Below, one piece after another: positions 1 to 64,000 of a DNA stretch of 64,000 nt. Under the pieces are notes generated by a model, which was not told where the DNA came from, did not search any database, and worked only from the letters and a program-made list of their open reading frames with translations. The DNA is from Anadara kagoshimensis (lineage: Eukaryota > Mollusca > Bivalvia > Arcoida > Arcidae). The stretch spans positions 4,187,001-4,251,000 of the forward strand of contig CM037869.1 in assembly GCA_021292105.1 (NCBI GenBank). Direction: 5' to 3'. A program made the position numbers and the translations under genes. The stretch's first letter is position 1, and the number at the start of each line of letters is the position of its first letter.

Positions 1-30
1 ACAAACATATACGCACACGAACAGAGAGAT

Positions 31-31
31 T

Positions 32-88
<57 letters not shown>
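31..88. repeat. (AG)n microsatellite
   Basis: An uninterrupted run of about 29 AG dinucleotides. The same dinucleotide recurs as long runs at 17.5-17.7, 32.5, 33.0, 34.3 and (as TC) 35.0 kb, so it is a genome-wide habit here and not a feature of this locus. Confidence 0.97.
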
Positions 89-93
<5 letters not shown>

Positions 94-561
94 AGATTTA
101 TATCAAACTATGATATCTTTTTATTTTTTTGATAAGGTAACATTGTTTATAATACATGAAGTAATGACATATTTCTCATTACTCATACGGTCACAACGGG
201 CCTATAACATTGTATTTGTATTGTACAGACAGTCTGGCAATAATTCATCATGCAATATACGACTTATTTAAGGAAATGTTTTATTTTTTCTGAAACTGAA
301 TCAGGATTTGGTTTGAGTTTAAGTTCTATAAATTACACCACTTAAATTCAGTCCTCTTTGCGGATTCTGATCATAAATCATAAATCACACTAATAATGCC
401 TGTAGACAGAATTGATTTTTGATTCAAAACCAATTTGTGATATTTTGTTTCATTAATATCTGAGTTTGTTGATATATATGTCTGAGTGTACATATATTCA
501 TATATACATAACCTTGGAAGACTTTTTACATGTATCGATAATATAGAAAAAGAAATTTGGA
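89..561. other. AT-rich DNA, nothing recognised
   Basis: Only short chance reading frames (up to 72 codons) are present, with no coding signature, no splice-flanked exon I can defend and no recognisable repeat. Confidence 0.5.
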
Positions 562-702
562 ACGGGAAGTGCTTACCATTCTGGAGCACACGGCCTCGCT
601 CCTTGGTGGAAGTTCACGTCTCTTACCTAACTTGTCAGTTCCATAGGTTTTACTTTGCTTCTGGATTGTAATTTGAACATGGATTAGTATGTTTGTATTT
701 GA
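562..702 (+). repeat. Dispersed repeat family C, copy 1
   Basis: This copy reads: a GGAGCAC..CGG block, then TGGTGGAAGTTCACGT, then a TTGTCAGTT block, then TTTACTTTGCTTCTGGATTG, ending near GATTAGTATGTTTG. The same blocks in the same order recur at 5.35, 7.84, 8.72, 9.90, 23.9, 26.3 and 27.5 kb, and reversed at 6.9, 15.1 and 56.4 kb. I see no tRNA-like promoter and no clear terminal inverted repeat, so the class (SINE tail, MITE or other) is undecided. Confidence 0.7.
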
Positions 703-945
703 TGGAAATGCAGTCTTGAATTTGACAGAAATTACCTACAAAGAGGTGTATCTGTTAATTCACCCAGTCTAAGGCTCGTTTAAAACAACAGTCTGTTCAA
801 ACACAGTACTTATTACTTATGTTAATGCTATACCACTGTTTGTCAAAATAGCGTTATTGTGACATGTAATATGTTTTTGTCATTTTTTTCTTATTTCGGT
901 TGTTTCTATTATTTTTGTATCGTGACAAGTTCTTTCGTGTAGGCT
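703..945. other. Unassigned DNA
   Basis: No coding signature and no repeat I can place. Confidence 0.4.
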
Positions 946-1497
946 GTTGACAAGTTCATCATTTTCTGCTACAAATGCCGTTGTGCGTGTCTATACACGA
1001 CGAATTGCAAAAACAGTATCAGTTGGGTGCTCAAACGGGTAAGCAACTCCTGTTTGGCAAACTACGTTCGCCACATGAGTTATCTGAATTTTAATTTATA
1101 TGGAACGGGGTAATTAAAGATACATAGGTTGTTGACAATTCACAATTTTCTGCTACAAATGGTGTTGTGCGTGTCTATAAGCCATGTATTGCAAAAACAG
1201 TATCAGTTGGGTGCTCAAACGGGTAAGCAACTCCTGTTTGGCAAACTACGTTCGCCACATGAGTTATCTGAATTTTAATTTATATGGAACGGGGTAATTA
1301 AAGATACATAGGTTGTTGACAATTCACAATTTTCTGCTACAAATGGTGTTGTGCGTGTCTATAAGCCATGTATTGCAAAAACAGTATCAGTTGGGTGCTC
1401 AAACGGGAAAGCAACTCCTGTTTGGCAAACTACATTCGCCACATGAGTTATCTGAATTTTAATTTATATGGAACAGGGTAATTAAAGATATATATGC
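946..1497. repeat. 184-bp tandem repeat, three copies
   Basis: The landmark AAACAGTATC falls at 1,011, 1,195 and 1,379, an exact period of 184 bp. Copies 2 and 3 are nearly identical and copy 1 differs mainly at its left part, which points to recent duplication. Within each unit the stretch around GGGTGCTC..ACGGGTAAGCAACTCCTGT resembles the 15,240-15,280 end of dispersed family C, so the unit probably contains a family C fragment. Confidence 0.92.
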
Positions 1498-2189
1498 ATC
1501 ACACATGTCCGCAATTTTTTCGACCATTGCAAAATACATATGTGGCGGACTTAAAAGTTAATTTACTTTTTTGTATACCTTACTGTAAATCTGGAATCTG
1601 GATAGTTCAGTTCGTCAGGAATTTCCAGTGTTAATCTGACACAGTAAAACATATTGTAAATGTTGTATTTGATATCTGGTTTCTTTTTTTAATGTTTTAT
1701 GATATCACTATACATTCAGTTTTCGGATAAAGTTTCTAATTACTTTGGCGTGTTTCCAGGAATAGTTATCAAAGTTAGTTTAGTGTAATGGATTTTTGTT
1801 TCCTCGGTGATATAAAATTTCATTATACTGATGAAAGGAATAGCTATCTACATGTAAACTTCATTAAATGTGGAAAGATCAGATTGCATTTTTCGTGGTC
1901 ATAAAAAACTTTAACGGCAGTAAATATTCAGGTCATAAAACAAATAACTCGAAGCCGTAAAACCAAATGTATATTCAAGAGCTTAATGATCAAATTACAT
2001 TTGTAGCTCCGATTACTTTAACTTCCTAATTATAATAATATCCCTGATTCATATCTGCTTCTTTGTGCCATATTTCATCAGGTGTTCAGGCATTACCGAA
2101 GATGGTCCTATAGTTAATGATCTGTTGCTTCTTTTAAGTATACCTTGTCAACACATCAAATCATAGGGCATTAATACATGAAATAGATC
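1498..2189. other. AT-rich DNA, nothing recognised
   Basis: No reading frame of note and no repeat identified. Confidence 0.45.
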
Positions 2190-5000
2190 TCTTGACACAA
2201 TTAGATTATAACACAAGACTTACTACAAAATAAATGAAAAAAAATGTTCTTAACAATGTGAAATGTCCTAGAACTGTATCTTATAAGGTAAACATTATAT
2301 TTTACAAATATGGACTGGTATTTTTGTGTGTTCACGCTTTTATTCATGAAGAGGACTGTTGACAAATAATTGTTGAACGCTCGACTTTGTACGACATATT
2401 TAAAGAAACACGATCTTAACAATGTTTGATGACCAAGAACTGTAGCTTGCAATGAAATGCCAATCGCTAACGTTATAATACATATTCTTGTTTGTGTGTT
2501 CATGCATTTATTGAGAAAAGAAAACTGTTGACAAATTTGTGCATACCGCTCGAATTACTACAACAAATGATCGTTTCAATGTGTAATGGCCTAGAACTGC
2601 AGATTATACTTTAACGCAAATTCGTTACATTTCGTTATATGGACATTGACCAGCATATATGAACTGTTGACAGAATTATTATAACCCTCAGTTTACTGTA
2701 AGCTAATTGAACAAATTGCATTTAACAATGTTTCATGGCCTAAAACTGTAAAATATAATGTAAAGAAAATGTCTTACGATTCATTACATAGAAATTTGAT
2801 TATAACACTTGGATAGGCATAATGTGTGTACATGGATTTATTGATGAAAAATAACGGTTGCCAGAATTTATTTAAACCCTCGTATTTCTACAAGATAATT
2901 GGAAATAAAATGGTAATGTTAAGACGTAAATATTCTTAACAATTTTTTGATTGTCTAGAACTGTAGTTTATAATCTAAAGCAAATCGTTTACATTTCATA
3001 ACATAGACATGTTTGTCTTCACGCGCATTTATTCATGATATAGAAGTATTTAACGCTCGACCTTCCGCATCATTATTGAAAAAGAATGTTCTTAACAATC
3101 GCTGAGTACTATAGCGTTTAATCTTAAGCGATTCGTTCACATTTTATTACACAAACTGGACTGGAATGTTTGTGTTCACGCATGTATTGATGAAAGAGAA
3201 CTGTGGAAAGAATTAGTCACATATTTTTAACACCTTACAAATGTTTTCGTTTCACGATTAAGGTCAAAATACTACTGATAAGTTAATTGCATTCTAGTGC
3301 TGTAAAATAAACACCCGTATAATATGTAATTTTAACACTCGACTAACTACAAGATAATGAAAAATGAGTGTTCTAAACGACGTTAAATGTCGTATACCTG
3401 TGGCTTATTATACCTAACTTTATATTACACAGACATAGACGTTCGGGTTAACGCATTTCTTCACGTAAGAGATCATTTGACAAAATTAGTTACAACACTT
3501 GACTTACAACGAGATAATTAAAATGTTTTAACAATGTTAAATGTCTGAACATTGTAGATTACAGTGCCAAGCACATCGCTTATATTATATTACAATATTT
3601 AAATGTTTGGCATGTTTTTGTGTAAACATGTGTTAACACATTTATTTTTGTAATGAAAACTGTCGCTAAAATAAGTATATAACGCTCAACTTGCTACAGC
3701 AAACGTGAAAAAGAATGTTCTTAATTATGTGTAATGGCCCAAAATTGTAGCTTATAATGTGAAGGAAATACCTAACATTACATTACACACACACATGGAC
3801 CAGCATGATAATGTTTAATGGTGTGTTCTTGTAGTAATTAATCAGAGAGAACTATTGACGAATGATTGGATAACGCTCGATTTTCTTCACGATAATTGAA
3901 AAACAATGTTATTGTCAATGTTTAAGACTTCAGCTTACAATATAAAGGAAATTGCTTACATTACATTACATACATGGACCAGCATGTTAAAGTGTAATGA
4001 CGTTTTCACAAATTAATATATGAAAGAGAATTGTTGACAAAGTATTGTATAATGCTTGATTTACTACAAGATAAATAAAAATGTTCTTGATAATATTTGA
4101 TAATTTAGCTTGTTATGAAAATGAAATCGCTTACATTGCATTACATGCACAAGGACCGGCATGTTTGTATGTTAACCCTTTTTTCCATAAATGAAAATTG
4201 TTGACAGAATTAGATTATAACATTTTACTTTCTACAAGATATTTGAAAACAGTATGTACTTTACAGTTTATGATGTCCTAATACTACAGTTTATAATGAA
4301 CCGCAAATCGCTTGCAATATGTTGCACAGATATGGGCCGGCATGTTTGTGTATTCATGCATTTATTCATGAAAGAGAACTGTTGAAATAAGTATATAACA
4401 CTCAACTTTCTAGAAGATCATTGAAAAAATGTTCTAAGTAATGTTTAATTTCCTAGAACTCTAGCTTGTAATGCAAAGGAAATCGCTAATATTATATAAC
4501 AGAAACATGTTTGTGTTTTCACGCATTTATTTAGGAAAGATAAATGTTGCAAATTAGTGTATAACACTCGACTTGCTATAAGTTTATTAAAATGTTTTTT
4601 TAATGTTAAATGATCTAATGCTTTATCTCAAAACAAATTTACATTGTATAACACCATTGTATTACTTACATATGGACCGGTATATGTATGTGTGATGATC
4701 TGTTCATGAGAGAGAACTCTTGGCAAATTAATATAAAACGCTCTACTTGCTACAACAAAGTTATTAAGAATGTTCTTAACAATGTGTCATGGCCTTGAAC
4801 TGCAGATTTTAATGCAAAATTTTATTACACAGACATAAACCTGTTATGAGAACTGTTTTCATAATTTTTGTATAGCATACGACTAACTACAACAAAACTG
4901 AAAAAGAATGTTTTGAATGAATAATGCTGAATGACAAGGAACTGTATCTTATAATTAAAGAAAATCGCTTACAATACATAACATAGACATAGACAATCAT
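2190..5000. repeat. Old degenerate satellite, units of about 180 bp
   Basis: A set of landmarks recurs in a fixed order about every 150-190 bp: CTGTTGACAAA, then TATAACACTCGACTTACTACAAGATAATTGAAAA (in variants), then TTCTTAACAATGT, then CCTAGAACTGTAGCTTATAATG, then CGCTTACATTACAT, then GGACCGGCATGTTTGTG, then TTCATGAAAGAGAACTG. The 'AACTGTAGCTTATAATG' landmark can be followed at about 2,268, 2,440, 2,592, 2,745, 2,958, 3,105, 3,395, 3,550, 3,743, 3,930, 4,100, 4,287, 4,455, 4,612, 4,797 and 4,938. Copies differ greatly with many indels, so this is an ageing array. Any reading frame in it is incidental. Confidence 0.82.
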
Positions 5001-5348
5001 GTTTGTTGTTTAATGGTCACCCTCACCGGTCCATTAGCGATGTTACTTTTACTTTACCTACAAATAAGTGCATTCCGTTATATGCAACTAGACTCCGCCT
5101 TCCTGTCAAGTCAAGACGTATTGCCAGATATATACTAAGAGAATTACATCTGCATCAAAAAATATCCTGGCACCACAGTTCTCTGGTTTTTTCAATAACA
5201 TATTATACCAGTTTTAATTTTACAACACAAGACGGCCGTTTTAGAATACAATTGCTAATCAGTAGTGCTTGGACTAAAATTATTAAACGAAAATTGTGTT
5301 TTTTTATTTCAGTCTAGAATTCACACTTGACTGGTGTAACTAGCTAGA
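5001..5348. other. Unassigned; a 104-codon open frame not supported as a gene
   Basis: An open frame at 5,003-5,317 (+) begins at the edge of the degenerate satellite. Its product has no domain I recognise and no signal or membrane pattern, and its composition matches surrounding noncoding DNA. I do not call it a gene. Confidence 0.4.
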
Positions 5349-5465
5349 TAGGAATTGCTCACCTTACAGATAACCCGTTTTCACATTCTCGTGTAAAAAT
5401 GTTACAGTTTCAAATAGATTTACATTAATTATAGGATTGTGGAATAAGGATTGGTACGTATGTAT
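5349..5465 (+). repeat. Dispersed repeat family C, diverged copy
   Basis: GGAATTGCTCACC, an ACCCG..TTTCAC block, TTACAGTTTCAAA and GGATTGTGGAATAAGGATTGGTACGTATG follow the family C block order, with heavy divergence. Confidence 0.5.
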
Positions 5466-6929
5466 TTATATATGGTCACCAAGTACTTTTACACATTTCA
5501 TATACATCTCTTGTTGTAATTGTGTTTTAATGGTTTCAATATTTGTTATTTAAACTTTTTTGGCTTCTTTAGTTTTTCAAAAACTCTTCAATATTATGCA
5601 TAATTATTGAATGCGTATATTAAGGAAAAAGTGATTCAATTATGATTTTAAATGAAGTCTTAAGTGTACAAAAACATTATTTTATGTTTTTTTCTATAAA
5701 TTATAACGGTTTAAAGAAACCTTTACAGTGTTATTAATATGCTTAAGGGGAACAATATAGATTTTTAAAAATCAACCCATAGAAATGTTTAATAAAAAAT
5801 CTTTATATAAATGAACAAATGTCATTTTTGGAGGCGATTTGTTAAATGTCATACTTAATTCTATTTTATGAGTTCTATTTTTTGTGTACTTAATTCCGTA
5901 ACTAGGAGTCTACTAATGAGCAATTAAGTCTTTATAAGATTTCATTGATACACTGGATACTGGTGCTATAAACAAGATATATATATATTAATTAACAGAT
6001 TCTAATGAAAAGTAATTGTATTGTCCTTATTAGAGTGATCCATTTCACGTGTATCATTTCCAATTTATGGTCACATATTTAATATACTATAAATATTATC
6101 CAGTATTATTAGACATCTGCGGGTGTGATTGTATCATTCAATATAAATCAAATGGGAAGTTAGAGCTACACAGTTATTGGATGGTACGACCCCATGCCAT
6201 TTTATCACTATTTTGCTTGCTGCTATTTACAGTGCAATTCTATATAGCATATCCCCTTAATAAGTTTTTTTGTGGTGGTTGGATAAATAAAATCATTGAT
6301 CATTTATTATATTGGATAATATTTTCTGAATAAGATGTTGTCTGATTGATATCTTATGCAAGCTTTAGCGAGTCCAAGACAAGTTTGGATATAGGGATGC
6401 GTGTCTAAGACAATTTTGAATGCAGAGTCATCAACAATATCGTGATGCAAATAACGATTACTCTATCTATTGTTTTTCTAAAACAAATTTTACTTCTTGC
6501 AAATAAACATGTCTAACATTTAATTGCATCCTGAACATTTAAAAAAAGAACATGGAACTTTATATACTTGATATATACTTGATTCAAATTTCAAATTTTA
6601 TTTAACAATGACTTTTCCCCGTTGTGACTTTATTTTTTATACATTGGTTTCCTGATATAAATTTATTATTATTCAACGAAATAGCTTAAGTCAAGTAACG
6701 TATAGTTCAATAACCATATACAGATGTGATTAAATTTATTCTTTTCGCACGCAAGTGAGAGTAAAAAAAATAACCCAAAGAAGAAAAAAGAAATTTGTAA
6801 CTGAAAACAAGTACTTCACAACGACGAAACAACAACACAATCAAAATAAAACGATAGAAAAATTAAAAAAAACAATAAAAAATAAAAAATATTAGAATAA
6901 ACTAGATAATCAAAAACAAACATATTAAT
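5466..6929. other. AT-rich gene-free stretch
   Basis: Long A/T runs. The longest open frames (94 codons at 6,049-6,333) are AT-driven and hydrophobic by composition only. No exon, RNA gene or repeat was recognised. Confidence 0.45.
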
Positions 6930-6975
6930 TCATGCCCGAATCACAATCCAGAAGCAAATTTTATTAGTACTCATT
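6930..6975 (-). repeat. Dispersed repeat family C, 3' fragment (reversed)
   Basis: AATTCATGCCCGAATCACAA followed by TCCAGAAGCAAA is the reverse complement of the family C right part (TTTGCTTCTGGATTGTGATT...). Confidence 0.5.
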
Positions 6976-7046
6976 TCTCTTACGTGTCATATTCACAATG
7001 AATGACAGATTTGATTTTCTAGAACCGTCTTTATTGGTTATGTATG

Positions 7047-7264
7047 GTATAGATAAACAATATTGACGTGTCCACTTGATCTTTATATAGGAGAATCCAT
7101 TCAATACATAGTTGTGCTAGGATCAGCAATTAATACATAAACATTGCATGTTTTACGTGATGTAGATGAAATAAAAAAATGTGTCCTACAAAGATATTTT
7201 CTGGTCCATAATTAATATTTAAATTTAAGATCTAGCCGTAGGGTCATTTTTGTTTACCTTTATG
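7047..7264. mobile_element. MITE family A, copy A1
   Basis: The left end reads ACAATATTGACGTGTCCACT followed by TGATC. The right end, ...GGGTCATTTTTGTTTACCT, is a diverged inverted copy of it. Internal landmarks (GAGAATCCATTCAATACATAG, AACATTGCATGTTTTACGTG, TTCTGGTCCATAATTAATAT) recur in the copies at 22.6 and 30.3 kb. There is no coding capacity, so it is non-autonomous. The termini match the 49-bp satellite monomer found from 31.17 kb onward. Confidence 0.65.
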
Positions 7265-7835
7265 ATTTTTAGGATAGTTATCAATAATTTTTGTTGTATA
7301 CATGTGTGTGTACCTGTTACTTTCTGTAGAGTATTTTTATTAACGTTTGACACAGCACGCCTTTTCGAAGATGTAATGTTTTAGGTTAGGTCATTGTGCT
7401 AATAGTACATTTGATATCATTGCGTCATTTAAACACCAGATCATCAAATTTTTCATACATTTGTGGTGCTTTAACCTTTTGGTTTTATCAATTTTTACAC
7501 TAACCCGCCATCTCATCTTTCAGTTACGGAACATAATAATTGTATTACATGCACCTTTGACTTATTTGAACTTATGCCACAATTATGACATCTATGACAG
7601 GCTACATTTTACGCTATATGACAAATATGGCGACTTAAGTTTTTTTTGTTTTCCCTGGTGAAGTACACATGTTTAACTTAATTTTCCAGTTAGGGATTTT
7701 AATTTGGACATTGGCCAGTATGTCTGTTTTTCTGTTTATGGAACATAATAATCTTTCAGCTAACCATTCCTTTTAATTTAAATATTTATTTTAACTATGA
7801 CACAGGTGGTAGGTGTAGCTAGCTAAACAGCAGAT
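7265..7835. other. Unassigned DNA with one short family C fragment
   Basis: At 7,680-7,735 the block TTTTCCAGTTAGGGATTTTA followed by GGACATTGGCCAGTATG resembles the right part of family C. Nothing else was recognised. Confidence 0.4.
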
Positions 7836-7975
7836 GATTTTCCTTCCGGGGCACCCGGTTTCACGTCCCTGGTGGATATCCACGTGTTAAACTTGATTAG
7901 TCAGTTTCAATTTTTTTATTTTGCTTTTCGGACTATAATTCGGACATTGACCGGTATGTTTTATTCTACTTTTGA
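7836..7975 (+). repeat. Dispersed repeat family C, well-preserved copy
   Basis: CCTTCCGGGGCACCCGGTTT, CCCTGGTGGATATCCACGTG, GTCAGTTTCAA, TTTGCTTTTCGGACTATAAT and GACATTGACCGGTATGTTTT give the full block order of the family. It is one of the best copies for building a consensus. Confidence 0.7.
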
Positions 7976-8239
7976 GACCCCTTAGCTGTATCTCTTGTTT
8001 CAAAAGAAATAATCAATTTTATCTTATCCTGATACACAACCAATTGACAATGTCTTATCTAGGGTCTTATTACTATCTTCCAAATATTTAAGCTTGTAAA
8101 TCACATGTTGCCACTAGACAGGGATATTACAATGATTATAATAGAAATAAGTAATATGAAGCCTGTCAGTGATAAATCAGGAATCTCCCAAAAGGCGTTT
8201 ATGTATAAAAACATTAAAAGGCTGGAGTTGCATAAACAC

Positions 8240-9340
8240 GAAACTACTTAAGTTCCAACAATCTAAACTATCAATAAGACCCTTTATATCATATTGTGTA
8301 TACAAAACTTCGTGCTTCAAATAAAATATATAGACTTTATACTCGTTAATCCTGTATGTCAAACCCAAAATTAATTAACACATGCAAAATCTTATAATCC
8401 CAAAAAATTGTTATTGTGTGGTTGTTAAAAGATCAACTCGTGATTAATCAATCTTTGTTTCCCATCGTGAACTGACAACCACGAAAAAACAATCCAATTA
8501 GCACAGTAAGACTGTAAAATACTTATTTTCCTGAAGATCCCTCATGGCCCAGCATATAATGTACAAGTGTCATGCCAGGCTATTAATTTGTACCAAGTAG
8601 ATTATGTGGACTTGTTTTTTAAGCTTTCAATCCCTTCCTTATTCTGATGTCAGAACCAACAACAATAATCTACTGTACCAATTTATACAAGTTTTAGTTC
8701 AGAAACCTGTGTTTAACATCTAAATTGTTTAGCCTAATTTGTCAGTTTCAAACTGTTTACTTTGCTTAGACATTGTGATTTTGACATAGATTATTATGTT
8801 TGTTTTTTTATATTAAAACCTCAACACAAGAGATAGTTTGTCATAATATGTTTTTATTTCATTTACTTCCATCAAGGATCGATCATGAAACTGGTTCATG
8901 AAATTCTTTGCCGTATTTAGCACAAGCATCAACTGGTTTTGGTTTCAATAATAAATTTAATAATAAAATATAAAAACATATAACTAAATTCGACAAAAAA
9001 TGTAATATTACATGACAATTTACTTCCATCAAGCATCTTTAATAAATCTTTTTGCCGTATTTAGAAGAATCAACGAACACAAAGAAACTTTTAAAATTGT
9101 TATTGTGCAATTGTTAAAAGATCAACTCTTGATTAATCAATCTTTGTCTTCCATCGTGGACTGACAAACACGAAAAAACAACAATCGAATTGGCACAGTT
9201 GGGCTGTAAAATAGTTATCCCAGAAGATCCCTCTTGACCCAACGTATATCAGGCCGTACCAAGTAGATTGTGTGGACTTGTTTTCTTAAGCTTTCAATTA
9301 TTTCCTTATTCTAATGCAAATACCAACAAAGATGTTGTTG
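8240..9340. repeat. Diverged direct repeats, part of an 8.2-12.5 kb repeat complex
   Basis: Segment 8,410-8,665 (landmarks TTGTTAAAAGATCAACTC, GATTAATCAATCTTTG, GAAGATCCCTC, ACCAAGTAGATT) recurs at 9,090-9,325 and, more diverged, at 11,515-11,770 and 11,900-12,075. A single copy of the 170-bp unit lies at 8,255-8,362. A block with AATAATAAATTTAATAATAA and ATATTACATGACAAT at 8,945-9,020 recurs at 12,415-12,495. These look like old nested segmental duplications. A family C fragment sits at 8,717-8,812. Confidence 0.65.
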
Positions 9341-9896
9341 GGTTTTTACCGATGTTGAGAAAAATTGTGAAAACATAAACTGTTACCAAAAGGATATAGT
9401 GATCAAAAACTTGAAAAACCATGATGTACATTTTTCAGGAAATATAAAGAGCCTTGTTTAAAATCCATTGTTGTTTCTCATTATAAGCATATCGATTTAG
9501 AAGTCTCACATCCTATATATTATAACCAACTTTTGATGTTAACGACAATTTCCTGTAGGGAACTTACCAAAATATTCCTATATGAAGTATCATAAAAGAT
9601 CGTTATTCATTACCACATGGCGGTTGGAAGCATAATAATCAGTTGACACAATGTGTTTTTGCCTCTACGTGTCCTGTGTGACTGTTTAGTTGTATGCTGT
9701 GAAGTGTTTACAAATGTCAGTTACATTATTTCAATTACAAATTTCTTTCTTCTACATTTATCTTTAGGAAACCTTATACTGTGCTGTACAATTTTGTCTG
9801 TTTTAGTAACTAACATCAAGTTGTTAATGTGTTAACACTCATATTACACTCATATTATAGTTACTTGTTTGTTTCATTCTCATTGTTTATTTTACA
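9341..9896. other. Unassigned DNA
   Basis: No coding or repeat signature. A 60-codon hydrophobic frame at 9,653-9,835 is not convincing. Confidence 0.4.
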
Positions 9897-10015
9897 CATA
9901 GCAGGCGTAGCTAGATGTACAGAAGATGTTTAACGTGGTTTACTTTGCCAGTTTACGAAGATTTAACTTTGCTTTTTGGGTTTTCGTTTGGACATAGACC
10001 GGTTTGTTCTTGTTT
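9897..10015 (+). repeat. Dispersed repeat family C copy
   Basis: TAGCAGGCGTAGCTAG, then TTTGCCAGTTTACGAAGATT, TAACTTTGCTTTTTGG and GGACATAGACCGGTTTGTTC follow the family block order. The left GGCACCCGG block is missing. Confidence 0.6.
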
Positions 10016-10419
10016 CGTTTGATCAAAGTCATACAAAGATGTAAAAGTTATGGGTTGAACACAATGTCTACACGGACAGAGTCAGTCAGACAGACATGAC
10101 TATTCCTAGATACCATCTCAAACTTAGTTTTCAGTATAATAAGCTTATACTAACTATCAATAACTTTTGAACTACTGACCGTTAATCTAGGTACTGAGAT
10201 TGTGTCAAAACTATTTTTATTTTAATTTCGAAACCAGAATATAAAATAGTCGTGTTAAAAGCAAATGTATTTAAAACTATTTAATTTACACGTTGCGTAG
10301 ACTGGAGCTTAATAAACACGGCCTTTCTATTATGTAATTGTCAAATGCTTATCACTTTGCTGCCAACAAGATTGAAGCAATCTGTGTATAACCTACATAC
10401 AGTTTGTCAAAGAAGAAGC

Positions 10420-11490
10420 ATGTGCCACGAGTCAAACTATCAATAAAACCTTTATATTCAATTTCGTATACCACAACTTCGTGTTTGAAATACAGTATAT
10501 AGACTTAATTCTCGTTGATCTTGGTGTCGAATGCACAGCATACTTTTAATATAAAGATTAATTTCTTGTTTATGTTTTTCAATGCAGAGGCATACGCCAC
10601 AAGTCAACTATCAATCAAACCTTTCTACCGAGTGTGTTATATCAAAACTTCGTGTATAGGATACCATATATAGACTTAATTCTCGTCGATTTTGGTGTCA
10701 AATGCAAAGCATACTTTTAATATGTAGATTATTTCCTTGTTTATGTTTTGCAATACAGAGACATACGCCACAAGTCAACTATCAATAAAACCTTTCTACC
10801 GAGTTTGTTATACCAAAACTTCATGTTTAATATGCCATATATAGACTTACGCCACAAGTCAACTATCAATAAAATATTTCTATCGTGTGTGTTATATCAA
10901 AATTGCGTGTATAGAATACCAAATATAAACTTAATTCTCCTTGATCTTGGTGTCAAATGCACAGCATACTTTTAATATATAGATTAATTTCTTGTTGATG
11001 TTTTTCAATGTAGAGACATACGCCACAAGTCAACTATCAATAAAACCTTTCTATCGAGTTTGTTATACCAAAACTTCATGTTCAAAATACCATATATAGA
11101 CTTAATTCTCGTTGATCTTGGTGTCAAATGCACAGCATACTTTTAATATATAGATTATTTCCTTGTTGATGTTTTTCAATGCAGAGGCATACGCCACAAG
11201 TCAACTATCAATAAAACCTTTCTATCGAGTGTGTTATATCAAAACTTCGTGTATAGAATACCATATATAGACTTAATTCTCGTTGATCTTGGTGTCAAAT
11301 GCACAGCATACTTTTAATATATAGATTATTTCCTTGTTGATGTTTTTCAATGCAGAGGCATACGCCACAAGTCAACTATAAAACCTTTCGATCGAGTGTG
11401 GTATACCAAAACTTCGTGTATAGAATACCATATATAGACCTTATTCTCGTTGATCTTGGTGTCAAATGCACAGCTTATTACTGCGTCTCG
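10420..11490. repeat. 170-bp tandem repeat, about seven copies
   Basis: The landmark CGCCACAAGTCAACTATCAA (or variant) falls near 10,424, 10,594, 10,766, 10,852, 11,022, 11,192 and 11,363, spaced 170-172 bp except for one half-length unit of about 86 bp at 10,766-10,852. Each unit also holds AACTTCGTGTATAG, ATATATAGACTTAATTCTCG, TTGATCTTGGTGTCAAATGC and ACAGCATACTTTTAATAT. The copies are far more alike than those of the 2.2-5.0 kb satellite, so this array is younger. Short open frames inside it are by-products of the repetition. Confidence 0.93.
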
Positions 11491-12500
11491 TTTTATAAAT
11501 TTTATGCTCCAAGAATGGTTATTTATCGTATAATTGTTAAGACGGCAACTCGTGATCAATCAACCGTAGAATTACAAACCTAACAGAATGTCAATTAGTC
11601 AAGTCAAGCTGTACAATACGTATATCCCAGAGGTTATCTCCCACTCTCGTGTATAATATAATATAAAAGAATCATGTAAGGCTGGTATCAAGTAGATTTG
11701 TTTTCCTAAGATTTCAATGAAAAATGTTTTTATGTCAAGCCAATTCTGTAACCTTGAAGCACTATGGTATCATTAAACGTGTTCAAAACAGAGTTTATCT
11801 TAATATCTTCTTTTTGGGTTAACAGTAAACATTATATTGGCTCTGCCGTTTTTCAAGTTATTTTTGTCGTACTGCTGTGTTAAAAATCACATTCAAAGAA
11901 AAAACTCTCAACACTGTCATTAAGTCAAGTCAGCCTGTACAATATGTATTTCCCATAAAATATCTTCCAGCTCCTTGTATAATATTATATACAAGCGTCA
12001 TGTCAGGCTGGTATCCAGTAGATTGGTTTTCGTAAATTATATGTGTTTCATGTCAAGCCAATTCTGTCACCCAGAAGCACTAGCTCTTCAATAAAGCTTT
12101 GAAAAAACTGTTCACAACAGATATTTTATCTTTATATCTTTTTAACTAATTCATAATAAACATTAAATCCAGTGTCATTTCACGACATTTTTTTGCCGTA
12201 TGAAGCAATCTCAAAAGTAAAGATAAACCTTTTGGTAACTATTAAATTAAGTAAAGCACATGAACTGTCACCGGGGAATCATTTGTGTTTTCTTATGCCA
12301 AGCCAATTGTGTCACCATTAAGCACTTCCTCATCTCTAAATATATTATATAGATCCTAAAAACGTTTGATAGCCGTCATCACAATATTTTTAAGTATGAC
12401 TTCTCTGTGTCCAAGAATAAATAATAAATTTAATAATAATATATCAAAACAAATAGCTTAATCTGACAAAAACGGTGAAATATTACATGACAATACACGA
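11491..12500. repeat. Diverged duplicated segments to the right of the 170-bp array
   Basis: Segments 11,575-11,770 and 11,920-12,090 share CAAGTCAAGCTGTACAATA, a ..GGCTGGTATC.AGTAGATT block and ATGTCAAGCCAATTCTGT. A third, weaker copy is at 12,240-12,330 (ATGCCAAGCCAATTGTGTCA). They match the downstream half of the 8.4 and 9.1 kb segments. Confidence 0.6.
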
Positions 12501-12709
12501 CTAAGAAGATGGAATGGAACTTGAGTCATACCAATGTGTTTGTTTTCACATGGTTATTTTTGAGGTCATCTTTGATTTAGTAGATTGGTTATTTTCATCT
12601 CATTAATGTTGCTGGTAAATGTTGGACAGGATTAGGTTTACAGACACACGTGTCTGCTAGTATAATGTCATAAGTTGTACCATTGTACCATTTATTATTT
12701 ATATTCATC

Positions 12710-12975
12710 GTTTTCAATAAAATTTTGCCATTTTTTGACTTAATGGGCTCAACAATTTTATTCTTTGATTTTTTAATCAGTGTTTTCTATATAATTTTAC
12801 CCTTTTTAATTTTTAATCAGTGTTTTCTATAAAAAAAATAATCAGTGGTTTCAATAAAATTTTACCCTTTTTATATTTTTAATAGCGTTTTCTATAAAAT
12901 TTTACCGGTTTTTTTAATCAGTGTTTTCTATAAAATTTTAACTTTTTTATTTCTAATAAGTTGTCAATGAAATGT
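12710..12975. repeat. AT-rich tandem repeat, units of about 40-60 bp
   Basis: TTTTTAATCAGTGTTTTCTA followed by TAAAATTTTACCCTTTTT repeats about five to six times with small deletions. Confidence 0.8.
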
Positions 12976-13487
12976 TATCTTTATTTCATCTTTCTTTTCA
13001 TGTTCTTAATTGTATTACGTCCATTATTACTACAGACTGTTTAGCCACAAATTGCTTTCAAACTTAGAGCCTGATATAATCCTCGTCATTAATGAATTTG
13101 TCCATCAATGACGACAATGTATTATAGTTGAATTGTTTTGCATTATGGATGAAACAGAATCGATACGATATAGAAAAAAATTGGATATCAGCTTACGTAG
13201 CCAAATTATTAAATTCATGTTTATGCGGCATGTAATACCCTAGTATCAGCTGTGTGTCACTCTGATGTATATCACATATCTACCACATATGTCAACGTAA
13301 GAAGAACAACGTCTAATTATTATTGATATATTATTTATATTTTAGATTCTGATATATGATTCGTTTTTGAGATTGATAACGGTTCTTGGAAATATAAAAC
13401 ATTGGTTCATTGTTCGGATGACAATATAACACAAAGACACAAGCCAACGGTATAATAGGTAAGGCCTGTTTGTTAATGTATGAAATT

Positions 13488-13489
<2 letters not shown>
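12976..13489. other. Unassigned DNA
   Basis: No gene, RNA or repeat recognised. Confidence 0.4.

Positions 13490-13529
<40 letters not shown>
13490..13529. repeat. (GT)n microsatellite
   Basis: An uninterrupted GT run of about 20 repeats. Confidence 0.95.
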
Positions 13530-13531
<2 letters not shown>

Positions 13532-13859
13532 TGAATTCTATTTTTGTCTTATTGACTTTATTCAAAATAATTTTCAAGTTATAAATGTATTTACAGAGTT
13601 AATAATGTCTTTCTATACATTTTACACATATATACCAATAGGATATAAAAAGGTGACTTTGTCATCGGGAGGACAAAGTTATGTTTGACGTGAAACATGT
13701 AGAGAAAACATTAAATTCTCTATAAAACTAGTGCGTAATTGTTAATAATTTTACTACATGACTTTTGTGCTTGTCGGTTTGTTGTGGACTCATTGTGTCT
13801 TTAGTCCGTGATCTTATGTAGGGAGTGCGAGAAAGTTTATGTTTGATTGCTTTTTTTAT

Positions 13860-13995
13860 CTCCAGGCAATCCGGGTCCTGAAGTTGACAATAGTCCTTGA
13901 AACTGACCGCCTCGATATAAATTATTGCTTTTTGACCGAGGCATTAAACCTGAAGACTAACTCGATATTAATTTAAGAATCTTGACTAGGCATTA
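13860..13995 (+). repeat. Possible SINE tail fragments
   Basis: Two tandem-like blocks, CCTCGATATAAATTATTG..GACCGAGGCATTAAAC and CTCGATATTAATTTAAG..GACTAGGCATTAAAC, resemble the 3' end of the SINE at 14,535-14,862 (CTCGATATAATGAAA..CTCGACTGGGACATTAAAA). Confidence 0.45.
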
Positions 13996-14284
13996 AACAG
14001 ACCACATGTGGACGTAAAACAACATTTTCTTGTTGTTGAAGACATCGTTTATTACTCTGGTATCATCTGATATTATATGTATCAGTATCAAATTAAAATA
14101 ATATCAACATACCATTCAGCATCAAATATTTATATGTCTTTTATTTCAGATTATTTTTGACAATTCTTGGAAATATATGTTTTAAAGTTCACTGTTCGGA
14201 CTATGCTTTAAGAGACAAGGTACGTTTGTTTACCATATAGTACTTAATAATACTTTTTATTTGCCCAAAAAATCTGATTTTAGT

Positions 14285-14345
14285 TTCACGTTTGTTCACT
14301 ATAATTTTCGTTTGTTCACTATAATTTTCGTTTGTTCACTATATA
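14285..14345. repeat. 20-bp tandem repeat, three copies
   Basis: TTTCGTTTGTTCACTATAAT repeats three times; the first copy begins TTTCACG. Confidence 0.85.
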
Positions 14346-14416
14346 TTATTTAAATTTTTGATGTTTTTAATATCTGATTTTATTTTGTTCAAAGAAATCT
14401 TTGATGTTTATGACAT

Positions 14417-14991
14417 ACTATACAGGCCTGACGAAATTTTAACAATAAGCTAACGTATTGATGTCGAATCTACGGCTAATCTCCAGTCCTCCCTCTGTAG
14501 CTTTATCTCGGCAGTTTTACGGCAGCTAACCACTGGGGAAGTTCAGTTGGTATAGTGCTTGCTCCGTAAGTGGGAGGTCGTTGGTTCAAACCCCGGCCGG
14601 GTCTGACCCAAGATTTGAAAGGTGGTAGTGACTGTTCTTTCGCCAATCACTCGGCATTACGAAATAAAATCACGGTTCTTTTGGGTGGGAACTTAAAATG
14701 AACGAGGTCACTTGTTATGGTAGGCTTGGCACGATAAAGAAGCCTGCTGTATAATGCCATCAGTTCAACGCACAGGAAAAAGTGCTGCTCCTTCGCCTAT
14801 AGCTTGCGGCATCTCGATATAATGAAATATTCTCGACTGGGACATTAAAAACCATTACTCAACTCTTTACGGCATCTGCTATCCGCCTCTCAGAATTTTT
14901 GCCACTTACCATTCATATCTTGACCATTGACAGCCGATCTTCCGCTCATTTCGTTAGCTCAGTGTTAAACTTTCAACAAGTCTGTACTGTA
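14417..14991. mobile_element. MITE family B, copy B1, split by a SINE
   Basis: The left end TACAGGCCTGACGAAATTTT leads into AACAATAAGCTAACG. The right end CGTTAGCTCAGTGTTAAAC followed by TTTCAACAAGTCTGTACTGT is its inverted counterpart. The family B terminus (TACAGTACAGACCTGTCGAA then AGTTTAACACTAAGCTAACG) recurs at 18.7, 22.3, 29.0, 29.8, 30.1, 57.4 and 58.2 kb. A tRNA-derived SINE at 14,535-14,862 is inserted inside, so this MITE is the older of the two. Confidence 0.75.
14535..14862 (+). mobile_element. tRNA-derived SINE
   Basis: The head resembles a tRNA gene, with an A-box-like TTCAGTTGGTATAGTG at 14,542-14,557 and a near-perfect B box GGTTCAAACCCC at 14,583-14,594. After the head comes GGCCGGGTCTGACCCAAGAT, a shared body with GTAGTGACTGTTCTTTCGCC, and a tail ending CTCGACTGGGACATTAAAAA. 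The same head and body junction recurs at 34,750-34,870. An RNA polymerase III internal promoter is implied by the boxes. This is a full-length or nearly full-length copy. Confidence 0.85.
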
Positions 14992-15142
14992 TTCATTTAA
15001 TTATGGATGCATTAATGTTCTTAAAAATCTCCAATAGAACTTTTCATGTTTTCAATATTACGCATTACGGATGATTTTAGATAATCTAAATAGACCGAAA
15101 TTGCGATGTTTGCTACGGAATTTGGGTGTAATAAAAAGTAAA
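14992..15142. other. Unassigned DNA
   Basis: Nothing recognised. Confidence 0.4.
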
Positions 15143-15285
15143 AGTATAAATTCGTGTCCAAATCACAATCCTAAAGTTAAGTTAAAATTTTGAAAATGGT
15201 AAATTTAGTTCAATACGTAAACTTCCATCAGGGAAGTGAGACCGGGTGCTCCGGAAGGGTAAGTAACTCCTGTCTAGAATACGAT
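15143..15285 (-). repeat. Dispersed repeat family C, reversed copy
   Basis: On this strand it reads AATTCGTGTCCAAATCACAA, AATGGTAAATTTAG, ACGTAAACTTCCATCAGGGA, GTGAGACCGGGTGCTCCGGA and GGGTAAGTAACTCCTGT. It is the best-preserved reversed copy and shows the family's left end, which also appears inside the 184-bp repeat at 1.0-1.5 kb. Confidence 0.7.
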
Positions 15286-15756
15286 GACTAGATTAAAATT
15301 GCGGTATTATTTAGGACAGTTTTGGAATAAGTATGTCGTGGAAAAAACGATAAAAATACAAATATTATTTTAATAATATTTATGCTGAAAATAGATATGT
15401 GTTAAAACTCGAAAACACGAGATTACATAAATTGCGGAAGTAGTGCACAAAAACTAATACCTAAACCGGACGATCAATACATCACTATCAAAACAGGAAA
15501 ATCCGGATGATTATGAAAAGGTTCGTGTCTGTCAAGCCACCGTCATATTCCACTTTTTTAGTTTAATCATAAAATACATTCAAAAAGTGGTATACGATAC
15601 CCTTACTTCATTCTTTTACATAATTTTTATCTGGCAAAAATGACTTTTAAATAATTTGTTAGTTTCCAAGATGCCCAAGAATTTATTGTTTCCGAAGATC
15701 TCTTTTATTTTACGACACTTTTTTCAATTGTGTATCTTTAATTAATCTTGTAGTAC
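15286..15756. other. Unassigned DNA
   Basis: No gene or repeat recognised. Confidence 0.4.
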
Positions 15757-15935
15757 ACTAAAGCCTCTTTATAATGCCCTCGGTAACTTTGCCACCTCGC
15801 TTATCACAACGATATTTTGATATCCCAAAGTCCATTTCTAGCATCCGTAGATATATCGTCAAACATCGTTATTATGCAAAAATCCGACTTAACAAATGGT
15901 TACAATAAATCGAAGTTTTACTGCACAATAAACGA
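15757..15935. mobile_element. Possible small inverted-repeat element
   Basis: The left end GTACACTAAAGCCTCTTTAT and the right end (reverse complement GTGCAGTAAAACTTCGATTT) form an imperfect inverted pair of the CAGTRAAACCTC type seen in short mariner/pogo-like elements. The 20,143-20,325 element has similar ends. Divergence is high. Confidence 0.4.
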
Positions 15936-16470
15936 TTGTAAAACATGATTTTGTAAATGTATCTTGAGATATTTATTTTGTTCTTGCACTATTAGATGTC
16001 CGTTTAGTTGGCTTTAAGGTATAACTCTTCAGAAAGCACAAATTTACGTACAGCTTGGCAAATATCACTTCAGATAATTAACAGAATGACTAAAATATTG
16101 CCGAAGGGTCATACCATTATATGTGTCTAAATCTAACAAATGACCTAGTAAATAATACTGAATGGCTTCTGAAAGAGATGTAGGCAAGAAGCCTTCATTA
16201 ATTATTGTCCAGACTTGCTTTTGCTTAATATCGGTACTGTGGCTTCACTATAACAAAATCGCCATAAAGACTTATAATATCAGACTATCAGTAGAGTGGG
16301 ATGGAGTAATGTTGTTCTACGGTCCAGACATATCAAGGTTGTCAGTTCGTGGTTAGTTCAGGGTCATTGATTTAACATACCGTTATGTGGTTCTTTTAAG
16401 TGTTTCTCATGATGTAAACAAACTAATCTGTGGTTCCTATACATTAATGCACTGATTAGGGATAAATATG
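15936..16470. other. Unassigned DNA
   Basis: No supported gene. A 64-codon frame at 16,162-16,356 has no recognisable product. Confidence 0.4.
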
Positions 16471-16513
16471 GAAAGTCAAGCGGGCAAGTCAATGTTGTTT
16501 GCCTATATAGACT
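16441..16513 (+). repeat. MITE family A, 3' terminus only
   Basis: AAGTCAAGCGGGCAAGTCAA followed by TGTTGTTTGCCTATA matches the family A right end. I could not find its matching left end nearby. Confidence 0.55.
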
Positions 16514-17430
16514 GACAAATGTTTATAAACACTCTGCCATTATATCATTAACTAAAGTCTGTTTACAACCAATTAGTCTCTTGGTTTTTGTCCCTTTTCA
16601 TGTGGTTAACGTGTGAATAAAAATCGTAGCTTTTTGCATCGTGAAAACAAGCCTATGCCGTAATGTGGCCTGAAGTAACCGGCGTCTAATCTACCCTCTT
16701 GACCTCATATTAAAACTTTTAAATATCGCCTTCTATATCGCTATGTAAATTGTTTTAGCGCCATTTTCCTAACCTTTGCGGCGATACCAAAAACAGGAGT
16801 GAGAGGGTTTTTCATATGCTAATCAGTTTCTGTTAGGGTCATTAACACAATCTTAGCTTCATCGACTCTATGAAGGTAGTCAACCGCGTGTATATTAATA
16901 TCACCATCAGTTTTCCTGAAACCCTTTTAACTGAATGTCTCAGTTGTTGATTTATCGTTTTTATTTAATTCATATTTTCTGCTACAATGATCAGAAATAT
17001 TTGTTAACATACGCCTCTAATTATAATCCGGTTACCTAATGGCTAAAGGCAAAGTCGACTTTTACAACACGTGTACACCTGATCATGAATGCGGTAGTTC
17101 TTGCCAACCACCTAGTAGATTAGACAAAGTTCTTGATATCCATACACACGATTTATAAGTTTAATTACTTACCATAATTAACCATTTCTTACATATTAGA
17201 ATTTTACTTTTCAAAAAAGTATCAAGTTTCCCTTGATCTAATAATCATTGAAATAGGGGAAAATAAAAATAAAAACAATTCATTAATAATTTAATTAAAT
17301 ATTTCGAAAAGGGAAAACCATGAACACGTTACTGTAATGAATTCAGACTTCCCGGGTGGCATTTCTTTTATTTGTAGAACTTTTAATGAATCTATATAGT
17401 TATGCAAGTCCTGTCTTCTTCATTCAACAT
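16514..17430. other. Unassigned DNA
   Basis: No coding signature, RNA gene or repeat recognised. Confidence 0.4.
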
Positions 17431-17492
17431 TTTAAGTTTGTCAAAGTTAAGTATATCCGTTCTTAAATGAATTTCAGTAAGAATTATGGTAC

Positions 17493-17526
<34 letters not shown>

Positions 17527-17620
17527 TTGTCTCAAATAATGATTTGCATGTGAATTGTTTTAAGTTTTTCAGGGTTAAGTATGACCGTTCTTAAATGAAT
17601 TTCAGTAAGAACTATGGTAA

Positions 17621-17706
<86 letters not shown>

Positions 17707-17736
17707 TTGTCTCAAATAATGATTTGCACATGAATC
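17431..17736. repeat. Tandem duplication carrying two (AG)n tracts
   Basis: Copies at 17,431-17,554 and 17,559-17,736 each read TTTTAAGTTTKTCARRGTTA, CCGTTCTTAAATGAATTTCA, GTAAGAAYTATGGTA, (AG)n, AACGTTGTCTCAAATAATGA, TTTGCA. The AG tract is about 28 bp in the first copy and about 80 bp in the second, so most of the difference between copies is microsatellite expansion. Confidence 0.92.
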
Positions 17737-18244
17737 GTGGCAAGAATGCTATTTCGCAAAAAAAAAAAATCTTGTAAACAAATTTTTTTGTACATGACAT
17801 ACTCGTAGGTGCAGCATTATAACACCATATGTATATTGATAACTATTGATAAATTTAATCAATTTTGAGTAATTTTATAAACAAATTTATGAAAATAATA
17901 CCCGTCCTTAATTGTCAATCATTTGTAGTGTTGCGTGTCAACATCGTCGATAAGTATTTCTTATGCAAATTAGCTCAGTATTTCCCTGTCCAAAATGGTT
18001 TCGACCGAAATGTAGGACTTAGACAAAATAGCCGTTGTTCAAAATTGACCAAAATTTACGGAGTATGGGGCAAAACTGAGAAAAGTTTAAGAACAGAAAT
18101 ATTAAAAATTAATTACGGCATGAATTGTATAATAAATGTACGATTTTACTTTTACGATAAAAGCTTTCGTTTTAGAGAATATTACGAAAAACCGAGAGAC
18201 TAAAGTATCGTAAATGGACTTTACGTATATGTGCTCTTGATCAT
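17737..18244. other. Unassigned; a 112-codon open frame not supported
   Basis: A frame at 17,865-18,203 (+) is longer than its neighbours but its product shows no domain, no signal peptide and a lysine/isoleucine-rich composition expected of AT-rich noncoding DNA. I cannot exclude a rapidly evolving exon. Confidence 0.35.
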
Positions 18245-18402
18245 TATTTTTAGATTTAAGGTCAAGCGAGCAGGTCAACATTGTCTGTCTTTATTATCAA
18301 CACTCTGGCACTCAATCACGAACGACCCATACTACTTCTTGGTGGTTTTTAAATTAAGGTCAAGCGGGTAGGTAAATACCAAGTATTTGCCTATACCAAT
18401 AA
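18245..18402 (+). repeat. Two MITE family A 3' termini in direct orientation
   Basis: TTTAAGGTCAAGCGAGCAGG followed by TCAACATTGTCTGTC at 18,254-18,288 and TTAAGGTCAAGCGGGTAGG ... TATTTGCCTATA at about 18,354-18,395. Both match the right end of family A and lie roughly 100 bp apart head to tail, like an early step of tandem amplification. Confidence 0.55.
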
Positions 18403-18781
18403 TCAAGACAATAGTCCGTTTATAAAGCGAAGAGTTTGAAACAGATATCTAGGTGCGCGTAAACGGGAAGAAACTACATGTATCTTCTACGTGGATAAAG
18501 GGAATCAATCATTTTTAATTAACACACAAGAGGCTTATATGAGATTGATGTTCATTAGGCTATAATGAGATTTTCTGAGATCAATATGACGAAAACCATT
18601 GAAGTTGTACATCAAAATTGAAAGGATCACTTAATATGTTTATAATAGGTCTCACAAGGATTCTACATGATACCAGTTAAATACAGAACAGACCTGCCGA
18701 TAATTTAAAACTAAATACTAAGCTAGCGAATTAATTCAGAACCCACGGATCATCTCAGTTTCTTGTTATCTATATTGTAAC

Positions 18782-19197
18782 AGCTTTTGGACAGCTGATA
18801 TCTTTCACTCGGAAGCTTTTGGACAGCTGATATCTTTCACTCGGAAGCTTTTGGACAGCTGGTATCTTTCACTCGGAAGCTTTTGGACAGCTGATATCTT
18901 TCACTCGGAAGCTTTTGGACAGCTGATATCTTTCACTCCGCAGCTTTTGGACAGCTGATATCTTTCACTCGGAAGCTTTTGGACAGCTGATATCTTTCAC
19001 TCGGAAGCTTTTGAACAGCTGATATTTTTCACTCGGAAGCTTTTGGACAGCTGATATCTTTCACTTGGAAGCTTTTGGACAGCTGATGTCTTTCACTCGG
19101 AAGCTTTTGGACAGCTGATATCTTTCACTCGGAAGTTTTTGGACAGCTGATATCTTTCACTCGGAAGCTTTTAGACAGCTGGTATTTTTCACTTGAC
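18782..19197. repeat. 32-bp minisatellite, about 13 copies
   Basis: The unit is AGCTTTTGGACAGCTGATAT followed by CTTTCACTCGGA. Landmarks at 18,782 and 18,814 give the period. Copies differ by single substitutions. The unit resembles the ordinary family B interior (for example GGACAGCTTTTTGACAATTA near 30,180-30,200). Confidence 0.95.
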
Positions 19198-19700
19198 AAC
19201 TTTTCGGCCACAAGCTGTATATATCGTTGTCATTCAGACGTTTTTCGGCCACCAGCTGTATATATCGCTGTCATTCAGACGTTTTTCGGCCACCAGCTGT
19301 ATATATCGCTGTCATTCAGACGTTTTTTCGGCCACCAGCTGTATATATCGCTGTCATTCAGACGTTTTTCGGCCACCAGCTGTATATATCGCTGTCATTC
19401 AGACGTTTTTCGGCCACCAGCTGTATATATCGCTGTCATTCAGACGTTTTTCGGCCACCAGCTGTATATATCGCTGTCATTCAGACGTTTTTCGGCCACC
19501 AGCTGTATATATCGCTGTCATTCAGACGTTTTTCGGCCACCAGCTGTATATATCGCGGCCACTTGACAGCTTTTCGGCCACCAGCTATATATATCGCGGC
19601 CACTTGACAGCTTTTCGGCCACCAGCTGTATATATCGCGGCCACTTGATAGTTTTCCGGCCACCAGCTGTATATAATCCGGTCACTTGACAGCCGAGCTG
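19198..19700. repeat. 41-bp minisatellite, about 12 copies
   Basis: The unit is TTTTTCGGCCACCAGCTGTA followed by TATATCGCTGTCATTCAGACG. CGGCC landmarks at 19,205, 19,246, 19,287, 19,329 and 19,370 give a 41-bp period with one 1-bp insertion. The last units replace the middle with GCGGCCACTTGACAGC. Open frames of 126 and 151 codons here arise only because the unit lacks stop codons; I do not call genes. Confidence 0.95.
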
Positions 19701-19746
19701 TAACTTCTTTTTGTTAGCTCAATGTTTAATTTTCGACTGCACTGTA

Positions 19747-20142
19747 GTTTTGTTCGTAATTGTTATTTTATTTGGCTTTGGATTTATAACCTTTTTACAC
19801 GTAAAAATACGTTTTAATATCTGCGTTTGCTATGTTCTGTCGTCAAAATGGAGAGGAAACGATAATATTTTCGAGACATTTTTATCAAAGTTATTTATAA
19901 TATGGGTAAGATTTAGACTAATCGATAAGATCCGCTGTGATCCGTAAGACGGTACTTTAGACCACTTGTGCACCAAGGAACAAAAAATGTACCTGAACAG
20001 TCACCGCAACCAAAAACAGAACGTAATATAAACAGTCATCTTAACCAAGAACACAGCGCAATATAAACAGTCAAATTAAGCTGGAGAACACATACACGTA
20101 TTGGGACTATAGGTTACCGTTTGTCCATTTCATTGTCTAACT
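19747..20142. other. Unassigned DNA with a short duplicated motif
   Basis: At 19,995-20,075 a block of about 43 bp containing ATATAAACAGTCA and AACCAAGAACACAGCG is present about twice. Nothing else was recognised. Confidence 0.4.
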
Positions 20143-20325
20143 ACAGTGAAACCTATACATAAAGGCCACCCATGAGAACCAGTAAAATTGGTCTTTATGG
20201 GTAGGTGGCCTTTATATACAGGTTCAAATAATATTAATACAAACAAATGGGATACAATTTTACTGGCCTTTAGAAACAGGTGACCCTTATATAGAGGTGG
20301 TCTTTAAGACAGGTTAGATTGTGTA
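20143..20325. mobile_element. Small inverted-repeat element
   Basis: The left end TACAGTGAAACCTATACATA followed by AAGGCCACC and the right end GGTGGTCTTTAAGACAGGTT followed by AGATTGT form an imperfect inverted pair. Internal GGCCTTTATATACAGGTT repeats the terminal theme. It is a non-autonomous element of uncertain superfamily. Confidence 0.55.
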
Positions 20326-20419
20326 TGAGAAATGTAAAAGAAGATCGTTGTGTGGTTCAATTTCTGTCTCCGCAAAGGCTATAAGTAGTTTGCGAAACCT
20401 AACAAACGAATAAATCGGA

Positions 20420-20577
20420 GGCTCTTTTCGATTCCTTGTTAGCAATATCTCGGCAACAGCCGTTATCTTCAACTCCCCAGGTTTTCGATTACTTGCTTTC
20501 CATACCTTACCTCCTCGGCAGCCAACCTAAGATGTTCGTTATCTCAATGTTTATCATTCGACAGATCAGTACTCTGG
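20420..20577. mobile_element. MITE family B, partial copy B3 (right end)
   Basis: TCTCGGCAACAGCCGTTATC, TCCTCGGCAGCC and the terminal TCGTTATCTCAATGTTTATC followed by ATTCGACAGATCAGTACT match the right half of family B. The left terminus was not found. Confidence 0.55.
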
Positions 20578-20784
20578 GTGTCTCAAAGATTAAACTTCTC
20601 CTGTTGTACTAGTGGTATCATCTAGCAAATTAGACTTTGTACTTTTTTTACTATTTTAGCACTACTCATTCTACCAAGAATACACGAAAGAACAAACAAA
20701 CGCGTCAAGAGTACAAAAGAAACATATACATTGACCATTTCTGTAAAGTTATCTATTTTTGAGGTGTCCAAATTCCGGAGTTCT

Positions 20785-20785
<1 letters not shown>
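20578..20785. other. Unassigned DNA
   Basis: No gene seen. The 20,740-20,780 stretch (TCTATTTTTGAGGTGTCCAA) resembles 30,535-30,555 inside MITE A6. Confidence 0.35.

Positions 20786-20830
<45 letters not shown>
20786..20830. repeat. Homopolymer run of 45 T
   Basis: An uninterrupted T run about 335 bp upstream of the GPCR start codon. It could be the poly(A) tail of a reversed retroposed sequence, but no body is recognisable beside it. Length may be unreliable in the assembly. Confidence 0.9.
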
Positions 20831-20831
<1 letters not shown>

Positions 20832-21164
20832 GTGTGATGAAATAATTTAGCGTTCCATTTGCGTGGTTCTAAATAAAAATTTAAGAAATAATTTTAACAA
20901 ATAAATACATTTTTATAGAACGGTATATTCGTGGTTTGTTGTTACTATTAAAAGTTAATTTAATTTCTTAACATGTACGACATGTAAAATCGTGGATTAT
21001 TGTGTCTACGAAAACCAAAAAAAATAATGCCATCACAGTATATGTTGAAATTGTTTATTTATGTTAATACTTTTTACTTTCAGACGTTTGCCATTTGATT
21101 TCGACAATGTTGATCTCGGCGTGTAATTAGTTTATTTCTTGGATACTACGATATTTTTGTTCAT

Positions 21165-22184
21165 ATGATAATGGAGAATTCTACCGAAAATGACTCCATA
21201 TTTGGAAACCTGACTGGTTATAACGTTCAACCTCCGGGAACCAGTATATATATACCAATATATACCGTGCTGTATACATATGTGTTGCCTACAATGGCAT
21301 TCTTAGGATTTGTGGGAAATATTGCCTCCTTGTTTGCGTTTATGAGTAGAGAGCTAAGAAATATTTCATCAAGTGTGTATGTACAGGGAGTTCTTATAGC
21401 AGATACTGGAATGCTCATATCTTTATTTTTTGTTTGGCTAGAAGCATTAGGATATAGACTGAACCATCTTCAGGTTATGTGCCAATTCCTTGTATTCTGG
21501 CAGTATGTTTGTTCATTTCTTTCCGTGTGGTACATGGTCTGTATCACAACCGAGAATTATATTACAATCTGCCATCCTACGCAAATCAACACAATGTGTA
21601 CAGTGCCTCGTGCTACCAAGGTAACAGTTTCCTTAGCAATCAGTGCCTTATCTATTTACATCGTGTCTGTTTTTATAACTACGCCCATCACTGATCCACG
21701 TAGCGGTGTTGAGTATTGCAGTGTTGGGATACAGTACAGAACGCTGAATACTGTCATAACATATGTAGACTCATGTATCACACTTCTGATACCAGCTCTG
21801 TTTATAATCCTACTTATAACCGCCATTTTGTTGTCTATAGCTAAATCAATAAAACTGAAAAAGAAAAGGACGGCGAATAGGAAAAATAAGAGAGGACCAT
21901 CCATTCCTCAAGTACGAGTCGCAAAAATGTTATTATGTTTATCATTAACTTACGTGGTATTGAGTGTTCCAAGCCACGTGATCAAACTGTACTTCCTGTT
22001 TGTGGATGTAGGTGGAGTTATCTCCCTTGAGGCGGGGTTAATACAGCTGATATTTCTTTTTGTTTCATATTTAAATTTCAGTGTTAAATTTATCCTGTTT
22101 ACCGCATGTAGTTCTAACTTCCGTAATGCCCAGTTTGGTTCGTGTATATCTAACTTGCCTTATCAAGGCGTAGCACAGAAATAA
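21165..22184 (+). CDS. Class A (rhodopsin-like) GPCR, probable neuropeptide-type receptor
   Basis: A single uninterrupted frame encodes 339 residues with seven hydrophobic segments (about 38-61, 71-95, 104-130, 151-172, 199-224, 252-280, 288-314). The extracellular N-terminus has three N-glycosylation sequons (N5, N9, N15). Family marks are G51-N52 in TM1, the LIAD motif with D80 in TM2, C106 pairing with C185 in the second extracellular loop, P210 in TM5, a Lys/Arg-rich third inner loop (229-244) and P269 in TM6. ENY (130-132) replaces DRY and N304-F-S-V-K-F replaces NPxxY, both common in invertebrate peptide receptors. The length is normal. It should sit in the plasma membrane and couple a ligand, probably a peptide, to G proteins. 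The ligand cannot be named. Met3 is an alternative start. No intron is needed. MITEs flank the gene on both sides. It is the only intact gene here. Confidence 0.93.
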   Translation: MIMENSTENDSIFGNLTGYNVQPPGTSIYIPIYTVLYTYVLPTMAFLGFVGNIASLFAFMSRELRNISSSVYVQGVLIADTGMLISLFFVWLEALGYRLNHLQVMCQFLVFWQYVCSFLSVWYMVCITTENYITICHPTQINTMCTVPRATKVTVSLAISALSIYIVSVFITTPITDPRSGVEYCSVGIQYRTLNTVITYVDSCITLLIPALFIILLITAILLSIAKSIKLKKKRTANRKNKRGPSIPQVRVAKMLLCLSLTYVVLSVPSHVIKLYFLFVDVGGVISLEAGLIQLIFLFVSYLNFSVKFILFTACSSNFRNAQFGSCISNLPYQGVAQK

Positions 22185-22271
22185 ACTTTTAGTGGACCTC
22201 AGTGGACATATTTAAGATGGTACCTAGTGACACCTTTACCTTATTGACAGAAGTAATTGAATCCTAGTCCC

Positions 22272-22486
22272 TACAGTACAGACCTGTCCAAAGTTTAACA
22301 CTAAGCTAACGGAAAGGAGAGGCTTTGAAATATAGATAGCTAGACACCAAAATGCCGAGAGATAGATAGAAACTTCAGATCTAGAAAAAATGTTGATTTT
22401 AGCTTACGATGGGAAAAGATGAGCTGCCAATGGGGGTACTAAATCGTTCGCTTAGTGCCAAACATTTGACATCTCTAGTCTGTATA
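22272..22486. mobile_element. MITE family B, copy B4
   Basis: The left end CTACAGTACAGACCTGTCCA followed by AAGTTTAACACTAAGCTAACG is close to the family consensus. The right end TTCGCTTAGTGCCAAACATT followed by TGACATCTCTAGTCTGTA is a diverged inverted copy. It lies under 100 bp after the GPCR stop codon and may fall in the 3' UTR. Confidence 0.72.
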
Positions 22487-22558
22487 TACGCCGTCTTTTG
22501 TATTGTTTCTACTTGTTTTTGCTCACTTATTGTATACCTGGTCTGTCGCAACAGTTAA

Positions 22559-22757
22559 AGGCAAACAACATTGACCTAATCGCCTGAACTTTTGTTAGGA
22601 AGATTTATATAGGACGGCCCATCCAATTGGGTTAAAATTCGCATTTAACACGTAAACATCGCATGTTCTCTGTAATGTAGACATTTTCTGTATAGATAAA
22701 TGTACTGGTTCTAAACAAATATTTAAATTATAGGTCAAGCTGACAATGTTGATTGCC
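22559..22757. mobile_element. MITE family A, copy A4
   Basis: The left end AGGCAAACAACATTGACCTA followed by ATCGCCTGAACTT and the right end AATTATAGGTCAAGCTGACA followed by ATGTTGATTGCCT are inverted counterparts, giving a 199-bp element. Its right end is the clearest single-copy relative of the 49-bp satellite monomer. Confidence 0.8.
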
Positions 22758-23075
22758 TATACAGTGATCTATCAATGGTCCAGCTTATATTAGTTTAGTT
22801 TTGTCTTCATTTGTTCATTTGTAATGGTTCTTGATATAAAAAATGATTGTATTAGATTTGGATGTGGTTTCAGTATACATTGTACTTGGTTCAGATAACG
22901 ACTGGAGTGTAAATAATATATATCAGTACGTCTGTTGTAAGTTTGAGATTGCAAGTGTCATCAGAAAAGACATTGATTATGTGAGCAGTGTTTTGGATAA
23001 GACTTTAAAATCCAGGAACATGTGTGTCGTTAAACTATATATGTAAAAATAACATGAACTGTGATTGTAACAGAC
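22758..23075 (+). pseudogene. Duplicated segment with a short possibly conserved open frame, copy 1
   Basis: This segment is homologous to 30,759-31,060. It holds a 67-codon frame at 22,843-23,046. Over the first 18 codons the two copies share the pattern M-x-V-L-D-x-D-V-x-S-V-Y-I-V-L-G-S, and several differences there are silent third-base changes, which hints at past coding constraint. The frame has no domain I know. In the second copy an 11-bp deletion breaks it. It could be a small gene, a relic exon or a noncoding repeat beside MITE family A. Confidence 0.35.
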
Positions 23076-23494
23076 AACGCCAAATAAAAAGTCTAAAATT
23101 CATGAAACATGGTGAATTGTTTTCGCTGTCGTTTTTAGACCCAGGAGAAAGAGGGGGTAGTCAATTCTAACTTTCGTCCTTCCGTTCTTCCAGATACTTC
23201 TTGTTCGGGGCAATTTTTCGAAACATTACGAAGCTTGGTACAAAGCGTTGCTCAACATCGACAGGAGGCATGCATATGATTTACTCTTTTTTAAGGGAAG
23301 GTTTTACCCTTTACACATAAGTGCAAATTACAAAAAAGTACTTACTGTAGGGGGATTAGCTTGAATGTACTTGTATATATTCAGTTCAACAGGGATTATC
23401 TGCCTATCTATGGAAAACTGGTTGTACATTACGTTGAATGGTGGGACCCCTTTATATAGTAGTATATGCACACCTCTGGACTATCATTAAAACA
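23076..23494. other. Unassigned DNA
   Basis: An AATAAA lies near 23,082, but I cannot tie it to the GPCR transcript 0.9 kb upstream. No gene recognised. Confidence 0.35.
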
Positions 23495-23725
23495 TCGATG
23501 GCAGAACAGTCTTAAGTGCCGGGTTGCGGAAGACGGTGCCTTTTAATACCTGGGTTCAAATCCACATCGGAAAATGTGACAATGTCAAATCGCTTGCCGA
23601 AAGTAGGTGGTTTTCTCCAGGTACTCTGGTTCCCTTCACCAAACCGGAATTAACCACTTCGTTATACAAGTGTAACAATCTAGTCTTAGACGTTAATCAT
23701 CATTACTAGACCAATCTAGTGCCTG
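23495..23725 (+). mobile_element. tRNA-derived SINE of a second type
   Basis: A B-box-like GGGTTCAAATCC lies near 23,553, preceded by a weak A-box region (TGGCAGAACAGTCTTAAGTG). Downstream, AGGTGGTTTTCTCCAGGTAC followed by TCTGGTTCCCTTCACC resembles a body sequence common to SINEs of aquatic animals. It differs from the SINE at 14.5 kb. Confidence 0.6.
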
Positions 23726-23904
23726 ACCAAAGTCAGTTTTTGCATTTTTGTCTGTTTGTGCATTGCCGTTGTCAATTTTAGGTGTAGCATTACTTCTAAA
23801 CCCGTTTTGCTTCAATATAAAGCTGATTTGGAATAAAATCTGTTTTTTATATATAGTTCCTTGCAGCAATAAAAGGTCGTTTTGGAATGAAATTAGTTTG
23901 TCTT

Positions 23905-23985
23905 TCTATACAAGTCATTTACAAAGTTTTTACTTTGCTTCTGAATTGTGATTCAAACATGAATTAGTATGTTTGCTTTTTATCA
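23905..23985 (+). repeat. Dispersed repeat family C, right-hand fragment
   Basis: CAAGTCATTTACAAAGTTTT, TACTTTGCTTCTGAATTGTG and CAAACATGAATTAGTATGTT match the right half of the family closely, especially the copy at 640-702. Confidence 0.65.
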
Positions 23986-24234
23986 TATTCAGCTCAAAAG
24001 AATAAAGTCTGTAGCTAAAGCCACGACATCAGGTTGTACTACAAACAGATTAACATACTTAAAGCAGATTAAACTACATAAACTGTATCAGATTAACGTT
24101 TTACTTTGCTTGCGCTGAAGTTCATTATACAGCTCCGTTTGAAGACAAACATGTATGTAATTATTTTAAGGTTACGATTTACAAACTGTAACACAGTGTT
24201 ACGTTGTCCTACCTAGAAAATCCACTATCAAATA
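23986..24234. other. Left flank of E1, partly duplicated at 29.24 kb
   Basis: The block 24,150-24,220 (TATGTAATTATTTT, TACAAACTGTAACACA.TGTTA, CCTA.AAAAT) recurs diverged at 29,245-29,325, just past E1. Confidence 0.5.
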
Positions 24235-25560
24235 TAGTCCAAGAGATCATGACTAAAAACCGGGTGAACGAGGCCAAAAGGTTTGAAGGTTGATTCTTGT
24301 AGGAAAATGTCCCTAGTTACTGAAAACCAATTTCTTACGCGTCAAACCGTTTCCGATTTTTCAATCAGAAACAGTTTTTGAAAAAAAGTCTCTGCAAATG
24401 TTAAATTTTTGGAAAAACTAAAAATTTCAGATTTTGAAGCATTCTGTGACAAAAACAACACAAAAGTGCTCATTCTATCTTTCATTGTGGACACATGATA
24501 GATTAAAATGCAAAACATCCTGACAGTTTTCCGATTTTGTGTCAAAATTTTAAAATAAACAATAAAATCAGTGCTGAAAAATGCGTTTTTATCATATCTA
24601 CCGTCTTTCGATTCTTATAAATTTGTTGCTAATGCATTAAATCTGACAAACTATATATTTTTATAAAGCCTTGGTAGTCCTGTAGATAAAAATGTCACAC
24701 AAATTTGGAAATATGAAACCTTAATACCGTAGCAAATAAATATGCTTCCCCTACCCCCAAAATACGAAAATGTCAAAAATTCATTATTTTGGCCCATACT
24801 TGCCAATAAGTGTCTAAAACAAAACATAATTGTTTGTTACATCTTTCGTCTGTTCCCAACATATTTATAAAACAATAATATGTAGAGTGATTGGTGATCT
24901 AATATGAAAATTTGCACTTTGCATAAAACAATAGTGTGGGAATCGCGTTTTCATGAAATCTCTTGTGCTCTACTTCTTGTAATTTTGTTATATAGGCATT
25001 AAATTTCGAGATTTATATGTCGCTGTAATGCCATGGCATATTAAGTCTGACAACATATAAAACTATTGGAAATACCGAAGTTTATAGATGAAACGGATAA
25101 ATTTATTTCCCCTACCCCAAAATTGAAAAGCATGTGAAAATCCATTTTTGTGCAATATATGCCGATTTGTGTAACTAATGAAGATTTCAAGCAAAAGTAC
25201 CAGCAACAATGATAAAACATGCTTCAAGGATTTAAAATATTTGTAAAATGCTTTAGCTTAAGGACAAATAGGTCTAACTATCATGATAAAATTGCTTATT
25301 TTATTCATTTATATGTAAATTGCTATAAGAAAAAAGGAGCTTCGCCTCTTGTAATTTTGTTATTTAGGCATTGAATCTCGACTGTTATATATTGGCGTTA
25401 TTCCCCGACATATAAGTTTCTAATTACACCAAAAACTGTCGGAAATAGCAAAGCTTGTAGATGAGGCAAACGAATGTATTTCCCCTACCCCAAAGTTGAA
25501 AACAATTGTGAAAACCCTGTTTTTGCCAATGTGTGACAATTAGTATTTCTAATGGAAGTT
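24235..25560 (+). repeat. E1 left inverted arm, built of subterminal modules of about 365 bp
   Basis: The motif TTCCCCTACCCC recurs near 24,748, 25,109 and 25,480. Around each copy the surrounding sequence also repeats: a CTTGTAATTTTGTTAYATAG block, a GCATTRAAT block, a GATTTATATG-like block and a CAACAATGRTAAAA block. The arm is therefore a degenerate tandem array of about 365-bp modules. Repeated subterminal motifs are typical transposase-binding sites; that role is inferred here. Confidence 0.75.
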
Positions 25561-25986
25561 TCAGGCAAATCTACCTGTAACAATGGTAAAAGAAGCATCA
25601 TGGATAAAATATTTTACAAAATGCATTATTTTAATTATTTTAATGACAGATTGGTCTAATTTTTCATAGCAAAATGCTTACTTTATTTATTTTCAATTCA
25701 ATGTGCTATGGCAAAATAGAAGCTTCACTGTTTGTATTTTTGTTACATAGACATTGAATTTCGAATAACAGATATTGAGTCAATGCGCTTACACTAAAAT
25801 CGCTAAAACATGAAAATATGTAACCATTAAAACAACAACTGGAACCTCAGGCAAACGACTAAAAGTCAACTGATAGAAATCCAAAATATTTGCAAATTAG
25901 ACAATGTGCAAAAATACTTGTGTAATTGTTACACACTCTAAACATGTAACACAATCAATATTTGGACATTTGTAAGGCAGTGTTAG

Positions 25987-26305
25987 TCAGTCTTGAGACA
26001 GATCCTCAAAATCATCTTCAAAATAACAAACCATTTCCTTGGACATGCATATAAATTTACATCCTTCCTCTTAAACTTATTTAAGGTACATTGAGGCGAT
26101 AGAGTTCTGTTTGTCGAATAGTACATGTTGACAGAGAGTGGTTACTCTGATCATCTCTTCTTTGGTTTCTGTTAAAAAAGTAACTGAAATATGATTCAAC
26201 AATTTCTAGCAATAAATTGCTTAGATCTGGTTTAGTTTTGTTCAGTTTCCTTCCAAACTCTGAATTGAAATAAGTTTTTTTTCTTGTTACTACTTTCATT
26301 CTCAA
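25987..26305 (-). pseudogene. Possible decayed coding fragment inside E1
   Basis: On the minus strand a 74-codon frame (26,081-26,305) is followed, after a frame change, by a stretch ending in an acidic tail, EDDFEDLSQD, with its stop at 25,987-25,989. Its position just inside the left arm and its acidic end recall the C-terminus of the E2 protein. I cannot align the two proteins by eye, so this may be chance. Confidence 0.25.
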
Positions 26306-26317
26306 TTTTTATTTCAC

Positions 26318-26450
26318 AAGTAGTGGCAGGAAGCGACTACCCTTCCCGAGCACCGACCCTTTTTCCCTACCAGATGTTTACGTGTTTAACTTTGTCATTT
26401 TTTTAACTTTGCTTTTGTTATTGTGATAATATCATAATGTTTGTGTTTAT
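26318..26450 (+). repeat. Dispersed repeat family C copy, inside E1
   Basis: AGTGGCAGGAAGCGACTACC, CTTCCCGAGCACCGACCC, CCCTACCAGATGTTTACGTG, AACTTTGCTTTTGTTATTGT and ATCATAATGTTTGTG follow the family order. Confidence 0.65.
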
Positions 26451-26811
26451 ATTTGACGATTTACATAACGCATTTTATCGGTACTCTATTGCTTCAATTC
26501 AACATGTTTTAATAAAATTTATCTCTTTCCATTGTCAGTTGAACACTTTACTCATTGTTTCATCGACCTTTGCCACTCTGGTAATGTTAGCAATTTCACT
26601 TTTTCTAACCGACCTTTGCTGTCCATATCTAGCTTATTTTAGCTTAAACATAAGTATCTACAGGTTCTATATTCTTTAGTAAAACATCTAAATCTTAAAG
26701 CATTTCTAATATCCGTGATTCTCCTTTTTGCTTTTTCTGTTTTTCTATGACCACGATTATATTTCGTAGTGGCGTTTACCTATTATTCGTGATTATATGG
26801 TAAAAGAAGTT

Positions 26812-27292
26812 TACTAAACCATATTTATTATTACTAAACCCCGTTTATCAAAGATTGTGGCCACATTTTACAAAACTTTGCATTTTCACTAGTGGCATCA
26901 TTTTATTAGGAAGTGACCTAATGTACAGTGGTCAAAATAGAACGTGGCACAAGGAACCTGGTCACAGGCTTAAGGTTGAAAGGTGTCCAATACCACTTTT
27001 TGTCATTATAATATGACCAGGCAATTTGTGATGTAATTGCTATCAATCATTCCTTTAAAGGATACAAAGGTGGAGTTGTTGGACACAGAAATTTTGTCAG
27101 TTAGAAGTGAAATTGAAAACTTTACGGAGTTTGCAGACTTTTTAAAATAAGATTATTAGTGGATACTGAAATTATACATTAGGTCACTTCTTAATGAAAT
27201 GATTCCACAAGAATAAATTGCAAAGTTTTAAAAACAAGGCTACAATCTTTGATAAACGGGTTTTAGTAATAATGAATATGGTTTAGAAAGCT
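26812..27292. mobile_element. MITE with inverted repeats of about 130 bp, nested in E1
   Basis: The left arm CTAAACCATATTTATTATTA, CTAAACCCCGTTTATCAAAG, ATTGTGGCC, GAAGTGACCTAATGTA pairs with the right arm ...TACATTAGGTCACTTC, CTTTGATAAACGGGTTTTAG, TAATAATGAATATGGTTTAG. It is about 480 bp with no coding capacity, and does not match families A or B. Confidence 0.82.
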
Positions 27293-27519
27293 AATGGATC
27301 TGATTAAACTTTATCTAATGGAGATATACATGTATGTCTGATAAAACCCAATAGTTTTATATCAAACCATAACCAGAAATGCCTTACATTCAGTCTTACC
27401 ATTGACTAGAAATGAACTTATTTGCATTTATTATTTCATAATATCAGGTTGTTCGTAAAATTGTGCGTCTTTCTATTTTTTCAAACGTGGCGGTTGTAAT
27501 TGCTATAAACATGAGGTGT

Positions 27520-27622
27520 TTATGCTTCAGAGCACCCGGTCCAATTTGCTAGTTTCAAGTTTTTTTTCGGGGGGGGGGGATTATGATTTGGAAAAGGATT
27601 GATATGTTTGTTTTTGATTTTC
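27520..27622 (+). repeat. Dispersed repeat family C copy, inside E1
   Basis: CAGAGCACCCGGTCCAATTT, GCTAGTTTCAAG and GGATTATGATTTGGAAAAGG followed by ATTGATATGTTTG match the family. The middle carries a run of nine G residues. Confidence 0.65.
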
Positions 27623-27689
27623 AATTTTAAATATGAATGTTTCCTAAATACATTTTGCTATTACTTTGAATCATAAAAAATAATTGTTT

Positions 27690-29020
27690 CATAGACATCT
27701 GGTTAAAACTTTCATTAAAAGCATAAATATGCATACATGTGCTAAAAAGGGTTTTTCATTATTTTGGGGTAGGGGAAATAAATCTATTCGTCTCATCTAC
27801 AAGCTTAGCTATTTCTGACAGTTTTTGGTGTTATTAGAAACTTATATGTGGGGAATAACGCCAATATATAACAGTCGAGATTCAATGCCTAAATAACAAA
27901 ATTACAAGAGGCGAGGCTCCTTTTTTCTTATAGCAATTTACATATAAATGAATAAAATAAGCAATTTTATCATGACAGTTAGACCTATTTGTCCTTAAGC
28001 TAAAGCATTTTACAAATATTTTAAATCCTTGAAGCATGTTTTATCATTGTTGCTGGTACTTTTGCTTGAAATCTTCATTAGTTACACAAATCGGCATATA
28101 TTGCACAAAATGGATTTTCACATGCTTTTCAATTTTGGGGTAGGGGAAATAAATTTATCCGTTTCATCTATAAACTTCGGTATTTCCAATAGTTTTATAT
28201 GTTGTCAGATTTAAATATGCCATGGCATTACAGCGACATATAAATCTCGAAATATAATGCCTATATAACAAAATTACAAGAAGTAGAGCACAAGAGATTT
28301 CATGAAAACGCGGTTCCCACACTATTGTTTTATGCAAAGTGCAAATTTTCATATTAGATCACCAATCACTCTACATATTATTGTTTTATAAATATGTTGG
28401 GAACAGACGAAAGATGTAACAAACAATTATGTTTTGTTTTAGACCCTTATTGGCAAGTATGGGCCAAAATAATGAATTTTTGACATTTTCGTATTTTGGG
28501 GGTAGGGGAAGCATATTTATTTGCTACGGTATTAAGGTTTCATTTTCCAAATTTGTGTGACATTTTTATCTACAGGACTACCAAGGCTTTATAAAAATAT
28601 ATAGTTTGTCAGATTTAATGCATTAGCAACAAATTTACAAGATTCGAAAGACGGTAGATATGATAAAAACGCATTTTTCAGCACTGATTTTATTGCTTAT
28701 TTTAAAATTTTGACACAAAATCGGAAAACTGTCAGGATGTTTTGCATTTTAATCTATCATGTGTCCACAATGAAAGATAGAATGAGCACTTTTGTGTTGT
28801 TTTTGTCACAGAATGCTTCAAAATCTGAAATTTTTAGTTTTTCCAAAACTTTAACATTTGCAGAGACTTTTTTTCAAAAACTGTTTCTGATTGAAAAATC
28901 GGAAACGGTTTGACGCGTAAGAAATTGGTTTTCAGTAACTAGGGACATTTTCCTAAAAGAATCAACCTTCAAACCTTTTGGCCTCGTTCACCCGGTTTTT
29001 AGTCATGATCTCTTGGACTA
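27690..29020 (-). repeat. E1 right inverted arm
   Basis: This is the reverse complement of 24,235-25,560 with scattered substitutions and small indels. The GGGGTAGGGGAA motif appears near 27,766, 28,137 and 28,498. Confidence 0.85.
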
Positions 29021-29046
29021 ATATAGAATAGTTCATATAAACTTGG

Positions 29047-29248
29047 ATTAGAGTATTAAGAGTTTAACACTACACGAAAGAATAAGTGCCATTCATTTCA
29101 GTCCCTCGTAATCTATATAATGACAGCTTTCTGACAGTTATTTTATATGTCGACCACTAGGTATCCTTATAACTTGGTCACTCGGCCGCCTAATTGAGAC
29201 TCTTTGTTTGTTACATCAGTGTTTAACTTCAGACATTCTGTATTGTAT
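29047..29248. mobile_element. MITE family B, copy B5 (degraded)
   Basis: The left AGAGTTTAACACTACACGAA and the right TTTGTTTGTTACATCAGTGT followed by TTAACTTCAGACATTCTGTA are diverged family B ends. Between them are TGACAGCTTTCTGACAGTTA and TCGACCACTAGGTAT. This is the kind of interior from which the 18.8-19.7 and 58.4-64.0 kb minisatellites could grow. Confidence 0.6.
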
Positions 29249-29389
29249 GTAATTATTTTTGTTTTAAGCTTACAAATTACAATCTGTAACACATTGTTAG
29301 TTTCATCTTCCTATAAAATATTTTAAGTACCGAACAATAAATATTAACGACAATCATATACATTGACACAAACGTTTTCACTGATGATA

Positions 29390-29643
29390 TAAGCCAACAA
29401 CATTGACCTGTCCCCTTAACGTTTCATTTGGAGTATTCAAATGTAAGGAATTCTCAATTAATACATAGACAGGGTATAGACTTACATTTTTACTTATTGT
29501 CTTATATCCTCGAGCATTGACTCTACACTGATTGAAATCCGTGTTCCTCAATGATGCAGACAAATCAAACACTTATTTACAAAATAATCGGTTCATGATA
29601 AATATTAAAGGTCAAGCGGACAGGTCATTTTAGTTTTCCTATA
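29390..29643. mobile_element. MITE family A, copy A5
   Basis: The left end AAGCCAACAACATTGACCTG followed by TCCCCTTAACG and the right end AAAGGTCAAGCGGACAGGTC followed by ATTTTAGTTTTCCTATA are inverted counterparts. The interior includes AATTCTCAATTAATACATAG, as in A1. Confidence 0.75.
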
Positions 29644-29810
29644 CGCCAGTAAAACAGAAAGTAATCAGTTTTCTTGAAGACAGTTTGCGTGTAGTAATTT
29701 ATACGTACACAAGGTTCATTTGAATTTTATGTAAATGTTTACCCGCGGTAATGGAATGAAAAACCGCCAAAATGAGTTGTAATTATCAGTTAAGATTTTG
29801 TAACACGAAG

Positions 29811-30024
29811 CTACAGTACAGACTTGTCAAAAGTTTAACACTGAGCTAACCGAAAGGTTCCTGATGCTAAGCTGCAAGGTGGATATATAGATATAGTTAG
29901 CGTTTGAAAACCTGCCGAGAGATAGATAACAGCTGCTTAGATATAACTAACTAGGGCGCAAAATAAGCTGTCGATTTGGGACAACTAGTTAGCTTTGTGT
30001 TAAACTTTGTACAGGATTGTAATG
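29811..30024. mobile_element. MITE family B, copy B6
   Basis: The left end CTACAGTACAGACTTGTCAA followed by AAGTTTAACACTGAGCTAACCG pairs with the right end TAGTTAGCTTTGTGTTAAAC followed by TTTGTACAGGATTGTA. Confidence 0.72.
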
Positions 30025-30094
30025 TTAGTTGAATAACCTCGACAATACAAGACACAGAGAATGGTTAATTGTTGTATACATCATAGATAGGCTC

Positions 30095-30315
30095 ATTTCA
30101 GGCCTTTTGAAAGTTTAACACTAAGCTGCCAATTCTTGCGAATTAATAGATCGTAGTCGGTCCACCATCCTCCATATATGGACAGCTTTTTGACAATTAC
30201 CTCTACGCTCTAGGCAGTTTTCGACCACTTGTTAACCATATTTGGATACTTGGCTGCCGGGGTTCGGCTTCTTTTCGTTAGTTCAGTGTTAAATTTTCGA
30301 CAGGTCTGTACTGTA
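30095..30315. mobile_element. MITE family B, copy B7
   Basis: The left CAGGCCTTTTGAAAGTTTAA followed by CACTAAGCTGCC and the right CTTTTCGTTAGTTCAGTGTT followed by AAATTTTCGACAGGTCTGTACTGTA. The right end is intact. The interior reads ATGGACAGCTTTTTGACAAT and GTTTTCGACCACTTGTTAAC. It abuts MITE A6. Confidence 0.75.
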
Positions 30316-30316
30316 G

Positions 30317-30758
30317 GTATAGGGAAACATAAATGATCTGTCCGCTTGATCTTTTATTGGGAACATTCATGTAGACGATCCACCTAATACATGGGTAGTG
30401 TTAGGATACCAAGTTGATACTTACATAATGCATATATCTACACATGTATAGCACCTAACTTTACGTTGATTGTTTCTCTCCTGTCTAAAGAATTTGGCCA
30501 TTGACTCTATTATACTAATACTGTGAAATTATCAATTTTCGAAATGTCCAAATTCACGTTGTTTTTGTGGATTCCCTGGCCCACTAATTAAGATGTCAAC
30601 GAAATATTATATGTTACAAACTTGTTACATAAAGAGAAATCAGAAACCACAAATTTACGTCCCTTCAAAATTGTATTCTTCTTAGAGCCACAACAATGGA
30701 CATCACTAAAATAAAGGATTTTAAATTTAAAGTCGAGAACAATGTTATTTGCCTATAC
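30317..30758. mobile_element. MITE family A, copy A6 (long form)
   Basis: The left end GTATAGGGAAACATAAATGA followed by TCTGTCCGCTTGATC and the right end TTTAAAGTCGAGAACAATGT followed by TATTTGCCTATAC are inverted counterparts. At about 440 bp it is twice the length of A4, with extra interior sequence. Confidence 0.68.
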
Positions 30759-31060
30759 AATGATCTATCGTGGTCCTGCTTACTTTAGCTTAGTTTTGTT
30801 TTCACGTGTAATAGTTATTGATATCAAAGATGGCCGTATTAGATATGGATGTGGCATCGGTGTATATTGTGCTTGGTTCAGAGTGTACATATCGTATATC
30901 AGTACGTCTGTTTTAAGTTTGAGGTTGCAAGTGTCATGAGAAATGACATTGATTATGTGACCAGTCTTTTGGATAAGACTTTGAAATCCAGTAATCGGTT
31001 CGTAGTAAAACTCTATTAATAAAAAACTGTGAACTCGGATTGTACCGGACATTGAAACAT
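30759..31060 (+). pseudogene. Duplicated segment with broken open frame, copy 2
   Basis: This is homologous to 22,758-23,075. From ATG at 30,831 it preserves M-x-V-L-D-x-D-V-x-S-V-Y-I-V-L-G-S, then loses 11 bp relative to copy 1 and goes out of frame. As at 22.7 kb it directly follows a family A right terminus, so MITE and segment may travel together. Confidence 0.35.
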
Positions 31061-31142
31061 GTTTTTGTTGAAGAAAAAAGAAAAAGGAAGTATTTATTAA
31101 AGAACACGATTGCCACGAAGTAGACAAAATAAACATCTATGT

Positions 31143-31201
31143 TCATTATACATAAATGTTCTGGTCAATAATAAATATTTACCTTATAGGTCAAGCACAC
31201 A
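31143..31201 (+). repeat. MITE family A right end at the origin of the satellite
   Basis: AAATGTTCTGGTCAATAATA followed by AATATTTACCTTATAGGTCA aligns with the subterminal region of A4 (ATGTACTGGTTCTAAACAAA, TATTTAAATTATAGGTCA) and of A1. It runs without a break into the first 49-bp monomer. This is the direct junction between a MITE end and the satellite. Confidence 0.72.
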
Positions 31202-31512
31202 GGTCAATGTTGTTTGTCCATAACAAGGTACCTTATAGGTCAAGCACACAAGTCAATGTTGTTTGTCCATAACAAGGTACCTTATAGGTCAAGCACACAA
31301 GTCAATGTTGTTTGTCCATAACAAGGTACCTTATAGGTCAAGCACACAAGTCAATGTTGTTTGTCTATAACAAGGTACATTATAGGTCAAGCACACGGGT
31401 CAATGTTGTTTGTCTATAACAAGGTACCTTATAGGTCAAGCACACAAGTCAATGTTGTTTGTCCATAACAAGGTACCTTATAGGTCAAGCACACAAGTCA
31501 ATGTTGTTTGTC
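31180..31512. repeat. 49-bp satellite, left block, about seven copies
   Basis: The monomer is TATAGGTCAAGCACACAGGT, then CAATGTTGTTTGTCCATAAC, then AAGGTACCT. Landmarks at 31,203 and 31,252 give the 49-bp period. Copies are almost identical. Each has a GGTACC hexamer. The block is cut at its right by E3. Confidence 0.97.
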
Positions 31513-31515
31513 TAT

Positions 31516-31735
31516 CACAAGACCAACTCCCTCCTTTAAGGGTCTTTAAGGAATCCTTAAAGATCCTTAAAGATGTCCTTAAAGATCCTTAGAGCCTCCT
31601 TAAAGACCCTTTTAAGGACCACCATCTTCTTTAAGGATCTTTAAGGCTTCCTTACAGATCCTTAATGGAACTGAAATTTTAAGGATCTTTAATGCGGCTT
31701 AAGGATCTTTAAGGATCACCCTGACATACACATGT
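31516..31735 (+). repeat. E3 left terminal inverted repeat with TTTAAGGATC units
   Basis: Nested runs of TCCTTAAAGATCCTTAAAGA and their complements. The segment TTAATGGAACTGAAATTTTA with flanking units is an exact inverted match to TAAAATTTCAGTTCCATTAA in the right arm. The single strand could fold into many alternative hairpins. Confidence 0.88.
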
Positions 31736-31793
31736 ATTTAAATGATAGAACGGTGTTTTTTCAACCACCCTGAATTGGCTAAGGATGCACCAT

Positions 31794-31846
<53 letters not shown>

Positions 31847-31878
31847 ATAAATTTATTTATTTATTTATTTATTTATTT

Positions 31879-31910
<32 letters not shown>

Positions 31911-31911
31911 G
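31794..31911. repeat. (TTTA)n microsatellite
   Basis: About 28 tetranucleotide units with two short interruptions. Confidence 0.95.
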
Positions 31912-31996
31912 GTATATATTACACAAAAATAATTGGAGAAAAACGCGATTAAAAATAAATGTCCGGTGATAAAATTTCATGATTGTTTTCAAAGTA

Positions 31997-32045
31997 ATTA
32001 ATTAATTAATTAATTAATTAATTCATTAATTAATTAATTAATTTT
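31997..32045. repeat. (TTAA)n microsatellite
   Basis: About 12 units of TTAA/AATT with one substitution. A (TTTA)n run follows at 32,110-32,148. Confidence 0.93.
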
Positions 32046-32110
32046 TATTTATAATCTATACTGCTCCGAGTATTATGTCCCAGCTCTAAATTGATTCAAT
32101 GTACAACTTC

Positions 32111-32145
<35 letters not shown>

Positions 32146-32457
32146 TTAAACTAAAAAAGTGTAGTTTTGACTATTTATCATTATGGATTTATGCCCATAG
32201 GTAATATACAGATCATGCTTCCTAATTGATGATCATCAACATTTTCCCGGTAACACATCAACAACTTACATAACAGAAGCAAATTCAAACTCATTTTAAC
32301 CAGACGATAGTATATTCTACCTGAAAAATTTACTGTATGTTGTTAATCTCTTTAATTACCTAGATGGATTTGAATTTTAATGGAATCTGATGATTAATTT
32401 ACATGAGTAGTAATGTTAGGGATACTTTAGATACTTTTTACCCAATTGTTATTTGTG

Positions 32458-32506
32458 TGTAAATAAATAAATAAATAAACAAATAAATAAATAAATAAAT
32501 AAATAT
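32458..32506. repeat. (AAAT)n microsatellite
   Basis: About 12 AAAT units; an (AG)n run follows at 32,539-32,554. Confidence 0.93.
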
Positions 32507-32639
32507 TTTTAAAAAAGTTAATAAGTATATGAAATATGAGAGAGAGAGAGAGAGGGGGCAGAGCGAAGACTTGTACATCATCGGTTTTTAAACTACCATT
32601 ATTTGATATTTCTTATTTCATGACCTTGAAATGTACATT

Positions 32640-32876
32640 CATATAAATAAATAAATAAATAAATAAATAATCAAATAAATAAATAATCAAATAAATAAAT
32701 AAATAAAACAAATAATCAAATAAATAAATAAATAAATAAATTATCATATAAATTAATAAATAAATAATCAAATGAATATATACATAATCATATAAATAAA
32801 TAAATAAATAAATAATCAAATAAATAAATAAACAATCATATAAAATAAATAAATAAATAAATAAATAAATAAACCA
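32640..32876. repeat. Compound (AAAT)n / AATAATCA repeat
   Basis: AAAT units are interrupted regularly by AATCAAAT or AATCATAT. An open minus-strand frame of 149 codons across it (32,613-33,062) encodes only low-complexity Tyr/Leu/Ile text and poly(SL) from the adjoining AG tract, so it is not a gene. Confidence 0.93.
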
Positions 32877-32984
32877 CAATTTCATAGACAAAACTGGTAG
32901 ATTCATTTGCACTATCTTCTTTATGTAATAATTTCTCGATCGATCCAGTAAAATAACTTGTATTCTCTGATCAAGTTGTTTATG

Positions 32985-32987
<3 letters not shown>

Positions 32988-33021
<34 letters not shown>
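32988..33021. repeat. (AG)n microsatellite
   Basis: An uninterrupted AG run of about 17 repeats. Confidence 0.95.
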
Positions 33022-33024
<3 letters not shown>

Positions 33025-33061
33025 CGGAGCTGAGAGTTGTCTATCGGAACTTTTCCCCACA

Positions 33062-34308
33062 AGCGAAAACTATAAGCATGATTTTCTAATCATAGAATAG
33101 GTCCGCAATCCAAGTTAACGAATTTCGGGCTAATAAAGTTGTGATTTATAATGAAACAATTAAAAGAAAAAAAATTTGTTTATAGCATCGGCATTTATTA
33201 TTGTTTTTATTTGTTTTCTTGCCGAAAATGGGGTTCTCTGTGTGTTTCCGTTTCATCCACAATCCTGGAACTGACGACCGCCACAACATAACTAGCAAAA
33301 TCTTGATCTCACTGCCTTGGTTCACATCTTTAGGGAAAATCTAGTGTGAGAAAACTAGCTTGTCGAATATTTGTTCTAATCTCAATGCACTTTGATTTCC
33401 TTCACTATCCTTGAACTTAAAGTCTCTACACAAGACTATACAATTTTGTTACAAACTGACAAAATATTAAACTGGGACAGGCCATAATCTCAGAAAATTT
33501 GTCAGTTCGCTCAGGTTTTACATTCTTGGCCATTCTAGAATTCTTATTCATTGAATCAAATAATGATATAAGTGAAATAATCTTGACACAGGAATGAAAC
33601 TCTATACTCTGCTATCCCGTTATCCTGATTATGTTGAGAAAAAAGTAAAAAAGTTTTCTCCAGAAATAAATCAAATGGTGTTGTTCAAACACAAAAAGAT
33701 ATTAGCAGTCTGCAGCTGACGTTGGAATATTGTCATATCTAGGAGAGAAAGAGAGAGAGAGGAGAGAGAATTTGGATTTGCAGTGTCGTGTACTTTTTCC
33801 GTTCTGTTTAAAAATAATTCAAAAATGGTAAATCATGCAGTGTCAGATCCAGCGGGATGGAGGCAGGTGGGCGGGGAGGGGGGCACCCCAACATTTGTCC
33901 CTGCTTTCCGACTTTTTTCCCTCTTGCTTACCGCAAATTGTCAAGCAAACAGTGGATGGACCAGTTAATTAGTGGTACTGATTAATTAATTCGTGTACAG
34001 GTAGGTAATTACAATCAGGTGATGATGTAATGTACCAGTTCGCTGAGGTATGAAAGAATTCAGGTAGTGCTGACCAGTCTTAGGTGATAATGTTATTTAC
34101 ATGATCACTTAGGCATGAAAGAACCCAGTTAGTATTAGTAAATGACGTTAATTAGTAATACTAATTAAGACACTTCTGTCTTGTCAGAAAGCATGAATTT
34201 TAAACAGGGTTGTTATAAGTACTTCAAAAATAATTCTTATTCAAGGACAGATTCCATAAAGAGTGATTCCATTAATCATAAATGAATATTGGGACCAAGG
34301 GTCAGGGC

Positions 34309-34312
<4 letters not shown>
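33062..34312. other. E3 interior, no gene recognised
   Basis: Unassigned AT-rich sequence with a short (AG)n near 33,745. A motif pair around 34,040-34,075 and 34,097-34,135 (GAGGTATGAAAGAATTCAG and TAGGCATGAAAGAACCCAG) is a small local duplication. No transposase relic was seen. Confidence 0.45.

Positions 34313-34356
<44 letters not shown>
34313..34356. repeat. (AG)n microsatellite
   Basis: An AG run of about 20 repeats. Confidence 0.95.
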
Positions 34357-34360
<4 letters not shown>

Positions 34361-34364
34361 CTAA

Positions 34365-34570
34365 TTAGAATGGTACATTTTTAGCACATAAGATTATCTT
34401 TTATAGCGCAAGGTTCTATTTTCATATAAAAGTCCCAACTTTTGTACATTTTTTGTACATTTTTATTTTTTATTTTTAATTGGTTTTAATAGATAAATTC
34501 CATCTCATTTGACTTTTTATTCTATCCGTCCGTTATTGGCTTTATGGAACAAATCTAAAATGATAAGTGC
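34365..34570. repeat. Dispersed repeat family D, copy 1
   Basis: GGTACATTTTTAGCACATAA, GCGCAAGGTT, AAAGTCCCAACTTTTG, AATTCCATCTCATTTGACTT and ATCCGTCCGTTATTGGCTTT match 57,710-57,930 in order. The type is unknown. Confidence 0.65.
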
Positions 34571-34749
34571 TATTTTCTGGTGAAAAGGATACTTGTGTGT
34601 TGCACTATTATACTGATTATTTAGTGTAATAATGTAATAATTTAATTAATATAATAAAATTAACTTGAATGTTCAGATAGATGTCATATAGATAACTTTA
34701 AACAAGTGTGGAAAAAAGGGGAGGAAGGCCCCTGAGACCTTCCACTTCG

Positions 34750-34872
34750 GTAGCAGCCAGCTCGGTAGAGTGTCGACTGTCCGCTCCAGAAGTGGAAGGT
34801 CGCGGGTTTGGTCTCTGGCCGGGTCTGATCTAAAACTTGAAAAAGGGTAGTGACTATTCACTCGGATCCGCT
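34750..34872 (+). mobile_element. tRNA-derived SINE, 5' fragment
   Basis: AGCTCGGTAGAGTG is a good A box. The B-box region CGCGGGTTTGGTCTC is degraded. GGCCGGGTCTGATCTAAAAC and GGGTAGTGACTATTCACTCG match the head/body junction of the SINE at 14,535. The 3' part is missing. Confidence 0.75.
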
Positions 34873-35000
34873 TTTGAGTATGACAATGGTAATATTTTTT
34901 TAAACAGTTTTACCAGATTTATAACAGCAGGAAATGTCGCTAGTTCTACTGTTTCAATTTGTAAAGAGTACTATTATTATAATGTTTAACATGTGCACCC

Positions 35001-35002
<2 letters not shown>

Positions 35003-35055
<53 letters not shown>
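35003..35055. repeat. (TC)n microsatellite
   Basis: An uninterrupted TC run of about 25 repeats. A short (AAT)n lies at 35,567-35,590. Confidence 0.95.
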
Positions 35056-35056
<1 letters not shown>

Positions 35057-35720
35057 GTGAATTGAATTAATTTCTGAAATTATTTTATTTAACATTCTCA
35101 CTGTTTCCCTCATAAAACAGTCATTTAAGTTAAATGCGAGATTTTGAAGGATAGATTAAGATTATAACAAATTATCATTAAAACTCGTCTTCCATTTTGT
35201 ACATATTATTAAATGTCGCTGGTACAATATTATAGTTGTTTATCAAACAAGGAAATAAGTATTGGTATTACAACAAAAATGTAACTAAATTATAAAAGAC
35301 AATTTTAAATAAAATTTACTTAAAATTATTGTTTTAATTTCAAGAATTATTGAAATATTTTATTAAAAAAGCAGTAGTATGATTAAGATTATACAAATAG
35401 GAATGATATCTGATCGATAATTGATCTTTATAAAAGTGATGTTTGCCAGTCAGATAAATAAGTGTATTACAGGTAAAGGTTTGATATGCCCGTCTTCCTT
35501 TGATCAGAAATCTTAAGTCAGTTAAATTAACCTAAAAATTATTCCTCTCAAGAATGAAAGAGCAAAATAATAATAATAATAATAATAATAAAATATTTTT
35601 AAATGGAGTAAAACATTTTATTTATATATTTTATTATTAAATCTGAAAGATTTAGAGCTAGTCACGTGATCCTTAGGCTACCGGGTACTGATATAGTTTA
35701 AAAATATAAAATATATTCAT

Positions 35721-35815
35721 GTCTTCCGTGGCCTAATGGATAAGGATGTAGAGTCAGGAAAGGATGTAATCTGGGGAACTAAGGGTAGTGAGTTCAAGTC
35801 CCGCTGCGAGCGAAA
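35721..35815 (+). pseudogene. tRNA-Arg-like pseudogene or SINE head
   Basis: TGGCCTAATGGATAAGG at 35,729-35,745 is an A box typical of tRNA-Arg. AGTTCAAGTCC at 35,791-35,801 is a good B box. The distance between them is roughly 20 nt longer than in a functional tRNA without an intron, with GGAAAGGATGTAATCTGGGG in the middle, and no balanced acceptor stem is evident. It is a tRNA-derived relic, not a working tRNA gene. Confidence 0.6.
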
Positions 35816-36127
35816 TTAGATAAGTAAATTTGTAATAAATGATGTTAAATAATGTGTTCTTCTTTATTTGTGATTTCAGGACTACTTGCAAAACAACCAA
35901 AATTAGTATAAATTGATAAAGAAAAATGATTAAATAAATAATTTATTTTTTATAAATTTACAAATTTTATAAATAAAAAAAAAAAAAATAATTTTTTTAA
36001 ATAAAACAATAAAATAAAATAAAAACAGTGTAAGAGTATAATAAGTTATAATAATTATATTTAACATCACATTTATATAAATTTAAAATTTAAAAAAATG
36101 TAAAGAAATTTGTTTTCTGTGTTTATT

Positions 36128-36328
36128 AAACGAATCCTTAAAGATCCTTAAAGCCGCCTTAAAGATCCTTAAAATTTCAGTTCCATTAAGGATCTTTAAG
36201 GATGTCCTTAAAGAGACCTTAAAGACACATTTAAGGTCCTTAAAGACCCCTTAAAGATCCTTAAAGCCCCATTTAATGAGTCTTTAAGGGGGCTTTAAGG
36301 ATCCTTAAAGGTGACTTTTCTTCTTGTG
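36128..36328 (-). repeat. E3 right terminal inverted repeat
   Basis: The inverted counterpart of 31,516-31,735, with the same CCTTAAAGATCC units and the perfect palindrome CTTTAAGGATCCTTAAAG region, ending ...CTTCTTGTG. Confidence 0.88.
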
Positions 36329-36331
36329 TAT

Positions 36332-39300
36332 AACAAGGTACATTATAGGCCAAGCACACAAGTCAATGTTGTTTGTCCATAACAAGGTACCTTATAGGTC
36401 AAGCACACAAGTCAATGTTGTATGTCCATTACAAGGTACCTAATAGGTCAAGCACACGGGTCAATGTTGTTTGTCCATAACAAGGTACCTTTTTAAGTCA
36501 AGAACACGGGTCAATGTTGTTTGTCCATAACAAGGTACCTTATAGGTCAAGCACACAGGTCAATGTTGTTTGTCCATAACAAGGTACCTTATAGGTCAAG
36601 CACACAGGTCAATGTTTTTTGTCCATAACAAGGTACCTTATAAGTAAAGCACACAAGTCAATGTTGTTTGTCCATAACAAGGTACCTTATAGGTCAAGCA
36701 CACAAGTCAATGTTGTTTGTCCATAACAAGGTACCTTATAGGTCAAGCACACAGGTCAATGTTGTTTGTCCATAATAAGGTACCTAATAGGTCAAGCACA
36801 CAAGTCAATGTTGTCAAGCACACAGGTCAATGTTGTTTGTCCATAACAAGGTACCTAATAGGTCAAGCAAATGTCATGTTGTTTGTCCATAACAAGGTAC
36901 TTATAGTCAAGCACACAGGTCAATTGTTTGTCCATAAACGGTACCTTATAGGTCAAGCACACAGGTCAATGTTGTTTGTCCATAACACAGTACCTAATAG
37001 GTCAAGCACACGGGTCAATAGTGTTTGTCCATAACAAGGTACCTATAGGTCAAGCACACAGGTCAATGTTGTTTGTCCATAACAAGGTACCTATAGGTCA
37101 AGCACAGGTCAATGTTGTTTGTCCATAACAAGGTACCTTATAGGTCAAGCACACAGGTCAATGTTGTTTGTCCAATAACAAGGTACCTTATAGGTCAAGC
37201 ACACAGGTCAATGTTGTTTGTCCATAACAAGGTACCTTATAGTCAAGCACAAGTCAATGTTGTTTGTCCATAACAAGGTACCTTATAGGTCAAGCACACA
37301 AGTCAATGTTGTTTGTCCATAACAAGTACCTTAGTCAAGCACACAAGTCAATGTTGTTTGTCCATACAAGGTACCTTATAGGTGAACCACACAAGTCAAT
37401 GTTGTTTGTCCATAACAAGTACCTTATAGGCCAAGCACACAAGTCAATGTTGTTTGTCTATAACAAGGTACCTTATAGGTCAAGCACACAAGTCAATGTT
37501 GTTTGTCCATAACAAAGTACCTTATAGGTCAAGCACACAGGTCAATGTTGTTTGTCCATAACAAGGTACCTTATAGGTCAAGCACACGAGTCAGAGTTGT
37601 TTGTCCATAACACGGTACCTAATAGGCCAAGCACACGGGTCAATGTTGTTTGTCCATAACAAGGTACGTTATAAGTCAAGCACACAAGTCAATGTTATTT
37701 GTCTATAACAAGGTACCTTATAGGCCAAGCACACAGGTCAATGTTGTTTGTCCATAACAAGGTGCCTTATAGGTGAATCACACAAGTCAATGTTGTTTGT
37801 CTATAACAAGGTACCTTATAGGTCAAGCACACAAGTCAATGTTGTTTGTCCATAACAATTACCTTATAGGTCAAGCACACAGGTCAATGTTGTTTGTCCA
37901 TAACAAGGTACCTTATAGGTCAAGCACACAAGTCAATGTTGTTTGTCCATAACAAGGTACCTTATAGGTCAAGCACACGAGTCAATGTTGTTTGTCCATA
38001 ACAAGGTACCTTATAGGTCAAGCACACAAGTCAATGTTGTTTGTCCATAACAAGGTACCTTATAGGTCAAGCACACAAGTCAATGTTGTTTGTCCATAAC
38101 AAGGTACCTTATAGGTCAAGCACACAAGTCAATGTTGTTTGTCCATAACAAGGTACCTTATAGGCCAAGCACACAGTCAATGTTGTTTGTCCATAAAAGG
38201 TACCTTATAGGTCAAGCACACAATCATGTTGTTTGTCCATAAACAAGGTACCTTATAGGTCAAGCACAAGTCAATGTTGTTTGTCCATAACAAGGTACCT
38301 TATAGGTCAAGCACACAAGTCAATGTGGTTTGTCCATAACAAGGTACCTTATAGGTCAAGCACACAGGTCAATGTTGTTGTCCATAAAAGGTACCTTATA
38401 GGTCAAGCACACAGGTCAATGTTGTTTGTCCATAACAAAGTACCTTATAGGTCAGGCACACAGGTCAATGTTGTTTGTCCATAAAAGGTACCTTATAGGT
38501 CAAACACAGGTCAATGTTGTTTGTCCATAACAAGGTACCTTATAGGTCAGGCACACAGGTCAATGTTGTTTGATCATAAAAGGACCTTATAGGTCAGGCA
38601 CACAGGTCAATGTTGTTTGTCCATAACAAGGTACCTTATAGGTAAGCACACAGGTCAATGTTGTTTGATCATAAAAGGTACCTTATAGGTCAGCACACAG
38701 GTCAATGTTGTTTGTCCATAACAAGGTACTTATAGGTCAGCACACAGGTCAATGTTGTTTGATCATAAAAAGGTACCTTATAGGTCAGGCACACAGGTCA
38801 ATGTTGTTTGTCCATAACAAGGTACATTATAGGTCAAGCACACAGGTCAATGTTGTTTGTCCATAACAAGGTACCTTATAGGTCAGGCACACAGGTCAAT
38901 GTTGTTTGCATACAAGGTACCTTATAGGTCAGGCACACAGGTCAATGTTGTTTGTCCATAACAAGGTACCTTATAGGTCAGCACCAGGTCAATGTTGTTT
39001 GTCCATAACAAGGTACCTTATAGGTCAGGCACACAGGTCAATGTTGTTTGTCCATAACAAGGTACCTTATAGGTCAGGCACACAGGTCAATGTTGTTTGT
39101 CCATAACAAGGTACCTTATAGGTCAGGCACACAGGTCAATGTTGTTTGTCCATAACAAGGTACCTTATAGGTCAGGCACACAGGTCAATGTTGTTTGTCC
39201 ATAGCAAGGTACTTATAGGTCAGGCACACAGGTCAATGTTGTTTGTCCATAACAAGGTACTTATAGGTCAAGCACACAGGTCAATGTTGTTTGTCCATAA

Positions 39301-42300
39301 CAAGGTACATTATAGGTCAAGCACACAGGTCAATGTTGTTTGTCCATAACAAGGTACTTATAGGTCAAGCACACAGTCAATGTTGTTTGTCCATAACAAG
39401 GTACCTTATAGGTCAAGCACACAGGTCAATGTTGTTTGTCCATAACAAGGTACCTTATAGGTCAAGGCACACAGGTCAATGTTGTTTGTCCATAACAAGG
39501 TACTTATAGGTCAGGCACACAGGTCAATGTTGTTTGTCCATACAAGGTATTATAGGTCAGGCACACAGGTCAATGTTGTTTGTCCATAAAAGGTACATTA
39601 TAGGTCAGGCACACAGGTCAATGTTGTTTGTCCATAACAAGGTACCTTATAGGTCAGGCACACAGGTCAATGTTGTTTGTCATAACAAGGTACATTATAG
39701 GTCAGGCACACAGGTCAATGTTGTTTGTCCATAACAAGGTACCTTATAGGTCAGGCACACAGGTCAATGTTGTTTGTCCATAACAAGGTACCTTATAGGT
39801 CAGGCACACAGGTCAATGTTTGTTTGTCCATAAAAAGGTACCTTATAGGTCAAGCACACAGGTCAATGTTGTTTGTCCATAACAAGGTACCTTATAGGTC
39901 AGGCACACAGGTCAATGTTGTTGTCCATAACAAAGGTACCTTATAGGTCAAGCACACAAGTCAATGTGTTTGTCCATAACAAGGTACCTATAGGTCAAGC
40001 ACACAGGTCAATGTTGTTTGTCCATAACAAGGTACCTTATAGGTCAAGCACACAGGTCAATGTTGTTTGTCATAAAAGGTACCTTATAGGTCAAGCACAC
40101 AGTCATGTTGTTTGTCCATAACAAAGTACCTTATAGTCAAGCACACAGGTCAATGTTGTTTGTCCATAACAAGGTACCTTATAGGTCAAGCACACAGGTC
40201 AATGTTGTTTGTCCATAACAAAGTACCTTATAGGTCAAGCACACAGGTCAATGTTGTTTGTCCATAACAAGGTACCTTATAGGTCAAGCACACAGGTCAA
40301 TGTTGTTTGTCCATAACAAGGTACCTTATAAGGTCAAGCACACAGGTCAATGTTGTTTGTCCATAACAAGGTACCTTATAGGTCAAGCACACAGGTCAAT
40401 GTTGTTTGTCCATAACAAGGTACCTTATAGGTCAAGCACACAGGTCAATGTTGTTTGTCCAAACAAGGTTACCTTATAGGTCAAGCACACAGGTCAATGT
40501 TGTTTGTCCATAACAAGGTACCTTATAGGTCAAGCACACAAGGTCAATGTTGTTTGTCCATAACAAGGTACCTTATAGGTCAAGCACACAGGTCAATGTT
40601 GTTTGTCCATAAAAGGTACCTTATAGGTCAAGCACACAGTCAATGTTGTTTGTCCATAACAAGGTACCTTATAGGTCAAGCACACAGGTCAATGTTGTTT
40701 GTCCATAACAAGGTACCTTATAGGTCAGGCACACAGGTCAATGTTGTTTGTCCATAACAAGGTACCTTATAGGTCAAGCACACAAGTCAATGTTGTTTGT
40801 CCATAACAAGGTAGTTATAGGTCAAGCACACAAGTCAATGTTGTTTGTCCATAACAAGTACGTTATAGGTCAGCACACAGGACAATGTTGTTTGTCCTAA
40901 CAAGGTACCTTATAGGTCAGCACACAAGTCAATGTTGTTTGTCCATAACAAGGTACGTTATAGGTCAGCACACAGGTCAATGTTGTTTGTCCATAACAAG
41001 GTACCTTATAGGTCAAGCACAAGGTCAATGTTGTTTGTCCATAACAAGGTACCTTATAGGTCAAGCACACAAGGTCAATGTTGTTTGTCCATAACAAGGT
41101 ACCTTATAGGTCAAGCACACAGGTCAATGTTGTTTGTCCATAACAAGGTACCTTATAGGTCAAGCACACAAGTCAATGTTGTTTGTCCATAACAAGGTAC
41201 CTTATAGGCCAAGCACACAGGTCAATGTTGTTTGATCATAAAAAGGTACCTTATAGGTCAAGCACACAAGTCAATGTTGTTTGTCCATAACAAGGTACCT
41301 TATAGGTCAAGCACACAGGTCAATGTTGTTTGATCATAAAAAGGTACCTTATAGGTCAAGCACACAAGTCAATGTTGTTTGTCCATAACAAAGTACCTTA
41401 TAGGTCAAGCACACAGGTCAATGTTGTTTGTCCATAACAAGGTACCTTATAGGTCAAGCACACAGGTCAATGTGTTTGTCCATAACAAGGTACCTTATAG
41501 GTCAAGCACACAGGTCAATGTTGTTTGTCCATAACAAGGTACCTTATAGGTCAAGCACACAGGTCAATGTTGTTTGTCCATAACAAGGTACCTTATAAGT
41601 CAAGCACACAGGTCAATGTTGTTTGTCCATAACAAGGTACCTTATAGGTCAAGCACACAGGTCAATGTTGTTTGTCCATAACAAAGGTACCTTATAGGTC
41701 AAGCACACAGGTCAATGTTGTTTGTCCATAACAAGGTACCTTATAAGTCAAGCACACAGGTCAATTGTTGTCCATAACAAGGTACCTTATAGGTCAAGCA
41801 CACAGGTCATGTTGTTTGTCATAAAAAGGTACCTTAAGGTCAAGCACACAGGTCAATGTTGTTTGTCCATAACAAGGTACCTTATAAGTCAAGCACACAG
41901 GTCAATGTTGTTTGTCCATAACAAGGTACCTTATAGGTCAAGCACACAGGTCAATGTTGTTTGATCATAAAAAGGTACCTTAAAGTCAAGCACACAGGTC
42001 AATGTTGTTTGTCCATAACAAGGTACCTTAAAGGTCAAGCACACAGGTCAATGTTGTTTGTCCATAACAAGGTACGTTATAAGTCAAGCACATAGGTCAA
42101 TGTTGTTTGATCATAAAAAGGTACCTTATAGGTCAGGCACACAGGTCAATGTTGTTTGATCATAAAAAGGTACCTTATAGGTCAGGCACACAGGTCAATG
42201 TTGTTTGTCATAACAAGGTACTTATAGGTCAAGCACACAGGTCAATGTTGTTTGTCCATAAAAGGTACCTTATAGGTCAAGCACACAGGTCAATGTTGTT

Positions 42301-45300
42301 TGATCATAAAAGGTACCTTATTAGGTCAGCACACAGGTCAATGTTGTTTGTCCATAACAAGGTACTTATAGGTCAAGCACACAGGTCAATGTTGTTTGAT
42401 CATAAAAAGGTACCTTATAGGTCAGGCACACAGGTCAATGTTGTTTGTCCATAACAAGGTACTTATAGGTCAAGCACACAGGTCAATGTTGTTTGTCCAT
42501 AACAAGGTACCTTATAGGTCAGGCACACAGGTCAATGTTGTTTGTCCATAACAAGGTACATTATAGGTCAGGCACACAGGTCAATGTTGTTTGTCCATAA
42601 CAAGGTACCTTATAGGTCAGGCACACAGGTCAATGTTGTTTGTCCATAACAAAGTACCTTATAGGTCAGGCACACAGGTCAATGTTGTTTGTCCATAACA
42701 AGTACCTTATAGGTCAGGCACACAGGTCAATGTTGTTTGTCCATAACAAGGTACCTTATAGGTCAGGCACACAGGTCAATGTTGTTTGTCCATAACAAGG
42801 TACCTTATAGGTCAGGCACACAGGTCAATGTTGTTTGTCCATAACAAGGTACCTTATAGGTCAGGCACACAGGTCAATGTTGTTTGTCCATAACAGGTAC
42901 CTTATAGGTCAGGCACACAGGTCAATGTTGTTTGTCCATAACAAGGTACCTTATAGGTCAGGCACACAGGTCAATGTTGTTTGTCCATAACAAGGTACCT
43001 TATAGGTCAGGCACACAGGTCAATGTTGTTTGTCCATAACAAGGTTACCTTTAGGTCAGGCACACAGGTCAATGTTGTTTGTCCATAACAAGGTACCTTA
43101 TAGGTCAGGCACACAGGTCAATGTTGTTTGTCCATAACAAGGTACCTTATAGGTCAGGCACACAGGTCAATGTTGTTTGTCCATAACAAGGTACCTTATA
43201 GGTCAGGCACACAGGTCAATGTTGTTTGTCATAACAAGGTACCTTATAGGTCAGGCACACAGGTCAATGTTGTTTGTCCATAACAAGGTACCTTATAGGT
43301 CAGGCCACAGGTCAATGTTGTTTGTCCATAACAAGGTACCTTATAGGTCAGGCACACAGGTCAATGTTGTTTGTCCATAACAAGGTACCTTATAGGTCAG
43401 GCACACAGGTCAATGTTGTTTGTCCATAACAAGGTACCTTATAGGTCAGCACACAGGTCAATGTTGTTTGTCCATAACAAGGTACCTATAGGTCAGGCAC
43501 ACAGGTCAATGTTGTTGTCATAACAAGGTACCTTATAGGTCAAGCACACAGGTCAATGTTGTTTGCCATAACAAGGTACCTTATAGGTCAAGCACACAGT
43601 CAATGTTGTTTGTCCATAACAAGGTACCTTATAGGTGAAGCACACAGGTCAATGTTGTTTGTCCATAACAAGGTACCTTATAGGTCAAGCACACAGGTCA
43701 ATGTTGTTGTCCATAACAAGGTACCTTATAGGTCAGGCACACAGGTCAATGTGTTTGTCCATAACAAGGTACCTTATAGGTCAAGCACACAGGTCAATGT
43801 TGTTTGTCCATAACAAGGTACCTTATAGGTCAGCACACAGGTCAATGTTGTTTGTCCATAACAAGGTACCTTATAGGTCAGCACACAGGTCATGTTGTTT
43901 GTCCATAACAAGGTACCTTATAGGTCAGGCACACAGTCAATGTTGTTTGTCCATAACAAGGTACCTTATAGGTCAAGCACACAGGTCAATGTTGTTTGTC
44001 CATAACAGGTACCTTATAGGTCAAGCACACAAGTCAATGTTGTTTGTCCATAACAAGGTACCTTATAGGTGAAGCACACAGGTCAATGTTGTTTGTCCAT
44101 AACAAGGTACCTTATAGGTCAAGCACACAGGTCAATGTTTGTTGTCCATAACAAGGTACCTTATAGGTCAGGCACACAGGTCAATGTTGTTTGTCCATAA
44201 CAAGGTACCTTATAGGTGAAGCACACAGGTCAATTTGTTTGTCCATAGCAAGGTACCTTATAGGTCAGGCACACAGGTGAATGTTGTTTGTCCATAACAA
44301 GGTACCTTATAGGTCAAGCACACAGGTCAATGTTGTTTGTCCATAACAAGGTACCTATAGGTCAAGCACACAGGTCAATGTTGTTTGTCCATAACAAGGT
44401 ACCTTATAGGTCAGGCACACAGGTGAATGTTGTTTGTCCATAGCAAGGTACCTTATAGGTCAGGCACACAGGTGAATGTTGTTTGTCCATAACAAGGTAC
44501 CTATAGGTCAAGCACACAGGTCAAGTTGTTTGTCCATAACAAGGTACCTTATAGGTCAAGCACACAGGTCAATGTTGTTTGTCCATAGCAAGGTACCTTA
44601 TAGGTCAGGCACACAGGTCAATGTGTTTGTCCATAACAAGGTACTTATAGGTCAGGCACACAGGTCAATGTTGTTTGTCCATAGCAAGGTACCTTATAGG
44701 TCAGGCACACAGGTCAATGTTGTTTGTCCATAGCAAGGTACCTTATAGGTCAGGCACACAGGTCAATGTTGTTTGTCCATAACAAGGTACCTTATAGGTC
44801 AGGCACACAGGTCAATGTTGTTTGTCCATAGCAAGGTACCTTATAGGTCAGGCACACAGGTCAATGTTGTTTGTCCATAACAAGGTACCTTATAGGTCAG
44901 GCACACAGGTCAATGTTGTTTGTCCATAACAAGGTACCTTATAGGTCAAGCACACAGGTCAATGTTGTTTGTCCATAGCAAGGTACCTTATAGGTCAGGC
45001 ACACAGGTCAATGTTGTTTGTCCATAACAAGGTACCTTATAGGTCAGGCACACAGGTCAATGTTGTTTGTCCATAGCAAGGTACCTTATAGGTCAGGCAC
45101 ACAGGTCAATGTTGTTTGTCCATAACAAGGTACCTTATAGGTCAGGCACACAGGTGAATGTTGTTTGTCCATAACAAGGTACCTTATAGGTCAGGCACAC
45201 AGGTGAATGTTGTTTGTCCATAACAAGGTACCTTATAGGTCAGGCACACAGGTCAATGTTGTTTGTCCATAACAAAGTACCTTATAGGTCAGGCACACAG

Positions 45301-46520
45301 GTCAATGTTGTTTGTCCATAAAAAGGTACCATATAGGTCAGGCACACAGGTCAATGTTGTTTGTCCATAACAAGGTACCTTATAGGTCAAGCACACAAGT
45401 CAATGTTGTTTGTCCATAACAAGGTACATTATAGGTCAGGCACACAGGTCAATGTTGTTTGTCCATAACAAGGTACATTATAGGTCAAGCACACAGGTCA
45501 ATGTTGTTTGTCCATAACAAGGTACCTTATAGGTCAGGCACACAGGTCAATGTTGTTTGTCCATAACAAGGTACCTTATAGGTCAAGCACACAGGTCAAT
45601 GTTGTTTGTCTATAACAAGGTACCTTATAGGTCAGCACACAGGTCAATGTTGTTTGTCCATAGCAAGGTACCTTATAGGTCAGGCACACAGGTCAATGTT
45701 GTTTGTCCATAACAAGGTACCTTATAGGTCAAGCACACAGGTCAATGTTGTTTGTCCATAACAAGGTACCTTATAGGTCAGGCACACAGGTGAATGTTGT
45801 TTGTCCATAACAAGGTACCTTATAGGTCAGGCACACAGGTCAATGTTGTTTGTCCATAACAAGGTACCTTATAGGTCAAGCACACAGGTCAATGTTGTTT
45901 GTCTATAACAAGGTACCTTATAGGTCAAGCACACAGGTCAATGTTGTTTGTCCATAGCAAGGTACCTTATAGGTCAGGCACACAGGTCAATGTTGTTTGT
46001 CCATAACAAGGTACCTTATAGGTCAAGCACACAGGTCAATGTTGTTTGTCCATAAAAAGGTACCATATAGGTCAAGCACACGGGTCAATGTTTTTTGTCC
46101 ATAACAAGGTACCTTATAGGTCAAGCACACAGGTCAATGTTGTTTGTCCATAGCAAGGTACCTTATAGGTCAGGCACACAGGTCAATGTTGTTTGTCCAT
46201 AACAAGGTACCTTATAGGTCAGGCACACAGGTGAATGTTGTTTGTCCATAGCAAGGTACCTTATAGGTCAAGCACACAGGTCAATGTTGTTTGTCCATGA
46301 CAAGGTACCTTATAGGTCAGGCACACAGGTGAATGTTGTTTGTCCATAACAAGGTACGTTATAAGTCAAGCACATAGGTCAAACACACAGGACAATGTTG
46401 TTTGTCCATAACAAGGTACCTTATAGGCCAAGCACATAGGTCAAACACACAGGACAATGTTGTTTGTCCATAACAAGGTACCTTATAGGCCAAGCACATA
46501 GGTCAAACACACAGGACAAT
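36332..46520. repeat. 49-bp satellite, main block, about 210 copies
   Basis: A continuous head-to-tail array of the monomer described for the left block. Sub-domains share variants: CAAGCACACAAGTCAA dominates 36.3-38.3 kb; CAGGCACACAGGTCAA dominates 38.4-39.8, 42.1-43.5 and much of 44.2-46.3 kb; TTGATCATAAAAAGG clusters at 38.5-38.8 and 41.2-42.4 kb; TCCATAGCAAGG clusters at 44.2-46.3 kb. At 46,340-46,520 a longer variant adds CATAGGTCAAACACACAGGA. Many 1-2 bp deletions occur at 37-44 kb and few after 44.7 kb. All open frames here are repeats of the monomer. No unique spacers are present. Confidence 0.97.
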
Positions 46521-47402
46521 TAGCCCAAGAGCTAGTGGGGTTTGAAATATGTGTCAATGGCCAAAAGCTTTGAAGTTGTTTCTGATAGAAAATGTCTGTA
46601 GTTTTCGAATTTGGGCGTCTTGTGAATGAACTCGTTTCCGATTTTTTTCAGACGCGAGTTTTTACACTAGAATCGCATTTTTCAGCGGTTTTTCGGTAAT
46701 TTGATAATTCTGCATTATGGACGCGATATGGCCTTAAAATGTCTTATTACTGATGCGGTATCAAGAATTATGATCATTTTGACATTTAAGTTAAAAACTT
46801 CTTGATACATTTCAGATTTTTTTTTAAAATAACTATTTAGGAAAAAAATAGACCAAAAATTTTGCGTTTTTAATATTTTGCCCTCTTTTATGTCTTATAA
46901 AAAAATAATAAAAGCATTTAAGTGAAATGTTTTACCATATTGTCACAGCCTAATGTGTGTTTTGCATTCAATAAAAGTAGCTGCATATCATTTGGTAGGA
47001 AATTGCGGCACCCACAGTGGAAAAACTTTCCCCTACCCCAAAAAATTGCAAATTTCTCAAAAAATCGATCTTTACTACAAATTTTGCTATTAGTTGCCAT
47101 ACTGATTGTTATACCGTGTAAGCTTTAATACTTGGGTGACAACATTGAAGACCTCTAACTAAAAACTTCTTGTTAAGCATTCAATCTCAATTTTGTGGCC
47201 AATTTAAACAACCGAGTTTTGCGTTTTTACTTAATCTTTATTCGTTAAAGTCTTGTAGCGCATTCAAAAAAAGCCTGATTATCAATATACTATTTTATTT
47301 AGAATCCCTGATGTGTTGCTTTATTGTGCAAGTATAATGTGTAACAAAATCGTCACATTAACCCATTACCACGATTTATTCTTCCCCTACCCCAATATGC
47401 TA
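46521..47402 (+). repeat. E2 left terminal inverted repeat
   Basis: The arm contains TTCCCCTACCCCA near 47,029 and 47,385, 355 bp apart, the same motif and spacing as in E1. It ends just outside the coding relic's stop codon at 47,492. Confidence 0.9.
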
Positions 47403-47491
47403 ACGATATGCGAATTCACGGATATACTGTGTTAGTGCTCTTAGACAGGCTGGTTCAAAATAACTCGTATTCATTCAGAATTATAATTTCT

Positions 47492-48857
47492 TCATCTCAG
47501 TGTCTTCACTATCATACTGTCGGATTCACGTACATCCTCATCTTCTCCCATGTCATCCTCTGTAAAAGTTGTACTGTCCATCTTCAGTCTTATATCTTTC
47601 GGAATCTGTTCACCTTCAAACCAGTGAATCGCATACTTGTTATTTCTTTTTTCCATCCATTTTCTTGTGGAGTATTTAATGTAGGACAACTGCAATTGGC
47701 ATGTTTCCAAAAATATGCAACATATTCTGTTCGGAGGATTTTCTGAACAAGAACACTTTTACAAGGAGGTAGTGAACTCGGATCGGCTCCTTTGAGCTTT
47801 TCTAATGGGTCAGTTTGATTGTTGGAGCGTATTTCTCTCTGAAAATGGCAAATCGTGCTCATTACTGTTTTAATGTTTTTTTTGCCATACATTTCACAGA
47901 CAAAAGATTCCATTACCTTCATATCTCTTTCATTAACTCTTGATTTGTTCCAATATTTGAGAAAACGCTTCTGAAGTTGCACTTTTTTCAACGATATTAT
48001 AAGGCCTAATTTTACCTTTTCTAAGAATGCTGCAGTATAATCACATCCAGTGAAAGCATGGATAGCTGGAAGAACTTGGCACATTTCGATCCCAATTTCA
48101 TTGGACAGTTTTGTTAGATCAATAAATCGCCTAGTATTGGTGCCGTCAGTGCCTGAATCCATCCATATGTTTGCATGTATTTGGTGACAATGATACAATA
48201 AAATAACCATTACATCCGTGTCATTTGCTCTAACCACTACGGTTAGGAGAATCGGACCTTGAGGCAATGTATTGCACATGTAAGGTGATCCTGGTATCTG
48301 CCTCCTCGTGGGTACAGGCAAGATTGGACACTTCACTGCACACTACTGTTGCATCATTTTCGCAATAGAATTGATGGCAGTGGTCCTCTGTTGCATAATA
48401 TAATGTATGGCCTGCAAGAATGTCAGCATAGTTATCATTCTTCCATCTTGTAGCAAAAACGATAGTAATGACCTCTTGAAATTAGCAGATTTCAAAGCTG
48501 AACGGAAATCATGAGGTCGCTTGTGTTTTGGGCCCATTACTACAATATCTGGTCCACTGCTCTCTCCTCGCATATCTCTTTCAATATCTTTGATGGATGG
48601 ATGGAATATGTGTCACAAACAAAGTGTATTTCTTTTGCCAGTTTACATAATAGCTTGAGAATGGTTTTGGCTACACCTTCAAAAGTATCTGGTAGGTTTG
48701 ACAGCAACTGTATAAGGAACATGGCATCAACGACATAAGCATCAATTTGATTTGCAGCTGGAGGATCAGAATGAGCCTTGCTCTCTAACATTTTCATAAG
48801 TATTGATTTGTCGGTTTTATTCATATTCCCGTCAATTTGTGCAAGAGCTGGCGGCAC
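47492..48857 (-). other. XPG/FEN1-like (PIN-type) nuclease domain of the E2 relic
   Basis: Four acidic clusters appear in the order expected of FEN1-type nucleases: VVDAMF (Asp codon 48,726-48,728), HEEADTR (near 48,310), NDTDV (first Asp codon 48,220-48,222) and TGCDYT (48,031-48,048, like the GCDY of the FEN1 helix-turn-helix region). GPKHKRPHDF near 48.53 kb lies between the first two. The domain is followed by YAIHWFEGEQIPKDI and an acidic tail (EDDMGEDEDV) before the stop. Each motif is visible directly; the fold and metal-binding role are inferred from the FEN1 comparison. Confidence 0.65.
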
Positions 48858-51800
48858 GGGAGTGAGAGGATATTCAAAACTTTCTGCAAGTTTATATCTG
48901 TTGTCGTTGCCAAAAACAAAAGCCTACCAAATAGATCACGTGAACCTGTAGCTGTATGATTTTCTTTGCTTTCACCTCAACCCGAACCTTAAGTGCCAAA
49001 GATGCAAAAGTGCGCAATTGTTTCTTGTAAAGGTTTTTCAAATCTAGAGGGATCTGCAAAACACCATTTCTAAAGTCGTGAAAAGATTGCTCGCCATATT
49101 TTACCACAACTAAGTATCTCATTTTTCACATCATCTTTGACTCTGTTACCAGTTGATATGCACAGGAGATCCTCATTTCTTATCTCTGTATCAAACGGAT
49201 TCTTAGTTGCTTTAATACAGTCGATCAAACTAATTACATCTTTATTATCTCTCTGAATTCGCGACGGCTTGAGCTCTTGATTCACCCCCTTTTTCCGGAT
49301 TCCAGTTTTTGAGAGAAGAGCACCAACGATAGCACTGCGGACACTTCGTGTAATCATCCATCTTCGCCTGGCCGTATATGACTGGCTGAATGCAGAAATG
49401 CCAGTTAGACGAGATGCAGCATCAGCATTGATGTCTGCTCAAGTGTCATGTCCACTGGAATTCTGGAAAATGATTTATTCGAGCGTCTTATAGACAAACC
49501 ACCATTCTCAAGCATTGCTCTTGCTTGTGGATGACTTATATCAATGTTAAGTAAATTTAAGTGATAGCGTGTCATCCATCTTGCATAGTTTGGTCTATTA
49601 GCTGCAAAAAATACTGGACACATTTTTCCTAAGCAGTAAGTAAATAAAGGTAGATCGTTAGTTCGACAAGATCTACTGAAAAGTAACAGAAGTTCAACTA
49701 ATTCAATATACATAAACCAATACTGTGCTGTTGATCCATGGTTTCCAGTTCTTGTGTCATTGGAAAAGGCTTCATACATATCAAAAATAGATTTTAAATT
49801 TTCTTGCTCTAGAACGTTTTGCATTTCTTCTGAAGAAGTATTGTAATGAATTGTTCTAAACTGCTCGTAAAAGATTCAGATATCTGACCATGCTCTTCCA
49901 GAAAAGACCGAAAATGGAGAATACGGAAAGAAAGAGATAATATAGTATGCATTCTCTGACATCTGTTATAATGCTTCCCTTTTATGAACCCATTTAGAGA
50001 CCCATTCTGCCAGAACTTTGGTCTCGGTTAGCACATATGGTCCGCCAGAGCCCTCAATTAAGTGACCAAGAGCGCCAAAATATGCCAACATTATATGGAA
50101 AGGACCAAAACATATGAAAATATTGTCGTACTTTGGTGATTCTTCCGATTGTATCTGCATCGCTGGTTTAGCTATGGCAAGATCATAGTGGACAATTGCT
50201 GTGTTATCAGAACATTCCCGTGCCACAATCTGCGATCGACCGTAATGTTTCCGACACCACATCTAATCGGGTCGGTGGCAAACTTATATTGTCCATATAG
50301 CCTATCACTTGCTCTGGTAGATGATCTACTGTGATTAGAGAATTCCATCCTGACACATGGGTATATTAGAAAATAAATGGTGACAAATCACCATGTTAAA
50401 TCCCTTTTTCTGGTCTCATTTAAATTAGAGGGTCCGAAATTGCTTTTACGGGATATTGAAATTTTGTTATTTTTGGACGCTTTCTGTAAGATTCTAAAAT
50501 AGGTCCTCAATAATCTAAAGAGCGTTTACGTTTCAATGACTTTGTTTGTGTAGTGGATACTTGTGGAATTCCTAGAGAGTCCCCATTGAATGTTGTTCGT
50601 CGGGAGTGTTCTGGTAACATATTCCAACTGTGTCGTGCAAAGTTCCGCTTCCAGACAAAGTCCGGTGTTTTCATCATAATTATCCCAAGCCGTTCCGGTT
50701 GACAAGTTTGGAATTTTCAGTAATCCATCAGGAGTTAGCTGATTCCTGTCTGATATTGTCATTGCAAGTTCAGTTTCAAGTGTCTCCGCAACATGGTAAC
50801 TTATTGAGTGCCCTAAATGATTTAGTACTTCAATAATTTTCCTACTACCAGTCATACTTTTTAAAACCCAGTCCAAGACATAAATGTTTTGATGGCTTTA
50901 TTTCGCCATGGTTACAGCAAACAAAGCAATCTGCTGCTGAACTGATGCATCTATCATTCTTCAGAAGGTTCTTTTGTTGAAGACCCTGTATATAGAGTTT
51001 TAAAAAAACTTAAGTATGTCTGGGGGGTTAGCTTGGCCTTTCTGTATTTCATTTACAGTCAATGGGTTCTGTAATTGGGGACATGTCTTTGACATTTCTA
51101 ATATTGTATTTCGCAACTGGTATGCAGCTTCAGTGACTTTGGAATTTAATAAAAACGTATTATGGAAACCTATAATCTGATCTGTATCTAGAAAGCTTGG
51201 ATATAATATTTTGCCTGTCGTTTACCTATTTTACTCATGCAAATATCATCTTTGAAGTGATTTAGAAGTTTTACTTCTAAAGTCTCTGGATGGTATATGA
51301 GGAGCAATCAAGACCAATGTCCATCAGCATTGTAGTGTAATATTCATACAAGGAGGCAATTGTTACAGCTTGACCTTGTGCTATAACGTTTTTATTTATG
51401 TATTCGGTCAACCATTTAAATGCTTTTTCGTGTCTAGCCTAATGTTGCCATATTCTGTCTTAGCAGACCCGGGTATACACCTCTCAGAAAGATTTAAGTA
51501 ATGTTTTCGGCAGCTATGGTGATTTAACCTCTTTAGCAACAAAATCTATATCACAAACTCTGGCAATCATATCTGTATCACCCAGAACCATTGCAGCATT
51601 TTTTATTTTTTCTCCCGCTTCCAAACTTTCACAATTGCCTAACTGTTCCCTTTTCTTACCCTTCGTCAGGAGGCCACAAAAACAAACATACGGGAAGAAA
51701 AATACCGGAGGAGGAAGTTTCGTCCGATAAATGTTCAGTGTGGGATCTTAAAGTGTAAGAAACTCTTTTCTTTCTACAGTGGAAAAAGACTCTAGTTCTT

Positions 51801-52091
51801 TTTTTGAGACAGCAGTGAAGTTCTTGTAACACATTCTGTGATAACCATTGGTTTTAGGATCAAAGTTTGAGGAAGATCTTGACAAATTTGTTTATATTTG
51901 TGGGATTTTGTTTTCGAAGACGATATCAGCAACTTTTGCCACTTTACTCCATGTTGTTTCATCAAAAGGTTAATTTCTATATCTTGGAAACGTTTATCGA
52001 CATGAAGGCAACAAACAAGATTTGTTTCATCTGTGCTATCGCCCTGTAATATCTGTTTCCCCTTAGATGTATCCAGCCGTGTGCTGGCCAT
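47492..52091 (-). pseudogene. Academ-like transposase with XPG-type nuclease, frameshifted
   Basis: The conceptual protein runs from Met at 52,091 to the stop at 47,492 and would be about 1,500 residues. It is broken into pieces in different frames: 51,792-52,091, 50,526-50,876, 49,966-50,262, 49,405-49,824, 49,070-49,357, 48,892-49,122, 48,540-48,857, 48,343-48,573, 47,590-48,336 and 47,492-47,710. These pieces keep the order of a widespread animal transposon protein: an N-terminal stretch with Cys/His (CYKNF-like) residues; the GPFHIMLAYFGALGHLIEGS block near 50.1 kb; WMTRYHLNLLNIDISHPQAR then VDMTLEQT near 49.5 kb; RDNKDV near 49.25 kb; and the nuclease. Frame changes near 48,590, 48,450 and 48,240 and at the 47.7-kb join are visible by reading adjacent frames. 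Transposase function is inferred from the element context. It is not functional as assembled. Confidence 0.8.
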
Positions 52092-52639
52092 GTTGCAACA
52101 CTTCTAATGAAATGACAATGAGTTATCACAAACAAATCGCAAAATATTATTACAGTGATTTTAATTCAGTCACGGAATCAATAGAATTAACAAACAGATT
52201 ACTTATCTGCGTCAAAACTTCATTGATTCTATTGTGAACACGGATTCTTTTTAAAAACAAATATTAAATAAAATCAACTTGTTCACACGAAATATAAACG
52301 GTAACAAAACAATAGAAAAAAGGGGTGAATAGTTTTTTCTTACTTATCATAAACAACAACCATATGAAAGTATCTATAATTGCAACCACGTGTGATTTGC
52401 AATGACAGAAACGTAACACAAACGCTTTGCGCAGCGCCATCTGCCGAGTCATACAAAAGGGCGTGGCACTATCATGCTTAATAATACAAAAAATCAAAGC
52501 ATTGAATAAACAAGCTAACAGCGTAATTTACTATATGTTTCAAGTACAAATTTACGTTATAACACTCTACCGTGTTTAAAATCTCACTGCCTGAGAACGC
52601 ACAAGTGTAAAATCAATATCTCGCGAACTCGCTTATTTA
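52092..52639. other. E2 5' noncoding interior
   Basis: This lies between the presumed start codon (minus strand, 52,091) and the right arm. It is the likely place for the element's promoter and 5' leader, but I see no clear TATA or initiator to call. Confidence 0.4.
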
Positions 52640-53521
52640 TTGCATATGGGTAGGGGGAAGAATAAATTGTGGTGAAAGGGTTGTGTGACGATTGTGTTAT
52701 ACATTATACTTGCACAATAAAGCACAAACATCAGGGATTCTAAATAAAATAGTATATTGATAATCAGGCTTTTTTGAATGCGCTACAAGACTTTAACGAA
52801 TAAAGATAAGTAAAAACGCAAAACTCGGTGTTTAAAATTGGCCACAAAATTGAGATTGAATGCTTAACAAGAAGTTTTTTAGTTAGAGGTCTTCAATGTT
52901 GTCACCCAAGTATTAAAGCTTACACGGATATAACAATCAGTATGGCAACTAATAGCAAAATTTGTAGTAAAGATCGATTTTTTGAGAAATTTGCAATTTT
53001 TGGGGTAGGGGAAAGTTTTTCCACTGTGGGTGCCGCAATCCTACCAAATGATATGCAGCTACTTTTATTGAATGCAAAACACATTAGGCTGTGACAATAT
53101 GGTAAAACATTTCACTTAAATGCTTTATTATTTTTTATAAGACATAAAAGAGGGCAAAATATTAAAAACGCAAAATTTTGGTCTATTTTTTTTCCTAAAA
53201 TAGTTATTTAAAAAAAAATCTGAAATGTATCAAGAAGTTTTTAACTTAAATGTCAACAATGATCATAATTCTTGATAACCGCATCAGTAATAAGACATTT
53301 TAAGGCCATATCGCGTCCATAATGCAGAATTATCAAATTACCGAAAAACCGGCTGAAAAATGCGATTCTAGTGTAAAAACTCGCGTCTGAAAAAAAATCG
53401 GAAACGAGTTCATTCACAAGACGCCCAAATTCGAAAACTACAGACATTTTTCTATCAGAAACAACCTTCAAAGCTTTTGGCCATTGACACATATTTCAAA
53501 AACCCACTAGCTCTTGGGCTA
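52640..53521 (-). repeat. E2 right terminal inverted repeat
   Basis: The inverted counterpart of 46,521-47,402. GGGGTAGGGGAAAG near 53,002 and GGGTAGGGGGAAGAATAAAT near 52,650 are the inverted subterminal motifs. Small indels separate the arms. Confidence 0.9.
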
Positions 53522-54703
53522 AATGTTGTTGCATAACAAGGTACCTTATAGGCCAAGCACATAGGTCAAGCACACAGGGACAATGTTGTTTGTCCATAAC
53601 AAGGTACCTTATAGGTCAAGCGCACAGGTCAATGTTGTTTGTCCATAACAAGGTACCTTATAGGTGAAGCACACAGGTCAATATTGTTTGTCCATAACAA
53701 GGTACGTTTATGAAGCACAGGTCAAACACACAGGACAATGTTGTTTGTCCATAACAAGGTACCTTATAGGCCAAGCACATAGGTCAATGTTGTTTGTCCA
53801 TAACAAGGTACCTTATAGGTCAAGCACACAGGTCAATGTTGTTTGTCCATAACAAGGTACATTATAGGTCAAGCACACAGGTCAATATGGTTGTCCATGA
53901 CAAGGTACCTATAGGTCAAGCACACAGGTGAATGTTGTTTGTCCATAACAAGGTACCTTATAGGTCAAGCGCACAGGTCAATGTTGTTTGTCCATAACAA
54001 GGTACCTTATAGGTCAAGCACACAGGTCAATATTGTTTGTCCATGACAAGGTACCTTATAGGTCAAGCACACAGGAATGTTGTTTGTCCATAACAAGGTA
54101 CCTTATAGGTCAAGCACACAGGTCAATGTTGTTTGTCATAACAAGGTACCTTATAGGTCAAGCACACAGGTCAATGTTGTTTGTCCATAACAAGGTACCT
54201 TATAGGTCAAGCACACAGGTCAATGTTGTTTGTCCATAACAAGGTACATTATAGGTCAAGCACACAGGTCAATGTTGTTTGTCCATAACAAGGTACTTAT
54301 AGGTCAAGCACACAGGTCAATGTTGTTTGTCCATAACAAGGTACATTATAGGTCAAGCACACAGGTCAATGGTTTGTCCATAACAAGGTACATTATAGGT
54401 CAAGCACACAGGTCAATGTGTTTGTCCATACAAGGTACCTTATAGGTCAAGCACACAGGTCAATGTTGTTTGTCCATAACAAGGTACCTTATAGGTCAAG
54501 CACACAGGTCAATGTTGTTTGTCCATAACAAGGTACATTAAAGGTCAAGCACACAGGTCAATGTTGTTTGTCCATAACAAGGTACATTATAGGTCAAGCA
54601 CACAGGTCAATGTTGTTTGTCCATAACAAGGTACATTATAGGTCAAGCACAGGTCAAAAAATGTTGTTGTTTGTCCATAACAAGGTCCATTATAGGTCAA
54701 GCA
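53522..54703. repeat. 49-bp satellite, right block, about 24 copies, running into the gap
   Basis: The same monomer and phase as before E2, starting in the long CATAGGTCAAGCACACAGGG variant also seen at 46,340-46,520. This confirms that E2 split one array. The block ends at the N run, so its true length is unknown. Confidence 0.97.
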
Positions 54704-55703
54704 NNNNNNNNNNNNNNNNNNNNNNNNNNNNNNNNNNNNNNNNNNNNNNNNNNNNNNNNNNNNNNNNNNNNNNNNNNNNNNNNNNNNNNNNNNNNNNNNN
54801 NNNNNNNNNNNNNNNNNNNNNNNNNNNNNNNNNNNNNNNNNNNNNNNNNNNNNNNNNNNNNNNNNNNNNNNNNNNNNNNNNNNNNNNNNNNNNNNNNNNN
54901 NNNNNNNNNNNNNNNNNNNNNNNNNNNNNNNNNNNNNNNNNNNNNNNNNNNNNNNNNNNNNNNNNNNNNNNNNNNNNNNNNNNNNNNNNNNNNNNNNNNN
55001 NNNNNNNNNNNNNNNNNNNNNNNNNNNNNNNNNNNNNNNNNNNNNNNNNNNNNNNNNNNNNNNNNNNNNNNNNNNNNNNNNNNNNNNNNNNNNNNNNNNN
55101 NNNNNNNNNNNNNNNNNNNNNNNNNNNNNNNNNNNNNNNNNNNNNNNNNNNNNNNNNNNNNNNNNNNNNNNNNNNNNNNNNNNNNNNNNNNNNNNNNNNN
55201 NNNNNNNNNNNNNNNNNNNNNNNNNNNNNNNNNNNNNNNNNNNNNNNNNNNNNNNNNNNNNNNNNNNNNNNNNNNNNNNNNNNNNNNNNNNNNNNNNNNN
55301 NNNNNNNNNNNNNNNNNNNNNNNNNNNNNNNNNNNNNNNNNNNNNNNNNNNNNNNNNNNNNNNNNNNNNNNNNNNNNNNNNNNNNNNNNNNNNNNNNNNN
55401 NNNNNNNNNNNNNNNNNNNNNNNNNNNNNNNNNNNNNNNNNNNNNNNNNNNNNNNNNNNNNNNNNNNNNNNNNNNNNNNNNNNNNNNNNNNNNNNNNNNN
55501 NNNNNNNNNNNNNNNNNNNNNNNNNNNNNNNNNNNNNNNNNNNNNNNNNNNNNNNNNNNNNNNNNNNNNNNNNNNNNNNNNNNNNNNNNNNNNNNNNNNN
55601 NNNNNNNNNNNNNNNNNNNNNNNNNNNNNNNNNNNNNNNNNNNNNNNNNNNNNNNNNNNNNNNNNNNNNNNNNNNNNNNNNNNNNNNNNNNNNNNNNNNN
55701 NNN
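54704..55703. other. Assembly gap of exactly 1,000 N
   Basis: The round length suggests a placeholder. Any open frame crossing it is meaningless. Because satellite enters on the left and different sequence leaves on the right, the gap probably hides more satellite. Confidence 0.98.
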
Positions 55704-55870
55704 TCCGTGCACTCCCCAACTGTTTCGTTAATCGTCATTTTCCGTGATCTCCGAATTGTTTCTCTCAATTGACATTTTCCGTCTCTCATCCTTTTCATTG
55801 AACTCAGATTGGTGTTATAATTGTCATTTTCCGTGAACTCCAATTGTTGATCTTAATTGTCTTTTTCCTT
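55704..55870. repeat. Degenerate tandem repeat, units of about 36-52 bp
   Basis: GTCATTTTCCGTGATCTCC, GACATTTTCCGTCTCTCATC, GTCATTTTCCGTGAACTCC and GTCTTTTTCC mark about four units, each followed by an AATTGTT-type block. The array is truncated by the gap. Confidence 0.75.
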
Positions 55871-56377
55871 TTGTCCTTTCCCTCTTACGTCACCAATTGA
55901 TGTTTTAGTTCCTGTATTCATTATTAGATAAACCGGAAGAGGAGATCCGTGTCGAGCAACATGTTATAATCATAAGTACAGCTGGTACACATATTAATGT
56001 TTAGAACACAAATAAGAAACGTGTTGACTTAAAATCGTAAAACATGGTAAGTTCTTTTTTATTTTTCACATTTATTAATATATTTTTTGATTTGTAAAAA
56101 AAATTACATTGACGTTTGTAAGAAGAAACTTGATGTTTTGTTAAACGATAGAGTTCTGGATAAGTTCTGTTATTCAGAGGTTCCTAACTCGTTACGTAAA
56201 TGAAGAAGTTGCTTAAGGTAAAGTTTTGTTAAGCCAGTTACAACTCTTGCACCTTCAATATTTTTCTATTATACTTTCTGTAAGTACAGTTAGTACATGT
56301 ATATTAATGTTTAGATCACAAACTAGGAAAGTCACATTAAAATTTGTAGTAGAGGAACTTGATCTTGGCAATACCAC
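55871..56377. repeat. Unassigned DNA with one pair of direct repeats
   Basis: The block 55,972-56,042 (AAGTACAGCTGGTACACATA, TTAATGTTTAGAACACAAAT) recurs at 56,280-56,350 (AAGTACAGTTAGTACATGTA, TTAATGTTTAGATCACAAAC). No gene seen. Confidence 0.6.
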
Positions 56378-56492
56378 ATGGTTATACATCGTCTATCCAG
56401 ATCACAATCTCAAAAGCAAAGTAAAAACTTTGGAAACTGGCAAATTAAATTAAACACGCAAACTTCCACCAGGAAAGTGAGACCGGGTGTTG
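56378..56492 (-). repeat. Dispersed repeat family C, reversed copy
   Basis: TCCAGATCACAATCTCAAAA, GCAAAGTAAAAACTTTGGAA, ACTGGCAAATTAAATTAAAC, ACTTCCACCAGGAAAGTGAG and ACCGGGTGTTG match the reversed family order. Copies reaching 15 and 56 kb show the family is widely scattered. Confidence 0.7.
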
Positions 56493-57382
56493 TCTACATT
56501 GGAAAATACAATCGATCTATGAATAATTATGTTAAATGTTGTGGTGTGGTGATGTGGTGTCTTGATTTTCAAATACAATCACAAAAACAGTGTATGCTAG
56601 TCATCAGACAATGGAAAACTTTACTACTCGAATAAGAGTTCTGCTATGCCGAACAAGATACTAAGTATGCCAGATGCCAGTTTACTTTTTTGCCTGTTGG
56701 TAAATGATTACAAGGATGGAAAAGTATAAAGAGATGTCCTAGAATGGATACTTGTAGCTAACTTTACTCCCATAAGTAACTAGCTACTAATAGATAACTT
56801 TTCTTCTACAAGTAGCCAGTTATTAGTGGCAAGTAGCCAGTTACTAGACTTTACCTTTCTAAGATTTGAGAAAGTCTACTACTATTTTAGGTTTACGTTG
56901 TTTTGCATTAAGAAGGGGTTTAAAAGATAATGGTAATTTGTTTGTCAAAAATTATATACGAGTAGAATCAGCTCGTTCCAGTCTCTGATAGTATCAGGGG
57001 GTAAGCCTTGGAAACATGCATGAGAGTTACAGAGAATTGTATGTATTTGGTCAGAATGTCTTGTTAAGGGGTGAATTTTAATTCGTGGTACTAAAAACAT
57101 CAAAATAACGAACTGAGTACAAGCAAGTATGTGATTGTTTCTTTTGCTCGGTGGAGATTCCAAAACCTGTATCATAATAAAGAGCTTGTTTGGACACAGT
57201 TTTGTTACGTCAGTTAAATTCTTGTAGATTTAAGGTTAAGTTTTTACTTCTAGTAATACAATATCAACATATTCCAATATCACATGTATAAAGCAAAGAA
57301 GAAGTTTTGAAGAGAATCTCTGCTTAGAAGAAATTTAAGCTTCCTAATAATATTTACTCTAATAAAAGAGAAGCTTTTAAAA
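56493..57382. other. Unassigned DNA
   Basis: At 56,745-56,860 AAGTAGCCAGTTACTAG-type motifs repeat imperfectly three to four times. Otherwise no gene or repeat recognised. Confidence 0.45.
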
Positions 57383-57580
57383 GTACAGTGCAGACTTGCC
57401 GAAAGTTTAACACATGGCGAATGAAAAGGTGTCTTAGCTCGGCTGCCGAGAAATTGATAGTTAGTGACCAAAAAGCTACCGAGAGATACATAGAATGCTA
57501 CCATAAACTTGTCGAGTTATAGCTAAAAAAGAGTTGAGCCGCCAATTCAGCTTAGTATTAAACCTTCGACAGGTCTGTAT
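57383..57580. mobile_element. MITE family B, copy B8
   Basis: The left end GTACAGTGCAGACTTGCCGA followed by AAGTTTAACAC pairs with the right end CAGCTTAGTATTAAACCTTC followed by GACAGGTCTGTATG. The interior includes AGCTCGGCTGCCGAG and CTACCGAGAGATACATAGA, as in B4 and B6. Confidence 0.75.
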
Positions 57581-57709
57581 GTTTTTTGGCATGTTGATTC
57601 CAGGAACTGACAAAAGAAAATGTGATGTCCAAGTGTTTGCGTTCTTTTGTTTCAATAATGTCTAACTAATTTGGTGAATGACAGGCAGAACAATCAAATT
57701 TATTTATTT

Positions 57710-57930
57710 GTCCAGATCGGTACATTTTTAGTGCGCAAGGTTTGCCATTTAGGTACTTTTTATCGTTAAGTGTTTGATTTTGGTACAATTTCCATACTAA
57801 AATCCCAATTTTTTTAAAAAAACCGAGTTAATGGAAAAAATCCATCTGATTTGAAATTTTCATTTTATCCGTCCGTTTATCCGTTTTTATGGTACAAATT
57901 CGTCAAATGAAACGGATAAATCTGTTGAAT
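57710..57930. repeat. Dispersed repeat family D, copy 2
   Basis: GGTACATTTTTAGTGCGCAA, AAAATCCCAATTTTTTTAAA, AAAATCCATCTGATTTGAAA, TTTATCCGTCCGTTTATCCG and TTTATGGTACAAATT match 34,365-34,570. Confidence 0.65.
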
Positions 57931-58214
57931 TGGTCAGCCTGAATTGAGTTAGGTGTGATTTTTGTTATGTTTTCGTGAGAATACCATACTTTTTGTTTTC
58001 TGTGGGTTGTAAAATACTCAGTATGACCATCTTCTGGACCAACCCCAAGTTATGTGTTTATCTTTTCGTGTACTACTTATTAGTTTCTAATAAAATGTTT
58101 TCTGTTTCGTTCGCTCGGTCAATGACATATTAAAATCCGTAAACACTTTGATTGATTAATCGTTATACTTATTATATAATATCGACAACCCTAACCCTAA
58201 GTACCAATGAAACA

Positions 58215-61200
58215 TACAGTACAGGCCTGTCAAAAGTTCAACGTTAAGCTAACAGATAAGTGCCGATTCAACAGCTCCTCATGGCCCCTGGTTATCTACA
58301 CCTCGCCATCTTTTTCAGCGGCTGTTTTTTATCTCTCGACTTTACCGGTCACTTGCTATCCATATCTCGGCCACTCTACAAACCAGCTTCTACTCCATCT
58401 CTGCCACTCTACAGACCGGCTTCTACTCCATCTCGGCCACTCTACAGACCAGCTTCCACTCCATCTCTGTCACTCTACAAACCAGCTTCTACTCCATCTC
58501 GGCCACTCTACAGACCAGCTTCTACTCCATCTCGGCCACTCTACAGACCAGCTTCCACTCCATCTCGGCCACTCTACAGACCAGCTTCTACTCCATCTCG
58601 GCCACTCTACAGACCAGCTTCCACTCCATCTCGGCCACTCTACAGACCAGCTTCCACTCCATCTCGGCCACTTACAGACTAGCTTCTACTCCATCTCGGC
58701 CACTCTACAGACCAGCTTCTACTCCATCTCGGTCACTCTACAGACCAGCTTCCACTCCATCTCGGCCACTCTACAGACCAGCTTCTACTCCATCTCGGCC
58801 ACTCTACAGACCAGCTTCTACTCCATCTCGGCCACTCTACAGACCAGCTTCCACTCCATCTCGGCCACTCTACAGACCAGCTTCTACTCCATCTCGGCCA
58901 CTCTACAGACCAGTTTCCACTCCATCTCGGCCACTCTACAGACCAGCTTCTATTCCATCTCTGCCACACTACAGACCAGCTTACACTCCATCTCGGCCAC
59001 TCTACAGACCAGCTTCTACTCCATCTCGGCCACTCTACAGACCAGCTTCCACTCCATCTCGGCCACTCTACAGACCAGGCTTCCACTCCATCTCGGCCAC
59101 TCTACAGACCAGCTTCCACTCCATCTCGGCCACTCTACAGACTAGCTTCCACTCCATCTCGGCCACTCTACAGACCAGCTTCTACTCCATCTGCCACTCT
59201 ACAGACCAGCTTCCACTCCATCTCGGCCACTCTACAGACCAGCTTCACTCCATCTCGGCCACTCTACAGACAGCTTCCACTCCATCTCGGCCACTCTACA
59301 GACCAGCTTCTACTCCATCTCGGCCACTCTACAGACCAGCTTCTACTCCATCTCGGCCACTCTACAGACCATTCTACTCCATCTCGGCCACTCTACAGAC
59401 CATCTTCTACTCCATCTCGGCCACTCTACAGACCATCTTCTACTCCATCTCTGCCACTCTACAGACCAGCTTCACTCCATCTCGGCCACTCTACAGACCA
59501 GCTTCTACTCCATCTCGGCCACTCTACAGACCAGCTTCTACTCCATCTCTGCCACTCTACAGACCAGCTTCCACTCCATCTCGGCCACTCTACAGACCAG
59601 CTTCACTCCATCTCTGCCACACTACAGACCAGCTTCTACTCCATCTCTGCCACTCTACAGACCAGCTTCTACTCCATCTCGGCCACTCTACAGACCAGCT
59701 TCTACTCCATCTCTGCCACTCTACAGACCAGCTTCTACTCCATCTCGGCCACTCTACAGACCAGCTTCTACTCCATCTGCCACTCTACAGACAGCTTCCA
59801 CTACATCTCGGCCACTCTACAGACCAGCTTCTACTCCATCTCGGTCACTCTACAGACCAGCTTCCACTACATCTCTGCCACTCTACAGACCAGCTTCCAC
59901 TACATCTCGGCCACTCTACAGACCAGCTTCCACTCCATCTCTGCCACACTACAGACCAGCTTCTACTCCATCTCTGCCACTCTACAGACCAGCTTCTACT
60001 CCATCTCGGCCACTCTACAGACCAGCTTCTACTCCATCTCTGCCACTCTACAGACCAGCTTCCACTCCATCTCTGCCACTCTACAGACCAGCTTCTACTC
60101 CATCTCGGCCAATCTACAGACCAGCTTCTACTCCATCTCTGCCACTCTACAGACCAGCTTCTACTCCATCTCGGCCACTCTACAGACAGCTTCCTACTAC
60201 ATCTCGGCCACTCTACAGACCAGCTTCTACTCCATCTCGGCCACTCTACAGACCAGCTTCTACTCCATCTGCCACTCTACAGACCAGCTTCCACTACATC
60301 TCGGCCACTCTACAGACCAGCTTCTACTCCATCTCGGCCACTCTACAGACCAGCTTCCACTACATCTCTACCACTCTACAGACCAGCTTCCACTCCATCT
60401 CGGCCACTCTACAGACCAGCTTCTACTCCATCTCGGCCACTCTACAGACCAGCTTCCACTCCATCTCGGCCACTCTACAGACCAGGCTTCCACTCCATCT
60501 CGGCCACTCTACAGACCAGCTTCCACTCCATCTCGGCCACTCTACAGACCAGCTTCCACTCCATCTCGGCCACTCTACAGACTAGCTTCCACTCCATCTC
60601 GGCCACTCTACAGACCAGCTTCCACTCCATCTCGGCCACTCTACAGACTAGCTTCCACTCCATCTCGGCCACTCTACAGACCAGCTTCCACTCCATCTCG
60701 GCCACTCTACAGACCAGGCTTCCACTCCATCTCGGCCACTCTACAGACCAGCTTCCACTCCATCTCGGCCACTCTACAGACCAGCTTTACTCCATCTCGG
60801 CCACTCTACAGACCAGCTTTACTCCATCTCGGCCACTCTACAGACTAGCTTCCACTCCATCTCGGCCACTCTACAGACCAGCTTCTACTCCATCTCGGCC
60901 ACTCTACAGACCAGCTTCTACCCATCTCGGCCACTCTACAGACCAGCTTCTACTCCATCTCGACCACTCTACAGACCAGCTTCTACTCCATCTCGGCCAC
61001 TCTACAGACCAGCTTCACTCCATCTCGGCCACTCTACAGACCAGCTTCTACTCCATCTCGACCACTCTACAGACCAGCTTCTACTCCATCTCGGCCACTT
61101 TACAGACCAGCTTCACTCCATCTCGGCCACTCTACAGACCAGCTTCTACTCCATCTCGGCCACTTTACAGACCAGCTTCCACTCCATCTCGACCACTCTA

Positions 61201-64000
61201 CAGACCAGCTTCTACTCCATCTCGGCCACTTTACAGACCAGCTTCCACTCCATCTCTGTCACTCTACAGACCAGCTTCTACTCCATCTCGGCCACTCTAC
61301 AGACCAGCTTCTACTCCATCTCTGCCACTCTACAGACCAGCTTCTACTCCATCTCGGCCACTCTACAGACCAGCTTCCACTCCATCTCTGTCACTCTACA
61401 GACCAGCTTCTACTCCATCTCGGCCACTCTACAGACCAGCTTCTACTCCATCTCGGCCACTCTACAGACCAGCTTCCACTCCATCTCTGCCACTCTACAG
61501 ACCAGCTTCTACTCCATCTCTGCCACTCTACAGACCAGCTTCTACTCCATCTCTGCCACTCTAAAGACCAGCTTCTACTCCATCTCTGCTACTCTACAGA
61601 CCAGCTTCTACTCCATTTCGGCCACTCTACAGACCAGCTTCCACTACATCTCGGCCACTCTACAGACCAGTTTCACTCCATCTCGGCCACTCTACAGACC
61701 AGCTTCCACTCATCTCGGCCACTCTACAGACCGCTTCCACTACCTCTCGGCCACTCTACAGACCAGCTTCCACTCCATCTCGGCCACTCTACAGACCAGC
61801 TTCCACTCCATCTCGGCCACTCTACAGACCAGCTTCCACTCCATCTCGGCCACTCTACAGACCAGGCTTCCACTCCATCTCGGCCACTCTACAGACCAGC
61901 TTCACTCCATCTCTGCCACTCTACAGACCAGCTTCCACTCCATCTCGGCCACTCTACAGACCAGCTTCCACTCCATCTCGGCCACTCTACAGACCAGCTT
62001 CCACTCCATCTCGGCCACTCTACAGACCAGCTTCTACTCCATATCGGCCACTCTACAGACCAGCTTCACTCCATCTCGGCCACTCTACAGACCAGGCTTC
62101 CATCCATCTCGGCCACTCTACAGACCAGCTTCTACTCCATCTGCCACTCTACAGACCAGCTTCCACTCCATCTCGGCCACTCACAGACCAGCTTCCACTC
62201 CATCTCGGCCACTCTACAGACCAGCTTCCACTCCATCTCGGCCACTCTACAGACCAGCTTCTACTCCATCTCGGCCACTCTACAGACCAGCTCTACTCCA
62301 TCTCGGCCACTCTACAGACCAGCTTCTACTCCATCTCGGCCACTCTACAGACCAGCTTCACTCCATCTCGGCCACTCTACAGACCAGCTTCCAACTCCAT
62401 CTCGGTCACTCTACAGACCAGCTTCTATCCATCTCGGCCACTCTACAGACCGGCTTCCACTCCATCTCGGCCACTCTACAGACCAGGCTTCTACTACATC
62501 TCGGCCACTCTACAGACCAGCTTCCACTCCATCTCGGCCACTCTACAGACCAGCTTCTACTCCATCTCGGCCACTCTACAGACCAGGCTTCCACTCCATC
62601 TCGGCCACTCTACAGACCAGCTTCTACTCCATCTCGGCCACTCTACAGACCAGCTTCACTCCATCTCGGCCACTCTACAGACCAGCTTCTACTCCATCTC
62701 GGCCACTCTACAGACCAGCTTCCACTCCATCTCGGCCACTCTACAGACCAGCTTCTACTCCATCTCGGCCACTCTACAGACCAGCTTCTCCATCTCTGCC
62801 ACTCTACAGACAGCTTCCACTCCATCTCGGCCACTCTACAGACCAGCTTCCACTACATCTCGGCCACTCTACAGACCAGCTTCTACTCCATCTCGGCCAC
62901 TCTACAGACCAGCTTCTACTCCATCTCGGCCACTCTACAGACAGCTTCCACTCCATCTCTGCCACTCTACAGACAGCTTCACTCCATCTCGGCCACTCTA
63001 CAGACCAGCTTCTACTCCATCTCGGCCACTCTACAGACCAGCTTCTACTCCATCTCGGCCACTCTACAGACAGCTTCTACTCCATCTCGGCCACTCTACA
63101 GACCAGCTTCTACTCCATCTCGGCCACTCTACAGACCAGCTTCTACTCCATCTCGGCCACTCTACAGACCAGCTTCTACTCCATCTCGGCCACTCTACAG
63201 ACCAGCTTCTACTCCATCTCTCGGCCACTCTACAGACCAGCTTCTACTCCATCTGGCCACTCTACAGACCAGCTTCACTCCATCTCGGCCACTCTACAGA
63301 CCAGCTTCTACTCCATCTCGGCCACTCTACAGACCAGCTTCACTCCATCTCGGCCACTCTACAGACCAGCTTCTACTCCATCTCGGCCACTCTACAGACC
63401 AGCTTCTACTCCATCTCGGCCACTCTACAGACCAGCTTCTACTCCATCTCGGCCACTCTACAGACCAGCTTCTACTCCAGCTCGGTCACTCTACAGACCA
63501 GCTTCTACTCCATCTCGGCCACTCTACAGACCAGCTTCACTCCATCTCGGCCACTCTACAGACCAGCTTCTACTCCATCTCTGCCACTCTACAGACCAGC
63601 TTCTACTCCATCTCGGCCACTCTACAGACCAGCTTCACTCCATCTCGGCCACTCTACAGACCAGCTTCTACTCCATCTCGGCCACTCTACAGACCAGCTT
63701 CCACTCCATCTCGGCCACTCTACAGACCAGCTTCTACTCCATCTCGGCCACTCTACAGACCAGCTTCTACTCCATCTCGGCCACTCTACAGACCAGCTTC
63801 TACTCCATCTCGGCCACTCTACAGACCAGCTTCTACTCCATCTCGGCCACTCTACAGACCAGCTTCTACTCCATCTCGGCCACTCTACAGACCAGCTTCT
63901 ACTCCATCTCGGCCACTCTACAGACCAGCTTCTACTCCATCTCGGCCACTCTACAGACCAGCTTCTACTCCATCTCTGCCACTCTACAGACAGCTTCTAC
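58215..64000. mobile_element. MITE family B, copy B9, left end with runaway internal minisatellite
   Basis: TACAGTACAGGCCTGTCAAA followed by AGTTCAACGTTAAGCTAACAG is a clear family B left terminus. About 145 bp further in, CCGGTCACTTGCTATCCATA and TCTCGGCCACTCTAC pass directly into the 33-bp array. The right terminus is not reached within the window. Confidence 0.65.
58360..64000. repeat. 33-bp minisatellite, about 170 copies, continuing past the window
   Basis: The unit is CTCGGCCACTCTACAGACCA followed by GCTTCTACTCCAT. GGCCACT landmarks at 58,501 and 58,534 give the period. Variants are TCCACT for TCTACT, CTCTGCC for CTCGGCC, and many 1-bp deletions that shift frame. Because 33 is a multiple of three, long open frames with an 11-residue period appear on both strands (up to 312 codons at 58,207-59,145). 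Frame-breaking deletions throughout argue against any protein. Confidence 0.97.

Follow-up and report, generated by a model that had tools for sequence, protein, structure and literature searches.

The window analysed here is a 64,000-bp stretch of the Anadara kagoshimensis genome (C13:4,187,001-4,251,000, contig CM037869.1; genome of 1.115 Gb in 36 contigs), which contains a 49-bp satellite, several copies of a MITE that we call family A, and a second family, B, having its own inverted ends within the window (Table 1). The three segments detected by TRF are one satellite cut by two insertions, and our own monomer splitting resolves the array into 238 units of about 11.7 kb in total. The interval given in the initial annotation, 31,143-54,703, is satellite only in part, since the two insertions interrupt it; the N gap directly beyond it hides the right end of the array.

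Table 1. Features of the family-A and satellite locus, in window coordinates.
Feature	Position	Strand	Basis
Family-A MITE, full-length type, 72-75% (range with 22556..22761)	7048..7262	+	consensus alignment
Family-A MITE, 3' half	16401..16507	+	consensus alignment
Possible decayed pair: two degenerate family-A ends, same orientation, spaced ~97 bp	18246..18402	+	first by BLAST, second by eye
Family-A MITE, full-length type, 72-75% (range with 7048..7262)	22556..22761	+	consensus alignment
Family-A MITE with both ends, two pieces (29,388-29,442 and 29,536-29,643)	29388..29643	+	BLAST
Family-A MITE, 5' half	30318..30433	+	consensus alignment
Family-A MITE 3' half (consensus 106-232), end = first satellite unit	31098..31222	+	consensus alignment; same junction in L009
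49-bp satellite, segment 1 (7 units)	31180..31521	+	TRF and monomer splitting
Insertion of ~4.8 kb splitting the array	31522..36329		inverted ends 31533-31716 / 36134-36311 (78%); borders approximate
49-bp satellite, segment 2	36330..46520	+	TRF (three rows merged); monomer consensus identical to that of L009
Insertion of ~7.0 kb	46526..53516		~0.9-kb inverted ends (95%); monomer resumes on far side
49-bp satellite, segment 3, running into assembly gap	53517..54703	+	TRF (53,561-54,703) and monomer resumption
Assembly gap (N), right end of array hidden	54704..55703		N run

The inverted ends of the 4.8-kb insertion are TCCTTAAAGG-rich, and several TTAT/TAAA microsatellites lie within it. The monomer broken by the 7.0-kb insertion continues past the far border of that element, whose ORFs are broken and which by eye has a 3-bp AAT direct repeat on both sides; a Pfam scan of four of its 22 listed ORFs gave sub-threshold matches only (DUF6589, E 0.0036, and RE_CfrBI, E 0.03). 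Elsewhere in the window, positions 24,235-29,020 hold a 1.27-kb inverted repeat, foldback-type by appearance, with arms that are 98% identical and lie ~2.3 kb apart.

Searching the genome with the element-array junction as query gave 60 matches, with 39 of the 617 candidates scored, and 37 regions were fetched. Thirty-three loci of single-copy type (L013-L045) were picked by their end, the lower-numbered loci being arrays and left out, and 20 copies chosen among the 33 gave a 232-bp family-A consensus whose inverted ends measure ~40 bp. In these loci the MITE end lies in mostly unrelated flanks, with L013/L014, L024/L025 and L029/L043 as paralogous pairs. A nested copy at locus L077 has a 2-bp TA target duplication, visible as two extra bases compared with the uninserted consensus, and L035, though its alignment is less clear, likewise has two additional bases near that position. 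Judged by its 232-bp length and ~40-bp inverted ends, family A has the build of a MITE (short, presumably non-coding, with inverted ends); it also carries the TA duplication that marks MITEs of the Tc1/mariner type, to which we take it to belong, the superfamily being read from the TA target site alone. A Helitron or Helentron origin is ruled out by the TA duplication and the inverted ends. Nor does family A fit the foldback (Tetris-like) class, having ends of ~40 bp and, in most fetched array loci, an array on one side; at L090, arrays flank a MITE cluster on both sides, with differing units. The family-A insertions of L035 and L077 both appear to have hit the same TA (ACAC-TA-CCC) within a second family-A copy, a hint of internal target preference.

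Outside the masked arrays, ten sites of the window reached scores of 14-21 with a 38-bp end probe, as against 13 at most in one first-order Markov shuffle (46 kb). The single copies reported by the initial annotation near 7,264, 16,513, 22,757 and 29,643 were recovered, while the one at 30,758 corresponds to a weak match only (30,720-30,757, E 0.012). At 18,245-18,402, which had been put forward as a possible intermediate with tandem termini, two degenerate ends can be read by eye, of which BLAST finds the first only.

The 49-bp unit comprises the outer ~39 bp of the family-A 3' end and ~10 bp of non-element sequence; it adds ACAAGGTACC to the element end, and the filler ACAAGG is absent from the family-A consensus. 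As first described, MITE sequence runs into the first monomer without a break, with consensus positions 106-232 aligned at 31,098-31,222, but the element at the join is a 3' half rather than a whole copy. The same join is present 1.18 Mb from the window array, on the other strand, at locus L009 (C13:5.39-5.40 Mb), where it leads into 28 units. The monomer consensus of the 238 window units is identical to that of the 28, and monomers differ pairwise by 4.2% on average in the window, by 5.5% in L009 and by 5.3% when the two arrays are compared. Viewing the two arrays as simple alleles is unsupported, a ~1.7-kb neighbour of the window array (29,020-30,710) being inverted and placed on the other side of the L009 array.

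The exact 14-bp core of the family-A end, GTCAATGTTGTTTG, occurs 12,224 times genome-wide (reversed control 38), and 855 direct pairs of this core are spaced at 39-69 bp (reversed control 0). Among the matches listed (the first 100 of the 855, reaching C3), these pairs represent 14 loci with 13 unit types. The narrower spacing of 50-60 bp gave 187 direct pairs genome-wide, and among the matches listed (the first 100 of 187, to C11) there are 21 loci on C5-C11, including the previously fetched L011 and L012. Altogether 31 unit types of 32-70 bp, derived from either family-A end, were tabulated from the pair listings together with the window, L010 and L015; merging four similar 54-bp types of the 5' end and two 55-bp types of the 3' end (L010, L088) leaves 27. 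Same-chromosome array pairs were counted once each. Outside this table stand L090 (72 and 85 bp), L091 (95 bp) and L092 (21 bp); the arrays with units of 72, 85 and 95 bp were met in a single-core listing of the first 5.9 Mb of C1, unselected for arrays. Some arrays hold two to four copies (L087, L015, L079, L080, L100, L103), while others are large, such as L086, where ~134 copies of a 32-bp unit reach the edge of the fetched piece. In at least nine loci an otherwise complete element adjoins the end array (L010, L015, L076, L079, L080, L083, L088, L089, L101); at L080 the array borders the 3' end of the element but is built from units of the 5' type.

As in other TE-derived satellites, the unit corresponds by homology to one definite portion of an element that occurs dispersed, and composite loci exist. 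The initial proposal that a MITE end seeded the satellite is supported by the aligned consensus, which carries the monomer-like end, by the 12,224 end cores and by the loci with two to four tandem ends, and the intermediates it had anticipated are seen beside otherwise complete elements at L015, L079 and L080. It envisaged a single event, whereas some 27-31 unit types can be told apart; the unit also includes ~10 bp that do not belong to the element. We conclude that the 49-bp satellite is very probably an amplified 3' end of the MITE, and that such births have occurred many times, from either end of family A. The opposite order, in which the MITE would have acquired its ends from a pre-existing satellite, would also leave ~39 bp common to unit and end, and similarity alone gives no direction. 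We regard it as exceedingly improbable: full elements carry the end as an inverted pair (the fetched DNA has 35 full-length matches, with overlap among some loci), the end also stands in the mostly unrelated flanks of the single-copy loci, the 31 array types share nothing but the end, and the consensus lacks the filler of the 49-bp unit.

Whether the ends are special was judged against the interior of the element. One interior core, CAATACATGGGTAG, has 1,716 single copies genome-wide and a single direct pair; a second, AATAAACACCTGTG, has 10 direct pairs, a raw count not scaled to core number, all at one C17 locus. That locus (C17:6485911-6486463) is a 40-bp array from the family-A interior, and neither of the two interior cores led to any other multi-copy interior array. 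Array loci number 14 per ~2,047 end cores in C1-C3 versus 1 per 1,716 for the interior core genome-wide (Fisher p 0.003), or by estimate ~12-fold more per core at the end; the comparison is rough, the ~2,047 being an estimate that assumes an even spread and the 14 loci being those among the listed matches. Because the pair search was anchored on the end, it is the interior comparison by itself that carries the enrichment, and end-spanning units would be expected even from random duplications. An argument from units straddling the outer edge was accordingly dropped, as a search pattern placed 6 bp from the end will pick up units that span the edge regardless. The comparison supports, without proving, a special role of family-A ends in array birth. 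Should the arrays instead be ordinary minisatellites born by chance, frequent at ends simply because family A is numerous, the 12,224 end cores would provide many chances, interior arrays such as that on C17 would be expected, and units would be short and varied, as in any minisatellite; in human, 7,276 minisatellites are TE-derived, 2,663 of them with Alu, and they come from any TE region, according to figures cited in a review (PMC9659126). This explanation appears rather unlikely in view of the 855 end pairs against one and 10 interior pairs, the estimated ~12-fold excess of loci per core, and the behaviour of family B.

The end core of family B forms 1,257 direct pairs (reversed control 0), again a raw count not scaled to core number, and among the matches listed (the first 100 of 1,257) these fall into 16 loci with about 13 unit types on C2-C7. 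In at least three family-B arrays the bare 40-bp end stands head to tail (C3:7.05, C4:34.3 and C6:16.5 Mb). The family-B pairs weaken the idea of an effect specific to family A. Within the window, amplification of a family-B interior is also seen: 32-bp and 41-bp arrays (18,782-19,675) are enclosed by the two inverted ends of a family-B MITE at 18,682-19,746. A 33-bp GC-rich array (58,364 to the window end) starts ~150 bp inside a family-B element that begins at 58,215.

If an array begins as a duplication straddling the element end, the non-element part of its unit is local flank and must therefore follow the last copy. This was examined in 15 arrays with a filler of at least 4 bp and a visible far end; left out were arrays without filler or with a shorter one, the paralog L082, L086 and L102 (far end unfetched), the L090 arrays and L077 (where host MITE sequence forms the filler). 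In nine arrays (L009, L011, L015, L080, L081, L089, L091, L097, L101) the filler runs on past the final copy of the end (shuffle p ≤ 0.05); in six (L083, L084, L085, L096, L098, L099) it shows no clear continuation. For the 6-bp filler of L015 the flank of another array scored equally high, and the continuation at L009 consists of six matching bases only (p 0.05); the native right flank of the window array is lost in the N gap. By reading, the array stops within ~2 bp of the junction between filler and element in eight of the nine filler-continuing arrays, a stop that is expected there if the filler is native flank. At least eight such stops among 15 arrays have p 0.0002 under a chance of 5/39 per array, a post-hoc figure. 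On this comparison of fillers and flanks, nine of the 15 tested arrays look to have been born in place.

Some arrays may, however, be copies rather than births, if array-bearing elements move as such in the manner of Tetris. Same-unit pairs occur on C3 (8.25/8.57 Mb), C5 (3.2/3.7 and 61.8/62.6 Mb), C6 (62.85/62.87 Mb), C8 (48.1/48.7 Mb) and C11 (34.8/35.7 and 35.1/36.0 Mb), and four look-alike 54-bp arrays, each consisting of nothing but 5' end, lie on different chromosomes. Yet among the matches listed, the same-unit pairs with their own filler lie on one chromosome and within ~1.2 Mb; the sole pair tested, L081/L082 (C3, 8.25/8.57 Mb), has homologous flanks (93.5%), which fits a segmental or haplotypic duplication, and fillers match the local flank in nine of 15 arrays, so that movement of whole arrays is a quite improbable source for many of them. 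The arrays paired on one chromosome (C3, C5, C6, C8, C11 and C13; up to ~1.2 Mb apart) may reflect segmental duplication or haplotypes retained in the assembly.

Tandem arrays expand by unequal exchange. In the origin that we propose, a short tandem duplication straddling the outer end of the MITE would arise in place, and unequal exchange or slippage would then stretch it, in the window to more than 238 units; two other elements would later land in this array, and the 28-unit copy would arise 1.18 Mb away. As the cause of the first duplication we prefer a break, or staggered nicks, at the element end or close to it, that would be filled in and joined, over a hairpin formed at the inverted ends or plain slippage, and we offer this trigger tentatively, as a possibility short of even likelihood. 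In mouse cells, filled-in breaks with staggered ends are reported to yield small tandem duplications, microhomology being chiefly a feature of the alternative pathway (PMC8355091). Breaks of this kind could plausibly fall at a transposon end. By eye, junction microhomology in a few of our arrays amounts to none to few bases.

Two MITEs inserted doubly or one inside the other would likewise bring ends into direct order, from which unequal exchange could build arrays. Such a history seems to lie behind L077, where one family-A copy is nested at a TA of another, the ends of inner and host copy are in direct order, and the 66-bp unit consists of host remnant plus end. The 54-bp unit of L103 is compatible with it by eye, and L077 and L090 contain more than one family-A copy each. 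As a general account this route is unlikely, and taken alone it is already insufficient: the filler is local flank and not MITE in L015, L081, L089, L091 and L101, the consensus does not contain the ACAAGG of the window filler, and the 31 tabulated units, at 32-70 bp, fall far short of the element's length.

The outer ends of MITEs might be general nurseries of satellites in this genome, a view that we hold with more doubt than conviction: edges prone to duplication would have given rise to dozens of independent family-A arrays, and to others in the unrelated family B, some of them reaching kilobases. The fragility of the edge would perhaps come from stalled forks or cuts by transposase. The beginnings of satellites have long been hard to trace, as arrays usually erase their own first steps. 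Family A offers stages of two, few and hundreds of copies, often with the parent element attached and local flank caught in the unit, so that breakpoints can be read directly and models of break repair, slippage and nested insertion can be tested by counting.

Conversion of MITEs to satellites and recurrent TE-derived minisatellites are already known. According to two reviews, consulted in part, nearly any part of a TE can turn tandem, inverted ends included, and MITEs are said to have yielded several different satellites in Messor ants (PMC12628747, PMC9659126); because these reviews report the Messor satellites and the human TE minisatellites, recurrence as such is not new. The new part is the many births at the ends of one element with early stages visible, the trigger being one that we infer. 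Among open-licence papers, surveyed mostly at the level of title and abstract, we found no report of many births in place from the ends of one MITE, which does not imply its absence from print.

The closest likeness is Tetris/TIR-220, a foldback element of Drosophila virilis in which, as described in the parts consulted, part of the inverted end likewise became a satellite, with stages from in-element repeats to long arrays (PMC4079207). There, ~220-bp repeats of one unit type lie inside long ends, whereas family A is a 232-bp MITE with 31 types, most of which reach or pass its outer end. MITE-derived arrays and composite loci of MITE plus array are also summarized for Xenopus Xstir (from the Xmix MITE), miDNA4, a Tc1/mariner-type MITE, and the Messor satellites (PMC12628747, PMC9659126). 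The Xenopus repeats come from inside the MITE according to one of these reviews, while a table in the other gives the TIR for Xstir; those of family A come from the ends. The Xenopus and Messor accounts, as summarized there, describe no birth in place with flank in the unit, and such units are seen in family A. Human TE minisatellites resemble the family-A arrays in comprising very many independent tandem births from one dispersed element class, but arise from any element region in the review's summary (PMC9659126), whereas in family A the ends prevail over both interior cores examined. The route by TE dimers or double insertion (McGurk and Barbash 2018, as outlined in PMC12628747) is matched by L077, with insertion into its own kind and then expansion; it needs two elements, which arrays with local-flank filler do not. 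Among bivalves, the pearl MITEs and the tandem repeats of Helentrons are, in the portions of the sources consulted, likewise non-autonomous elements with satellite-like repeats (PMC7492417, PMC9659126), and the repeats are central in the oyster Helentrons (PMC9659126) but terminal in family A.
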